Below are positions 1 through 64,000 of a stretch of DNA of 64,000 nucleotides, piece by piece. Below the pieces are notes generated by a model. That model had not been told where the DNA came from. It did not search any database and saw only the letters and a list, made by a program, of their open reading frames with translations. Position 1 is the first letter of the stretch. Every line of letters begins with the position of its first letter. The translations under genes and the position numbers were made by a program. Where the stretch lies: positions 19,825,946 through 19,889,945 of the forward strand of contig NC_049993.1 in the NCBI RefSeq assembly GCF_000003815.2, written 5' to 3'. The DNA comes from Branchiostoma floridae. Its lineage: Eukaryota > Chordata > Leptocardii > Amphioxiformes > Branchiostomatidae.

Positions 1-998
1 GTTTCGGACACTTTCTGGTCACACTTGTGTTTATCTTAATGTTCATCAATTGTCATAAAACCTGAACTCAGCAACGTATTGACCTTGCCTGACCTTGTAT
101 TTGTTTTATCGAACACAAAGAACACGTCTCGAGCCCCCTAGGAACACTTCCAAGTGTAAGTGCAGCTAGCCGCCCCATAATGGCAGTTTGGGATAATGTT
201 ACACCGTGCTAGAGCTATCGATTAAGAACCTGAAGCGCGTTCGATGATGGCTCGTTTCCAGTTTACAACGGGCCCCCGGGTACTCAAAACGGGGCCACAG
301 CCGGACGATACGCGTCTTTAATGGTCGTTAAGGTGGTCGGAATGTCTTGAAGACGTCTTGAGGGGGGGCTAACATTGATTAGGCGCGGGTAGGTCTGGAA
401 ACGTCGGTAGGATGCCGTAGGGGGTGATTAGATGTAAACATTGGTTTGATACCACAAGGGAGTGATTGGCCGTGAACGTCGGTACGATGCCACATGGGAG
501 TGATTGGCCATGAACTTCGGTACGAGGCCACAGGGATGATTACAGCGTGGTCATTAACTGGGCCTTGTTGATGGATAATGGGGCAAACTTCATTGCCTGT
601 AGACTCAAGGACACTTAATATATCAAGTATGGTGTCCTTAGTAGACCGATGCCTTCTGTAAGTAGTAGAGGGTGCACAGAAAGTACGTGTCGTTCAGGAG
701 GCGTAATCAGGAGGGGAAGGGATGAGCTACAACACTAGTTTCATACCATAGATTGAAGAAGATAAACAATTTTAAAAGATTCAAATTCCATCCCGGTGAT
801 TAGATGCACCCGTTAGTAGGGAACCTCAGTAAGGATTCTTTTTGACGGGAACACGTTCTTATTTCTAGAAAATCAACAAAATATTTGTATGCACGGCTAT
901 GATCGAACTAGTTCTATAAATCAGATCTGTGAAAGTTGTTTTGGGTGTAAATGAAGGTTTTGAGGAAAACTTACCAAGTCTATTTCTTACCTTTCCAG
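1..998. other. Left-edge non-coding region
   Basis: No convincing exon is visible here. The region has no long open frame and contains a short minisatellite (listed separately). If the candidate exon at 999-1177 is real, this is an intron of a gene that begins beyond the left edge of the window. Confidence 0.4.
395..545. repeat. Minisatellite, unit about 40-45 bp
   Basis: Three to four imperfect copies of a unit containing 'gaacgtcggtacgatgccac' followed by 'gggagtgattggcc' lie head to tail. The copies differ by scattered substitutions, so the array is old. Nothing suggests a function. Confidence 0.6.
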
Positions 999-1177
999 CA
1001 ACTGAAGGCGACATAGAAGTGCGCTCAACCAACGGATCGTCTGACGAGAGCTCCCGGCATGCCTCGGGGCAGTCTTCTCCCGCCAGGGAAAATGGCGGGA
1101 ACGAAACTTCCCCGGATGTGGAAAAACAGAGAGAAGAAGAGAAATCCAAGTGGCCTTCTGAGGAGAGCGTGAAGTGA
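999..1177 (+). CDS. Candidate terminal coding exon of a gene entering from the left
   Basis: A pyrimidine-rich tract and AG (tttcttacctttccag, ending at 998) precede an open frame that ends at a TGA at 1175-1177. Entered in phase 1, it encodes about 59 residues rich in Ser, Glu, Lys and Asn (for example GSSDESSRHASGQSS and EKQREEEKSKW), like a disordered acidic C-terminus. The strong acceptor and protein-like composition are the only support. No upstream exon, family motif or poly(A) signal was identified, so a chance open frame remains possible. Confidence 0.3.
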
Positions 1178-1544
1178 CTTTAAGACGGGCGGTTGTGTCT
1201 TTCTTCGAGAGGGACTACAGCGGGTGCACGCGTTTGTTATAACGCCTTCTCCTCGTTGTGAAACTTGCAAGAAGATGTGAACGCTTTCGGTGGAACTGAA
1301 GGCCTAGCTACTGAAGGCTGCAAATCAAGAAACCCAGCTTTCTTAAAGTACGCCTTCTTGACGACACCCTCCAGCAGTACCATAAAGTTTGCTATCGCGG
1401 GACACGCAGGAATGGTGCATCTAGCGACTTGGATTGGTACTGCACTCAGTTTGCAGCTTTAACTGAGGAATGCTGACGTAACTTTGATACGAAAGTGATA
1501 TTACTTCAGTTTCCCGCCAAATGAACGTGAAGCTGTTGCTGGCA

Positions 1545-1995
1545 TTTAGTAACACCGTACTCGAGCGCTTCCTAGCGATTAAGATCCAGACTGCAACAAA
1601 GAGGCCGGGATATATTTTTCATCTGTGCAATCGGATTGATGTTACTGTTACAAGACTTTGTCAAAGGAATCGATGATAAACAATGACAGTTTTTACAGGA
1701 AAGGTTATATGTGGAGACCGTGTATTTTTCGTACCATGTCTTCAACGAGCGCTCTCTAGTAATTTTGAGGCGTACTGCAATTAGAATACCGGGATACCTT
1801 CTTTAGCTGTGAAACTCGTCTAACCGATATTTCAGTGGGTATTCCAATGAAATGAATACAAATGTAGACGTCAAAGACCGACAGTTTGCATACAATTATC
1901 CATAACACACTAGTACATGTGTTTGATCGTTATCCGTTCAAGCGCTCCTGGCGATTTGGAGCCGCACTGCAACCAGTAGGCCGGGATATGTAATA
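1545..1995. repeat. Three diverged tandem copies, period about 190 bp
   Basis: Segments near 1545-1612, 1735-1795 and 1928-1990 share the order 'cgagcgct..ctagcgatt' followed by 'actgcaa' and 'ccgggata'. A fourth, weaker relative is near 200-240. Heavy divergence indicates an old tandem duplication. Confidence 0.5.
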
Positions 1996-2594
1996 GTCAT
2001 GTTTGTTAACAGTATGTGAGCCACACTGGCGTATATTATAACGTAGATAAACTACATACAGGAAATACTGGACATTTAATTACAGACATCGAAATTTCTA
2101 AACCAAACTGTTTTTTGCAAGGTTGCAATACTAAGTAACTAGAGGGTTGTTCCTACTTTTGACATGTGATAGCACTGGTGTTCTTGAATATTCAAATGAA
2201 GGAAAATAAGAAAATTGAGCGTATTCCGCAATAAATATGCCTAGTTTTGCTTATACGATTCACTCTGGATTTAAAAGGTTGGCTGTACCAGATTATCTTT
2301 TACGACTTCATTTTGTGTGTGTTAGGTTTATATAACAATGTGTCTTTTTTTTAATAATTGAAAGATTTTGTGAATACCCAGACAAATTTTGCCTTTTCTT
2401 GTATGGTGGTCGAAGTAGAGTCTTATCAACCGCAAATGTTGCCAAAATTAAAGACGTCGACCTTTTACAGAATCGTCTTTTTGTGTGTTCTCTAGGTAAG
2501 TAAAGATGGACTAGATACTAATAACAATAGGTGGTGGACAAGGTCAAAAAGGTTCCAGACAACAACCCCACCCCCCACCACCCCGCCCTTATAC

Positions 2595-3125
2595 CGAATG
2601 GTGCAGTCATTATCATCAACGTTACATCCAAACAAGTCTAACTTTGAACTTCAGTATGCTCCACGAACGTTGAATTCCAGGCAGGTTTGATATGACATAT
2701 AGTAAGGTAAACAAGAAGAGGGTAAAGAAAACTTTTACACTACCCCTCATCTGTACAAAATGGTACAGCCCTTAACACCAATGTCACGTTCGCCCAAGTC
2801 TAGTCTTGAACTCCAGCACGTTCAAGGAACAACGCCTTCCTGGCAGCTTTGATAACGCAGAGACTTACAAAATAATGTGGTATACAAGAAAAAGGTAAAC
2901 AAAATGTCACGTCCAAGTGTGTAGCCTTGAACTTCATTAAGTTTCAGGAATGCATACTGAATTCACGGCAGGTTTGATATGACATATTAAGGTAAAGCAA
3001 AGTTTATCACCCCCCCATCTGTACAAAATGGTACAGCCCTTATCACCATGTCACGTCCAAGTGTGCAGCCTTGAACTTCATCACGTTCCGGGAATATCGA
3101 CCACCAGCCGGTGCTGATATGACAG
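2595..3125. repeat. Diverged tandem repeat, about four units of 100-180 bp
   Basis: Repeated blocks carry 'catctgtacaaaatggtaca', then 'cacgtccaagt..tagccttgaacttcat', then 'ggcaggtttgatatgacat'. Copies start near 2595, 2745, 2900 and 3020 and differ by indels. No coding signal is present. Confidence 0.6.
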
Positions 3126-4163
3126 AGGCGTCAATAACCATAACCATTTATTGATCTCTGACAGTCATACAGCCCCTGGGAAATTCCAACCCTAGATTTG
3201 ATTGTCTTTTTTTTCTTTAAAGCGGCAATTATAGATGAAAGTCTCGATCTTAAATGACTTGCGTGCATCTGACTACATTATCAAGTGCAGAGAGGGACCT
3301 CACAGGTCAAAAATCAGGTCACTTTCAAACTGAAATGACATATAGCACGTCAATACATCTAACGCATACTTTAAGACAAATACGTAGATATTGTAACATT
3401 CTGTCACCGATCTCTGTATCCAGATCTATCAGCTGTGGTCTTTTGGAATGATGACTCAGGCCCGATGGGGTACTGCTTACGGTTTATTCAATCGTCCACA
3501 AGACCCTCTGTGCCTTGTGGAGGTATCTCTCTTCAGGTTCCTCTAACCGTCTCCTGACGCTACGCATGCGTGTTAGTGTCTAGCTCATGAATATTAACCC
3601 TAGAGCTCATTACTATTAAACACTTGTCACATCCCCTTTTCTTCAGATATCAATAATCAATATTCCAAAAATAAAGATACTAGAATGTGGGAAGGAGTAA
3701 GCTGGTCATCACAAATGACAGGAGGCACTTCAATTTAGGACCTCTGAAACCATATTAAGTCACATATTTGTATCTTCATGTAAGTTATAACGGACAAAAA
3801 GATAGCAGGGTATAGTGGGATTATGCATTCAGCACCAAGGACAGGGACTGTAAGTTCCAACGTTGTGGTTGGGTGAGGTTGCAGGGCGTAATATTTTGGT
3901 ATTCACTTGTTAGTATATCTACAAATTTTAATTTTAGTATACCGTCTGACTGTTCTATGTGACCTACCACATACATTGTACGGCAGATTTACAACTTGGG
4001 ACATTGGTATGTATAGTTCAAAGTCCGGCTATTTTGTCACGGAAAAAGTTATTGTAGAGCATTGTTGGTAGTTCTTTCAGTCAAACTGAGGCGAAAATCC
4101 TTCGGCACAAAAATCCTACCGAAAATGTAACCGCGAATTGTGTTTGTTTTCGAATAATTTGGC

Positions 4164-5086
4164 GGGTTTACGGAAAAGGCTGGGCTGTCTACCTGGGCTG
4201 TCTACCTGGGCTGTCTACCTGGGCTGGCTATCACGTCAGGCTACTTGGACCTACGAAAGCCCATTGCGACAAAAGCTGTTTTAGCAGTAGGGGTTGTTTG
4301 TGCCCAATGAAGAAGCTATTTGTGTGTTACATAACCCAGAGGTTCTGGGTTCAAATCAGTTGATATGCCACCGATCTTGTACCCTTGTGAAGGGCTATTA
4401 TGACGAATTATCGGGCTGATTGGATTAGTCTTAAGACTGGTGGCTAGTTGGTCAAAGGCGTCCAGGAGCCGTTCTATAGTGGCTGTCAGGGTCCAGGTTT
4501 CTGTGCAATACATTAGGATCGAGAATTGAATTGTGAGGAGCTTAAAATAAGCGTTGCTAAAGTGCAAGGGTCTGGAACTGCTGCCTTTCGGTGATAACTC
4601 AGGTGACCTCAATAATATGACAACAATTACCCCAGGTGTGGCCATAGGACTTAAGGTTTTGAACCACTTACAACGGAAGGACCCCTAGTCTTTTCCGTAA
4701 GTGTGGTGGGTTCTTTGCACTATCTGAGGGAGGGTCCTTACAGAAGCTAGGTATTATTTTCTCTACCCTAGTGAAGGGAGGAAAGTCGTGTTAGGAGCCC
4801 TTCCCAAGCGCACAAGATCGGTGGCATATCAACTGATTCAAACTCAGAACCTCTGGGTTATGTAACATACACAGCCACACACAGCCACTTCACACAGCTC
4901 ATTCACATAATATCACAATCATCCTTTGGACACAGCTTCTTCGCTGAGCACAAACAACCCCTACTGCTAAAACAGCTTTTGTCGCAATGGGCTTTCGTAG
5001 GTCCAAGTAGCCTGACGTGAAGCCAGCCCAGGTAGACAGCCCAGGTAGACAGCCCAGGTAGACAGCCCAGCCTTTTCCGTAAACCC
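4164..5086. mobile_element. Fold-back element with long inverted arms
   Basis: The left arm (4164-4380) is matched in reverse complement by the right arm (4812-5086). Each arm has three tandem copies of 'gggctgtctacct' near its outer end, followed by 'ggacctacgaaagcccattg' and 'agcagtaggggttgtttgtg'. The inner ends pair through 'ccagaggttctgggttcaaa' and 'ggcatatcaactga'. The right arm has about 60 extra bases. The 431-bp centre holds a LINE-like remnant. The structure resembles Foldback-type DNA elements or an inverted duplication of one repeat. The inner arm contains a B-box-like 'gggttcaaatc', as in tRNA-derived SINEs. Confidence 0.65.
4430..4560 (-). pseudogene. Degenerate non-LTR retrotransposon reverse-transcriptase remnant
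   Basis: On the minus strand the frame reads SILMYCTETWTLTATIERL followed by LDAFDQ. This resembles the 'YGSETWTLT...RL.AFE' stretch found after the catalytic palm in LINE-type reverse transcriptases (established family knowledge). Only some 40 residues survive, with no catalytic residues. It lies in the centre of the fold-back element, so the two may have been captured together. Confidence 0.5.
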
Positions 5087-5472
5087 AATTTGGCACTCCC
5101 GATTTCTGAACAAAAATGGCCGCTTCCAGAACGGTACAAAGGTCACACAAATACAACCTTTGACCTGTAGCCTGGTACCTTACCAGCGTACGTGCGGAAA
5201 TAAGATAAGCCACGAAAAGAGATAAAGTTACAGACGAGGGGTGAAGTTCAGGCAACAAACCACGTCACCAACTTGCAGACGTAAGGTGGGGGCGTGTACA
5301 GAGGAGCGTCTGTAGGCGACTTGAAGCAGTGAAATTCCTTACAGACATTTTAAGAACCTGCGTCTTGGATACAATATAGAGGCAACCTCAGAACGTGAGT
5401 CTTTGACCAAAATTTCATCAAAGACACTGCACGTCTAGGAGACGATCCTGTAGACACTCACGAATCACGACA

Positions 5473-5490
5473 ATGGAGACCAGACCTGAG
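5473..5490 (+). CDS. Proposed first coding exon (METRPE) of the membrane-protein gene
   Basis: The context 'cacgacaATGG' has A at -3 and G at +4. It opens a six-codon frame ending at a GTAAAC donor in phase 0, exactly the phase needed by the exon starting at 6502. No other ATG-donor pair was examined exhaustively, so an alternative start is possible. The intron to exon 2 would be about 1.0 kb. Confidence 0.4.
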
Positions 5491-8400
5491 GTAAACTATC
5501 GTCTGATGCAGACGGTAAAATTATCGCAATATATATAACGTATAGTTAAGTGATTATAACTAAGTTAAGATAACGATATATGTAAGTCAACATCATTACA
5601 GCAACAACGAAACATTACCAGCACAGCGTACTTTGAACCTCAGTGAGTTACTGCCTAATTATGATTCTTAAACTAGCATTGTTCAATACATCGTTGTGTT
5701 TTATTATAACGCTAGCTGTAATGGACTTACACATAAGGTATGATGTTATGAGACATCGCGTAACGTTAACATATTGTAAACAACATACAACGTTACACTA
5801 ATTTTGCACTACATAATAACTTCATGTCACGGTAGCCAACATGCAGCATTAATAGGTAGTGATAACGAAGATATTCTGAGGAAAAAGTATCAGTAAAGCC
5901 CACCGGTACCCTTATATAACCATATAGTTCTGGTGGTAGTTTGTGTTTTCAGGTCATACAGAAGATAAGCAATCTCCATATGGCATGAACATGTTTGTGT
6001 CCCACAACAATAGCTGAACGGTCTGTAACGTCACATTAATGAACGAACCATAACAGAACAAGTACAAAGTTGGCGTTGTCGTTATTACTGTCATAGTTTT
6101 ACCTACCAGTGCAAAGTTCAAAGCGAAAGTTAGGTCAGATTTCTCGTACGTGAGTCGGCCGCCCTCCCCATCGTCTGTTTGATGACCTCTGACCTCCCAA
6201 GTGGCTGATTTGATGACCCGATTAACCAAATAATATCGCTGTGTATTCAAGCGCCGTACAGGTTTGTTTTGAAGATGATTTAAATGCTTTAAACTATACA
6301 GAAAGAAGCGACAAAGAACTACAAAAAACACACACAAAAAAAAACATTTCGACTGGAATTCTCATCGCGAGAAAATGATATTTTGTACAGTAATTCTGTT
6401 TAAGTTCCCTCCAATTTTTAGTGCATAAATAGCACAGAAAACTAAAATACACTTTCCTGCACGTGAATATGAATGATATTCTGATTTCCGTGTATTTGCA
6501 GCCCTTCAGTTGGTGGGTTGCTTTCCGAAACCCTGCCGAAAACTACCGAAACCACCCGACATACCTGGTGCCTGACGTCATCTTCCACGTCATCGCAGCG
6601 CTTCTGCTCGTCCACGGTGAGCATTTTAGTCAATGAATCAATAAGATATTGAATAGATTAATCAATCTTTGAATGAACCTACCCAATAGTCAACTCATCA
6701 ACAGACAGGTAACGGTCCATTGTCCATTGTATAGAAAGTAGTTTGTTTTTTGTTGGTGTGTGTGTATATTTATGTGTGTCTGTGTGTGCGCGTTTGTGGT
6801 GTGTCTGTGTGTGTGCATGTGTATGTGTCTGCGTGTGTGCATGTGTGGTGTGTGTGTCTGTGTGTCTGTATGTGCGTGGTGTATCTGTGTGTGTATGTGT
6901 CTGTGTTTTTTTGGTCTGTGTGCATGCGCGCGCGTTTGTGCGCGAGTGTGTGTGTGTCCGTAATTTGTCACGAAAAATGGCAAGTTCAAGCTCAATTTTA
7001 GGCATTCTGTAATCTACAAGATACTAGTAGTACAACATTTCCATTTTGCCGTCAGCGCTGCGGAGAGGAGGGCGGTATCCCTGGCTGTACTTCTCCGCCC
7101 TGTCGCATGGCGTGTTCACGGAGGTGTTCAGCTACTGGGTCCCGCAGATCAACAACTTCTGGCACGGCCAGTCCACGGTCATGTTCGCCGGCCAGCGCCT
7201 GCCGTCCTACATCGTCTGCCAGTGTGAGAATTTGTTTCTTTGTTTGTTTAGTTTGTTTCTTTAGTTTAGCTAGTCTAGTTTCTTTGTTTACCTCTCTCTC
7301 TCTCTTCTCTCTCTTCTTCTGTCTCTCCATTCTCTCTCTCGTTCTTCTCTCTCTCTCTCTTCTCTCTCATTCTCCCACCCCTCTCTCTCCCTTTTCTCTC
7401 TCTTCTCTCTCCTCCCTCTCTCTCTCACTCACTCACTCAGTCACTCAATCACTATGAAATCTATCTTCCCTATGTCCCATCAGACATAGCTGTGATCTAC
7501 ACGTCCAGTGTCGCCGCTGCCCGCCTCAGACTCGGTGTGTTTGCCGGCGCATGCGCCACAGCGCTAGTGGACTCCCTGTACTATCACGTGTTTGACGTGA
7601 CGGGAGTCAAGATGCTGTGGTGGTCATGGCATGACACCGACCCGAACGTGTAAGACAGCACTTGTTACCTGTATGAAAATTGGAGGTTTTGTTTCTGGTG
7701 TATACTAGTGTTTGCGTTTCCGGATATTTGTGATCAACATAATTTTAGAACCTCTGGATGAATTGTAATGATATTTGTCGTATATGTAGATAGGGATTAG
7801 AATTGAAAGACGAAGGTAAAGGTAGATTTTTGGCCCACTAGTGTGGGACCTTGGTACTGCAGCAGAATGTCCTTAACTTGATATGGTTTTGATTTTTTGG
7901 TGCTAGATAGCTTTTGACGTAAACCGTGTCCTTGACATGGTATGATTTGTTCAATGTTAGATCAATGTTGTTCGCATTTTCTCCCCAGGTACGACCGAAC
8001 CTACTGGGTGCCGTGGGGCAGTCCTTACTGGCGCCTTTCCTTCGCTTCCAGCTTCACTCTCCTGTTCCACGGGGTACACAGGCTGTTGGGTGGGCAGGGC
8101 ATGTTCCAAAGGAGCAGGTTAGTCTCATAATGTTACTGTTGGGGACTTTGGGCTATGTGTTGGGCTACTGTCTGTGGTTCTACTTCGGAATCCCCTCTAG
8201 CTTTATGCTACTGTTCTACGGGGTACGAATGTTGGGCGGGCAGGGCATGTTCCAGTCTAAAGTCGAAGATAACGTATCTAGAATCTAACTTTTTCAAACT
8301 GTCAATGATATTGATAGATAAAAATAAATAACCGCCACAGTCTGTTCGCTGAGCTGGGCAGCGCCGCCGTAGCGGTGTTCCTGACGTTTCCCGTCGGGGT

Positions 8401-10744
8401 GGCGACGCAGTTCGTCCCGCTGTTCCACGTGGTGAAGGACGTGCTCGGGGTGCACGCCGAGGTGAGAACGGATTATTTATTCTGTAAATTCGTAAAAAAA
8501 GAGATTCTTCTTTAAATACAAAACCGATTCTTTGTTCTGCTTTTTTTTATAGTATTCACATAAAGCAGTCACTGTACGTTGATGAAGGTTAGACATCCTA
8601 GTAATAGTTTACGCCAAAAAGTAGTTATTCAAGCAACTGGATATGGTTTTGGAAACTGTCAGACGTTTCAGACAACATCCGATGTCTTTCGTCAGTGACA
8701 CTGTAGAGATCTTGTTGGGGAGCAGTTTTATATCCTATCTTTTTTTTTTTTTTTTATCTATGCTGTGACCACACCTCATCTTTAGCAGCTGTGCAGACAT
8801 TTACAATGCATCACGCTGGCGAATATCGGTCATGGCGGACATGAAGATCAGTAAGGCACAGGTACTAGGGGACGAGTAGATGGGCGTTAGAAGAATCTAT
8901 CATGTAACGTTGCACACAACAGGTACCCGTGCTCATGCTGGTCTGCATCTTCGTGCTGATTGTGTGGGGAGCGGATCGGAGCCGGCCGGCGGAGGCCAGG
9001 ACCAACACAGGTGCGGCATTCTGTTTGTTTGTTTATTTGTCTGTTTGTTTTGTCTGTCTGTCTGTTTGTTAATGTTCTTTCTCTTGTTCATTCAGCCATA
9101 TGCAAGATCGTGGAAGGCTTGATAGGTACGATGTAAACGTGACTAACCGGGGTACTGTTTAGTTGCTTCTATAGAAACTATGACAACGCACGGGTTAATC
9201 GTCCAACATGGCGGATAATAGCCACGTGATCGCAAACACCATGTGCTCCTCTATGGTGAAAATTTTCGAGACCGAAGAAAATCCTTCGTAATGGCTAGGT
9301 TGCCGGCTTGAAAAGGTGTTCACTAGGGCAGGTTTGACTGTACATTGCTGTGTCTAGCTCTGGGATTTTCCATCGCCTTTGTTTTCCCGCCCTCAGCCCG
9401 GCCCGGCTGGTTTGACGAGATCGCCGTCTCCGTGCTGCTCAACTTCCTCACCATGTGGGTGGTCGTCGCCATGGCAACCCCCGAACACGCGCGTTCCATC
9501 GGCCTGCACCAGCCGACCGGGCCGTGCAACGAGACGGAGGACATGTACCTGGCCACGGGGCAGGTGAGGAGGAAACAAACAAACAAACAAACAAACACAC
9601 AACAGACAAACAAACAGACAAACAAGAATGATATTGAATCAATAGAAAAACAGGAATTTAACCTCTTCTATGTAGGTAATGAAAAACAACATGGTTGAGC
9701 CTATTATGTTAACATCATAAACACGAAAATTATTACTTATTGCTGACGTTCATACAACCGAGACGGGTGTTGGTACAGGCTTTTGTTACCTTTGACCCTT
9801 TTCTAAAGTCACGTGACGGCGGTAAATCATTTCCACCCTGGCACCAAATAACTTAAAGTAAAGCGTCATGCCGGTTTCTTCTTTCAACAGCTACCATTAC
9901 CAATACCAATAGAGCTTTGCATAAATTTTGGTGTGGCTGTCGGAGCGCTAGTGTGTTTTCGCACTGCATTTTCTGTGTGCACGTGTTTTGCCAGATGGCG
10001 CTTACCTTGAAGGGCGATGAAGGGCTATTTCGTATGACTTGTTCCTCTACAGGTTGTTCAGAAAGGGAGGTACCTGTGCGTCACTGACTATGATGAGGGG
10101 TACTTCGACTGGCACTGCCTTCCCGGGGGTCAGCCCCCACCCCACGGGATGGACTGGTAGGTGGCAATGTGATAAGTGTTGATTCATTGCATATTTGGTC
10201 TTAGTTATCTCCATGAAAATGGCGATATCGTTTTGGGTGTGTCCGTGTTTTTGTAGTCAGAACTCAAGAACCTCTTGATGGTATACGATGATATTTGGTA
10301 GGTAGGTAGGTAGGTGTTGCAAAGATGAAGGTCAATGTCAATTGGGCTCCCTGGTATGTGACCTTGTTTATTCTAGTATTCTAGTAAAAATGTTTCTGAA
10401 GTTAGCGCGTTACAAGTTTTAGTAGCTATTACAATACAGCTCGTATTTTAAATGGGACAGCATAATTCCGGTAAGAGTCCTTAACTGGCTTCTACTGTAT
10501 ACGTTCCTCATTAGGAATAGTAGTGACAAAGACGTTGCTGCGTTTTTTTTCTTATTCAATCCATGACTCTCTGCCCTATAGGTACACGATGTGCGGCACC
10601 CCGTACGCTAACCGTGCGGAGTACCTAGTCGTGGTGGGCGCCATCGCCGCGTGCGGGATAGCCGTGTACTACAAGCTGGTGGCCCTGTCTGCAGGAGACT
10701 ATGGGCATGATGGAAGCGGCAAGAAGAAAACTAAAACCCACTAA
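5473..10744 (+). CDS. Multi-pass membrane protein of unknown function (DUF7802-like), 10 coding exons
   Basis: Coding exons are 5473-5490 (tentative), 6502-6616, 7056-7223, 7484-7649, 7989-8117, 8341-8461, 8923-9010, 9397-9563, 10053-10156 and 10582-10744. All have GT/AG borders and matching phases, giving 1,239 nt or 412 residues with a TAA stop. Eight or nine hydrophobic segments are visible, including VIFHVIAALLLVHG, the YIAVIYTSSVAAARL region, AAVAVFLTFPVGVA, VPVLMLVCIFVLIVW, a VSVLLNFLTMWVVVAMA segment and EYLVVVGAIAACGIAVYY. Exon 2 begins PFSWWVAFRNPAENYRNHP and the tail is Lys-rich (KKKTKTH). The NP-x-x-Y/HP opening recalls the uncharacterised metazoan DUF7802 family, from memory and not searched. 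No enzymatic motif was recognised. It is convergent with the lipid-transfer gene. Confidence 0.8.
5491..6501 (+). other. Proposed first intron of the membrane-protein gene
   Basis: AT-rich sequence with no exon-like open frame. The 127-codon minus-strand open frame at 5954-6337 has no splice context or family motif and looks like chance. No transposon termini were recognised. Confidence 0.35.
6755..6960. repeat. (TG)n microsatellite, interrupted
   Basis: Roughly 200 bp of TG dinucleotides with interspersed C, A and T lie in an intron of the membrane-protein gene. Cys/Val-rich and His/Thr-rich open frames on the two strands are by-products of the repeat. Confidence 0.9.
7260..7445. repeat. 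CT-rich polypyrimidine tract
   Basis: A long run of TCTC, TTCTC and CACTCACT units precedes the exon starting at 7484. It may act as an extended polypyrimidine tract for that acceptor, but its length suggests simple-sequence expansion. Confidence 0.85.
8140..8275 (+). pseudogene. Degenerate duplicate of the exon at 7989-8117
   Basis: This intronic stretch ends with 'ttgggcgggcagggcatgtt', almost identical to the end of the upstream exon, and encodes a parallel series (FYGVRMLGGQGMFQ versus FHGVHRLLGGQGMFQ). Its first half is heavily diverged. It looks like a tandem exon duplicate that decayed, or a poorly conserved mutually exclusive exon. No clean phase-matched acceptor was found. Confidence 0.5.
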
Positions 10745-10989
10745 CGTAATGCTAGATAGGGTGCTCGTTATAAGAGAACAACCTACTGTGTAATACGCGT
10801 ATTTAATCGAAACTATATCCCAGTAATGAATGCCTTTTGACAGTGCACTAGTGTCCTGTTAGTTGAGAACATGAGTTAGACGTTGATTAGCTACCTATTG
10901 TTTTCCTTCTTCAAAGGGAGTACAATTTCTTTCTTTCTCTGCATATATCTTATAACAGGAGAAGTACAAATTGTGTAAGACTGGGCTGA
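10745..10989 (+). other. 3' flank of the membrane-protein gene
   Basis: Probably its 3' untranslated region. No AATAAA was recognised before the mariner-derived element begins, so the polyadenylation site is undetermined. Confidence 0.35.
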
Positions 10990-11572
10990 TACGAGGGGCA
11001 TTCAATTAGTAATGGTCCTGACCCATTTCCCATAGCAGGAGAGTAATGAAACTTGGCACAGTTATTAGTCTTTCTCTTCATAGGAATCACCCAGAGTTAT
11101 GCATTTCTCCCATCATTTGATGTAGCTCTGGACACCGTTCTTGTAGGACATCCCAGGTTGGTCCTCCGACAGATGCCTCATCAATGGCAGAAGAGGGACG
11201 ACCAGGTCTGGGAGCTGTTTCCAGAGACTTCCGACCTTGTTTGAATTCAGGATGCCAGCGTTTTACAAGGTCATATGATGGGGCATTATCACCATATTTT
11301 TTTTTTCATTTCATCAAAAGTCCCCTTCGGTGTGCGTCCTTTCAAATACAAAAACCGGATCACTGCGCGACACTCAACTTGCTCCATTTCACACCTGGTC
11401 CATTTCACACCTGACTCAGTTCAAACACCAGTAAATCAGAAACCACAATTAGTTCAGAGCTGTCTTTTGCAACATAACCCATAGAGATATGACTCATTAC
11501 ACATGCAAAATTTCATCTAGATCAGACAACTGGAAGTGGGTCAGGGGCATTACTTATTGAATGCCCCTCGTA
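10990..11572 (-). mobile_element. Non-autonomous mariner-derived element, copy 1
   Basis: Terminal inverted repeats begin 'acgaggggcattcaat' and end 'attgaatgcccctcgt', with TA at both ends as in Tc1/mariner insertions. The inside, read on the minus strand, keeps a fragment homologous to the helix-turn-helix N-terminus of mariner/SETMAR-like transposases and then jumps to unrelated sequence. It is about 583 bp, nearly the same length and structure as the copy at 60510-61091, so both derive from one internally deleted founder. The catalytic DDD/DDE core is absent. It lies between the two convergent 3' ends. Confidence 0.85.
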
Positions 11573-11815
11573 GGATCGATCGACACAGTAAACCAAAGTT
11601 TGGTGTGTGTTTGTAACGTGCTAGAGCTGTGACTCTCCTCAAACGCGTACGGGACCTCCGACTAGAAGTCTCATAACAGCGACCTTACTGACCTCTAAAC
11701 CAAACATACTCCTTCGTTAATTTCTTAAGATATCCCACAAATCAGTGTCATGTCTTAAAGTCATGCTAAAATTAAGAAGGAATCACCAGGAATCTGTGAG
11801 TTTATGATTCATCAT
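11573..11815. other. Short spacer between mariner element and lipid-gene poly(A) site
   Basis: Unique sequence with no exon or transposon terminus seen. It marks the limit between the convergent transcription units. Confidence 0.35.
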
Positions 11816-11821
11816 TTTATT
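11816..11821 (-). terminator. Probable polyadenylation signal of the lipid-transfer gene
   Basis: The minus strand reads AATAAA here, about 640 nt beyond the stop codon at 12457-12459. It is the canonical hexamer on the correct strand before the intergenic mariner element. The intervening 11822-12456 would be 3' untranslated region. No transcript evidence is available. Confidence 0.5.
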
Positions 11822-12456
11822 GAAAGTATATCAAACAACAACATTGAGACAAACAAACTCCTTAATATCACAAACCATGTTAGCTTCTAGTATCTCTATA
11901 GTCTACAATTGAAACACATCTGAATAACGATCGGCATTTATCCCTGATTATCGTTCAGTCATTCGAAACCACCCTTGTCGATCCAGACAGTTATATCTCA
12001 AGTAATCACCAATACCAGATTGGTAGAGCAACCTTTCCCCACTGTTAACGCTTAACATTGTTACCGACTTTTAAATACCATTGCATTGATACTTGCATGC
12101 TTCTTTTGGTTGATAGCACCACAAAGAGAGAGTGAGGACGAGTCCTGACTACTATAGCCAGAAAAAGCAGCGGTTTCTGTACTGTAAAACGGTGGGCTGT
12201 TTTTTAAGCAAACTGTTAAGAGTGTATATTAGAGCGACCACAACAGTACTGAATAGGAAGCAAGTTAATCTGCTTGCAAATCACATCTTTAATCACATAG
12301 GGAAACTCAAACAAAGTTTCACACATGAAATAACACTTTGTACGAAATCTTTTACACCTTAAGAGCTTATTTTATATTTTTTCTTTATATATAATTGCAA
12401 AAGTGTGTCTACGTGAGAAACATGTCTAAGGCATCGGTGCTTTGTTGGGAAAGCGT
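11822..12456 (-). other. Probable 3' untranslated region of the lipid-transfer gene
   Basis: AT-rich sequence without exon-like frames between the TAA at 12457-12459 and the AATAAA at 11816-11821. A 76-codon plus-strand open frame here lacks any coding character. Confidence 0.5.
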
Positions 12457-13995
12457 TTAGAAAAGCATCCACCATTTCCCATCGGACTCCGGCTTGCTCT
12501 TGACGGGCCGGGCCTGCTTGGAGGACTCGTCGAAGGAGAAGATCTGGAAGGACAAGACAAAGATTCGTAAGAAAGTGTCTAACATTATCTTCACATATCG
12601 ACTGTTATTTGCCTCTTCTAGTATACTATAACATAACCATAATAGCTAATACACTGACGTTAGAAACTGGCCATTTCATGGATAGATGTACACAGTCAAA
12701 CCTGTTGTACTATTTGTAGCTACTTTTGGAGGCCCCATACATTTTCCCATTGACCCAAGCATTCAAATCCTGTTTATTGTGGTCACTTGCCTTACTATTC
12801 TATTATTTTTCACTTATTCTTTACCCATTTAACTGAACGTTCGTTGTTTGTTGGAATTTGCAACATAAAATGCTGTTACAAGTGAAAACTTTCTATCGTA
12901 ACAAGAGCAACAGCAACAAAAACTATAGCAACTATATGGAACTTCACAGTGAAAGTGAAATCGCCCAACATAACCACAGCAGCGGCAACAACAACAAAAA
13001 CAAACGGATCTCAACATTTACAGTGAAGAAATCTTAACTATAGCATCAGCATCCATAGCAACAATAACCATAACAACAATAACCATAGCAACAGTAACCA
13101 TAGCAACAGTGACTCACGGGGATGTCGACGCTGAAGCTGTCGTCGCACTTCCTGCAGACGGACCTGGGGGCGCCCCAGGTGTCCTGTACGCAGTCGCACA
13201 CCTGGCACGTGGCGGGGCGCACGGACTCGGACACGCGCCGGCTGTACACGTCCAGGAACTCCTTGTTGTTGATGGCGTTAGAGTCGAAGATGCAGCCCTG
13301 TGGGATTGAAATAATTCAAGATTAGCACTACATTTCCACGTGACAATAAAAACACATGAATGATATGCAATCTCCTTTTGTCGTTTAGTTCCTTTGCGTA
13401 GTGTCATCGTCCGGATAGACTGACGGAACAGCTACTCAAGCAACGGGATAGATTTGGGAAAGTTGGTACCTTGTATATCTAAATACCTGGAGGCCTAACC
13501 ATTATCGACGAACCCATGACAGAAATGTAGCGTATACAATAATGACAGGTTGTGAAATAGTGTATTAGAGGGTAAATATTCTTAAATGCAGGAATTCCTG
13601 TCTAAAAGAGTATGGAAAGTCAGCCACCATAACCAAAGTCACCGTAAAGGAATGACGGAAAGAGGGAGGGGAGAGAGGGAGGAAGGAAGGAAGGAAGGAA
13701 GGAAGGAAGGAAGGATGGATGGAAGGAAAGAAGGAAGGAATGAAGGAAAGGAGGAAGGAAAGAAGGGAGGAAGGAACTAGAGAAGGAAGGAAGAGACAAA
13801 GCAAGAGAGAACAGAAGGAAGGAGGGATGGAGGGAGAAAGGAAGGAATGGGGAATGGATGACGGAAAGATTACCTCGGTCTCCAGAGCCAGAGCGGAGCA
13901 CATGTCCTTAGGCGCCTTGACGTACTGCAGCAGGCTGGACTTGTCGAAGTCGCGGCTCACGTCCTTGCTGGTGAACACCTCGCGGCGGTCAAGAC
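12457..13995 (-). CDS. Lipid-transfer gene exons 54-56: Cys-rich C-terminal tail
   Basis: Exons are 13874-13995, 13118-13297 and 12457-12543. Exon 54 ends the vWA-like segment (SSLLQYVKAPKDMCSALALE). Exon 55 carries CQVCDCVQDTWGAPRSVCRKC, a CxxCxC...CxxC cluster likely to be disulphide-bonded in a secreted protein. The last exon encodes a basic, Trp-containing end (PESDGKWWMLF) before TAA. I recognise no named family for this tail. Confidence 0.8.
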
Positions 13996-16900
13996 CTGGG
14001 AAGGGGGGCGGAAACATCGTTTGATTAGCACTAATTACACAGCAAGACTTTCCTTCAAGCCATCTCATCAGTACTGAGAAAAGTCTACAAGCAAAGTGAT
14101 CCTAACTGTGTCAGATGGCAATTTCATCTTGGAGTGAACGATCTCTGGTTTTGGAACTGAAGTACCTCACTTCTCAATTCTGTTACTCAAGTACTACTTC
14201 TCTAAAGGGACAAAGTGTCTACGTCACACAAAAAAGGGGACCATGGGGGACCGCTATAAATTAGATCTGCTGGAAATTAGGCATACGTCATGCTTCTTAT
14301 CGTTTCAGAGGTCTACAGTTTTTTTTCTTAATCAACACGAAAATTTCAACACAGCACATGCGCAGGTCCAGGGTTGAAGCTGGTTCTCCAGACGCCGCCT
14401 AATAGTCGCCCTTACGAGGTACGAGCGGAAAACTGTCGATTCTTCCGTTTTTCGCTAATTACTAAAGGAGTTGCCAAAAAGTTGCCTAATTCTAATTACA
14501 ACTAATCCTTTGTGTAAACGTCCTGTTCTAACTTTGGCTAATCCTCAAGATAGTTCTGAAGACGCCTTACCGTAGATGGTGACCCTCTCGATGTCCTTGG
14601 TCTTCCTGAGACGGAAGCGGTGGTCCTTCAGCAGGTGCACGGTGATGTCACGCTCCTTCAGCATGCTGGAGATGGCCTTGTAGTCGCCCTGGGAGGGAGA
14701 AGGAAAACAGAATGCTCAAGAAGCGTTCCTGAAATTTCTTTTTTTTCTCTATCGTGACTGCTTTGTACATCCTAGACGATTGTTGCTGTATTTTCAATGT
14801 ATGGTAGGTAGACATGGGTATGTAGACAGAGCTATACTATTTGCAAAGTTTACTTTATAACACTGAAAATTGTAACGTAATAGATCGCACTGATGACGCC
14901 TCCCTGACAGAAACAGACCAAAGCTGAACAGTGTTGTATCAACTACGTTTCGGGAGTTCTGCTGGAGTCTTCATACAAGTGCACTTTCAGCCAAATCAGG
15001 CACCGCGTTATGCTTATTACTGAAACGTTTCCCCTTTCAGCGCGTCTCGCTTTACCTCTGGGAGGCTGGTACTTTGAATTATGTTTACACAAAGAGTCTA
15101 CCGATAACCAGACACGTGTATCAAATGCATACACTTTCTTATGGTTCTCGCAAATATCAAATGCGTTTTTCACGCATCTCTGTGCATCTACATTATATCT
15201 ATCTTGATCTCCGAACTTATTTTGTAACTATACATTCCGTAAGTGGGTTACACCTATGCTTACCTATGTCTATATCGTAGAACACCTGTATTTACCTGTG
15301 TCTATATCTTAGAACACCTGTATTTACCTGTGTCTCCTGGCATTCCTCAGAGCAGGACAGGATGACGATAGACTTGGCGGCGCCGGTGCGGAAGGGGTAG
15401 TCAGCGGCCATGCGCAGGGAGGAGAAGGCGTCGTTGTTCTGGCCCTCACCAAACTCCAGCGCCTCTACGCCGAGCACGAACTGGCGTGCGTCGTGGAACA
15501 TCTGGCCGGCGATGGTGTGGGTGTGGGAGGCGTCGTGGACGCCCTCACCGCCGTACCCGACCAGGGCGAAGCGGTTGTCCTTCATGCCTGGGCGGGAAGA
15601 GGTTAAAAATGAACAATTTAGCATGAAAAACTGTTGTTTCCGTCTCAGAAAAAGATACTATAAAGAAGGAAAAGCTTCCGTATCCAGCCATGCTGGGTAA
15701 AGTGGCCGAAAAGGGCGAAGCGGTTGTCCTTCATGCCTGAGGCGGGGAAAGGTAGACAATATGAACTAAATTTTCAATGAAAGCTTCAATTACGGACTTG
15801 ACAATTAGAGATAGAGTTAGAATAGGGCCAGGTAAATAACCAGGACTTAGATACTCAATACACAAAAAAGTGGGATTTAACACTAGCGATAAATACATCC
15901 AGTAAATCTATACCAACGCCGTGAATCGCCCCAGCAACCATTAGAAGATCTACCCAGTACATGTCATTATTGGTAAGTCCCAATTTTTGTGCAGTGTTAC
16001 AGTTAGATCTAGGTGCTACACAGTGGTGGGGCAACATCTCTTACCCTTGCGCTGCAGCTGAGTATCCAGATACTGCACCAAGTCGGTGAGAGCTGGGGCA
16101 CTCGGCGTTACGTTACGGTTACGGACCTTACAGTTACGGTGACAGAGCTGTGTAACCTACCCTTGCGTTGCGGCTGTGTGTCCAGATACTGCACCAAGTC
16201 GGTAAGCTGAGGCGCGTTTCACCGTTACAGTTACAGTTACGAACTTTACAGTTACAGTTACAGCAACAGAGCTGTGTAACCTACCCTCACAGTTACAGAT
16301 ATAGTTAAGGTGACCTACCCTTGCGCTGCAGCTGGGTATCCAGATACTGCACCAGGTCCGTCAGCTGGGGCGCGCGGCGGCGGTTGCAGCTCTTCTCCTC
16401 CACCACCAGCACGATGTCGGCGGTGTTGACCTTGCGGGTGTCGGTGATGCGGGTCTGCTCGCCCTCCGTGAACACGGAACCGTCGGGCTTCTGGCAAGTC
16501 ACTGAGAAAAAATATCAAGACATCTTTAGTTACAATCTTGAACGTACAAGTGTTGAACGTACGTCTCTCGCACGTCACTGGGGAAAATCAAGGCGTCTTT
16601 AGTTAAAATCTAAAGACAAGCCTAGAGAGTTTTAGTCTCTGGCACGTCGCTTGTGGAAAACATCAAGGCGTCCTAAGTTACAATCGTAAAGACTTTTAGA
16701 ATCTTAAAAACTTTTACAATCATAACACTGCGTAATCAGCAGTGTTGTGACAAGTCGCCGGAGAAAAATGAAGACATTTTGGTTATGCCAGAGGGAGACA
16801 TTGCCACTGTAAAAAATGATAGCATCGTACGATCCTCAGTCAACCATCGATCGAAGGCAGGGTTTTGGCATGCCTTTATTCAAATCCTTTGCTAGGAACA

Positions 16901-19900
16901 CCAAAACACGGGGCTTAACAGTACTAAATAAGGGCGACATGACCTTTTGCATTCGCTGGGCAAAAAATATAAGAAAACCACATACGACGCTACCGAAAAT
17001 CTTCTTGAAACTTCTTTTGATAATAGTACCCAAATAGGGGCTCGGTGTTACTAACAAGGGGTTCAGCGGTATTACACAAGAAAGAATTGACCTACCGCAC
17101 TTGCTGGGCATGTTGATGGACACGCCGGCCTGGCGACACTGCTCGATGTAGGCGGCGGTGACGTTACAGGGCAGGGTGTCGGGGCGAATGCTGTTCTGGT
17201 TATCGCACACGTCAGATTTGCACATGTCGTGGTACGGAGTCACGTCAACCTGGGGGGGGGGGGGGGGGAGGGGGAGGGGACAGGTAAATACAGGTGAGCA
17301 CAGGTGAGTACAGGTATGAGCAGGTATGTGGTTGTCGCACACGTCAGACTTGCACATGTCGTGGTACGGGGTCACGTCAACCTGGAGGCAGGTACATACA
17401 GGTGAGCACAGGTACTTACAGGTGGTCACGGGTGATGACAGGTGGGTACAGGTACGTGCACGTACCGGTAGGTATGTGGTTCTCACATCCGCCAGGCATC
17501 ACCCTTCGAGAGGAAACAGCTAAGATACCTAACTATACCATTTTACATGACATTGTGCAATACGTTTAACCACCGTGAAGAATCTCAGAATAAACGATTC
17601 ATCCATTACCTCACTGAGTCACTCACTCATTTATTCTTTTAGCTTCTTGACAGTAGCCTCCGAGAGATCTAATTCATTCATTCATTCATTCATCCATTCG
17701 TTCGTTTGTTCATTTATCATCCATTCTTTTGTTCATTCAGTTCTTACATTCTGATACGTACAATAATGAATCAGCGCCTTAGAGATCTTTCATTCATTCG
17801 TTCCCACATTCATTCACTCATTCAGGTTTAAGATTTCTATACGTACGATGTTGAAGCAGCGCCTGAGAGGGGAGCTCTGATCCTTGAACATCTTTCCGCA
17901 GATGCCCTCTGCGCGGCTGTCCTGGAGCCCTGGTGCGCATGCGCTGGCCTTGTTCCTGCTCCTGCGGCACGACTTGCTCACGTCCCAGCTGTTGGTGAAC
18001 TGCAGCAGGTCCTGGGGACGAGAAGGATGACACGTCAGAGGTGGCACATGGGAACGAGAATGAAAGGTTAGAGATTGTTCAGGGCTATAAAAATGAAAGG
18101 TTAGAGATTGTTCAGGGCTATAAAACCTCTTTGTTATAAAAGTCAGTTGATCATGGAAAAATAAGGTCAGCACTTTAACCCATTGGGTATTTGAACAGTT
18201 GGCTGGGTAAGTGCCTTGTAAGTTGTATCATAAAAAACATGAACAATGCGAGATGATGTAGTGACTAGTAATCCTAAAGATGCATTACAATTTTTGCGGC
18301 CCGTTTTTTTGTCTTACACAAAAGAATGAACAACTATGACAAATAAAATAAGATAACCAATGACCGAACCAATGTTTTTGAATCTAAAACCAAGAACTCA
18401 TGGCATTATCTTTTTACCCTTAGATAATTTGTTCTCATCGTACTTTTCATTACAAGGAGACTTACGAAACTCTACGGTCCTTGAGGCGCCTTACCTGTGT
18501 CTTGGTGCCGTCGGAAGTGGTGAACTCGTCGTTCTTCTCGTTGTTGTAGATGCCGAACAGGCCGGCGGTCTTGCCGAAGTACCAGCCGGACACCTGCACG
18601 TTGCAGAGGTCATGGGTCAGGTCACAGGTCACGGCCACGCCGTTGGAGTTGGTGACGACGATCCTCTGTCCGTCGCGCCTGATGACGGTGTTCTTGTCCT
18701 GCAGGGGCAGCTCGGTGTCCTGGTTCTCGCGCTTCATCTGGCGAGGGGGAGGGGGGCAACGTGTTAGTAAAACATTGACATCATCATCAGACAATACCGA
18801 GCGTTAAAGTCAGGATCTACAAGTTTCCTATCTATTTCGTCAGGGCTAGCGTCCTCAACTTTGTACTTGCATTGTCAACTCCAAAAAGAAAGGAAGAAAA
18901 AAATGATCGCAGTTTCATAGAGTTAACTATAAAAATAAGTATATTTTTTTCTTGTATGTAGTACTGCAACCCGCACAACAGTTATGTCATGGTGCCTCAT
19001 GCATATCCTGCCTTTAACTCATTTATTTGTCACTTTCTGTCAGAGACTCCTGTCAAAGACTGCGGAACTGCATCCATACGTAGACCTGTTCATTGATCAA
19101 TCAAATCTATCTACTCGTTTAACTGCATTCACATGCATATCTATCTATATCTATCTGTATACCCATTACTTAATTACTCCATCTATAAATTAACAGAAAC
19201 TCACCACGCCGGATGGGAAGATCTCGTAGGTCTTCTCGTCGATGACAACGACCAGAGACTTCTTCTGCAGGCTGGAGCCGGAGTGGTAGTTCAACACCAC
19301 GCTGAAGTTCCCGTCGATCATGTCGCGGGCCAGCACGTAGCTGCAGTCCCCGCCGAACTCGAAGTGCTTCTTGTCGAAGGTGAGGAAATGCTGCTTGCCG
19401 GAGATCAGGGCGTCAGCTGGGGAGGGAGCATGTAAACGTAGGTTAGATCATTGACATTGAACCATCAAGTTCATCAGCAGACATGTACACGTAGCTACAG
19501 TCTCAGCCAAACTCGAAGTGCTTCTTGTCGAAGGTGAGGAAATGCTGCTTGCCGGAGATCAGGGCGTCAGCTGGGGAGGGAGAGTTAAACATAGGTCAGA
19601 TGACTCAGATCATTGAACCATCATGTCTGTCAGCAGCCATGTATCTGAAGTCCACACCGAACTCGAAGTGCTTCTTGTCGATCGAAAGTCAGGAAGTCCT
19701 CCAGGAAGAAGCATGGAAAGGTAGGGAAAGATAAAAACATTCATAACAAACACATTAGGACCCACTCATGGAACCGGGACGGGTGATGCTACCAACTTCC
19801 AACCACCTCAGAGGCATAGCGTAAGCTACTCATCAACATGAGCTGAGCAATCGGGACCTCAGTTGTTCTGAAGAGAGGGCGAACCAAAAATTTCATTTCT

Positions 19901-22900
19901 CGGAATGAAGGAATCGAAACATACCCATGAAATGAGGGACCATGTTGCTGCTTGAGGGCTTGTAGCAGTAGATAGTATTCCAGATGGAATTGTTTATTTA
20001 TTTGTTTGTTTGTTTATTTGTTTGTTTATTTTAAGGTTTGAGAAAATGAACCGAGACGTACCCATGAAAGGAGGGACCATGTTGCTGCTTGAGGGCTTGT
20101 AGCGGTAGATGGTGTCCCAGATGGAGTAGTTTGTTTGTTTGTTTATCTTAAGGTTTGAGAAAATGAACCGAGGCGTACCCATGAAAGGAGGAACCATGTT
20201 GCTGCTGGAAGGCTTGTAGCGGTAGACGGTGTCCCAGATAGAGTAGTTCTGCATGGGCTTGATCTGGTTCTCCCACATGTCCACCATCTGGGCGTACGGC
20301 TTCGGCATCGACTCAAAGCTGCAGAGACAAGGTTCAAATAAAGACAGGTGTTAGACATGCTGCATGCATGCAGGCTGACTGACTCCCTCTTCTAGCACCA
20401 TCTTCCATTGATTGAAAGCTGCCGAGGCAATGTTCAAACGTATAAGTCTGGCTCTAGTGAAATAAGAGAAATGTTTTTGTTTTTCACTGGCCGTGGTTCT
20501 ACTACGGGTGCAAACAGAATCTTGACCTGAGACAAAATGTTACTGTCACTTTTTGACAGAAAGGAGCGATCACTTCTAGTTTGAAAGCGTACGAGTATCC
20601 AGAGATAAGTCAGCTCCCTTACTCTGCAACAGAACTTTGACTTCAAACAAATGTTACAATGATATCGCTTTTGGACAGACAGGATGATTTTTTCTAGTTT
20701 GAATGCGTATCCAGAGAAATAAGACAGTATGGCCCAAGGTCCCTTACCTGTGCCACTTGAAGGGCAGGTGCAGGTCGGCGGCGATGCGTCCCTGGACCAG
20801 GTTGAGCTGGTGGATCTTAGTCTTCATCATGGGCAGGGGCAGGACTCCCATGGACCTCTGCATGTTCTTCTTCATCTGACTCATCACCTCGGCACCGACC
20901 TGGCGGATGTACAAGATCTAGTTAGTACTTGTGTATGGGGTACAAAAGTACACATGCATGTTTGTATGGCCTTTTACGCTAGAGGAAGAACTCTTCTGGG
21001 CCTTTGCTAGTTCTTAGTCTTGTGACACATCATTTTGGTACCTGTAGGACGTACAAGATCCACAGTTGGTACCATTACATAGGTACAAAAGTATGTATGA
21101 TTGGCCGCAGTGCAAGGTTCTAAGAGCCACTCAAATGTTTTGGGTTACTGTACTGGATTCTGATTGTGATTGATCCTGCAGCAGGATATGCCGATCAAGG
21201 ATTGGAACACATAGCCACATGCGATCCTGCAGAGGAGGACAATCTTTCAAAGGATCTTCGAAAGCGAAGCCTTATAAGAAACAGCCGTCATCACACTAGT
21301 ACTGTAACAGTAGAAGCCAGTTAATTGCACACCGGATAATCGCACACTTCTGTTAATTGCACGATACCCAAATCTCATGATGTGCGGTCCAGCTTAATAA
21401 CTTCGCTTTGTTGCAATATTCGGATAATTGCACGAAATACACTGGCAAATGGGGTGTGCAATTAAGCGGCTTCCACTGTATACAAAAAAAAAGTTTTTTC
21501 GTACCTCCTTGGCGATGCTCTTCATGACGTGCATGGACTTCTGGACCTCGTTCCTGTCGAGCATCTCGCGCTGGCTGTCGGTCAGGGAGGAGCGCAGGCT
21601 GTAGGACATGTCCGCCATCTTGTCGTCCCACCTTCCGTACAGGTCGGACATCACGTTCTGCTCGATGTAGGTCTTCAGGTCTTCCATGGGCTCTGCAGTA
21701 ACAGATGTGTTCGTGATTTATTAAAATCGCTATTTTAGCGTCACTTTATCATCATTCAAGCATTATTCTAGCACTGTTCTTGATTGATTTTAGCGCCATT
21801 CTGGCGCATCATTCTAGAGTCACTCTAGCATCACGGGTTTTCCGTCTGCTCTGATATGACACTGTCATATGAAGAATGTTTGTTAGCACGTTTCTTTAAT
21901 CTGTATGCACATAGGAAGAGACTTCCATCTCAGACTCTAATTGCATGCTGGTAGTTGGGACGTTTTTTTCTTCAAACATCTGAGATTAACATGCAAAGTA
22001 AACTGGTGCGACGTAAAGACTTGACTTACTCATGATCTTCTCCATGGCGCTCCTGTATGTCTGCCTGACGGTGTCGGCGGCGGTGTTCAGGGCGGACATC
22101 AGCCTCTTGGAGACTCCGGACATGCCGTACTCTCTCCTCAGCTGCTCCAGGGTGGGGGCGGGGGTGCTCTTACGGTCGCCGAGAATAGCAGGGCGCAGGA
22201 CCTGCAGGAAGCTAAGGGAAGTAACAGTTTCTTTAGTAGACTGTTCATGAGAGTTACGCTGTTGAGTTTGTTCAGTTTATTGTGATACCCTTTAGCTCAT
22301 TGAGCTTGCAGGACTCATTAAAAAACACACACAGTATATACAAGTAGATGGACAGATATCATATACTCAATACCATGTTGTTGATAACAATATATGAATT
22401 CACATTTATAACACACGCCAAATAACAGGTGAGCACTGACGAATAACAATGGATGCTACCTGAAATGTCTGACCGTTTCCAAAATCATATCCAGTTGCAT
22501 GAGTAAATGCTTTTTGGTGTATTCTAAGGTATAACATTCATCGACATTTCATCAAGAACAGTTTTTATATATCAGGAATATATCGAGCAATCGGGTCTTC
22601 TTTTCTAAAGACGACTAGAGTACTGGCGACCATGTCGTGGTCAGAGCAGTAACTCTTCTTTTGTTGGAACACGCCTTCCCTACAATAGTAATAACGGTAG
22701 TTCACCTTTATCCGTGGGGCAACCTATATCCGTTGTTTCTAAAAAATAAGGGTATTTAGGGATATCAAGTCAACGGACGATAGTTTCAAATTGCATTTTT
22801 TTTCAAATGTTAAAGTTTGTAACAACTATCCGCCGAATTAATATCCAAAAATGCCCTGTTTTTTAGAACAACGGATATAGGTTACCCCACGGATAAAGGT

Positions 22901-25900
22901 GAACTACCGTTACGTACACGACACGGATTACTTACCCCTGGAAGTAAGTTCCGGTGCAGCCGTAGTTCCTGGAGCTAGACATCCACTCCTGGGTCTCCTT
23001 GTCGAAAGCCTTCTTGAAGTTGTCGACAACCATGAAATGCTGCTGCATGAACCTGGCGATGAGATCGTTCAGATGCTCCTAAGGGAGAAAAAATGGCAAT
23101 ATTGTTGGTCACAGGAACTTTTAACATTGATCCACATGTGTACACACATTCAAGTACCTAGAATAGAAAAGTCATAGATATACCAATACAAATGCTATCA
23201 ACTGTTCGTGAGGCAGCAAGATAACCACTTACACCTGTCAAGACGGACACTTGATCATTTGTTTGATTTGGTTTAGAATAGATTAGCTTGAAGGTGATTT
23301 ACAAAAGAGAATGATCAAAAGTGACCAAATTACAAATTGTATGTTACTTTCGCCTAGTTGATTGGGTGTGACTATACAATTTATAATTTTTGTTAAGTCC
23401 CGTCTTAGAACTTAAAATCTCACAATAGCCTGATAATCACAAAGGTTGTATAACTATCCTTTTTTCTATTTGCTTTTTTTTGGGGGGACAGACGAGGTCA
23501 ATGCGGCACTGCACTCACGTTAATAACCTATATCAACAGCGCCACATACATAGTACAGACAGAAGATAAAGACAGTCTTTTTTCCTCTATCGTGTTGCTT
23601 AGAATGTTTTTTGATATACCAATAAAAAATGCTATCAACTATTTGTATGGCAGCATAATAACCACTTACACCAGTCAAGACCGACACTAGAACATTTGTT
23701 TGATCTGGTTGAACCGTTTAGAACAGATTATCTTGAGGGTGATTTATAAACCAAACTGACCAAAAATGACTCAAAGTTGTATTGATTTATGTTGTATTTG
23801 CCCAGGTAACCTTTAAGTGTCGAGATGTGTTACCTGTCTTGACGATCTAGAAGGTTCGTTAAGTCGTGTCTGGACGCTTTTGATGGTGCCAAAAGTGTGA
23901 TAAAAATGGCGTTAAATTGTTGGTTTTCTTACCTCGACGATCTCGGGAGTCTTGGGGTTGTAGTAGATCTTACTGGCCATGATCTCGGGGGTGATCAGGC
24001 GGAGGACCACCTCGACGAAGGTCTCGGTGCGCTGATCGGCCTCGGAGTTGTAGATCTCCATGGAAACGGCGGTCTCGTTGACGTACTTCAAGACGATGTC
24101 CAAAGTCTCCTCCTTGGAGTCTGAAATGGCGAGGGATCATGATGGTGAGACTTTGGTGGTAGCTTTGGTCAATGTGCAGTACTGCTTACAACACCGCTCG
24201 TGCTAAAATAGTACGTCTAAAACTGCAACGACCATTCATAACTATGAGGTATATTGATGTATCTGTGATCGTGAAAGCTTGAAAACACAGGTTTTGGTTG
24301 AACAAAAAAGGCGTTTAAGGCTACATTAAAACGTACATAAGCATTGCGTGAAATGTGTATTTTTCAACACCTTAACTTCAAAAACAAGCTTTTTCAGTGA
24401 CAAGTATCAGCTCTACTGAGAAACACAATCGTATGTTGTATCCTTTCTTGTTCCTCGGATACGTGCAAGTTACGGGAAAACCACTTAAGTGTGCTTCTAT
24501 CATTGGAAGAAAGAAAGTCACTTACTGACGGTGTGTCCGTTCCTGAACACAATCTTCTTCTGTTCGGGGAAGATCTGCGTCTTGAAGAACAGGGCGTCGC
24601 CAAGGCTGCTGGTTCCGCGCATGAAGTAAGTCTTGGACTGGCTGTCCTCGTCCATGCGCATCTCGAAGGTGTAGCCACGGCCCAGGACTGGGGAGTCGAA
24701 CTGGAAAGAAAAGTAGAAATTTTGACCGTTTAGTTTGTGCGTGAAAACAAGCAAGAGCTTGAATGTCAGTACTACGTGTAGTCCTAAATAAATCGAAGAA
24801 ATCAAACCCCTCAAATAGCTGAGATTAGACCTTGTTTCCCTTTTGATCTATCTATGAATATCACGTTCCTTCTTTGTTAAGTACGATTATGCTTTACTTT
24901 GTAGGCAATAAGCCCTCGGGCATGAATTTGGCAATAAAGATAATAAATGTGGAAATATAACAACCAAAACGTGAAAAAAGGTGAAGTTTTAACGTCAGCA
25001 CTACGTCTTGTCATGAATAAATGCTGACATTGATAACCGACCACCACCACAACAACGGCCACAATGTGATTTACCTTGGCCTCGAACAGGTTGGCCTCGT
25101 GGTCCACGTGGAAGTTGAGGGTCCATGGCTCCTTGTTGTTGGTCCACCTCAAAGCGACGTCGGTCTTGCGCGCAGCCAGAGTGACGGTGGTGTCCAGGCT
25201 GGTGATGGGCTGATCGACGTGGCGGATAGCGAAGCCCACGTTGCTCTTCATGGCCCTGTGTCCGCCCTCGTTCTTCCAGTAGGTGGCCATGACCAGCTCG
25301 TTCCGGGGGTTGTTGTCGTAGCGGTACTTCAGCTGGGAGCTCAGAACCTCCCCCTTGCGGCTGTTCATGGAATGGTCACCCTCGAGACTGTACACCTGAA
25401 AGGGAAGGTATGTTTGGTTTTATCATCATCATCATCATGTTTGGCTTGTTGGTATGAAACACAAAGAGGCGGGATATTTCGCAGGTGAGACAGGATCAAA
25501 ACTGCTGACCAATCACTTTAGAACGTAAACTTGTGACCAATTGCTGACGTCACGAATCCGCAAGCTAAGATCACGTGTTAATAGGATCGCGCTTCTGTAA
25601 CTCTCGCGAGTTTATGTTCTGAATTGATTGCTGACTTTCACCAGTGTATACCTCTGTGCTGGAAGACCCGAATGTCATTTCATATCTGACATGGGACCTT
25701 GTCCTTATAGGTGACCCCTATAACTATGGTTAAAAATAACTCTTATTGAAAACAACCATAGAAGAACAAAATTGTGACCCCTCTACCTTGTTTAAAATGT
25801 CATGGAAAACATCACCTTAAGAAAGACCTGAAGATGAGTACATACCTGACGTGGGGTCTTGTCCTTGAACTCGACGCCGGTGTAGTGCTCCACGGAGTCG

Positions 25901-28900
25901 CGGCGCCACTTGAGCTGCTGGGTGAGCTCGATGTCCTGGCTCAGCTGGCCGAAGCAGGTCACGGGCACCTGGAACGGGTGCTCCAGACGCAGAACCTGCA
26001 ACGGGTTTCACTATGATTTAGACTATGATTTAGATTATGATTTAGACTATGATTTGGACTATAATCATGATTTTGACTATGATTTAGATTATGATTTAGA
26101 CTATGATTTGGACTATAATTATGATTTTGACTATGATTTAGATTATGATTTAGACTATGATTTGGACTATAATTATGATTTTGACTATGATTTAGATTAT
26201 GATTTAAACTATGATTTGGACTATGATTATGATTATGACTCGACTATGATTTCGACATGATTATGACTCGAGTATGATTTCGACGACGATGTTGACTATG
26301 ATTTGGACAAACGTTAATTTCGACTATGACTAGGCTTCGGATTTGAACGACGAATTGGGTCATGATTCGAACTTGATGTTGACTATCATTTGTTTTATCA
26401 CAATTTTTTTTCGTTATTATCAATGATTAATGATCATTAATAATCAATATTGTATGCTGATTTTCTGTAACAGTATGTACGTATACGTGGCTTGTCTTAT
26501 TTCATTTTCAACACAGGTTCCCACTGCAAAGAAGTGTCAACCATGGTAATCATGGATAAAAACGACAGTAATAAATAAAAGTAATAACTCACGATCTCGT
26601 GGTCCTGCTGGCGGTTGTTGCTCCTGTCGCGGTAGGTCCCCTGGACGGACATCTTCTGGCCGTCCCACTCAAAGTCAACCTGGGCACACAAACATTGAGA
26701 TTAACATGAAAGTTCATCAGTGTTGGTACCATCCGTAATGAAGTACTTCAATATAAAATAGAGATTATTGCAACAACATTTGTACTAACATTTATTGCAA
26801 CAAAACATACATGGATTTTGTGCAACGAAGTGAAATGGTAAATACTTTTAAAAAGGCGATAATGGTGTTGTTAACAGCAACAACACAAAAACGAGAAAGC
26901 ATTTCATCGTCGCCGTCCTGGTGGTTAAATCTGACAAAAAGGTAATGGGAATCAACTCAAGACAGACCTTGGATCCCCTCTTGGGCTGTCCCTTCTTCTC
27001 GGTCTCGACCTGGCCCTGCAGGGTCATCTTCTTGGGGGAGTAGTCGAAGGGGTGCTCCAGGTTGGTGTAGACCCAGTGCTTGTTCATCTGGCGGTCGCTC
27101 TGGTCCACGTAGCCGTACCCGCCGGTCATGGTGTTGGTCTCGTCCCAGGTGGCGGTCCACTTGTAGTCCAGGTTCTTCAGCTGGGGTATGAAGAATTCAG
27201 ACCTTTATTGTAACTTTGTAGCTGGCTAAGAACAGCAACAGGTAACAGTAAACTAGAGCTAAGGAAACACTGAATAAGTGTTGGTCTCGTCCCAGGTGGC
27301 GGTCCACTTGTAGTTCAGGTTCTTCAGCTAGGGTATAATGAATACAGACCCTTATTGTAGATTTGTACTAGCATACTCCAACTGGCTAATTACAGCTAAA
27401 GAAAGCTAAACGTAAAATAGAGCTAATAACAATACACTGAATAGGTGTTGGTATCGTCCCAGATGTTTGTCAACTTGTAGTCCAGGTTCTTCAGCTAGGG
27501 GTAGAAGGAATTCAGATCTTCATTGCAACTTTGTACTCTAACTGGCTAAGCTTGTAGTAGTATAATGAAATACAGTTACAGTAGAACAAGCATCAACCAA
27601 AACAACCATTGAATATAATTTTGATTATAATAATAACAATAACTTAATTGCACAACAATTGTACAGGGTACAAAGCATGGCATCTACTGATGCATAACTT
27701 TTCCTCATAAGTTTTATGAGGCTAATCTACTTGATACAAGGGTGCGTGCATGGATGAAAATGGTCTTTACAATCATTGGAGGGAATTTTAGTGTCTAGAC
27801 ATTCTTTAGTATATTTTCCTATGTATACCATTCAGGGGTTCTCACGTGTCATAATGTATTCAAATTTGCTATCAAAGTTCATTGAGGTAAATATATAAGT
27901 GATAAAATTGCACAAGATGTGATGACGCACTGCTACCATGACCACATAAACAGCTGACGTACTTGGTTGTTGAGTGTAAAATTGTACAAGAACTGATGAC
28001 GTACTGATACCATGAACACATAAAGATCTGACGTACCTGGTTGTTGAGTGTGTCCTGCTGGTACTGGTCAGAGAACTTGAGCTTGTTGAAGGTGTTGGTG
28101 AAGGGCTGACTGATGGTGTAGGAGGAGTCGTAACGGTAGGTGTTACCCAGGGTCTTGTTGTTGAAGTTAACCTACAGCAAGATGAATAATAAATTTATCT
28201 ATTAGCTTCATCTGTTCAAAAGCTTGGCAATTCAGAGCGAGAATTGGGCTGTACAGCTAGCCTCAATAGCAGGCTCTCCGGGCCTTTCTTTTGTCCTTTT
28301 TTTTTTGCTCATAATAAATTGGCCATTTTTTTTGTAGAGGGGACGGGTCGGCGGCACAAACGACCCAGTACAAAAAGAAATGGCCAGCTTAAGTGTATAC
28401 TGAGCAAAAAAAGACGAAAAACGGCCCAGTCAGAGCCTGCAATGGAGACGACTGTACAGCCACCACAGAACTCACGCAACCGAACCAACACAGCTGAATG
28501 ATTATGGATGACAAAGCGGTCAACTGACGGTCGAAAAACATTTTTTTTTTACATACGCTTGACGTCATCCTTGTCAAATACATCCAGTAGATTTATACTT
28601 GCGCCGTGCATCGCCTAAGCAACCACGTGCACTGCCATATTGACTCTGTGTAGGTCGTCCGGGAAGGCTAACGTCACATTTCCACATCAGGGCCCGGCCG
28701 GGCTATTAGTAGAGACGAAAAATAGAAATGTAGCCTCTTACCTCGAGCTTGACGCCGTCCTTCTTGTCCCAGTTGGTGTTGAAGGTGGCCTGCACGGTGC
28801 GGTAGGTCTGCTTCAGGTCGTAGGAGATGTCCATGTCGCGGAAGGGCACGTAGGAGGAGAAGGGGTGGCGGAAGGACAGGGAGCCCTCCACGGTCCTCTC

Positions 28901-31900
28901 GCCGTCCTGCATCTTGTCCTCGTGCTCGATGTCGAAGGAGATCTGAAGGAGACATTTTTGTTTATGTTTAATTTTCTGTCGGTACATGCTACTTTCTCTG
29001 CTTAGCACTCAGCATTCGGGAAAGAGCATAGAAGTTGAACACACACCACTACCAGTGGACTAGCCCCCTGCTGTAGTGATTGCGTTGTGTGGCCCAGGGG
29101 GTATTGAAACGGAGATGGGCGCCGCCCTATGCGCCACCAGGCGCGGGAAGGACTTTAACTAACTAACTTACTAATTTTCTGTCTACCAGTCGAGTTAGTT
29201 TCGTTCTTTTCATTTCATCTAATTATATCTATTTAGCATAAGCTGACTCTAGGAAGAATAAGTGTTAAGTTCCAGCAACACAAACATCCATTGTCATATT
29301 ATCCAATTCCTACAATTTCAAACTACCTAAGCTAGAAACAAACTCCAAAAAGCGAGCCTTTCTCGTCGGAAAATCTGTACTTTGTACTCCTCTGCTCTGT
29401 GGAACACGCTACCGCCTATCTTTGACCACTCTTTCAAAATTAAAAAAGGCAATCGACCATTTGTTCGCAAGCTTTTGATAGTTATTATGTTTTTGTCCGT
29501 ACATTTTTGTGAGTCTCTTTTGATCTGTAGGACGAATGCTTGTATGCGTGAATTTGATTACTGTCTCGAACCCTGGTAGACTAGCCCCGATGGGTTTGAG
29601 GGTATCGCAATAAAGGAAGAAACAAACAAAAAAACAAATAAATTAACAAGCAAACGGACCTGCTGGCGGCCGTACGTGTCGATCCTGATGACCGGCAGGT
29701 TGACCTTGACGTTGTGCGTGTATCCGGAAGAAGTCCTCTGGAAGTCGCGGCTCATCTCCAGCTTCTTGACCTTGTCACAGGTGACCTTGACGGACTGGGT
29801 CACGCCGACCCTGTACTTGACCTCGTGGGACAGCTCAATGAGGGTCTCGGTGGGGATGTCGGTGCTCCAGGGCTGGTTGACGCGGATGGTCAGCTTGCCG
29901 GCTCCGTCTATCTTCAGCTCCGTCTCGAAAGTCATCCCGCTGTACTTCAGGTCCATGCTGACCTCACGGGTCGCCTGTGTGAATGAATGGATGAATCAAT
30001 ATAATGTATGGCAACAACTAGTAACAATTCCTATGGGACTATCCAAATAATGTTTAAAGATATCAACTCACATATGTGGGTATAGGAGTTGGGCATGATA
30101 GCAGTACCTGCGAGCAGCGCAAATCCCACTTCTGACACCAGGTTTAGTGGGATTTTGCAAACTTTAACTGCTGATCAGTGGAATATTTGTGCTTGCGTCG
30201 TGTTTACAAGTTGTATCTTCAGTTTTGTTTCTTACATTTCATTTTATTGTTCCTGTATTGTACAGCCTCCAGGAAGAATAGTTGAACGATATGTAGTTTT
30301 GAAGTTGATGTTTATTGCATATTCATGCCCAATTGTGGCTAAATCCATAAGTTTGGTACATAGGGAGTGAACGGAAAGCTATACATATACTACAGTTTAC
30401 ATGCTTCTTCTCTCGTCTCAAAACATGCGTAGACGAGCTTACAGAGTTTTTCCAGTATATCGTAGTTAGGTGAAGACATAATGTATTTGAATAGATCTTC
30501 CTTCGTTAGGTGTGCATATTTTCATCTATATGTGTAGCTTTAGCGAATGCATTTCGCAGATCTTTGCACAGTGAACACTCTAGGACAAAGTGTACTTCGT
30601 TCGTATAACGTTATCACTAATGGATATCCAAATAAAACAACCATACATGAGTGGTCTTGTCCAGTCCGAAGCGTCCGCCGGCCTCGATGCGGCTGGGCAG
30701 GAAGTCGAAGGGATGGTCCAGAGTGGCGGAGGCGGTGCAGACGACGTTCTTGCCCTCGGCGGTCCACTTCAGGGACTTGACCATGTTGATCTGGGTCTTG
30801 CCGTCCCACTGCATGAAGGAATGATTTTATTACACACCAATTGCATCGGTGACAATGTATGGCAATGTACAGATAACATAATGCAAAGCAAATAGTTTCA
30901 CTTGATATAATAGTAGTTCACTTGACATAGCTTACTAGCTTAGAATCTAGTAACAATATTTTCAACGATTCTAACTACAATATTACTAGTTTATAGGCCA
31001 GTTTGAGCTTCTCAGGAATAAACAAAGGTTCAAAAGAACGAACAAACAAACAAACCTTCATGGTGAAGGTGCTGTCGTAGGGAGTGGCCTCGCTGCTATC
31101 GGCGATCCAGTCCAGAACGACGTCCTCGAAAGGAAGGCCCAACTTGTGGGAGAAGGTGAAGCGGAGCTCGTGGTGCCCGGCGGTCTCCTCGGGAAGGGGT
31201 CCGTCATAGGTAGTCTGCATGTCGATCAGCTTCTCTCCGGCGCTCTTCAGCTCGGTGGTGATCTTAGTGGGGAACTGGCTGGACTTCTCCAGCTGGACTA
31301 GGACTTTGCCGTCGCTCTTCTTCATGAAGAAGTCAAAGGGCTGCACCATGTCGTACGACACGGTGTAGAGGTCGTGCTTCTTGGTCTGGGAGTGGCGCAC
31401 CAGCTTGTTCAGCACCATCTGCTCGCCGTCCCAGCTCATGGTGTACCTGAACGAAAGAGTGAATGAATGAATGAACGAACGAATGAATGAATGAATGAAT
31501 GAATAAATAAATAAATAAATTGATTGTACAACATAGCAACCCATTGGCCGAATTTTATAGTACATTACAACCAAAGAGTGCTAACATTTCCCATCGTCTC
31601 TTACATAATGATTGTATAACGGCTGAGATTAAACATCTTAGCATCAAAATGAGCTAATCCACATCATCATTGAACCATATCCAAGGGTATTTTACAGCAT
31701 AAGAAGACAAAATAGAATAAGGAGACATTCTCCTCAGAATGAAAGACACCGTGCTACCATTCCGTAGCACAAACAAGAACAAACAGTAATTTAATTCTTT
31801 ACCTGCTATCGTACAGCCTCTCATCGTTGCTGTCGATGGTCCAGTCGACGGAGGAGACCTTGGGGATGACGACATCCCACGGGTGGTTCATGGTGAAGTG

Positions 31901-34421
31901 CAGCTCGTGGTGCCCCTCGAAGGCGTTGGGAAGAGGACCCTCGTAGGTGATCTTGGTGTTCATGTTCTTCTTGCTGGCCTCCTCGTCGACGTAGTCGAAG
32001 TCGAAGGAGAACTCCTGGGGGAAGAGGTCCTGGTTGAGGACCAGACGCGTGGTGGAGTCGTGGTTGGGCATGTACACGTTGTAGGGCTGGTCGACCTTCT
32101 CGGTGAAAGTGTAGACGTCGTTGCCGTTCTCCATGGTGTGGGCCATCTTCCTGACCAGGTGGTACTGCTTGCGACCGTCCCAGGTCATGCTGATGTCTTC
32201 CATGTAGTTGAGAGGATCGTTACGCTCGATGATGGCGTCCATCCTGTACTCCTGAGGGGCCACGTCGATGAGATGGGTGTACACACAGTGCAGCTCGTGA
32301 TTGACAGCGTCCCCGTTGAAGTTGACCTGCGTCTTGAAGAACTTGCCGCTGTACTTCAGCTCCAGGGTGGTCTGGTAGTCGATCTGGTCGCCCATCTTCA
32401 TCTCGTTCTTGTTGGTGAGCTCGATCTTGACCGGCACGCCCAGCTCTTGCATCTCGGGAATGCCGTGCAGGAGGGTGAAGTCCATGCCGACGTTGAAGCT
32501 TCCGTCCCTGGAGACGGTGTTGTCGCTCTTCCCCTCGAGGGAGGCGGTCCAGCGCTTGCTCTTTGAGGAGAACTCCAGCTTGCCCTCGCCGCTCATGCCG
32601 TTCTTCTCGGCGTGGAAGTCCACCTGCATGTCCTTGGGGATCACTTCCAGGTCAAAGGAGTGGTCGGTCTTGATGGTGACGTCGTGGGTCCAGTCGTAAC
32701 CGAGCTTGCCCTTGTAGGTGACGTCCAGGGTTACGTCGGAGCTGCCGTAGGTAACCTCGGTCTTAAATGCAACGTCCTCCAGGCTCTTGGGGTCGACATT
32801 GACGTAGATCTTGCTGAAGGTGGCGAGGGGGGCGTCAGGGATGCTGTGGGTACCGGTGAGGGTCAGCTCGCGACGGACGTAGCCGGTGTGGTGACGGTGC
32901 ATCTTGTACTCCGACTCCAGGGTCATCTTCTGGGTCTCGTGCATGGTGAACTCGACCTTGCCGTTCAAGAGGTCTTCCTCGTACTTGCCCATCCAGGAGA
33001 CGCTCATCTGGCGGGGGATGGGGATGTACTCGGGCAGCTTCAGGCCGTGGCGGAACTCCAGAGAGGAGTCGCTCTGCGCGCTATACTTGGAAAAGATCTT
33101 GGTCTCGCTGTTGAACTCCAGGGTGATCGGCTGGGTGTCGTCCACCTTGCAATCCAGCTTGAAGTGGCCCTTGAAACTCCCCTTGTCCTCGCTCAGACCG
33201 GTGATCTCCACCTTCTTGGGCATCTTGAGACCCTCGCAGATGTCGCAGTCGTACGGCTGCTCCACCTTCAGCTCCATCTTCCTCTCGGGAATGCTCAGCC
33301 TGGAGCTGACCACGGTCTTGTACAGCTGGTTGGTCTTGTCGGCGCCCTTGTGCTCGAAGGAGACCTCGCCGCCGTACACCTTGAAGGGGGTGTAGAAAAT
33401 GTCGGCGTTCACGTCCATCTGCCTGCTCTTGCTGCCCTGCTTCTGGGAACCGCCGATGTTGATGACGTGGCGCTGCTGCCTGCTCTTGCCGGTTTGCCGG
33501 TTTGCCGTTTGAATGAATGCCTGGTTTAAAAGCGCCAAACAAGACATGTACATATCATTGCAGCCATACAAGGCTCAGAATTGGTGTATGATACATAATA
33601 CATTTGTAAACTAAAACTTCATTGAGATTCGTTCAACAATGATACATTAAAAGATAGTGTGCTATTTTTGAATCTGGATGATCTGCATGAAACTGTGCGT
33701 AGTTATCCTTCTTACGTAGTTCCCTGCCATAAACACTTCCCCGTTTCGGGGGTAACCAGCCAACAGTGGAGACTTAGCTAGACACAGACAATGCAAATTT
33801 CAAACAAAGACTACGGCGTTTCAGGTACAGGGAAGTAAGTGACAGCTGTTCTAAGGCTCTGTCGTAGCCGGCATAGTGTCTATCTAGAATTGTCTACCTG
33901 GTTGTCGAAGGAACCGTGGAGCTCCACGCCCATCCACAGCTTCTTCTCGTCGGTCCACTGGGTATCCATGGAGACGGACTTCTTCATCTCGCCGTTGTCG
34001 AGGACGAAGTCGTTCTTGATCTCCATCATGGGCATCTTAAGATGCAGGTTGGTCTCGTGTTTGTCCACCTGATAGAAGACACAAGACATGTTTTATTTGA
34101 AACCACAATGTTGCCACTAAATTAAAGCTAATGCACAATCGATGATTTAAAAGAAATTTCTGATTGTTGTGCAATATTGTGTAAGCGGTATGACCGAATC
34201 TGAAACTTAGAATAGTATACGTAAGACAGAAAATATACATAACTATCATATGTGGATACTGGCATAAAACTAGTAACTGGAAATAATTATCACTAAGTCG
34301 ACTTCGATACGGTATACAATAAAGTAGGTACCAGTTAGTTTTGGCAGTGTGGCAGTTCAATTCTTTCTTTCTTCTTCAAATTTCCAACAATACAATACAC
34401 GTGGGTCACAGGCAGCAATTG

Positions 34422-34500
<79 letters not shown>

Positions 34501-37500
34501 TAGTTAGTTTTGAGTTCTGGCAGTGAAGTTTTTTTTTCGTTCTTTCTTTCTGTATCTCTTTCTTTCTTTCTTTCTTTAGGTTTTTTACCTGGTTGGTGTA
34601 GACGAGATCCACGGAGGAGAGAGAGGTCTGGATGGTCTCCAGCTCGCCGTGCACGGTGAAGCCGTTGTACTTCTGCTGGAAGTCGCTAGCGGCGCGGAAG
34701 AGGGTCTGCTCGTCGCTGTTGGGGACGAAGACGCGGATGCTGCCCTCCTTCTTATCCTCGTGCCACTTCAGGGTCTTGTCGACCTGCCACTGGGCGCCCT
34801 GCAGGGGACATGACAAAGGTTACATTTTAATCGGCAACACAGTATCCATTATCCATGATAAGTAGCAACATGTAACTAGCGCTGTGCCATTTGAGGCAAT
34901 ACAATTAGCCACGCAAGAGCGACAACTTTGTACTATGATAGGTAATGTATCAGACTAGGCGCCCTGCAAATGGACCCCTACCATTGTTTTTACACATTGT
35001 CAACCAGTCAATCTCACCTACATATAGCGGCAAGAAGCAGAACTCCAGTTAGAAGCTTTGAGGAAGATACCTGACAGGCATCTAAACGTCAGCTAAGGTG
35101 AGAGAAACTGGTTGTGTAAAAGAAAACTCCTATATCCAGTAGATAACTCCCTACCTGCTCGAGCTGGATGGTGCTGACGGCCTTGTACTCCATGGAGGAC
35201 AGCTCCTCGATATCCTCGGCGAAGCGCATGCGAGTCATGGGGGTGAAGAGGGTCAGGCCTCCTCCCATCTTCATCAGATTGTTGTTGTTCTCGGTGTCGT
35301 TCTTGTAGGTGATCTGGACAAGCACGGGCTCCTTATCCTGGTGGAGAAAACGGGTTCACTTTTTATAATACGTTTATGAAGGTTAGACATCCAGGTATCA
35401 ATATTCATCTCATTGATCTGGACAAGCACGGGCTCATTTCCTGGTGAAAAAGCTGCAGGCTCATTTTCCTGGTGGAAAAAGCTGCAGCAAAACCTTAACT
35501 TAGCATCCAACATGTACTTTGACCATTTACCGACCATAAGAAGAAAACGTTCAAATTTTGATTTTCGATTGTTACAAAAACGCATTACTAGTCTAAGGCT
35601 GAAGAAACTCACGACTGAAGTTTGTATTGTTATCATGAAGTTGAAGATGCCACACTGGTAGGTAGTATGCAGTTAAGTTCAAGCATATAAGATCCTAATT
35701 TGTGTTGTCAGTACTGGTTGCAGAAATGAATGTAGATTTAAGTGCTTCTATCGACAGGATTTGTTTTCTTTTCAGGAAAAGAGTTGCATCGAGCAAAGCG
35801 TAAGAAATAAATGAAANNNNNNNNNNNNNNNNNNNNNNNNNNNNNNNNNNNNNNNNNNNNNNNNNNNNNNNNNNNNNNNNNNNNNNNNNNNNNNNNNNNN
35901 NNNNNNNNNNNNNNNNNNNNNNNNNNNNNNNNNNNNNNNNNNNNNNNNNNNNNNNNNNNNNNNNNNNNNNNNNNNNNNNNNNNNNNNNNNNNNNNNNNNN
36001 NNNNNNNNNNNNNNNNNNNNNNNNNNNNNNNNNNNNNNNNNNNNNNNNNNNNNNNNNNNNNNNNNNNNNNNNNNNNNNNNNNNNNNNNNNNNNNNNNNNN
36101 NNNNNNNNNNNNNNNNNNNNNNNNNNNNNNNNNNNNNNNNNNNNNNNNNNNNNNNNNNNNNNNNNNNNNNNNTCAGCGTAGAGCATGTTAGATTAGGGTA
36201 GAATAGAGTAGAATATAGTAAACTAGGCTAGGGTAGCATAGGGTAAGCTCGGGTAGAGTAGGGTAGGGTAGGGTAGGGTACGGTAGAGTAGGGTAGATAG
36301 AGTGGAGTGGAGCAGAGTAGAGTAGTAGTAGGGTAGGGTAAGGTAGGGTAGTGTAGGGTAGGGTAGGGTAGGGTAGGGTAGGGTAGGGTAGGGTAGGGTA
36401 GGGTAGGGTAGGGTAGGGTAGGGTAGGGTAGGGTAGGGTAGGGTAGGGTAGGGTAGGGTAGGGTAGGTAGAGTAGAGTAGAGTAGAGTAGTAGTAGAGTA
36501 GGGTAGGGTAGGGTAGGGTAGGGTAGAGTAGAGTAGAGTAGAGTAGAGTAGAGTAGAGTAGAGTAGAGTAGAGTAGAGTAGAACAGAATGGAGTAGAATC
36601 GAATATGATATAATAGAACAGAACAGAATAGAATAGAATAGAATAGAGTAGAATAACGTAGAATAGAAAAGGATGCTCTACCTGTCGGATCCGTCAGTGA
36701 GCATGTTGGAGAGGATGAGACGCTTCATGTTGCTCTCACGGAAAGCGTTCATTCCGTAGTCGAACTGCATGTTGGACTTGGCCATGGTCTCGGTGTTCTC
36801 GTGGTTGATGGAGATCTACGCGAAAGAACACGAGATTTTGTAATAAGCTGAGGACGTAGTGTGATCACAAGAACTATCTGTGATTCAGATGTACCCCAAG
36901 GGAGCATAATAGGCCCAACCTCACAAATAAGATGTTTTTATTAACGAAAGTGTCACATCTAGAGATACATGTACTTGCATTGTACTATCTTTGTTGACAC
37001 TAATTGGCACTTTATCAGTCATCACAGCAGCCTACTGTCGTACGTGTACCCCAAGGGAGCATACTGTGTCCACGAGTGATCAAAATAAACAGGCATCACT
37101 ACAGTACATCAGTGATGGGTGATGTGTTCGTGCAACAAAGGTTATCACTACGGTACGATAAGCTGCAATTTACGGCTTTGAGTCAACAGTTAACTAGTCG
37201 AATGATGATCAAACTATCGAAAGGATCATTATTGTATCGAAAACTCACCTTGTGGTGGAAGTCGGGGAAGCAAGAGAACTTGAAGTCATGAGAAGCGACG
37301 AACTTCATTAGGGACTCAGTGCGCAGGTCACGCAGCCTGAAAACAAAGAGAAACAACAATGTTATCACGAAGGGCTACAATAATGCAAACAGACGGCAAA
37401 TTATATCAAACATGCTTTCAAAGCAGATCACTGTGGTAAAAAAAGCCTCCGTCACACTATGCCAATCTTCACACTGTAACCGAATATTGAAAAGTGGCCA

Positions 37501-37968
37501 CGATGAGAACAAAACCCTTCGCCAAACGTCAAAGAACAAAGAGGATCGGATAACAACTCAGCAACTGTATAGACCACTATATGGTACCAAAATTCATCCA
37601 TTTGCTTGAGTAGATGTCCTTGCGTTTTTTTATACCTTAATGCCTTAGCGTCACATGGGTGACTAAACTTTATCGACGGAACAACTCTCAGCCCGTTTAT
37701 ATCTTACTTAACCAAACATGCCCCACCTCTGGTTCAGCTGGATGGTCTCCTTCTTCTGGCCGAACAGAGAGTACTCGGCCTTCAGCACGTGCGTGAACAC
37801 CTTGTCCTTCCCCTGCAGGTCAGCCTCCAGGGAGGCGTCGATGATCTCGGGGTACTTCATCTGTGGTTACGGAGGGAAACAGGTGTTCGTTATCATCGGC
37901 ATGGAGGAAGGAGGGAGAGAGGAAAGAAAAGAAGAATGGAAGGGAAGCAAAAACGAAGGAAGGAGAAA

Positions 37969-38043
<75 letters not shown>

Positions 38044-41000
38044 GAAAGGAGAAAGAGAGAAAGAAACTTATAAAGTAAGAAAGAAGAACAGGAAGATAGA
38101 AAAGAAGAAGGAATGAAAAGACGTATATCTACCGCAAAATGAAGACAGATGTCACACCACGAACAAATATAGATTTTTATTACATCTCTACGTCACAATT
38201 GGGATCCTAAGACGACTTAAGACGCCAGACACAAGACTACAGAATGATGTAAGCCTCACCTGCATGTCCAGAGAGTAAGCCTTCTTGTCGTCCTTGAGAG
38301 TCTTCTCCATGGAGGTAGCGAAGACGATGTCGTCATCCTTGATGCCCTGCAAGGTGAGGGTAAGCTCGGCCTTCCTGTCCTGCTCGTAGCCGACCACGCC
38401 GTTAGCGGTGATGGTCTTCATCTGGGGGACCTGGGCATGGAACAACATGGGCATGGTACAGGCTACTCTTTCCAAAAGCTACGGTCTCCAAGAGGCCATT
38501 AAAAAGATATGCACAGTACTCTTTGGGACAAAGAATATAATTTGGTACAGTTTCTTTCCATAAAAGACGTCCAGTTTTGTACAGGCATGTCAAGCATTCA
38601 ATCTCAATCAATTTCTCTAAGAAGAAATGCGGGTGGATTCTTCTTCTTCTTCTGGCATCAGGAGTTCACAGGATAAGTTTGGCTCATTGTGATGCGAGAC
38701 GTATCCCTGATAAGTCGACGACGTTTGGCTTCGGTAGGGATTCATGGAAGGGTTACCATGTACTAGTTGTTTGTTAGTTGTGAATGGTAATTCTCTCACC
38801 TTGATCTCCAGACTGGGCATGTAGCGCCAGTTGCCCTGCAGCTCTTCCACCATCATCTCCCCCTTCAGGTTGTACTGGTCGGTCCCGTCCATGGTCAGGT
38901 CAAGGTTCACGGACTTGGTCTCGGCCTGGTCGTTGTAGTTTCCTGTGTGCAAAGGAGTACAATATATTTTTTCACACGGAGCAGATCTCAGTACTTGTGT
39001 CTTTGTTGCGAACAATTCTCGTCTTCGATGACAACTAAGTTAGCGGTGAGATGTTGCCATGTTCTAGCCAGGTGGTAAAGCATTGCCCTGTCCTTATGTC
39101 GTTACTAGTGACATATCTCAAATTTTGATGATCAGGTTTTTTACCCTAACTAATAGACTAAGTGTTCTTGATGAAAGATAGATTGGAGTGGAGACAACTT
39201 TCAAGTGTTCTTACCGTTGAAGTTGATGGTCTTCTTGGGGTGCGTCATGGAGAGCTCCACGGCCTTGCCGGCGATGTTGAGCCCGGCGTTCAGCTCCATC
39301 TTGCGGTCCACGCGGGAGCCGGGGGTGTCCAGCAGGAAGTGCACGGAGTAGGTGTTCTCCTTCTTACCGTTCACGCGAGACTGCGCGAGGGAAAACGGGA
39401 TTAGCGTAACTAGATGGCGTTACTTAGGACCAGTACAATAACGTTAGCCAGTGCCAGGCTCCGTGGTGAGGATAATGATTCTTCTGGCCGCCCGACTCCC
39501 CTGTCGCACTATTGACTCTATTTGTCCAATTTCTACAATTAGACCACCGAACCACGGAGCCTGGTAAAATAACGTGTATATTACAGTCTTGCTTTACATT
39601 CAGAAATTTCTGTGTCTTTCTGTACAATTTTGAACGCAGGAGTTAAAATGTTTCAGTTCTAGTCTGTTTTTTTTTTTAAATTTCGTAGTAGCTTTACCAT
39701 GCTATTGTGGAGGCAATTGCAAAAGAACAACGTCAGTCACAATGTTCTTACTCGCTGTCTTTGATGAAGAAAGCAACTCATCGGGAAGCCCACGATTATA
39801 TAGCAGTGGGGTTCAAGCGCCGCCAAACTGGCCATGCCAAACGGTGTGACCTTTGTGGTTAGCGGCGTTGGGCTTGTGAGCTGCGAGTCTGGAGACTGTT
39901 TCTACTCGCCTCTTACAATAGTACTTGAGAGGATGATCATGATTTCGACAAGTAAAGAGATAATGAAAGAAGACCGCTTACAGGCTTGATGTTGTAGCGG
40001 GCCTCCATGACGTAGGAGTCCAGACCGGGGTCGGCCTTGTTCAGGGTGACGGAGGCGCTCATGGGCCCGGTCAGGGGCATGTAGGGGGTCTCGTCTTCAA
40101 GTCTAGGGAGGAAATAGAAGATACACGAAACATTAAAGCCTAGTTGTGTGTTCGCGAGTGTAACAGTGCATGCAATAGATTCTTGTACTGGTTGTTAATC
40201 ATTGGTCGTCAGTATATTACATATGATACAGGATTGAGTAACAGGTGACAAACTTCGAATTCTGTTTAACACAATATGGGAACGGTCCATACTTTAACAC
40301 AGTTTCTCTTAGATTGCTCAAAATGCCATGGTCATAAGCTAGTCAACTGTATCAGGCATTACTGGGGTTGGAGAGAGATATGTCACAGATGTGTGCTGTG
40401 CTTGTACATGTACAGATTATGATAGAGAGACGTGTACCTCGGGTTATAGATAGATATGTGCAGGAGTAAAGCAGAGACAACTGTACCTAAGGCTGGGGTA
40501 CTGGTATAGGTACATATGTGTACGAGTAAAGAAGAGACTTCTGTACCTGGGGTTGGGGTACTGGACCTCCCCGCACATCTGCAGCCCGAAGGTCTCGATG
40601 CCCCAGGTGCCGGTGCAGGTGCTCTCATCCACACGGTCAGCCTCCACTCCGCGCACCTCCTCCTCCTGGTCCTGGTTAATCAGGAACAGCTTGGACCTGC
40701 GGGAGGACAAATGTTAGCGTTCTCTTTATGTAGTATCTAGCTTATCAAGCTGTTCGTTTTAGATATGTGGTAATACAGAATATTTCACCTAAAGTGAATC
40801 TAATGACCAGCCTCAACCTGTTTTTCAGAAAACATCAGCTATCTTTCTCTGCTCAATTTTTTTATGAGCATGGAATTCTATGAAGACTAATGCAGCAACA
40901 ATATTTGTAAAATCTGAGGATATCTCAGTATGTAAAGTCCAAGGCTTCCTTCTAAGCTTTCCTTAGTGGACTGAATAGTAATGTACTAATTTCAAAAATG

Positions 41001-44000
41001 CAATTCAAGATTGTGTTACGTTTCCTGTGAACTGAATGCGCCAACCTTAGTGCATAAACTGCCGGCTGTCAAAGATGCAAGTTAGAAAACGTAACATTCT
41101 TTTCTCTGCTTGGAGATAAGCCTTTGTAAGAAGAGTTGGTGATCACGTGACTTACTGGACGTTGACGATCTCCATCTTGTCACGTGGCATGTTGAGCTTG
41201 ACCTCCAGGTCGCTGCCCTTCTTGAGGATGACCTTGCCGTCGGCGAAGGTGGAGGAGTGGAGGGTGGTGACCATCTTCATCCCGCAGCGGGCCACGTGCG
41301 CGTCGATACCCATCTCGCTGGAGATCTCCACGGCGGCGCTGGGAAGGGAAGGAAAGATCGTTGTGAAAACCCTGCTGTACACATATACAGTACATTTGAA
41401 GCATGATGTCGCGATGGGCAAAAGCAGCCTCCAATAGAAACATACTGTGTGACCGCTCACTTTTTAGTGAAATCGCTTTTGGGAAGAGCAGTGTAACATT
41501 CGGAAAAGTGTCTTGCTCGTCGCACACGCGCGTACACTTGCAAAGTTAGACAATGTTATGATCTTTCCTGTCACCATCCATACCACTAAGATAACATGGG
41601 AAATTTGGCTAGTCTCTCAGTCAAAACGGTTATTCATGTCTAATTACTGAAAAGTACCTCGAAGTGAGCACTAAAAATGGCACGTCCTGTACCTTGATAT
41701 ACATGGACACAACAATGTATTCATCACCTTTACAATATTGCAGAACGCCTTAACTGGGCATGACCTGCCCCTCGATGTGCATGCCGCGCAGGCTGAAGCC
41801 CATGTTGCGTACGTCCACTGGTGTCATTACTGATCTGTACATGGTGTCAGCGGTGGGATCTGACTATAAACCTTTGCCACAGCCTTACCTGGGCATGACC
41901 TGTCCCTCGATGTGCATGCTGCGCGGGCTGAAGCCCATGTTGCGCACGTCCATCTTGCCGGAGACCTTGACGTGAGTGGTGGCGGTCCCGTTTATGGCGA
42001 GGCGGAGCGGCAGACCGGTGCTGGTGGGGATGGTGTGGGTGGAGTCCAGGAACATCGTGCTCTTGTCACCTGCGGGAACAACAGAAAACGTTACAGGCAG
42101 TGTTAAAAACCTAGTATAAAAGAAAGTACGGTTCTCAGTGGCAAATGTTGAGAGGTACATATTGAATACACCAAATCCGTGTGTTTTGTAGTCGCTGCAT
42201 TGTACACATATATAACTTTATTGCACAACAATTGTACGAGGTACAAAGTATGGCATCTACATAACTACAGTGGTATAACACATATAACGTAGTCAAACTC
42301 CATTCGTATAGCTTTGCAAGATGATTGTGTTCCCGACTATAAGTCAGTTTTACTTTAAATGTCCAATTGCCCTTAGCTACTCTAGATCTATTCCAAAAAA
42401 AAAGGAAACCATTGTCACATCTATATAAGCAATGAGTAATTCAGTTTGAATCGATGCATTCCAAGATTTGGGCTTTCCCAGAGCTAAATTATGACGTGGA
42501 AGTCATGTCGCTGATTACTTGTTGAATCTTTACGTTTGCAAGAGCGCTCAAAAACATTAGTTTTCACCAACACTTAAACTCTATTTTCTTTTCTCTAACA
42601 ATTTTCTCATTGGCCTAATAGTCCTGCTGCTTAGCCTGCTTCATGCTCATCTCCATGACGTCATGCCTTTGTTTTGATGACAGCACGAACACATACTATG
42701 AGCTTGCTTGAGTGTGTTGTCTTGTAAATTTTGCAGTAAAAGAAAATTACTGACCTCATAGTCCTGCTGCTTGGCGAGCTTCATCATGATCTCCATGACG
42801 TTCCAGCCCTGCTTCTGCGCCTTGACGTCCAGACCCTTGAAGTCTCCGTACATCACCTCGTCTCCGTACATGCGCACGTAGTAGGAGCCCTCGGGCTGGT
42901 TCTCCTGCTTAGCGTTGAACTAGGAGGGAGAAGAAGAAAGATGTGTTATGGTCAAGTTTGAACTTAGACCTTGCGTCTTCCAAGTAGGTGTTTATTCTAC
43001 GCCTAGTCCCCGTACATGCGCACGTAGTAGTAGCCCTTGGGAATGTCCTCCTGCTTAGCGTTAGACAGCGGAGGGATAATAAAATGTGTCATGGTCCAGT
43101 CTTAACTTAGACCATGTTTTCCATAGTAACTCCTCTAGTTTTCAATTCTTATCTACATTTCTCAGTACTTGGCATTAAACTGGAGGGGGGTGGGTTAAAA
43201 GGTATATGTGTCTGCCAGTCGAGAGCATCGATATCGCTTCGTTCTTCCTTTAATATTTGTCTAGGAAGACCCCCTCCTTCGTTGTCTGTCTAGTCTGCCT
43301 AGTCTACATTTCCTACTACTGTATATTGTCTACTAAAATGTCTTACATATGTGGTAACATAAAAGACTTAAGTCTTAAGAAATGTACCTTGCGGTGGACC
43401 TCCTCCAGTTTGTTCTCCTTCAAGACGGAGCGCTTCTCCTTGGTCTTCAGCAGGTGCAAGACGTTGTTCTCGGGGAAGTAGCCCTGGTGGCCGAAGAAAG
43501 ACTCGGCCAGGTAGCTCATGCCCTCGATACGGCCTCCAATCTGCGTGGTAAGATAAAGAGTATATATTTGTAACATGATCTGTCTTTACATACTTACACG
43601 GGCTCTGGGCTTTGAGTAATCTTGTGGTCTATTGTATTTCCAAGGAAATTGGAAGAATTGGATGAAAATCACGGACAGAAGCGTTGCTTGCCACCGCAGG
43701 TTACTTCTTCCGTCCATAGCTAGTATGTGATGCTGACTGTAAACAAAGCTAGCAGCTGTATGGAAATGCGAGTTGCCGTACGGCATGTTTATCTTCTGAT
43801 TGTTTGAAGAGCAAAATTCTAACGTTTATTACTAGTTTTGAGCACAAGAAGACCCCACATCCAACATGTGTTATACCAAGATTGTATCGTCCATTGCTAG
43901 TTTTGGATGTACCGAACAACTGAGTTGACGGTAAGAAAACGTCATCTGACCTCCAGCATGTTCATCTCTGTGCCGAAGACGATGGCGGTGAGGTTGATGT

Positions 44001-47000
44001 ATAAGCCTTTAATCTGCTGTATACAAGTTATTAAAGCTCACTGCTAGTTTTGGATGTACCGAACAACTGAGTTGACTGTAAGAAAAGTCAGCTAACCTCC
44101 AGCATGTTCATCTCGGTGCCGAAGACGATGGCGGTGAGGTTAAGACGGGCGCTGCGGGGCAGGAAGGAGGTGTCGGAGAACAGCACGTCGGCCTGGGCCT
44201 CGCCGCCCATGTTCCAGCGCTCTGTAACAGCAACAGGGGTTAGACAACAGTGACCCTAGTCCTCAAAGAAACCCTAACCCCAGTCCTAACCCCTACCCCC
44301 TAAACCTTAACCCTTACCCGAAGTCTGGGCCTAGTCCATATGCTCCAACACTCTATATAACAACAGGGTAGCTCACAGATAACACTAACACTAACACTAA
44401 CACTAACTGTAACCCAGATCGTAATGATGATGAAACAGGTTCACTACAAACATCACCAACCATTTGGCCACCGAGAACAAGATTCCCTTTTCACAAAAAC
44501 ATGCGTACTCCTTTTGGTCTAAAAAATAGCTGGTTTACGCTTTAGTTTGCAATTCCGAAAACCTGTACGTTACCAAATCAGAGGCTTTGCCTACTTCGGC
44601 AGCTGTAGTTGTATGTTACGATGGAAATGGAGAACAAATCTTAGCCTGTACCTAGGTATTCATGAAAGCAACTGGCTCTAACTAACAAAAAAGAGAGACA
44701 CAAATATCGCTCACCGGAGAAGACGGATCCCTCCCAGGCGGAGGAGAACTTCCTCTTGTCTCCGGTGAACTTCTTCTCCAGCTCGGAGTTGCGCAGGATA
44801 TCGTTCACGGTGTTGTGCCACTCATCGTCGCGCTTCAGAACCTGCTGGAGGTGGGACCACACGTAGGAACCGACTGTACGGGACAGGGAACAGAACGTTA
44901 GTTACGATTGATATCTCACTGCCAGGGGCTCATTGGGTCTCCTTCCCGAGAGCTTGTGGCCATTCACCTCTTACGCTTTCTTAGAGTCCCTCTTACGAGC
45001 TAATAGTATAGTAGTTTGGTAACCAGAATTGATGTCTTTAAGAATCGTTGTAGTCACATGTAGATGAAGGCTTTCGTTAGAGAGCTTTGTACAACCACTA
45101 GAGAAATATCTATAAGACGTATACGTAGATGCGACACACGTCATTCGATGTAACACCGACTGATTCGTTGTGCCTGCTTTACCACCTTTACCACCGCCTT
45201 CGTGAACAGGTCTTCGCGGCAATGTTGCCGACGCAACGCACTTTCACACAGGACTGAAGACTAGACTGCGTCTTAGATAGCCAGAATTTCATGATGAAAG
45301 ACAGTGACGTACCCTGAGAAGACTCCTCGGAGTCCATGGCGCGCTTGACGATCTGGAAGAAGTCGTGAGACGGGCAGAGCGCGGCCTGGATGTAGGCGGC
45401 GATACGGACCTCACTGTCCTCCGCCTTGTTCAGGAAGGTGTTGGTCAAGGCAGTGCGCTGTGTAAGGAACGATTCAAGAAAGTCAGTAAGACGTTTGCAT
45501 TATCAAGTCAATAATTAACGTGTTGGTCAGGGCGGTGCGCTGTTTAAGGAACGATTCAAGAAAGTCGGTAAGACGTTTGCTTTCTTATGTCAATTATCAA
45601 CGTGTTGGTAGCGCTGTTTCAGGAAGGATTCAAGAAAAGACTTTCGCATTGTCAAGTGAATCGTTAAGGTAAGGGCGATGCGCTGTTAAAGGAATGATTA
45701 AAGGGAATCTTCATGCAGTGTAAGTTAGAATGCAATAACACACCTTGTGAATAGATATTCTGACAATGTTTGTTCTTAGATTTTTGGCATGTGTTTTACG
45801 TTTGCTGAGATACAAGTAGGTGACTGTGTAAATCGAGTGTCTTCTGTGGTTGCTTTCAGTTTTAAGGGATTCAAAACTGGAGCTGCTCAACATCGTTGAC
45901 ATACTGTATCTGAATTAGATTCTGCTGTCCTTACAATTTCTAGGCAAACACGTTTCCATCATTAATAGTTTACAAGACTGTTCCGTGTCTTTACTACGTG
46001 TTAACTGTTTTCTAAATGTTCACGAGACCAGCTACTCACGCTGACGGAGCAGGGCAGGCGGCGGAAGGCCTCCATGGCGGCGCGGCGGACGGGGATGGGG
46101 TTGGCCTCGGTCAGCACGCACTGGGACAGCGTGGGGGCGGCGGACACGGCCTGGCCGGCGTTACCGATGGCCTTCAGGGACATCATCATCTGGGGAGGAC
46201 GGAGAAACAGGCAGTTGTGATACATGTTTTATTAAGACTTCTTAAGACTAACTATAAAATAGAATAGACAGTCATGATACATATGTTAACTTCGTTAGAC
46301 TTACTATGATTCATGAACCTGTGACTTCAGACACAAGACATAACTGGCCATTAAGTCTTAAACCGTTGTGACTGCTGTTCTTATCACAACGCATCCAAGA
46401 AGTTCTTATCAACAGTTCTGTTTATGAGTTTTTATGTTTTTTAATCTTTGTGTTCTGCTTATTAGTTTGTTTTCCTTCTCTTTGCATGAATTCTTAGAGA
46501 ATGACGCAGTGATTGTAAGTAGTTTGATCTAAAAATAATCGGATTTATCTGCCGTCTACTTTGTTCAATGAAGCAAACATATTTCCATCTATTCGTTTAC
46601 TCATTCATTCAGGCTGTCGTTCATTCCCTTACTCATTTATCCATTCATTCACGAATTCTTACCTTCTCCTCCTCCCTGTCGGAGAAAGTGTGGCAGCGCT
46701 CTCCCAGGTTCCTCTCGAACACGGCCAGCGCGTTCCGGATCTCGGGGCGCTGCGCGCAGTCGGACTCGGCCTGGCAGTACTTGTGGATCAGGGCGGACAG
46801 GGACAGGAAGGCGGAGCGGCGGACCTCGCGACCCTCACACAGGGGCTACGGAGAAAACAACGATATTAGTAAACGGGACGGGAGGCGCCATAGGTTACTC
46901 GGCCTGGCAGTACTTGTGGATCAGGGCGGACAGGGACAGGAAAGTGGAGCGGCGGACCTCACGACCTTCACACAGGGGCTGCGGAGAAAACAACATTAGT

Positions 47001-50000
47001 AAACGGGACGGGAGGCGCCATAGGTTACTCGGCCTGGCAGTACTTGTGGATCAGGGCGGACAGGGACAGGAAGGCGGAGCGGCGGACCTCACGACCTTCA
47101 CACAGGGGCTGCGGAGAAAACAACGATATTAGTAAACGGGACGGGAGGCGCCATAGGTTACTCGGCCTGGCAGTACTTGTGGATCAGGGCGGACAGGGAC
47201 AGGAAGGCGGAGCGGCGGACCTCACGACCTTCACACAGGGGCTGCGGAGAAAACAACGATATTAGTAAACGGGACGGGAGGCGCCATAGGTTACTCGGCC
47301 TGGCAGTACTTGTGGATCAGGGCGGACAGGGACAGGTAGGCGGAGCGGCGGACCTCGCGACCTTCACACAGGGGCTACGGAGGAGAAACAGACATTAGTG
47401 AACATGTGAACGGGACGGGAGGCGCCACAGGTTACTCGGCATGGCAGTACTTGTGGATCAGGGCGGACAGGGACACATTACAAAGGACTGTGTATTAGGC
47501 CCCAACATCTCCAACCAGGACCTTCTAGAAGCTAGCGAGAAGGCCGTGGCCTGACTGCAGTACTGGCACGGAACGATATGATGATGAGGGCGGACAGGGA
47601 CAGGAAAGCGGAGCGGCGGACCTCGCGGCCTTCACACAGGGGCTAAAAGGAGGAGGAAAACATCACTAGTAAACGAGACGGGAGGCGATACAGTCTTCCA
47701 GGCACATGGCAAATGCAATGGAAAAGTAGGCAGAGCGGCTATATGCTAGGGAGTGAAAACAAACATCACGGTTAACACATAAACGGGACGAAAGGCAACA
47801 CAGGCTTTCAGGCATCTCGGCCCTCTCTTCTTAAAAAAAAAATCTTTGAATATGCAGCAATTGTCATTCTAGAATGAAAGCGTACTTCTATGCCATGTGT
47901 TAAATACCAGTGTTCTACATTTCTTTACCATCACTATCAGGGTATGCGAAAAAAGTACCTGAAGTTCCGCGATCATCTGCGGGGTGGGGTTCTTGGCGAA
48001 GACCTGAGAGGCCAGCCAGGCGTCGGCCTGCTCGCCGGTCACCTCGCCCTTCATGATGTACTCCTTCACCAGGCGCGCGGACGCCTCGTTGTGCACCAGG
48101 GGGATGGCGTCCATGGCGAACTTCCTACGGAAAGGCAAACGAAAATTTTCGTCAGAAAAGTGATTCACTGGTTTAAATTAAGCGTTCAAGACGAACTTTT
48201 TAAAGTGGTCCCAGCCCTCCCGCAGGTCGGATCACCCTCTGGCCTTCGGCCGTCGGGCGATCAGGCTTCCCGCGGTCGGGCTGGTACTTTGGGCGATACG
48301 GAATACACCGTGTTGTATTCTATATGAATAGAAAGAAAATACATTTAAAATTTGCATCCATCTTTAACCCATCAAAATGGCGGAGGTTACATTTGAGTCA
48401 CGTGAGTGTTAAACCCCTACGTCATACGTACTTCATCTTTTCGGGGTCGCTGTTGCAGATTCCCTCAGCCCTGGCGACAGTTTCTAACATTATAACTTTG
48501 CATCTATCTTTAACCCATCAAAATGGCGGAGGTAACATTTGAGTCACGTGAGTGTTAAAGCCCTACGTCATACGTACTTCATCTTCTCGGGGTCGGTGTT
48601 GCAGATGCCCTCAGCCCTGGCGACGTACTGTTTTTACTTTTAGCATGAGAACTTTGCATGTATGTTTAACCACCAACATGGGTAATGACGTCATGGTCAC
48701 GTGAGTGCAAAATCCCTAGGTCATACGTACTTCATCTTCTCGGGGTCGCTGTTGCAGATGCCCTCAGCCCTGGCGACGGCGGAGCGCATCTCCTGCACGT
48801 TCAGGTCGCGCATCTGGTACACCAGGCGGCTGAAGAGTGCCGGGGTCTCGGGGCGCACTCCCTCGGCGGTCTGGGCGCACAGGTCCCGCAGGGTCTGCTC
48901 CACGCGCCCGCTGGCGGACTCGGAGTCCTTAGAGTCGTGCTGGAAGCGCAGGTCGGAGCGGGTGAAGCCCAGACCGGACACTGGGGAGGGAAGGGTGTAC
49001 AGATTAGCCAATTTGTCATCACAACGATGAAAAAGACTCAGAAACAAGATAACAACTTAGAGATACTATAAAAGGTAGCTATAAGTTATAACTAGTCCAG
49101 TAGCCTTTTTGAGACCGTAGGGTTGTTACTCCGGTATGTCTAGGGCACAGTCTTGGGAGGAGGATTCCATCTCTCTCCTTCTACTGCCTTTTATCTCACC
49201 AACCGTAGTGGAGTAATAAAACAGAAGTCGTGTTAAGCCAGAAATGCCAGGATTTAAACCTGTGACCCCTTGATCTCGAGTCCAACGTTACAACTTAGAC
49301 ATAAGACATTGTGATGAGATTTAGGGTGAGAGAAGAGAGAAAAGGCCTTAAGAAAAACTTACGGAGAGAAGACTTGGTGCGTGGCCTCTGCGGGGTCAGC
49401 TGCAGTGTCTGTGTGCTGCGCACGGTGGCGCCGTTCTGCCCGTGAGAGAAGGGCCTCAGCAGATGACGCTCTGTACACGTCACAGACTCGATGACGCTGT
49501 TGCTGTCGATAGTGTGTGTGCATTCCTGGTTGCTGTCCAAAATGTGGGGGCGCTCCTGGAATAAAAACAGGAAAAAAAACGTTTTTAAAACTTTGATGTA
49601 TCCGATTTCTCGACAGGTCATTTTGCACTGAGGACGGGGGCCGGTACCGACTTTCTGGAGCCTTTGCAGTCACGTGTCTCTAAGGCCACGTGACCTAAGG
49701 ATTGGGGCATTCTCATCGACGAAGGCTGAAGCGACAGCCGAAACTCTGCCTGGTCTGATATCTTCAGTGTGAACTTATCTTATTGTGGCAGAATGTTAGC
49801 CTGACTCCTAGTCTCATACATGAGGCCATCTAACCATATTTGCATGTCATGTTATATCACTACAGAGCGTACTGTCTGTTTGCTGTAAAAATTGTCCTAT
49901 AGTACGGCAGAACTTATTACTTGCTCTAGAAGTTAGCCTATAAATAGGTATAATGATACAGAACTTACCGTGTGCTTGCTGTAGAAGTTAGCCTATAATA

Positions 50001-53000
50001 CTACAGAACTTAATGTGTGCTTAATGTTAATGTAGAAGTTGGCCTACAACACTACCGAACTTACCGTCTGCTGGCTGTAGAAGTTGGCGCGGATGCCGGT
50101 CTCGCTGCCGAGGCGACGGTCGGAGCAGCGCTGGAAGGTGCGGGTGCGCTTGTACTGGGTGGTCAGGCCGCGCTCGTCAACGGGCTCGTACTGGACATCG
50201 CAGGCGCCGGTAACGTCGGTCTGGGCAGGGAAGGAAGTTTAGGCAACGTTAGTGTGGTACATGTTTCAGCGCTGGAAGGTACGGGTGCGCTTGTACTGGG
50301 TGCTGAGGCCGCGCTCGTCCACGGGTTCGTACTGAACATCGCAGGCGCCGGTAACGTCGGTCTGGAGAGGGAAGGAAGTTTAGGCTACGTTAGTGTGGCA
50401 CGTTTGTGAGCGAAGGTTGTGCAAAAAGTCGGAGCAGCGCTGGAAGGTGCGGGTGCGCTTGTACTGGGTGCTGAGGCCGCGCTCGTCTACGGGCTCGTAC
50501 TGAACATCGCAGGCGCCGGTAACGTCGGTCTGGGCAGGGAAGGAAGTTTAGGCTACGTTAGGGTAGTACACATTTGAGCGAAGGTTGCGCGAAAGCCGCA
50601 GACGCTGGTTACCTCGTCTTGAGATCACGAGGGAAAACGGGAGAGTTTGAGGACTGTATAAATCCTTTGTTCAAAGACCTACAATGTACCTATCTGATTG
50701 TCTCCAAGCAGACCCTACCCGTAGGTCCATGTGCGNNNNNNNNNNNNNNNNNNNNNNNNNNNNNNNNNNNNNNNNNNNNNNNNNNNNNNNNNNNNNNNNN
50801 NNNNNNNNNNNNNNNNNNNNNNNNNNNNNNNNNNNAAATAGTATCAAAGCTGGCAAGGCACCAGGTGCCCGTTTGCACTCCCTTAGCCGGCTATCTCCCT
50901 TTGGCCGGCTATACCTCCTTTGCCAGCTTTGATATTGTTTCCAAGGCACCGTAGGGTCTGCTTGGAGACTACCTATCTGACGAGGAAAATCAAAATTTTT
51001 TTGATGGACACTGGCATGTGACAATGTTGCAACCACAGCGCGCGCACATAGACGAGGTGTGAATACAGACTAAGCAGAGGTTCGGCTCTGGCTGTTTTGG
51101 ACGTATTTTGAGACGTTTTTGTCGGGGTTTCTATTTTGTACCGTTTCCCGTTTTCTATCATGGTTTGGGCGCGGACATGATAGAAAACGGTACAAAATAG
51201 AAACCCCGACAAAAGGCGCCTAACAATACGTAAAAAATGTCGGAGCTGAACCTCTGCTTGGAGAGTATCAAAGGTATGAAGTTACTACTGTAATCTACCT
51301 CTACATTGGAGAATACATTGTCATGAAAGAAAGACCATATAAGCTCATCAGTCTTATCTCACAACGAGTGTAATCTATCTTCTTTCCAGGTTCAGGGTCT
51401 CAGGGCGACTTGTTTATAATCATAAGTGAGTTTGTGGAAGAAATCGGCGCTTTGTTCTCAATCAAAAGTTAGATTTCTTTTGATTGTTTTGTATGTCTTT
51501 CAAGTGGTAAACTTTGATTTGTGACACCATCATTTAACTGACCTTTCGAACGACTAAAAGAACGCTTCAAACCGGGCTTAAGCTACCGTATATCTGCTTG
51601 GTGGCCAACGGTCTGGTGGTTTATAACCCATGCAACGTGAGGCCTTCCCATGTGCGACACCTCTTATGTTAATCTACTTCAACATTGGAGAATACATTGT
51701 CATGAAAGAAAGACCAGGTAAGCTCAACAGTCTCATCTCACAAGGAGCTAAATCTTTATCTTCTTCTCCACTCTTGTTTTAGGTTCAGGGTCTCTGACGA
51801 CTCGTTGTCATAAATGAATTCGTAGAAGAAATTGACGCTTCATTTTCAAGGTAAAGTTAATCATTTTTTTTTTCTTCTTCTTCTCGATTGTTCTGTGTAT
51901 GCCTTTTGAGTGGCAACCTTTTCTGCGTGACGTCTACCTTGATTGACGTCGACCAAAAGGACCGGGCTTAAGCTACATATCTGCTTTGTGGTCTAGTGGT
52001 TTATAACCAATGCAACGTGAGAGCTTCACACGTGCCTAGCCCGACCCTAACCCTGCCTTGTTACAGCCACGTGTCATACACAGCTGACAGAAAATCGATC
52101 TCTCAAAGCTTCTGAGCTAAGGTTTGTTTGCCAATCTTTGCAGCCCAAGACATTGCAATCTTACGTCTTAACGATTTGTCTTAGGTTTCTTTCGTCGTTG
52201 TATGCTTAATTTGAGCATAATTGACCAGTGGAAAACGTTTAACGAGTTGTTGAGATTGTACGTTTTTACTGACTCTACAAGGGTCCATTTTATAATCACC
52301 TTTTCTTATCGGCGTTTTCTTTGAGGGAAGATAAAGGTTCTTGTCTTAACCTTTGTCCTTTTGTCAAGCAGATAAAAACTTGCTAACACTTCTGTGTGGC
52401 GTTTTCGCTGACCGAAATTCCTCTGTTGTCAGGGCAAAAATGATGACCAACCACCCGAATGTGTGAGTAGCAAACAACGTAGTCATCGATAACTTACTTA
52501 TTTGTTCCAATTCTGATGATTAAAAGGATTTGAGGTTTGGACAGCAAACCTGACGATCGATACTGTGAGTATTTGTTCGGCTAGGCGTCGGTTTTTGATG
52601 ACTAAGTCTTTTTGCAGCAGCCAAAGTTCGCTGGTTATGTCCACACAATGTTATACAAATGGTTAACTAGAAAAATAGCTACTTATAAAATTCGGAAAAT
52701 TTTGGAGGGACTTAAGAAAAAAAACATCTCACAAGTAGTAGCGGAAAATTAAGGGTAAAACTTTTTAAAAAGGAATTCTGGGATCGAACGTTTATACACA
52801 ACATTAGGGTAAGTGTATGATAATACTAAAAGCAAAGACAAAAGAGCTACAAACTTTTCCAATGTCTCTTTTGAAAGTTTAGATTCAGAGCGACTTAAAC
52901 CGTGCAGTATTCAAATCATTGGGCAAAGTCACCGCAACATTAGTTACGGAAAATCTTGCCTTAATTAAAGTGAAGCAAAGGTTACTCCATCCAATCACTA

Positions 53001-54574
53001 CAAAGGTCATCCTCACTAATTAGAACAGACGTTCCTCGGAACACGTCAGGCTGTCCCCCACGCGGACAATGCCATTCTACCGTAGCCATGGTTACAATCA
53101 TCTGATTGGATAAGCTAACCTCAAAGGCCATCTGGGACAAATGTGCCCGAACACGTTTTTTTCTACCGTCCGCCACCTTTGTTTGCCGACCTTGTGTGCT
53201 GTCGCCAAGGACACTATCTGCCGTGTGGTCAGTTGATGGACCGGAGTTGGCAAAAGGTCAGATGAGCAATCTCAGTTTGGTACTGTGATTGCGCAATCTG
53301 GAAGCAATTGTTCTTTTGTCTTTGTCTTTCCGCACATAAAAGTTACATGAGGTCAAGGATATACCGCATACTGCTTAAGGACACTGTTAGGGATGTCTGA
53401 ACCAAAAACGATTTGACCAGAAAACCACAGAGTTTGACAAGTTTGGCAGTCTTCAGTCTACCAGAGTTGAACTCTGACTGACTGCTAGCGCTATGTCCCA
53501 AAATGTGGGTCATTTTCCATGAGGAAGGCCAAAGTCTGATAGTGCATGGCTATTTCGGTGTGTGTTGCTAACGTTAGAGACTTAGAGAAACTTTGTGTAT
53601 TGAGAAACGTATATTAAACGTATATCACATAAAACTTCCGTCCCATTGATATTAACTATCCACTCACACAAACAAACAAGTAAACAACAAACAGTAAAAA
53701 TGCGACCTCCTCCACGTCGGTGCACTTCTGGCTGAGGAAAGAGGTCTGCATGGCAGACATCTCTCCCCGCTTGAGGTTCACTATCAACCCTCACAAACAC
53801 ACAAATAAACAAACAGCTAAACAAACAAACAAACAAACAAACAAACAAACCTCCTCCATGTCGGTGCGCCTCTGGCTGAGGAAAGAGTTCTGCAGGGCAG
53901 ACAGCACTCCCCGCTTGATGTTGACCACCCAGGTCTCATCTTCGGCAGACGGGCAGATCTCAGGGATAACGCCATCCTAAATACAACATAATGAGATTGC
54001 AAGAATTATTTTACTGATAATGAGAAATGAGAAAGATTTATTTGTAAAACGTGAAAGCCCATGGGCTGAATTGTGTAATACATTACAAGGGAGAGTGCTC
54101 ACATGTCGTCGATATCAAGATAACAATTACAACAGCTTATGTTCGTCATTAAAACAACAACCACCAAACACGCGTTTTGATTGTTGACCTGTGAAAAGTC
54201 TATGTACCTTCAGTTTGATTCTAGACTGTTTACAGACTATAACGAGGATATCCTACTACGTTCGTCGAATCCCTCTTGGAAAGTAGAGCAAAGAAATGGA
54301 CGGACTAAGGGAGGTGGAAGAAGTGGGGAAAGAGAGATGAGGAGGGAGGATAATGTGAAGAGAGAAAGGTTAAGGCTCTATCATTAAGAGGGAGATCATG
54401 ATGAGATAGGGAGGATAAGCAGGAAAGATGGAGATCAGGAGAGGGGGAGATGAAGAGAGAGAGAGAGAGAGAGAGATGGAGGGTGGAGGGAAAATCGGGA
54501 TGTTTTTGAGACGATACGTCCCTTACCTAGAAAGAGAATCGGAGATGAAAAGAGAGGGACGGCGTTAGAGCAAG

Positions 54575-54659
<85 letters not shown>

Positions 54660-57600
54660 GAAAGAAAGAGGATAAGAAGGAGAGGGAAGATGGTGATGTT
54701 TTTGAGAGAATATGTTCCTTACCTGGAAGGAGAAGCGGAGAGGATGTCTCTCCAGCGCTCTCTGGAACTCCCTCTTGTTGGAGGACGTCACCATTAGAGC
54801 CTGGCGAGAAGCTTCCTTCAGATCCACGTCACTGAGCTGTGGGAGGGGGGCGCAACACAAGGTCAGCTGGGGCAAGGTCACTCTTAGAAACGTGTGTAAA
54901 AAGTGGAATTTTTAACAGTTTCACTGCTGATTCATTTTTAGAATATTCTTTTCGGCTTAAATGAACTAGGATGTGGATACTTGTAACATTGAGTTTTTTG
55001 TAAAACAAAAATAGGTAAAGGTCAAATTATCAAGTTTTGACTATGAACGGAATGAACAGATTTGAGACTTGGAACGAGATTGATTGACGTACCCTGAGGA
55101 CGAGCTCGCACTTGGAGAGCACTTCCAGGTCAACTGTGGCGGCGATTTCCAAACCGGAAGTTTCGTCACTGCTTCCGACCAGCTGTGTCGTTGTCTTTGC
55201 ATCATATCTGTACCTGTATGTGCGGCCTATTCTGTAGTCGAGAACGTTGCTTTCTGTAAACAACAACAACAACAACAAACAATGTGAATAAACAAAATAA
55301 ACAGTTGTTATTGTTTTATGAAAAGAGTCTCTTTCTATTTCATCCGAACAAAAGACATGTCTCTAAAACACTGTATAAATCCTGCAAAAGTCTTTGTGTA
55401 TGAATTGGAAGAAAATTTTGAATGCAATCTTATATATTGTCTTCAGGCTCCACCTTTAAGGCGTCGCCAAAAAAGTACTAAGAGACATCTAGCGGTTTTT
55501 ATGTAAAGTACAGTACAAGCGCCCACAATGGGCAAGAAAAGATGACGCAACAAGTGCGGGCCCAGCTGTTAAAACAAAGGACATTTAAACAAAGCCAAGA
55601 AACAGCATTGAAAAGCCATTGTCCTCTTGCTTCGTATTCTTCCTGACAAGATTGTAAAGCCTGAGTTTAGTAAGATGAAATGATCCATGATACATGGTAC
55701 TCGTACATAATACAGATACATAGGGGCAAATAATCTCGAACCAGATCCACGGTGCGTTATGTATAGTATCAAACTCCCCATCTGCTTGGAGATTAGGGGC
55801 AAAGACGTTCTATGAATTTTGGTGCTTTTTGAATTGGTGACGAAAACAAGTTCTCAAGTGTCTGCATGGGGGGGGGGGGGGGGTCCCGACAATGCTTTTG
55901 CGTTAAATTCGGAAAATCCGACAACGCATTACGTTAAATTCAAGAATGCTGGCAAAGCCGAGTTGTCAATAGTTCAGGAGATACAGGGAATGAGACGTAA
56001 GATTACTGTCTAAAGACCAAGTAAATCGATCCATGGTACATGATATCCATACAAATTTATGGTCGGATTTGGTCGAGTGTGCGATTGGCGAAAACAAGTT
56101 CTCAGGTTTCCCTAACGTAATCCGCCCTTCTGTGTGTTATCTCTCTAAATCCGTAAATCCCCATCAAGAATCACAATGGCGACGTTTGCTTTATTTCTAC
56201 AGGCTGTCGACACAAGCCGAGATTAGTCGATCACCCAGGTCGAACTGAAGAACTGAAATTTATTCAAAAACCATCTAGAACTCGTCCATGACGCGTTTTG
56301 TACAGCTGACAAGTCCTTTGTCCTTATTTTGTATACAGGTCTTGTTTTCCGTTACGGAATTGTTCTTTGTGTCTGTAACAATAAGCGATTTTGCCTCGTC
56401 AGCAGAAAAGGTCGAATTTGGGCAAAGACAACTGGGCAATTCCTTTTTTCTTCCATTCAAATCAAACAAGTATTTTTCAAGCTCACAAACCTCAAACTAT
56501 AGCTATAACAAGCCGAGATTAGTCGATCACCCACGTCGCACTGGAGAGCTATTCAAAAAAGCATCTAGAACTCGTCCATAGACATTTTGTACAGCTGATA
56601 GTTCCTTTGTCCTTATTATTATGTACAAAGGTCTTGTTTCCCGTTACAAAGTTGTTCTTTGTGTAACGATAAGCAATTTTATCTAGTCAACAGGTCGACA
56701 TTGGGTAAGGTTTAAGAGCACCACCTGGAGCATTAAAATCAAAGCCATATTTTTCAAGCTAAGACCAGATAGTCATAGCGAATTGTGTATGTCTTATTTG
56801 TGGTGGCTTCTAAGTTTTAGCATGTCTTGGGTCTCTTTTTTATATAACCATGGCGAGGCGCCCAGTGAATGAAGAAAGACGCTTATATACAAAAGGAGCG
56901 AACAAACCAAAGATCTTCTATCTACACAGAGATTCAGTACTGCGACAAGGAAAACCGGAGACAATATCCCCGAATTTCTGACAAACACCGTCCGCAGACT
57001 AGACCAACCAGTTAGGCAAATTCGCTCCCAGGTTCCCCCCGAGGTATTGCATCACTTTTCTGGCCAGTCGCCATTTTCAAGGGGAAGACACGCTCAGAAA
57101 ACTTTATGCATAACCCGCAGTGCATAACCCGTATCCATCTTCTATCAAAACGGTTGCACAGATTTTGTTCGTCTGTTTTTTTACATCTTTTATGACTGTT
57201 TTCATTTCAATATCCAATTGAAAGACATTCATAATATAGTACAAAGACAGAAGAATAAGAAGACGACACAAACGCATAACAATAGGTTCAAGACTTAAAT
57301 CCAAGCAGATGTGAATAACCATCCAGTTCTTTCTACACGTTGTTGCAAAATTTTGCAGGCTTAGTCAAAACGTTACAAACTTGCAGTACCACAAAGATGA
57401 ACCATCAAATGTAGTAAAAAGGACGCGTAAGAACTGAGAATTGCCCAGGCCCTTACATCTACTTGTAGATAACTTGAAGATTACACCAGGCGACCATATG
57501 CTCCCCCTCCCATTGTCTACCCGACACTCCGTTCCGCACGGGCGGGTTTTGGACGGTAGCCGAGACGCGGCATCGGGGACTTTGCTCTCCAAATTTGCGG

Positions 57601-59164
57601 CGGTCACCTCCTATTGTCCGGGCCTGTTTACCTCCCCGTAGCACCTCCGCGGTGCGCAATTAAACAATTTCGTTCCCCCAAGGGAGACTCTCTATCAACA
57701 ATTGCTTCCTACAGTGTTAAAATTACCTCTATAAAATCACGAAGTATGGACTTGAAAACTTCTATCATTATGTAGCCACTATCAGCACAACTAGCGACAA
57801 AGTAAACATGAGACGTCACAAAAAGATAGATAAAAAGTGACCACCGTTATCTCCCTGTACCTTGCCCCCCGAGTTTACTTGTTACCGATGTGTCAACATT
57901 TGAGGCTCCGCACTTTAAAATCTCAGAAACGGACTCTGAACGCAGAAACATTCCTGACGCTACAAGCCAGGAACGATGTATCCGTGGTTTAAACGTTTCC
58001 CATGTGTGCGTGTTTAAAGTACTGAATAAAACGTTACATGATAAAGTTATAAGACGTACCTGTACAGTGTCTTGAGCACTGGTCGTCTGTGACGGACGAG
58101 AGGGGCACTGTAACAAAACAACAAAAACAGGAACAAGTTGTTACATCAATGACTCAATATTTGCCCTGAACTGATACACTAAAACATCAGCAAGTTTTAT
58201 TACCGATTGCGACATCGTGTATGTAACAATTACGGCCGTGCTGTATGTTGTTGCCTTTTTCGTCGGACGCGAACCCTGCCAAAAGTTTGACAAAACTGAT
58301 GGGTTGTTTTTTTCCTAGTTGTTTTCGCCCCAGGGCTTTGTGGCACACAAGGCGTTACGCAACAGCAGAAAACTCTAACACACAAAGGCTTGTGGTTCTT
58401 TTTTAAGGTAACACCCTTCTGTTTTTCATGGCCGTTTTTAGATTGATCCCATTGCATGGCTTAATGATCCATCATGTGGGAAGTATTGTTCCCCTAAAAG
58501 GAACCCTCCCCTGCTGCGAGACCTCGCTAGCTCGGCGCGAGCCAACTTCGCTCCGTCATCAGTTTTTCCCGTGACAAACAACAAGTCCGAAGCCTCAATT
58601 GTTTGCCCGGGACTCACGCAAGCGATAACGCCTCAAGATAACGCTTCTTCTACGACCCAAACGTCTTAGAACGCTTCACTCAAGACGGGAATATAAACCT
58701 CTAAAAAAATCTGCATTGTTCCGAATTATGTCTGTAGTTTGCGTGCGGATTACTTCTAGTGGTTGGGTCAGAGTCCAAGGTATTTAAGTGGCCTTTGTCA
58801 CAAACAGCTGACAGGGTGGTATCAGGTACCCAGATTGAAAACAGGCCAGGCCGAGACGACTACTGGCGCGCTCCTATCCTACCGTAAACATGGCTAGAAA
58901 TATCTCCTTTCGTAGGCTGCAACTCAAGATTTGCTTTGCCTGAATCTTACTGTGTTTTTTCACGGGGAGAGAGCAACTTTGTTTTCAGGGCAGGAAGTTT
59001 ACGTCCCCCGAGGTCTTACAATGCGGGCGCGCGCTACCCTCTCTCTTCACAAGCAGTTCCTACCACTGAATAAAAAGTACGATCACGAAAATAAAAGAAC
59101 AAAGTCACTTACCGGAGAAACCTCCGGCCACCAGGGCAAATAGGACAACGGTTCTAAGCTCCAT
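12457..59164 (-). CDS. Large lipid transfer protein, apolipophorin/apoB-type precursor, 56 traced coding exons
   Basis: The transcript runs leftward from the ATG at 59162-59164 to TAA at 12457-12459. Fifty-six exons with GT/AG borders and compatible phases total 10,970 nt. One or more exons are missing at the N gap near 36000. The product, about 3,660 residues or more, is slightly larger than insect apolipophorin precursors (roughly 3,300). Module order is signal peptide, vitellogenin/lipoprotein N-terminal lipid-transfer module, long beta-rich lipid-binding body, vWD plus C8-like domain, vWA-like domain and Cys-rich tail. Family members are secreted and carry neutral lipid and phospholipid in circulation. 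MTP lacks the long body, and apoB lacks a terminal vWD, so the apolipophorin branch fits best. Vitellogenin is less likely because no polyserine phosvitin is seen. Many exon edges are partly duplicated in flanking introns. Confidence 0.9.
12901..13115. repeat. CAACA and 'accatagcaacagta' tandem repeats beside the exon 55 donor
   Basis: About 70 bp of 15-bp imperfect units reach to within a few bases of the exon 55 donor (13117). Trinucleotide CAA-type repeats lie further into the intron. Simple-sequence expansion only. Confidence 0.7.
13655..13860. repeat. (GGAA)n microsatellite
   Basis: Roughly 200 bp of GGAA with interruptions in the intron between exons 54 and 55, ending about a dozen bases from the exon 54 donor. 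The Arg/Lys/Glu-rich and Ser/Phe/Leu-rich open frames are artefacts of the repeat. Confidence 0.95.
14571..16501 (-). CDS. Lipid-transfer gene exons 51-53: vWA-like domain without a clear metal site
   Basis: Exons are 16319-16501, 15328-15587 and 14571-14688. The frame reads TADIVLVVEEKSC, then LTDLVQYLDTQLQRKGMKDN, RFALVGYGGEG, FGEGQNNDAFSSLRMAADYP and AAKSIVILSCSEECQ. The order is beta-1, helix with 'LtdLv.yLd..L', 'r.alVgYg', 'a...al..A..yPfr..aaK.ivll' and tail helix, as in vWA folds. The MIDAS signature DxSxS is replaced by E-E-K-S-C, so divalent-metal adhesion is unlikely. vWA is not part of the canonical insect apolipophorin layout as I know it. Edge duplicates flank exons 51 and 52. 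Confidence 0.75.
15700..15750 (-). repeat. Partial acceptor-side copy of exon 52
   Basis: The sequence 'gggcgaagcggttgtccttc' plus 'atgcctgaggcgggg' repeats the exon 52 acceptor and its first 20-25 coding bases, about 140 bp upstream in the transcript. The AG is retained. Confidence 0.75.
16021..16215 (-). repeat. Two partial donor-side copies of exon 51 with TTACAG repeats
   Basis: Segments at 16043-16095 and 16159-16203 repeat 'cagatactgcaccaagtcgg' and the preceding 'cttgcgctgcagctg' of exon 51, each with a 'cttaccc' or 'ctaccc' donor. They alternate with GTTACA/GTTACG hexamer runs. Two downstream donor copies were therefore generated by tandem duplication. Confidence 0.8.
17096..18011 (-). 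CDS. Lipid-transfer gene exons 49-50: C8-like cysteine module
   Basis: Exons are 17847-18011 and 17096-17249. The frame reads FTNSWDVSKSC, then ICGKMFKD...SPLRRCFNIVD, YHDMCKSDVCD and AAYIEQCRQAGVSINMPSKC. The cysteine spacing and the 'NSW', 'y..C..D.C' and 'YI.qCr.aGv' landmarks follow the C8 module that accompanies vWD in mucins and vWF (family knowledge). Such modules stabilise D assemblies through disulphides. Exon 50 has one acceptor-side duplicate at 17333-17383. Confidence 0.85.
17261..17480. repeat. Poly-G tract, 'acaggtgagc' repeats and exon 50 acceptor copy
   Basis: A G run (17253-17270) adjoins the exon 50 acceptor. Next to it are many 'acaggtgagcacaggt' units, and a copy of the first 50 bases of exon 50 at 17333-17383 with an intact AG. 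The poly-C on the transcribed strand could serve as the polypyrimidine tract of exon 50. Confidence 0.8.
18495..19416 (-). CDS. Lipid-transfer gene exons 47-48: von Willebrand factor type D domain
   Basis: Exons are 19205-19416 and 18495-18737 (151 codons). The start ISGKQHFLTFDKKHFEFGGD matches the vWD opening 'G..H..TFD...y.f.G.C.Y'. Later GWYFGKTAGLFGIYNNEKND matches the 'GLCGNYNG...D' signature, with Phe-Gly in place of Cys-Gly. The domain lies near the C-terminus as in insect apolipophorins and vitellogenins. Two partial acceptor-side copies of exon 47 lie at 19505-19570 and 19650-19700. Confidence 0.92.
19505..19700 (-). repeat. Two partial acceptor-side copies of exon 47
   Basis: The first copy (19505-19570) repeats the first 66 bases of exon 47 almost exactly, including the AG. 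The second (19650-19700) is diverged and lacks the acceptor region. Both lie in the intron before exon 47. Use of the first acceptor would shift the frame. Confidence 0.85.
19920..20135 (-). repeat. Two partial donor-side copies of exon 46
   Basis: Copies at 20059-20128 and 19922-19988 repeat the last 60-70 bases of exon 46 (encoding YSIWDTxYRYKPSSSNMVPP) with GT donors. They are separated by GTTT repeats. The first copy is in frame with exon 46 with no intervening stop. Confidence 0.88.
20179..24700 (-). CDS. Lipid-transfer gene exons 40-46: helical segment before the vWD domain
   Basis: Exons are 24526-24700, 23933-24120, 22936-23078, 22030-22211, 21505-21692, 20748-20899 and 20179-20318. 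They encode about 390 residues. Exons 41-45 look alpha-helical, with long Glu/Lys/Met runs (for example EEYG-like EQLRREYGMSGVSKRLMSAL). They resemble the amphipathic helices found near the C-terminal part of apolipophorins. Exon 46 ends NMVPPFMG in phase 1 and has two partial copies of its donor side just downstream. Confidence 0.85.
22692..22912. mobile_element. Palindromic MITE, 221 bp
   Basis: Inverted termini of about 60 bp: 'taacggtagttcaccttta' at the left, then 'tccgtggggcaacctatatc' and 'cgttg', mirrored at the right end with a few mismatches. The short centre is AT-rich. No coding capacity. It lies in the intron before exon 43. Confidence 0.8.
23165..23800. repeat. Duplicated intronic block, two copies of about 190 bp
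   Basis: Blocks at 23170-23360 and 23608-23800 share 'atgctatcaact', 'aataaccacttacacc', 'catttgtttgat' and 'gaaccgtttagaac' landmarks at matching spacing, with 15-20% visible divergence. They lie in the intron between exons 41 and 42. Confidence 0.7.
25075..31446 (-). CDS. Lipid-transfer gene exons 31-39: repeated beta-strand modules
   Basis: Exons are 31056-31446, 30647-30808, 29660-29974, 28742-28942, 28037-28171, 26968-27180, 26593-26679, 25846-25995 and 25075-25395. After exon 31 all are phase 0 and encode 558 residues. A recurring pattern is W(D/T)G-x-K...HPFDF or HPFxY (DHPFDFLPS, EHPFDYSPK, RHPFSSYVP, EHPFQVPV). It points to about 70-110-residue repeats along the lipoprotein surface. 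The uniform phase makes each exon removable without frameshift. Exon 36 has two acceptor-side copies in its upstream intron and exon 38 one decayed donor-side copy. Confidence 0.88.
26005..26290. repeat. 'tatgatttagac' repeat array
   Basis: Twelve-base units (tatgatttagac, tatgatttggac, tataattatgat) form a higher-order pattern of about 60 bp, immediately upstream in the transcript of the exon 38 acceptor. An Asp-Tyr repeat open frame on the plus strand is only a product of the array. Confidence 0.95.
27270..27500 (-). repeat. Two partial acceptor-side copies of exon 36
   Basis: Copies at 27278-27331 and 27446-27497 repeat about 50 bases from the start of exon 36, including 'ctgaagaacctg' and 'tacaagtgg', with an AG (tag) acceptor preserved. 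The period is about 150-170 bp, so flanking intron was included. The more distant copy is more diverged. Confidence 0.88.
28248..28462. mobile_element. Palindromic MITE-like element, about 215 bp
   Basis: The ends pair as 'gctgtacagc..agcctc..agcaggctct' against 'agagcctgc..gactgtacagc', and inner arms as 'ttttgctca..aattggcca' against 'tggcc..tgagcaaaa'. It sits in the intron before exon 35. No coding capacity and no clear target duplication. Confidence 0.6.
29045..29170 (+). mobile_element. LINE 3' tail remnant 1
   Basis: Contains 'ggactagccccctgctgtag' and then 'gggcgccgccctatgcgcca' ending in 'ggactttaactaactaact'. I associate this GC-rich block and TTAAC-type tail with 3' ends of lancelet non-LTR retrotransposons (memory, not searched). 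No coding part remains. Confidence 0.45.
29375..29650 (+). pseudogene. Degenerate LINE C-terminus and 3' tail
   Basis: The frame SSALWNTLPPIFDHSFKIKK followed by FVRKLL resembles the conserved end of CR1/Jockey-like ORF2 proteins ('ssalWNsLP..ir...s..sFK..LK.yL'). It is followed by 'gactagccccgatgggtttg', 'gcaataaaggaag' and an A-rich tail, as at a retrotransposon 3' end. It is truncated and lies next to exon 33. Confidence 0.6.
31455..31520. repeat. (GAAT)n / (AAAT)n microsatellite
   Basis: Tetranucleotide array a few bases upstream in the transcript of the exon 31 acceptor. Confidence 0.9.
31803..33520 (-). CDS. Lipid-transfer gene exon 30: giant 1,718-nt exon of the lipid-binding body
   Basis: One uninterrupted exon encodes about 573 residues, while most others encode 30-110. 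It opens AFIQTANRQTGKSRQQRHV, including a minimal RXXR basic motif (33470-33481). It then shows repeated beta-strand modules such as VYTFTEKVDQPYNVYMP and LPNAFEGHHELHFTMNHPWD. The last motif recurs in exon 31 (PEETAGHHELRFTF), indicating an internal repeat of 'EGPLP..GHHEL.FT...PW..V'. The donor leaves phase 2. The size suggests intron loss or a block that never gained introns. Confidence 0.9.
33898..35337 (-). CDS. Lipid-transfer gene exons 27-29: lipid-binding body
   Basis: Exons are 35155-35337, 34589-34798 and 33898-34068, all phase 0. They encode 188 residues of amphipathic, charged sequence such as MKMGGGLTLFTPMTRMRFAE and the WQVDKTLKWHEDKKEGSIRV strand pattern, without cysteines. This is typical of the lipid-surface part of apolipophorins. 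The acceptor edge of exon 27 is duplicated at 35410-35480. The intron after exon 28 opens with a CTTT microsatellite. Confidence 0.85.
34420..34580. repeat. (CTTT)n microsatellite
   Basis: Nearly perfect CTTT units from 34422 to 34500 and again near 34540-34577, just inside the intron after exon 28. Confidence 0.97.
35410..35485 (-). repeat. Two partial acceptor-side copies of exon 27
   Basis: The segment 'gatctggacaagcacgggct' followed by a 'catttcctggtg' acceptor equivalent repeats the first 30-35 bases of exon 27. A shorter 'ggctcattttcctggtgg' follows. The CAG acceptor is preserved in both. Confidence 0.75.
35817..36172. other. Assembly gap, 356 N
   Basis: Undetermined bases in the intron region between exons 26 and 27, next to a long GGGTA array that probably stopped the assembly. 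Exon 26 ends in phase 2 and exon 27 starts in phase 0, so at least one exon of length 3n+1 must be hidden here or overlooked nearby. Confidence 0.95.
36180..36665. repeat. (GGGTA)n / (GAGTA)n pentanucleotide array
   Basis: About 480 bp of GGGTA units shading into GAGTA and GAATA at both ends. It begins right after the N gap and ends 17 bases from the exon 26 donor. Runs of GGG spaced by two bases could form G-quadruplexes on the plus strand. It is not the TTAGGG telomere hexamer. Confidence 0.95.
36682..41338 (-). CDS. Lipid-transfer gene exons 18-26: beta-sheet region (DUF1943-like and onward)
   Basis: Exons are 41156-41338, 40547-40696, 39982-40102, 39215-39380, 38800-38942, 38260-38430, 37727-37860, 37249-37336 and 36682-36815. 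All join in frame. The protein is Lys/Glu/Met-rich with alternating polar and apolar residues, as in the open beta-sheets lining the lipid cavity. A cluster TCTGTWGIETFGLQMCGEV in exon 19 may form a disulphide. Exon 26 leaves phase 2, which the next visible exon does not accept, so an exon is missing at the gap. Confidence 0.82.
37965..38115. repeat. (GAAA)n microsatellite
   Basis: GAAA array in the intron upstream of exon 24. Lys/Glu-rich open frames overlapping it are artefacts. Confidence 0.97.
40430..40545 (-). repeat. Short donor-side copies of exon 19
   Basis: Units of about 65 bp repeat 'ctgtacctggggttggggta' and the following intron bases 'catatgtgtacgagtaaaga'. At least two extra donor-like sites lie at about 40435 and 40487, downstream of the real donor. 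Confidence 0.75.
41757..41820 (-). repeat. Donor-side copy of exon 17 with broken donor
   Basis: Repeats the last 60 bases of exon 17 ('gggcatgacctg', 'cctcgatgtgcatgc', 'ctgaagcccatgttgcg'). The donor GT has become TT on the transcribed strand, so this copy cannot be spliced as exon 17 is. Confidence 0.8.
41889..43540 (-). CDS. Lipid-transfer gene exons 15-17: start of the beta-sheet region, candidate processing site
   Basis: Exons are 43388-43540, 42751 or 42755-42919, and 41889-42069. Exon 15 encodes GYFPENNVLHLLKTKEKRSV, with a KEKR dibasic motif at about residues 710-713. Insect apolipophorin precursors are cut by a furin-like protease near residue 720, so this is a possible equivalent, though Lys at P4 is weaker than Arg. 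Exon 16 has two possible donors. The consensus-like one (GAG/GTCAGT) leaves phase 0, but exon 17 requires phase 1, which the donor four bases further on (GTCA/GTAATT, exon end 42751) supplies. Confidence 0.78.
42615..42665 (-). repeat. Donor-side copy of exon 16
   Basis: Repeats 'atagtcctgctgctt' and 'catctccatgacg' from the end of exon 16, about 140 bp downstream in the transcript. The equivalent of the donor differs from the original. Confidence 0.7.
43000..43065 (-). repeat. Acceptor-side copy of exon 16
   Basis: Repeats 'gtacatgcgcacgtagtagt' and 'tcctgcttagcgtt' from the start of exon 16, upstream in the transcript, with several substitutions. Confidence 0.75.
43950..44010 (-). repeat. 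Donor-side copy of exon 14
   Basis: Repeats the last 50 bases of exon 14 ('ctccagcatgttcatct', 'ccgaagacgatggcggtgag') with a GT donor, in a unit of about 145 bp that also includes intron sequence. Confidence 0.85.
44097..55253 (-). CDS. Lipid-transfer gene exons 3-14: vitellogenin/lipoprotein N-terminal module
   Basis: Exons are 55093-55253, 54723-54836, 53851-53976, 50065-50220, 49363-49555, 48731-48980, 47959-48124, 46663-46845, 46040-46189, 45313-45457, 44715-44873 and 44097-44221, covering residues about 34 to 676. The frame starts with YRIGRTYRYRYDAKT and SKCELVLR, then cysteine-bearing strands (TGACDVQYEP, TFQRCSDR), as in the N-terminal beta-barrel of the family. Exons 8-13 are Ala/Leu-rich helices (for example EGRE-VRRSAFLSLSALIHKY and AIGNAGQAVSA), matching the superhelical domain. 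In relatives this module forms the lipid-loading cavity and contacts transfer partners. Exons 5, 6, 8, 10, 12 and 14 have partial copies in adjoining introns. Confidence 0.88.
45515..45700 (-). repeat. Three diverged acceptor-side copies of exon 12
   Basis: The motif 'gttggtca.ggcggtgcgctg' and following 'aggaacgattcaagaaagtc' recurs near 45520, 45605 and 45672, increasingly diverged with distance from exon 12. Confidence 0.75.
46850..47670 (-). repeat. Tandem array of partial exon 10 copies
   Basis: Four consecutive units of 130-133 bp, plus a partial copy at 47435-47475 and another at 47585-47642, repeat the acceptor and first 80 bases of exon 10. Acceptor-equivalent starts are 46978, 47108, 47241, 47374 and 47642. 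Each unit keeps an AG and a pyrimidine-rich lead. The copied reading frame ends at GCC GAG TAA, an immediate in-frame stop. Confidence 0.95.
48425..48625 (-). repeat. Two donor-side copies of exon 8
   Basis: Copies at 48427-48478 and 48573-48624 repeat the last 50 bases of exon 8 with the full GTACGT donor and about 95 bp of intron, at a period of about 146 bp. Confidence 0.9.
49870..50064 (-). repeat. Short donor-side copies of exon 6
   Basis: Units of 50-60 bp carrying 'gctgtagaagttagcctata' and 'cagaacttaccgt' recur about four times immediately downstream of exon 6, some with an intact GTAAGT donor. Confidence 0.8.
50257..50545 (-). repeat. Two large acceptor-side copies of exon 6
   Basis: Copies starting at 50361 and 50529 repeat 95-105 bases of exon 6 with the AG acceptor, encoding the TDVTGACDVQYEPVDERGL segment with few changes. 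They lie upstream in the transcript of the intact exon at 50065-50220. Confidence 0.9.
50687..50985. mobile_element. Palindromic MITE interrupted by an N gap
   Basis: The left end 'ctatctgattgtctccaagc' with 'agaccctac' is mirrored by 'gtagggtctgcttggagac' with 'tacctatctg' at the right. The 100-N gap (50736-50835) is inside, where the hairpin probably hindered assembly. Inner right arm has internal repeats of 'gccggctat'. Confidence 0.7.
50736..50835. other. Assembly gap, 100 N
   Basis: A round 100-base gap of probably unknown true length inside a palindromic element in the intron between exons 5 and 6. The flanking coding phases match without it, so no exon need be missing. Confidence 0.95.
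51068..51266. mobile_element. MITE of the 'ctccaagcagagg' family, copy 1
   Basis: The left arm begins 'ctaagcagaggttcggctct' and the right arm ends 'gagctgaacctctgcttgga'. The inner arms 'gtcggggtttctattttgta' and 'ccgttt' pair with their exact reverse complement. Non-coding hairpin element in the intron between exons 5 and 6. Confidence 0.8.
51285..52045. repeat. Tandem duplication of an intron block, about 370 bp each
   Basis: The two blocks share 'attggagaatacattgtcat', 'gaaagaaagacca', 'ggttcagggtctc', 'gggcttaagctac' and 'ggtttataacc.atgcaacg' in the same order. The second starts near 51665. The end block 'tggtctagtgg' is A-box-like, but no complete tRNA could be folded. Confidence 0.75.
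52046..53700. other. Remainder of intron 5, no feature seen
   Basis: AT-rich unique intron sequence. No exon, transposon end or RNA gene was recognised. Confidence 0.5.
53703..53790 (-). repeat. Donor-side copy of exon 5
   Basis: Repeats the last 80 bases of exon 5 with changes. The corresponding frame is KRGEMSAMQTSFLSQKCTDV against KRGVLSALQNSFLSQRRTDM. The flanking AAAC-type microsatellite is duplicated too. Confidence 0.85.
54440..54675. repeat. (GA)n microsatellite
   Basis: Long GA array between about 54450 and 54670 in the intron after exon 4, about 50 bp from its donor. Confidence 0.97.
55254..58059 (-). other. Intron 2 of the lipid-transfer gene
   Basis: A 2.8-kb intron with a G-run at 55867-55883, a tandem duplication at 56210-56710 (listed separately) and a GC-rich stretch at about 57480-57660. 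No exon with family character was found. The GC-rich block might be regulatory but shows no recognised motif set. Confidence 0.5.
56210..56715. repeat. Tandem duplication, two units about 298 bp apart
   Basis: Both units start 'gccgagattagtcgatcacc' and continue with 'ctagaactcgtccat', 'tttgtacagctga' and 'gttgttctttgtgt' at matching positions, with scattered differences. Confidence 0.8.
58060..59164 (-). CDS. Lipid-transfer gene exons 1-2: signal peptide and N-terminus
   Basis: Exon 1 coding part is 59113-59164 and exon 2 is 58060-58107, both with phase 1 donors. The start MELRTVVLFALVAGGFS is a typical signal peptide: one Arg, then a hydrophobic core ending near Ala-Gly-Gly-Phe-Ser. Exon 2 adds VPLSSVTDDQCSRHCT, with two cysteines close to the mature N-terminus. 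The ATG is chosen because it follows a TATA box by about 80 bp and gives a signal peptide directly. An in-frame upstream ATG exists, but it lies beyond the TATA box and is unlikely to be transcribed. Confidence 0.85.
58108..59112 (-). other. Intron 1 of the lipid-transfer gene
   Basis: A 1.0-kb intron between the signal-peptide exon and exon 2. First introns often hold enhancers, but I see no specific motif cluster, RNA gene or transposon. Confidence 0.5.
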
Positions 59165-59241
59165 TGTTCGAGCTATACTCCGTTCGGGCGTCCTTGCGAT
59201 TCTGAGTCTCCACCGAATGATGGACCCGTCTCCAATGGTGG

Positions 59242-59249
59242 TTTTTATA
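59242..59249 (-). promoter_or_regulatory. TATA box of the lipid-transfer gene
   Basis: The minus strand reads TATAAAAA, 78 bp upstream of the ATG, predicting a transcription start near 59215 and a 5' untranslated region of about 50 nt. CCAAT boxes lie upstream at 59292-59296 and 59364-59368 in the same orientation. A TATA/CCAAT promoter fits a highly expressed, tissue-restricted secretory gene. Confidence 0.7.
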
Positions 59250-59291
59250 CCCGGCTGGTAAACAACCCGGGACCAAAGTCGGAGCGCGCTG

Positions 59292-59388
59292 ATTGGTCGG
59301 CGGGGACGGACATTCTGCTGACAGCCGATCTCGTCCTGAGGACCAGCCTCATCCCGGCTCCTCATTGGCTGAGCCGTGCGTTACGTCA
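59292..59388 (-). promoter_or_regulatory. Proximal promoter elements: two CCAAT boxes and a CRE-like site
   Basis: On the minus strand there are CCAAT pentamers at 59292-59296 (accaatcag) and 59364-59368 (gccaatgag). A TGACGTAA octamer, like CRE/ATF or C/EBP half-site composites, is at 59381-59388. The spacing from the TATA box (about 45 and 115 bp) is normal for NF-Y sites. Function is inferred from motif and position only. Confidence 0.5.
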
Positions 59389-59433
59389 CGGGTAAGGACG
59401 GGGGATTTTAGGCGGGAAAATGTGAAGATTATT

Positions 59434-59584
59434 TACTCTCCAAGCAGAGGTTCGGCTTTGGCTGTTGTTTTTTGTCAAACTGGAATACATCAAGAAGACA
59501 ACACAAAATAGATAGCCCGATAAAAACGCCGAGAAGATCCTAAAACACTTCCTAAAAGACGACGGAACATCTGCTTGGAGAGTA
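59434..59584. mobile_element. MITE of the 'ctccaagcagagg' family, copy 2
   Basis: Ends 'tactctccaagcagaggttc' and 'acatctgcttggagagta' are inverted repeats with TA at each border. The interior contains 'acaaaatagatagcccgat', related to the other copies. It lies about 190 bp upstream of the lipid-gene TATA box, so it could affect the promoter. Confidence 0.85.
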
Positions 59585-59774
59585 ATATTCTTTCTTTCTG
59601 TCCATGCAGAGAGGACACAATGAATTATCAACAGTAAAAGGGTAACACAGTCATCCCCAACTAGTACACAAGGTTTCGATACGACTCGCTACGTTTTTGG
59701 CAAAGAACATGGGTCACCCTTACTCCTCCCGATAGATGTGTTGGGTTCTTTTACGTAAAGGAAAGTCGCTGACA

Positions 59775-60222
59775 TGACTAACATTCTGTTTGTGAGTATG
59801 AGTGTGCGTGCATGCTAACATTCTGTTTGTGAGTATGAGTATGCGTGCATGCTAACATTCTGTTTGTGAGTATGAGTATGCGTGCATGCTAACATTCTGT
59901 TTGTGAGTATGAGTGTGCGTGCATGCTAACATTCTGTTTGTGAGTATGAGTGTGCGTGCATGCTAACATTCTGTTTGTGAGTATGAGTATGCGTGCATGC
60001 TAACATTCTGTTTGTGAGTATGAGTATGCGTGCATGCTAACATTCTGTTTGTGAGTATGAGTGTGCGTGCATGCTAACATTCTGTTTGTGAGTATGAGTA
60101 TGCGTGCATGCTAACATTCTGTTTGTGAGTATGAGTGTGCGTGCATGCTAACATTCTGTTTGTGAGTATGAGTATGCGTGCATGCTAACATTCTGTTTGT
60201 GAGTATGAGTATGCGTGCATGC
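59775..60222. repeat. 37-bp minisatellite, about 12 copies
   Basis: The unit is 'tgctaacattctgtttgtga' followed by 'gtatgagtrtgcgtgca', nearly invariant apart from one A/G position. It starts about 560 bp upstream of the lipid-gene start codon. Each unit contains a 'tgcgtgcatgc' stretch with an NsiI-like palindrome. Confidence 0.97.
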
Positions 60223-60509
60223 TCTAGATATGATTATGTCACCTGTTCTTTCGTAAGACAAGATAAGAAAGAAATGTTTGCTTTAGGTGCAAACAATGAT
60301 TCGCTTCTTAAAATTGGAAACAAAAAAACATGTATTGCGCAACGAGGAGAAACTTCGATGCAGAATGAAACTGCAACACGGCGTTTCGGAAAATGATTAA
60401 GTGAGAATGACTTTTGATTCACAGAAGAATTGTTAAGTAGGTCAACTTTGTTGTGTAGAGTTCTCAGAACATACAAGGTGTAAAGAGTATGCCGAGTTAT
60501 AGAATGTAC
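60223..60509. other. Spacer between minisatellite and mariner element
   Basis: Unique AT-rich sequence with no supported gene or repeat terminus. Confidence 0.4.
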
Positions 60510-61091
60510 TACGAGGGGCGTGCAATAAGAAATGCCCCTGACCCACTTCCAGTTGTTTGATCTAGATGAAATGTTGTATGTGTAATGATTCATATCTTCT
60601 TGTGTTATGTTGCAAAAAGCAGTTCTGAACTAATTGTGGTTTCTGATTTACTGGTGTTTGAACTGAGTCAGGTGTGAAATGGACCAGGTGTGAAATGGAG
60701 CCAGTTGAGTGTCGCTCAGTGATCCGGTTTTTGTATTTGAAAGGACGCACACCAAAGGAGACGTTTGATGAAATGAAAGAAACTTATGGTGATGATGCCC
60801 CATCATATGGTCTTCTAAAACGCTGGCATCCTGAATTCAAACATGGTCGGAAGTCTGTGGAAACAGCTCCCAGACTCGGTCGTCCCTCTTCTGCCATTGA
60901 TGAGGCATCTGTTGGAGGACTAACCTGGGGTGTCCTACAAAAACGGTATCCAGAGCTGCATCAAATGATGGGAGAAATGCATAACTCTGGGTGCTTCCTA
61001 TGAAGAGAAAGACTAATAACTGTGCCAAGTTTCATTAATCTCCTGCTATGAGGAATGGGTCAGGGGCATTTCTTATTGCACGCCCCTCGTA
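60510..61091 (+). mobile_element. Non-autonomous mariner-derived element, copy 2
   Basis: Bounded by TA, with inverted termini 'acgaggggcgtgcaataaga' continuing 'aatgcccctgaccca' and their reverse complement. An open frame from 60674 encodes MEPVECRSVIRFLYLKGRTP and later SYGLLKRWHPEFKHGRKSVE, matching the HTH_48-type DNA-binding N-terminus of mariner transposases. It then runs into unrelated sequence and stops at 61003. The catalytic domain is missing. The same deletion is present in the copy at 10990-11572. Confidence 0.88.
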
Positions 61092-62009
61092 TATAGAATG
61101 TGGACGCGTTTTGCTCTTGCCACATATGGCTCTTTTTCAAATCGATGAAATATTGTCAGTTGTCTAAGAAAACTTTTGAAAGTTTGCCTTAGCTAAAACC
61201 ATTTTACTCGTTCTAACTCACCTGTAAGCTCAACCTAGCATGACGAACATTATATACATGTCTATATTGAACTCTACGTCTTCTGCATTAACTAGTTGTC
61301 AGTGCCCGAAGGGGCATAAACATGGTCTTCCGTAAGTTCATTCATCAATTCATTCATTCATTCACTCACTCATTCATTCGCTTACTCGTTCATTCACTAA
61401 CTCATTCATTCATTCTTACGAAACTGCCCTTACATACACCCAGTGCACAATGACGCAATGGAGCCGAAAGGTTGGCGATACAAGTCCGCGATCTTTGACC
61501 CGTCAGTAATATTGTACAATGTGTCAATCCTATCACAAAGTGTCCTTATATGATTGCGGCTAGTGTGGCATTAGTAATGAACCTGATTACCCAACTTCAG
61601 CTAATGGTAGTCAAAGTTTTAATAGATTTCCTGTTTCTAGAAAGAAATGCGTAAACGATCGCGAAAAAAAGGAATATGCGGATTACAAAAATGATTTCTA
61701 GCTACATGTAGAAAATGTGTAACTTACGTTACGTGTGTAGATGCTCAACAGCACATATGTCACGACGATATCTATATTCAAATATGTATTGATATTATTG
61801 TGCAATTCATTTTTTACCTACATAAGTTCAATCATTACGTTTATTTATGAAATCTGCTTAAGTTTGTGCTTGTCTAATCTTACGTAGCTTTTTTTGTGGC
61901 ACTGTGATTATAAGTAATGATACTTGAGTGCCGCGCCAATATGTCCATGTCTTTGTTAATATATTTTCAATTACAAAAAATATCTGGCACGCTTGTTGCC
62001 AGTGCGATG
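61092..62009. other. Intergenic AT-rich sequence
   Basis: No exon or RNA gene was seen. A short 'ttcattcattcactcactca' microsatellite lies near 61336-61420. Confidence 0.45.
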
Positions 62010-62146
62010 CTCTCTAAGCAGAGGTTAGGCTCCGGGTGTGTTTTTTACACGTTTTTATTGGGCTTGCGGGACATAAAGAAAACGGTACAAAATAGAAAGC
62101 CCGATGAAAACGCATAAAATGTTTTATAAACACTCTGCTTAGAGAG
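62010..62146. mobile_element. MITE of the 'ctccaagcagagg' family, copy 3
   Basis: Ends 'ctctctaagcagaggttagg' and 'ctctgcttagagag' are inverted. The interior has 'aaaacggtacaaaatagaaa' and 'gcccgat', shared with copy 1. Non-coding. Confidence 0.8.
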
Positions 62147-63788
62147 AACAGGTGTGACAGGTAACTCTGACAGGTGGCCAAACTTTGCCCCTTCAGCACC
62201 GCGTGGGGCACGTCTAGAACCGTCATCAGGGGCTATGACCCTTGGCTAGATGTGGCAATTTTATCAGCTAAACAAACAAATAAACAAGCAAACAAGGAGG
62301 GACAAACGCTGTGTTAAAGTTCAGGAGGTCACAGGGAAGCAGCTACAGCTTTACACTACTCACTTTAAGGTCGGTTTGTAGAAATATTTAAGACATTTTG
62401 AATTCCTCATGAAATCATTTTTAAAGTCAAGAATATTTGAACTATGCACGTTAAGGCAAAAAAAGATAATAAACCAATCATTCAAATTCGATCTGTTTAT
62501 CATAAATGTCCGCGTAAGTCGCACCATTTGCTTAGCCTTCCGACTGTTCGGTATATGCCAGACATATTGCCTGAAATTGCTTTTCGTCTGAGCTTTTTTT
62601 TAACATGCTAGCAACAATTTGACAAAAAATAACACAGCCGTAATTTCACTGAGATATACTAAATTGAACACGCATATGGAAAAAAGGACAGTCACACAGA
62701 ACTGAAATATATGCCAAATAATAGTTACAAAAGCAACTAGATATGATTGTGGAAGAATCAGATTCTAAAATCGCATCCAGTAGCGAATATCATAACCTGG
62801 ATGTCTAATCTTTATTGACGTGTAACGGAAATGTAATTAAACATTACATTTGCTCATTTTCTAATTCAGCACAAAATGACATGGCGATTTGGTAAAAAGG
62901 TTAGCGTACTTCCGGTCACTCTGAGTTTGATAGGAATGATTAAATGATTAAAAAGATGACCTTTGTGCTCTGATTCATCTGGAAAATCGACGAAAGGGGA
63001 AAACAACTCGCTAGAAAAAAAAAAACAGGATGCAGAAAGGTGTCGCATGCGCAAATAAAGCGAAAAAAAGTGATTTGATATCCGGCGTCGATTTTGTGGA
63101 TGGGTGAGAAAACAGGTGTCGTCACCTTTACTGACTCCCATCCCAGCATAGTGAATCAAGAACCCTAAACTCAAGTCAAAACAGAACAAATTGTCATCTA
63201 CAATTATAAACATATACTAGTATGTAACATAAATACCACAGCATGACATATACAAAATGTACATCATTGCATAGACCAACGACAAGAAACATGTTATCCA
63301 CAATCTACTGACACGAAGCGCAGTGTCCTTGGACTTGACAAATGAAATATTTTTTTCACGATTCTGAAATAACCTCATGCATAGAAGCTGCCGTTTGGCG
63401 ATATGATGAGGCGAATCGTCCTCCTGGTCGCCCTGTGGTTTGGTAGGAATGTAGGGAGATAACCTTTGTTCGTGCCTGTCCCCGGCTGGACAGCGTGGAC
63501 GGCCGGACTTTGGACCAGGGTTGTAGACAGCAATCGTCCTTCTGTCCTTTGATGAATTTTTGCAGCTGGGGAGGGGAAAAAATTTGCCCATTCCGTACGC
63601 AAAATTTAACCCTCAAATGCAGGGAACAGCTTTTCATAGGGTCTAGATCTCAAAATTTTCCTTAGGAGCATGCTCCCGGACCACCTAGGTACGCTGTGCC
63701 AAAGCCATTCAAAATCGAAGGGACGGAAAATGATTTCTGGCTGGCTACAACCCTGCTTCGCTCCCGGGATGGTCAGACTGGTTCGGAG
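62147..63788. other. Intergenic sequence, right flank
   Basis: AT-rich to about 63350 and more GC-rich beyond. 'aggagcatgctcccggacc' near 63664 looks like part of a dispersed repeat but has no defined ends. Minus-strand open frames of 85-124 codons near 63217-63863 lack splice context and family motifs. Confidence 0.4.
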
Positions 63789-63880
63789 TACTCTCCAAGC
63801 AGAGGTTGAGTCGCGTAGATATAGTAGTAGTCGGAAAAATACTACTATATCTACGAGACTCAACCTCTGCTTGGAGAGTA
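63789..63880. mobile_element. Near-perfect 92-bp palindromic MITE
   Basis: 'tactctccaagcagaggttg' and 'agtcgcgtagatatagtagt' are mirrored exactly but for one mismatch around a short 'agtcggaaaaat' loop. The termini match copies 1-3 of the 'ctccaagcagagg' family, with TA at both ends. If transcribed, it would fold into a long hairpin. Confidence 0.85.
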
Positions 63881-64000
63881 GGTTCGGAGCGGATTTGGTA
63901 TCTTTAAATGTGGTTTATTAAACATGTCATTAATCATTAATCATCACTTATATCATTAATCACATTGATAAGATTACAAGATATACAATGATTAGTCGAT

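Follow-up and report, generated by a model that had tools for sequence, protein, structure and literature searches.

Results

Host gene and exon model

The window analyzed here, a stretch of 64,000 nucleotides from Branchiostoma floridae, contains a single minus-strand gene, for which our splice and codon model gives an ATG at 59164 and a stop codon ending at 12457. Pfam matches, which came from two of the three pieces searched, comprise Vitellogenin_N (5e-93), Vit_open_b-sht (2.7e-65), DUF1081, the LOC400499 family, VWD, and C8; the product is predicted to be a large lipid transfer protein of the apoB/apolipophorin/vitellogenin type. The model was self-trained. Its first version, with 123 exons, was replaced by a 66-exon version with a higher price per exon, from which ten predicted exons (partial copies or frame filler) and then the prediction at 50389-50529 were removed, leaving 55 exons; exon 2 was lengthened to 55253. 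The reading frame is broken between the exons that flank an assembly gap, and therefore one exon is probably hidden there. Our exon numbers differ from those of an earlier sequence-only reading of this DNA, and the correspondence between the two sets was inferred by order.

12457..59164, minus strand: large lipid transfer protein gene, apoB/apolipophorin/vitellogenin type, as predicted by the splice/codon model and Pfam
35817..36172, no strand: assembly gap (N) of 356 bases; the reading frame breaks nearby

A 37-bp minisatellite of about 12 copies, 98 percent alike, lies directly upstream of the gene (59773-60223), and a mariner-like remnant with a Mos1-type transposase helix-turn-helix fragment (HTH_48, 3e-8) is found at 60662-61000. 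The 13-base motif CTCCAAGCAGAGG occurs eight times in the window at no more than one mismatch; four occurrences are exact (51251, 59438, 63793, and 63864), against 0.05 expected, and four are near matches. Those at 63793 and 63864 are on opposite strands, like the two ends of a single element, and the motif may represent the terminal repeats of a family of dispersed elements.

Copies of exon edges

The sequence-only reading had described many exons of this gene as having extra copies of their acceptor or donor portion in the adjoining intron. Self-BLAST and a scan of exon edges bore this out, with copies at 23 of the 108 edges, distributed over 19 exons:

54387..54548, minus strand: copy of the exon 3 donor edge (54597-54744); spacing 196 bp, GT intact
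53670..53781, minus strand: copy of the exon 4 donor edge (53819-53925); spacing 144 bp
50281..50594, minus strand: two copies of the exon 7 acceptor edge (50119-50280), at 141 and 309 bp; contains exon 5 of the earlier reading
49861..49992, minus strand: copy of the exon 7 donor edge (50033-50088); spacing 96 bp
48341..48625, minus strand: two copies of the exon 9 donor edge (48638-48778), at 153 and 299 bp
46897..47693, minus strand: array with five scored copies of the exon 18 acceptor edge (46764-46896); unit about 133 bp
45517..45703, minus strand: copies of the exon 20 acceptor edge (45435-45515); unit 82 bp
43892..43995, minus strand: copy of the exon 22 donor edge (44039-44141); spacing 147 bp
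43002..43128, minus strand: copy of the exon 24 acceptor edge (42856-42986); spacing 146 bp, AG lost
42611..42661, minus strand: copy of the exon 24 tail to donor (42751-42801); spacing 140 bp, GT lost
41747..41817, minus strand: copy of the exon 25 donor edge (41882-41952); spacing 135 bp, GT lost
40445..40502, minus strand: copy of the exon 27 donor edge (40505-40562); spacing 60 bp
35414..35446, minus strand: copy of the exon 36 acceptor edge (35310-35343); spacing 104 bp
27903..27976, minus strand: copy of the exon 44 donor edge (27977-28050); spacing 74-75 bp, absent from the earlier list
27281..27537, minus strand: two copies of the exon 45 acceptor edge (27134-27280), at 147 and 314 bp
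20748..20899, minus strand: exon 54; the upstream intron contains a weak copy (score 53) of its acceptor edge
19908..20131, minus strand: two copies of the exon 55 donor edge (20134-20248), at 117 and 254 bp
19488..19695, minus strand: copies of the exon 56 acceptor edge (19334-19470), at 154 and 304 bp
17329..17383, minus strand: copy of the exon 60 acceptor edge (17197-17251); spacing 132 bp, AG intact
16566..16611, minus strand: copy of the exon 61 acceptor edge (16490-16538); spacing 76 bp, weak (score 49)
16042..16216, minus strand: two copies of the exon 61 donor edge (16310-16374), at 158 and 274 bp; GT at exact spacing
15706..15782, minus strand: copy of the exon 62 acceptor edge (15557-15628); spacing 149 bp
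15267..15297, minus strand: copy of the exon 62 donor edge (15299-15329); spacing 32 bp, 2 exon bases only

Once short-period repeats had been masked, comparison of the window with itself by BLAST yielded 60 pairs of direct repeats, of which 55 are separated by less than 3 kb. Pairs at offsets below 600 bp, counted from alignments of at least 30 bp, group into 29 clusters, 25 of which lie within the gene; an exon edge is touched by 20 of these 25, or by 18 under a stricter overlap rule. When all edges were scanned at a score of at least 50 and with at least 8 exon bases, a local copy was found at 21 of the 108, and two further edges have copies below that rule. We analyzed 22 hand-picked edge copies from 18 exons in detail; their spacing from the exon ranges from 32 to 196 bp. 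Both boundary types are affected: 12 donors and 10 acceptors were analyzed, and one further acceptor, that of exon 54, surfaced only in the all-edge scan and lies outside the 22. No edge or intron anchor had a match in the distant flanks at score 40, so the edge repeats are not a chance product.

Sixteen exons had been named firmly in the earlier reading. Fifteen of them (6, 8, 10, 12, 14, 16, 17, 19, 27, 36, 46, 47, 50, 51, and 52 in its own numbering) stood; the remaining one, its exon 5 (50389-50529), fails as a host exon, being a partial duplicate of the acceptor portion of the exon that follows. Its exon 38, named with less assurance, had no copy scoring at least 40 in the edge scan and gave anchor-test scores of 38 and 30. 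Copies at its exons 3, 4, 35, and, weakly, 45 had been missed. A 12/54-bp intronic minisatellite (26010-26391) lies beside that exon 38, directly upstream of the exon ending at 25995.

Density of local duplications

The four C15 lipoprotein-type gene spans contain 67 clusters in 128.7 kb (0.52 per kb), against 22 in the 135.3 kb of remaining sequence compared (0.16 per kb), and are thus 3.2-fold denser in local duplications; the remaining sequence consists of the window flanks and what was left of the fetched blocks, three of which also have lipoprotein-type matches, and it includes the C5 block, which has two strong exons only and was excluded as a gene. These counts support the very high rate of local duplication that had been offered as one of two causes of the frequent edge copies, and it is mainly because of this high rate in the C15 genes that so many were seen.

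A scan of other genes of the same genome had also been proposed, and its outcome was divided. The other gene spans were chosen because of their Vitellogenin_N matches; exons scoring at least 10 were used for cluster tests and at least 12 for edge copies, and copies with at least 8 exon bases were kept. Three sister spans have a similar density (0.45 to 0.62 per kb), whereas two are lower (0.23 and 0.10 per kb), and the edge preference in these genes is slight. Under one rule for all, 21 of 108 edges have a copy here versus 31 of 294 in four other blocks (Fisher P 0.03). In one C6 gene of 25 strong exons we counted just one cluster, which lies away from the exon edges. More large lipoprotein-type genes, with a similar local-duplication density, are clustered about 0.4 Mb away (G000:C15:20205001-20335000, L013-L023).

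Geometry and unit length

In the 22 copies the geometry is the one that had been stated, with one break in the exon and the other in the intron. The further statement that divergence tends to grow with distance is weakly true: the farther copy is less similar to the exon in four of six two-copy arrays and more similar in two, and in the exon 18 array it is copy 1 that has diverged further from the exon than copies 2 and 3 have.

Unit lengths of 130 to 158 bp were found in 13 of the 20 edge clusters of this gene (scan P 0.003 to 0.07, by window and fitted curve), versus 5 of 28 edge clusters in the other gene spans (Fisher P 0.002 between the sets). A nucleosome-sized unit, with a peak at about 146 bp, was considered and dropped because the peak was not replicated in the other gene spans. 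The exon part of the copies is short, with a mean of 46 bp here and 37 bp in other genes (KS against a uniform distribution over 0 to 140, P 0.004 here); this may reflect selection, or simply the ends of the alignments.

Preference for exon edges

Duplications in this gene clearly favor exon edges. A rotation null (2000 rotations) gave 12.2 ± 2.3 edge hits versus the 20 seen (P 0.0005), and a second rotation run, with slightly different edges, gave a mean of 12.3 (P 0.002). Under a tolerated-placement null, in which the full exon is kept, 8.3 edge clusters are expected in this gene, or 10.4 at 1.47-fold ascertainment (P about 1e-4), a calculation that hinges on unit lengths, entered by hand for this gene, and on our own exon calls. 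Ascertainment by exon conservation, the other cause that had been offered, is real but small, with divergences of 0.078 in exon parts and 0.114 in intron parts putting it at about 1.5-fold; even a 3-fold effect gives 14.7 edge clusters, not 20 (P 0.02). Since edge overlap here is above chance beyond exon conservation, random placement is not the whole story in this gene.

Elsewhere the preference is less marked. Of the 47 clusters in the five other gene spans, 28 touch an edge, where rotation gives 24.7 (P 0.17) and no span alone falls below P 0.2; tolerated placement predicts 16.8 (P 0.0005), rising to 20.8 when ascertainment is set at 1.47-fold (P 0.02). The anchor test found a local copy at score 40 for 17 of 101 edge anchors, 141 of 807 intron anchors, 4 of 155 anchors in exon interiors, and 35 of 503 intergenic anchors. 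On their face the equal raw rates for edges and introns are against an edge preference, although the intron anchors include the edge copies themselves. Because the rotation excess over the five spans is small and these anchor rates are equal, we conclude that the edge preference is weak or gene-dependent.

These results bear on the reading in which exon-intron boundaries are true duplication hotspots (through chromatin, R-loops, or replication stalling), beyond being tolerated targets. The excess in this gene over rotation, tolerated placement, and both levels of ascertainment argues for it, as does the excess over tolerated and ascertained placement in the other genes; the almost complete lack of a rotation excess in the five other spans argues against it, and the tolerated-placement null leans on hand-entered unit lengths and our own exon calls. 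We regard hotspots of this kind as possible but unlikely. It is slightly more doubtful that the exon edges of some lancelet genes are genuine hotspots and that splicing there became unusually good at picking the inner site; were this so, the genome would keep making identical competing splice sites, a natural experiment in splice-site choice.

Decay of the copies and their splice sites

Divergence from the exon, taken over the 22 copies, is 0.054 at codon positions 1 and 2, 0.127 at position 3, and 0.114 in the intron parts; the exon parts overall are 0.078 divergent. For an exon held by selection and a copy drifting freely, intron divergence is expected to be twice that at positions 1 and 2. 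The ratio found was 2.1 (1.5-3.1) in the 22 copies and 2.2 (1.7-2.8) with 31 copies from other genes included. With codon positions 1 and 2 at half the intron divergence, the copies look to be drifting near-neutrally, and this drift provides a rough clock for dating them. Pooled position 3 is 3.1 (2.3-4.2) times as divergent as positions 1 and 2, and 3.9 times in the other genes alone; the pooled excess over a factor of two is unpredicted by simple copy drift. Rapid mutation at third positions rich in GC is our guess at the cause; alternatively, some copies may be under weak constraint.

Of the 22 copies here, 19 retain their splice dinucleotide, as do 25 of 31 elsewhere; the pooled 44 of 53 is near or slightly below the drift expectation of 0.89-0.91 (P 0.05-0.12 for so few). 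A splice site lies within 8 bp of its expected place in 20 of the 22 copies, and 18 of these 20, if used as exon extensions, would shift the frame and/or add a stop; when the exon 24 acceptor and exon 25 donor, whose own sites are lost, are set aside, 16 of 18 copy sites are frame-shifting or stop-adding. The exon 60 acceptor counts among the copies without a located site; the wrong spacing was used there, and its AG is intact. In nine of the 22, the copy site equals or surpasses the real site in score; the mean difference is -2.15.

Some copies might be real alternative or extra coding exons: the gene finder scored several of them positively as exons (for example 50389-50529), and divergence at position 3 exceeds the expectation of simple drift. 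However, extending the exon to the copy site would disrupt the frame or introduce a stop in 18 of 20 cases, and positions 1 and 2 diverge at half the intron rate, not far less. Extra exons are therefore a very improbable reading.

The earlier suggestion that the copies may serve as decoy splice sites holds insofar as most of them retain an intact site. In addition, 9 of the 22 sites score no lower than the real one, and use of most would cause a frameshift or a stop, as could suit decoys with a function in adjusting splicing or in sending misspliced transcripts to decay. Intact sites are, however, no commoner than drift predicts, and if anything rarer, and divergence is close to neutral. Boundary-spanning tandem duplications have been reported in B. 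floridae as amphioxus "mirages," and for those of Adh3 and the globins regular splicing was reported (PMC3087553). A role as decoys seems highly improbable to us; judged by their sequence, the copies look like silent debris, which splicing would ignore.

Globin loci and the quality of the assembly

Among nine globin loci in the same assembly, four have local duplications, and two of these span an exon edge: one locus (L037) has a 157-bp duplication over a donor, and another (L041) has 150-bp repeats over an acceptor. The assembly thus carries duplications of published size in globin genes. The unit lengths match those of the published globin mirages BflGb9 (157 bp) and BflGb6 (150-160 bp) (PMC3087553), a match made by length that ties the window to B. 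floridae. In the globin loci L036 (1076-1390) and L040 (1751-1947), tandem duplications of 119 and 116 bp, respectively, lie beside the matched exon, apparently off its edge.

The lancelet is highly heterozygous, which favors the view, put forward earlier as the main alternative, that haplotype misassembly set two alleles in tandem. One published mirage was, moreover, aberrantly assembled in an older draft (PMC3087553). Yet the BLAST identity of the edge pairs ranges from about 74 to 94.5 percent, with no single allelic value, the spacing is short, the copies are partial and stand up to five in a row, and two globin loci of this assembly have the published unit lengths; given the wide divergence range and those globin duplications, misassembly is unsupported and is the least probable of the readings considered.

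Discussion

We consider it very probable that the edge copies are amphioxus mirages, that is, frequent short tandem duplications that are tolerated and leave silent outer copies. Short tandem duplications of about 30 to 200 bp would occur at a high rate along the gene, presumably through slippage, unequal exchange, or the repair of breaks. Where one break falls in the exon and the other in the intron, the duplication would leave an outer partial copy carrying its own splice site, and it would be tolerated because the full exon survives. The spliceosome would ignore such copies, as has been published for other mirages (PMC3087553), probably because recognition is poor when an exon is truncated and lacks a proper partner site. 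The copies most likely have no function of their own, and they may occasionally seed new splice sites or introns.

This one gene offers over 20 instances of a splice site that has been copied, together with its surroundings, beside the original. Because copy and original differ mainly in the exon sequence behind them, RNA-seq would reveal the choice between near-identical sites, and the same pairs would show how often duplication seeds new sites or introns.

The kind of duplication found here has already been described, as amphioxus mirages, and this gene is a rich example of it. The published globin duplications are backed by trace reads and RT-PCR (PMC3087553), and a troponin C mirage has been reported, with PGBD5 as a similar case (PMC3902484). 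Among the matches listed in a literature search, we recognized no earlier count of mirages over a whole gene. What is added here is such a count in one gene, a measured near-neutral decay, and a nucleosome-sized unit that fails in other genes. The copies resemble the mirages of Adh3, troponin C, and the globins in being boundary-spanning duplications that affect donors as well as acceptors, in having a similar unit size, and in that many carry AG/GT signals; they differ in that many, at 23 edges of 19 exons, occur within one gene. Variation in length among haplotypes or within the soma also counts among the traits of mirages, and the present data come from one assembly. Intron gain by tandem genomic duplication, as reported in fly and potato (PMC2891723, PMC4974935), likewise involves a signal-carrying duplication inside a gene, whereas the copies described here lie within pre-existing introns, with no new intron shown. 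Ordinary intronic minisatellites also form multi-unit tandem arrays in introns, but the units here are mostly longer and have a coding edge within them.
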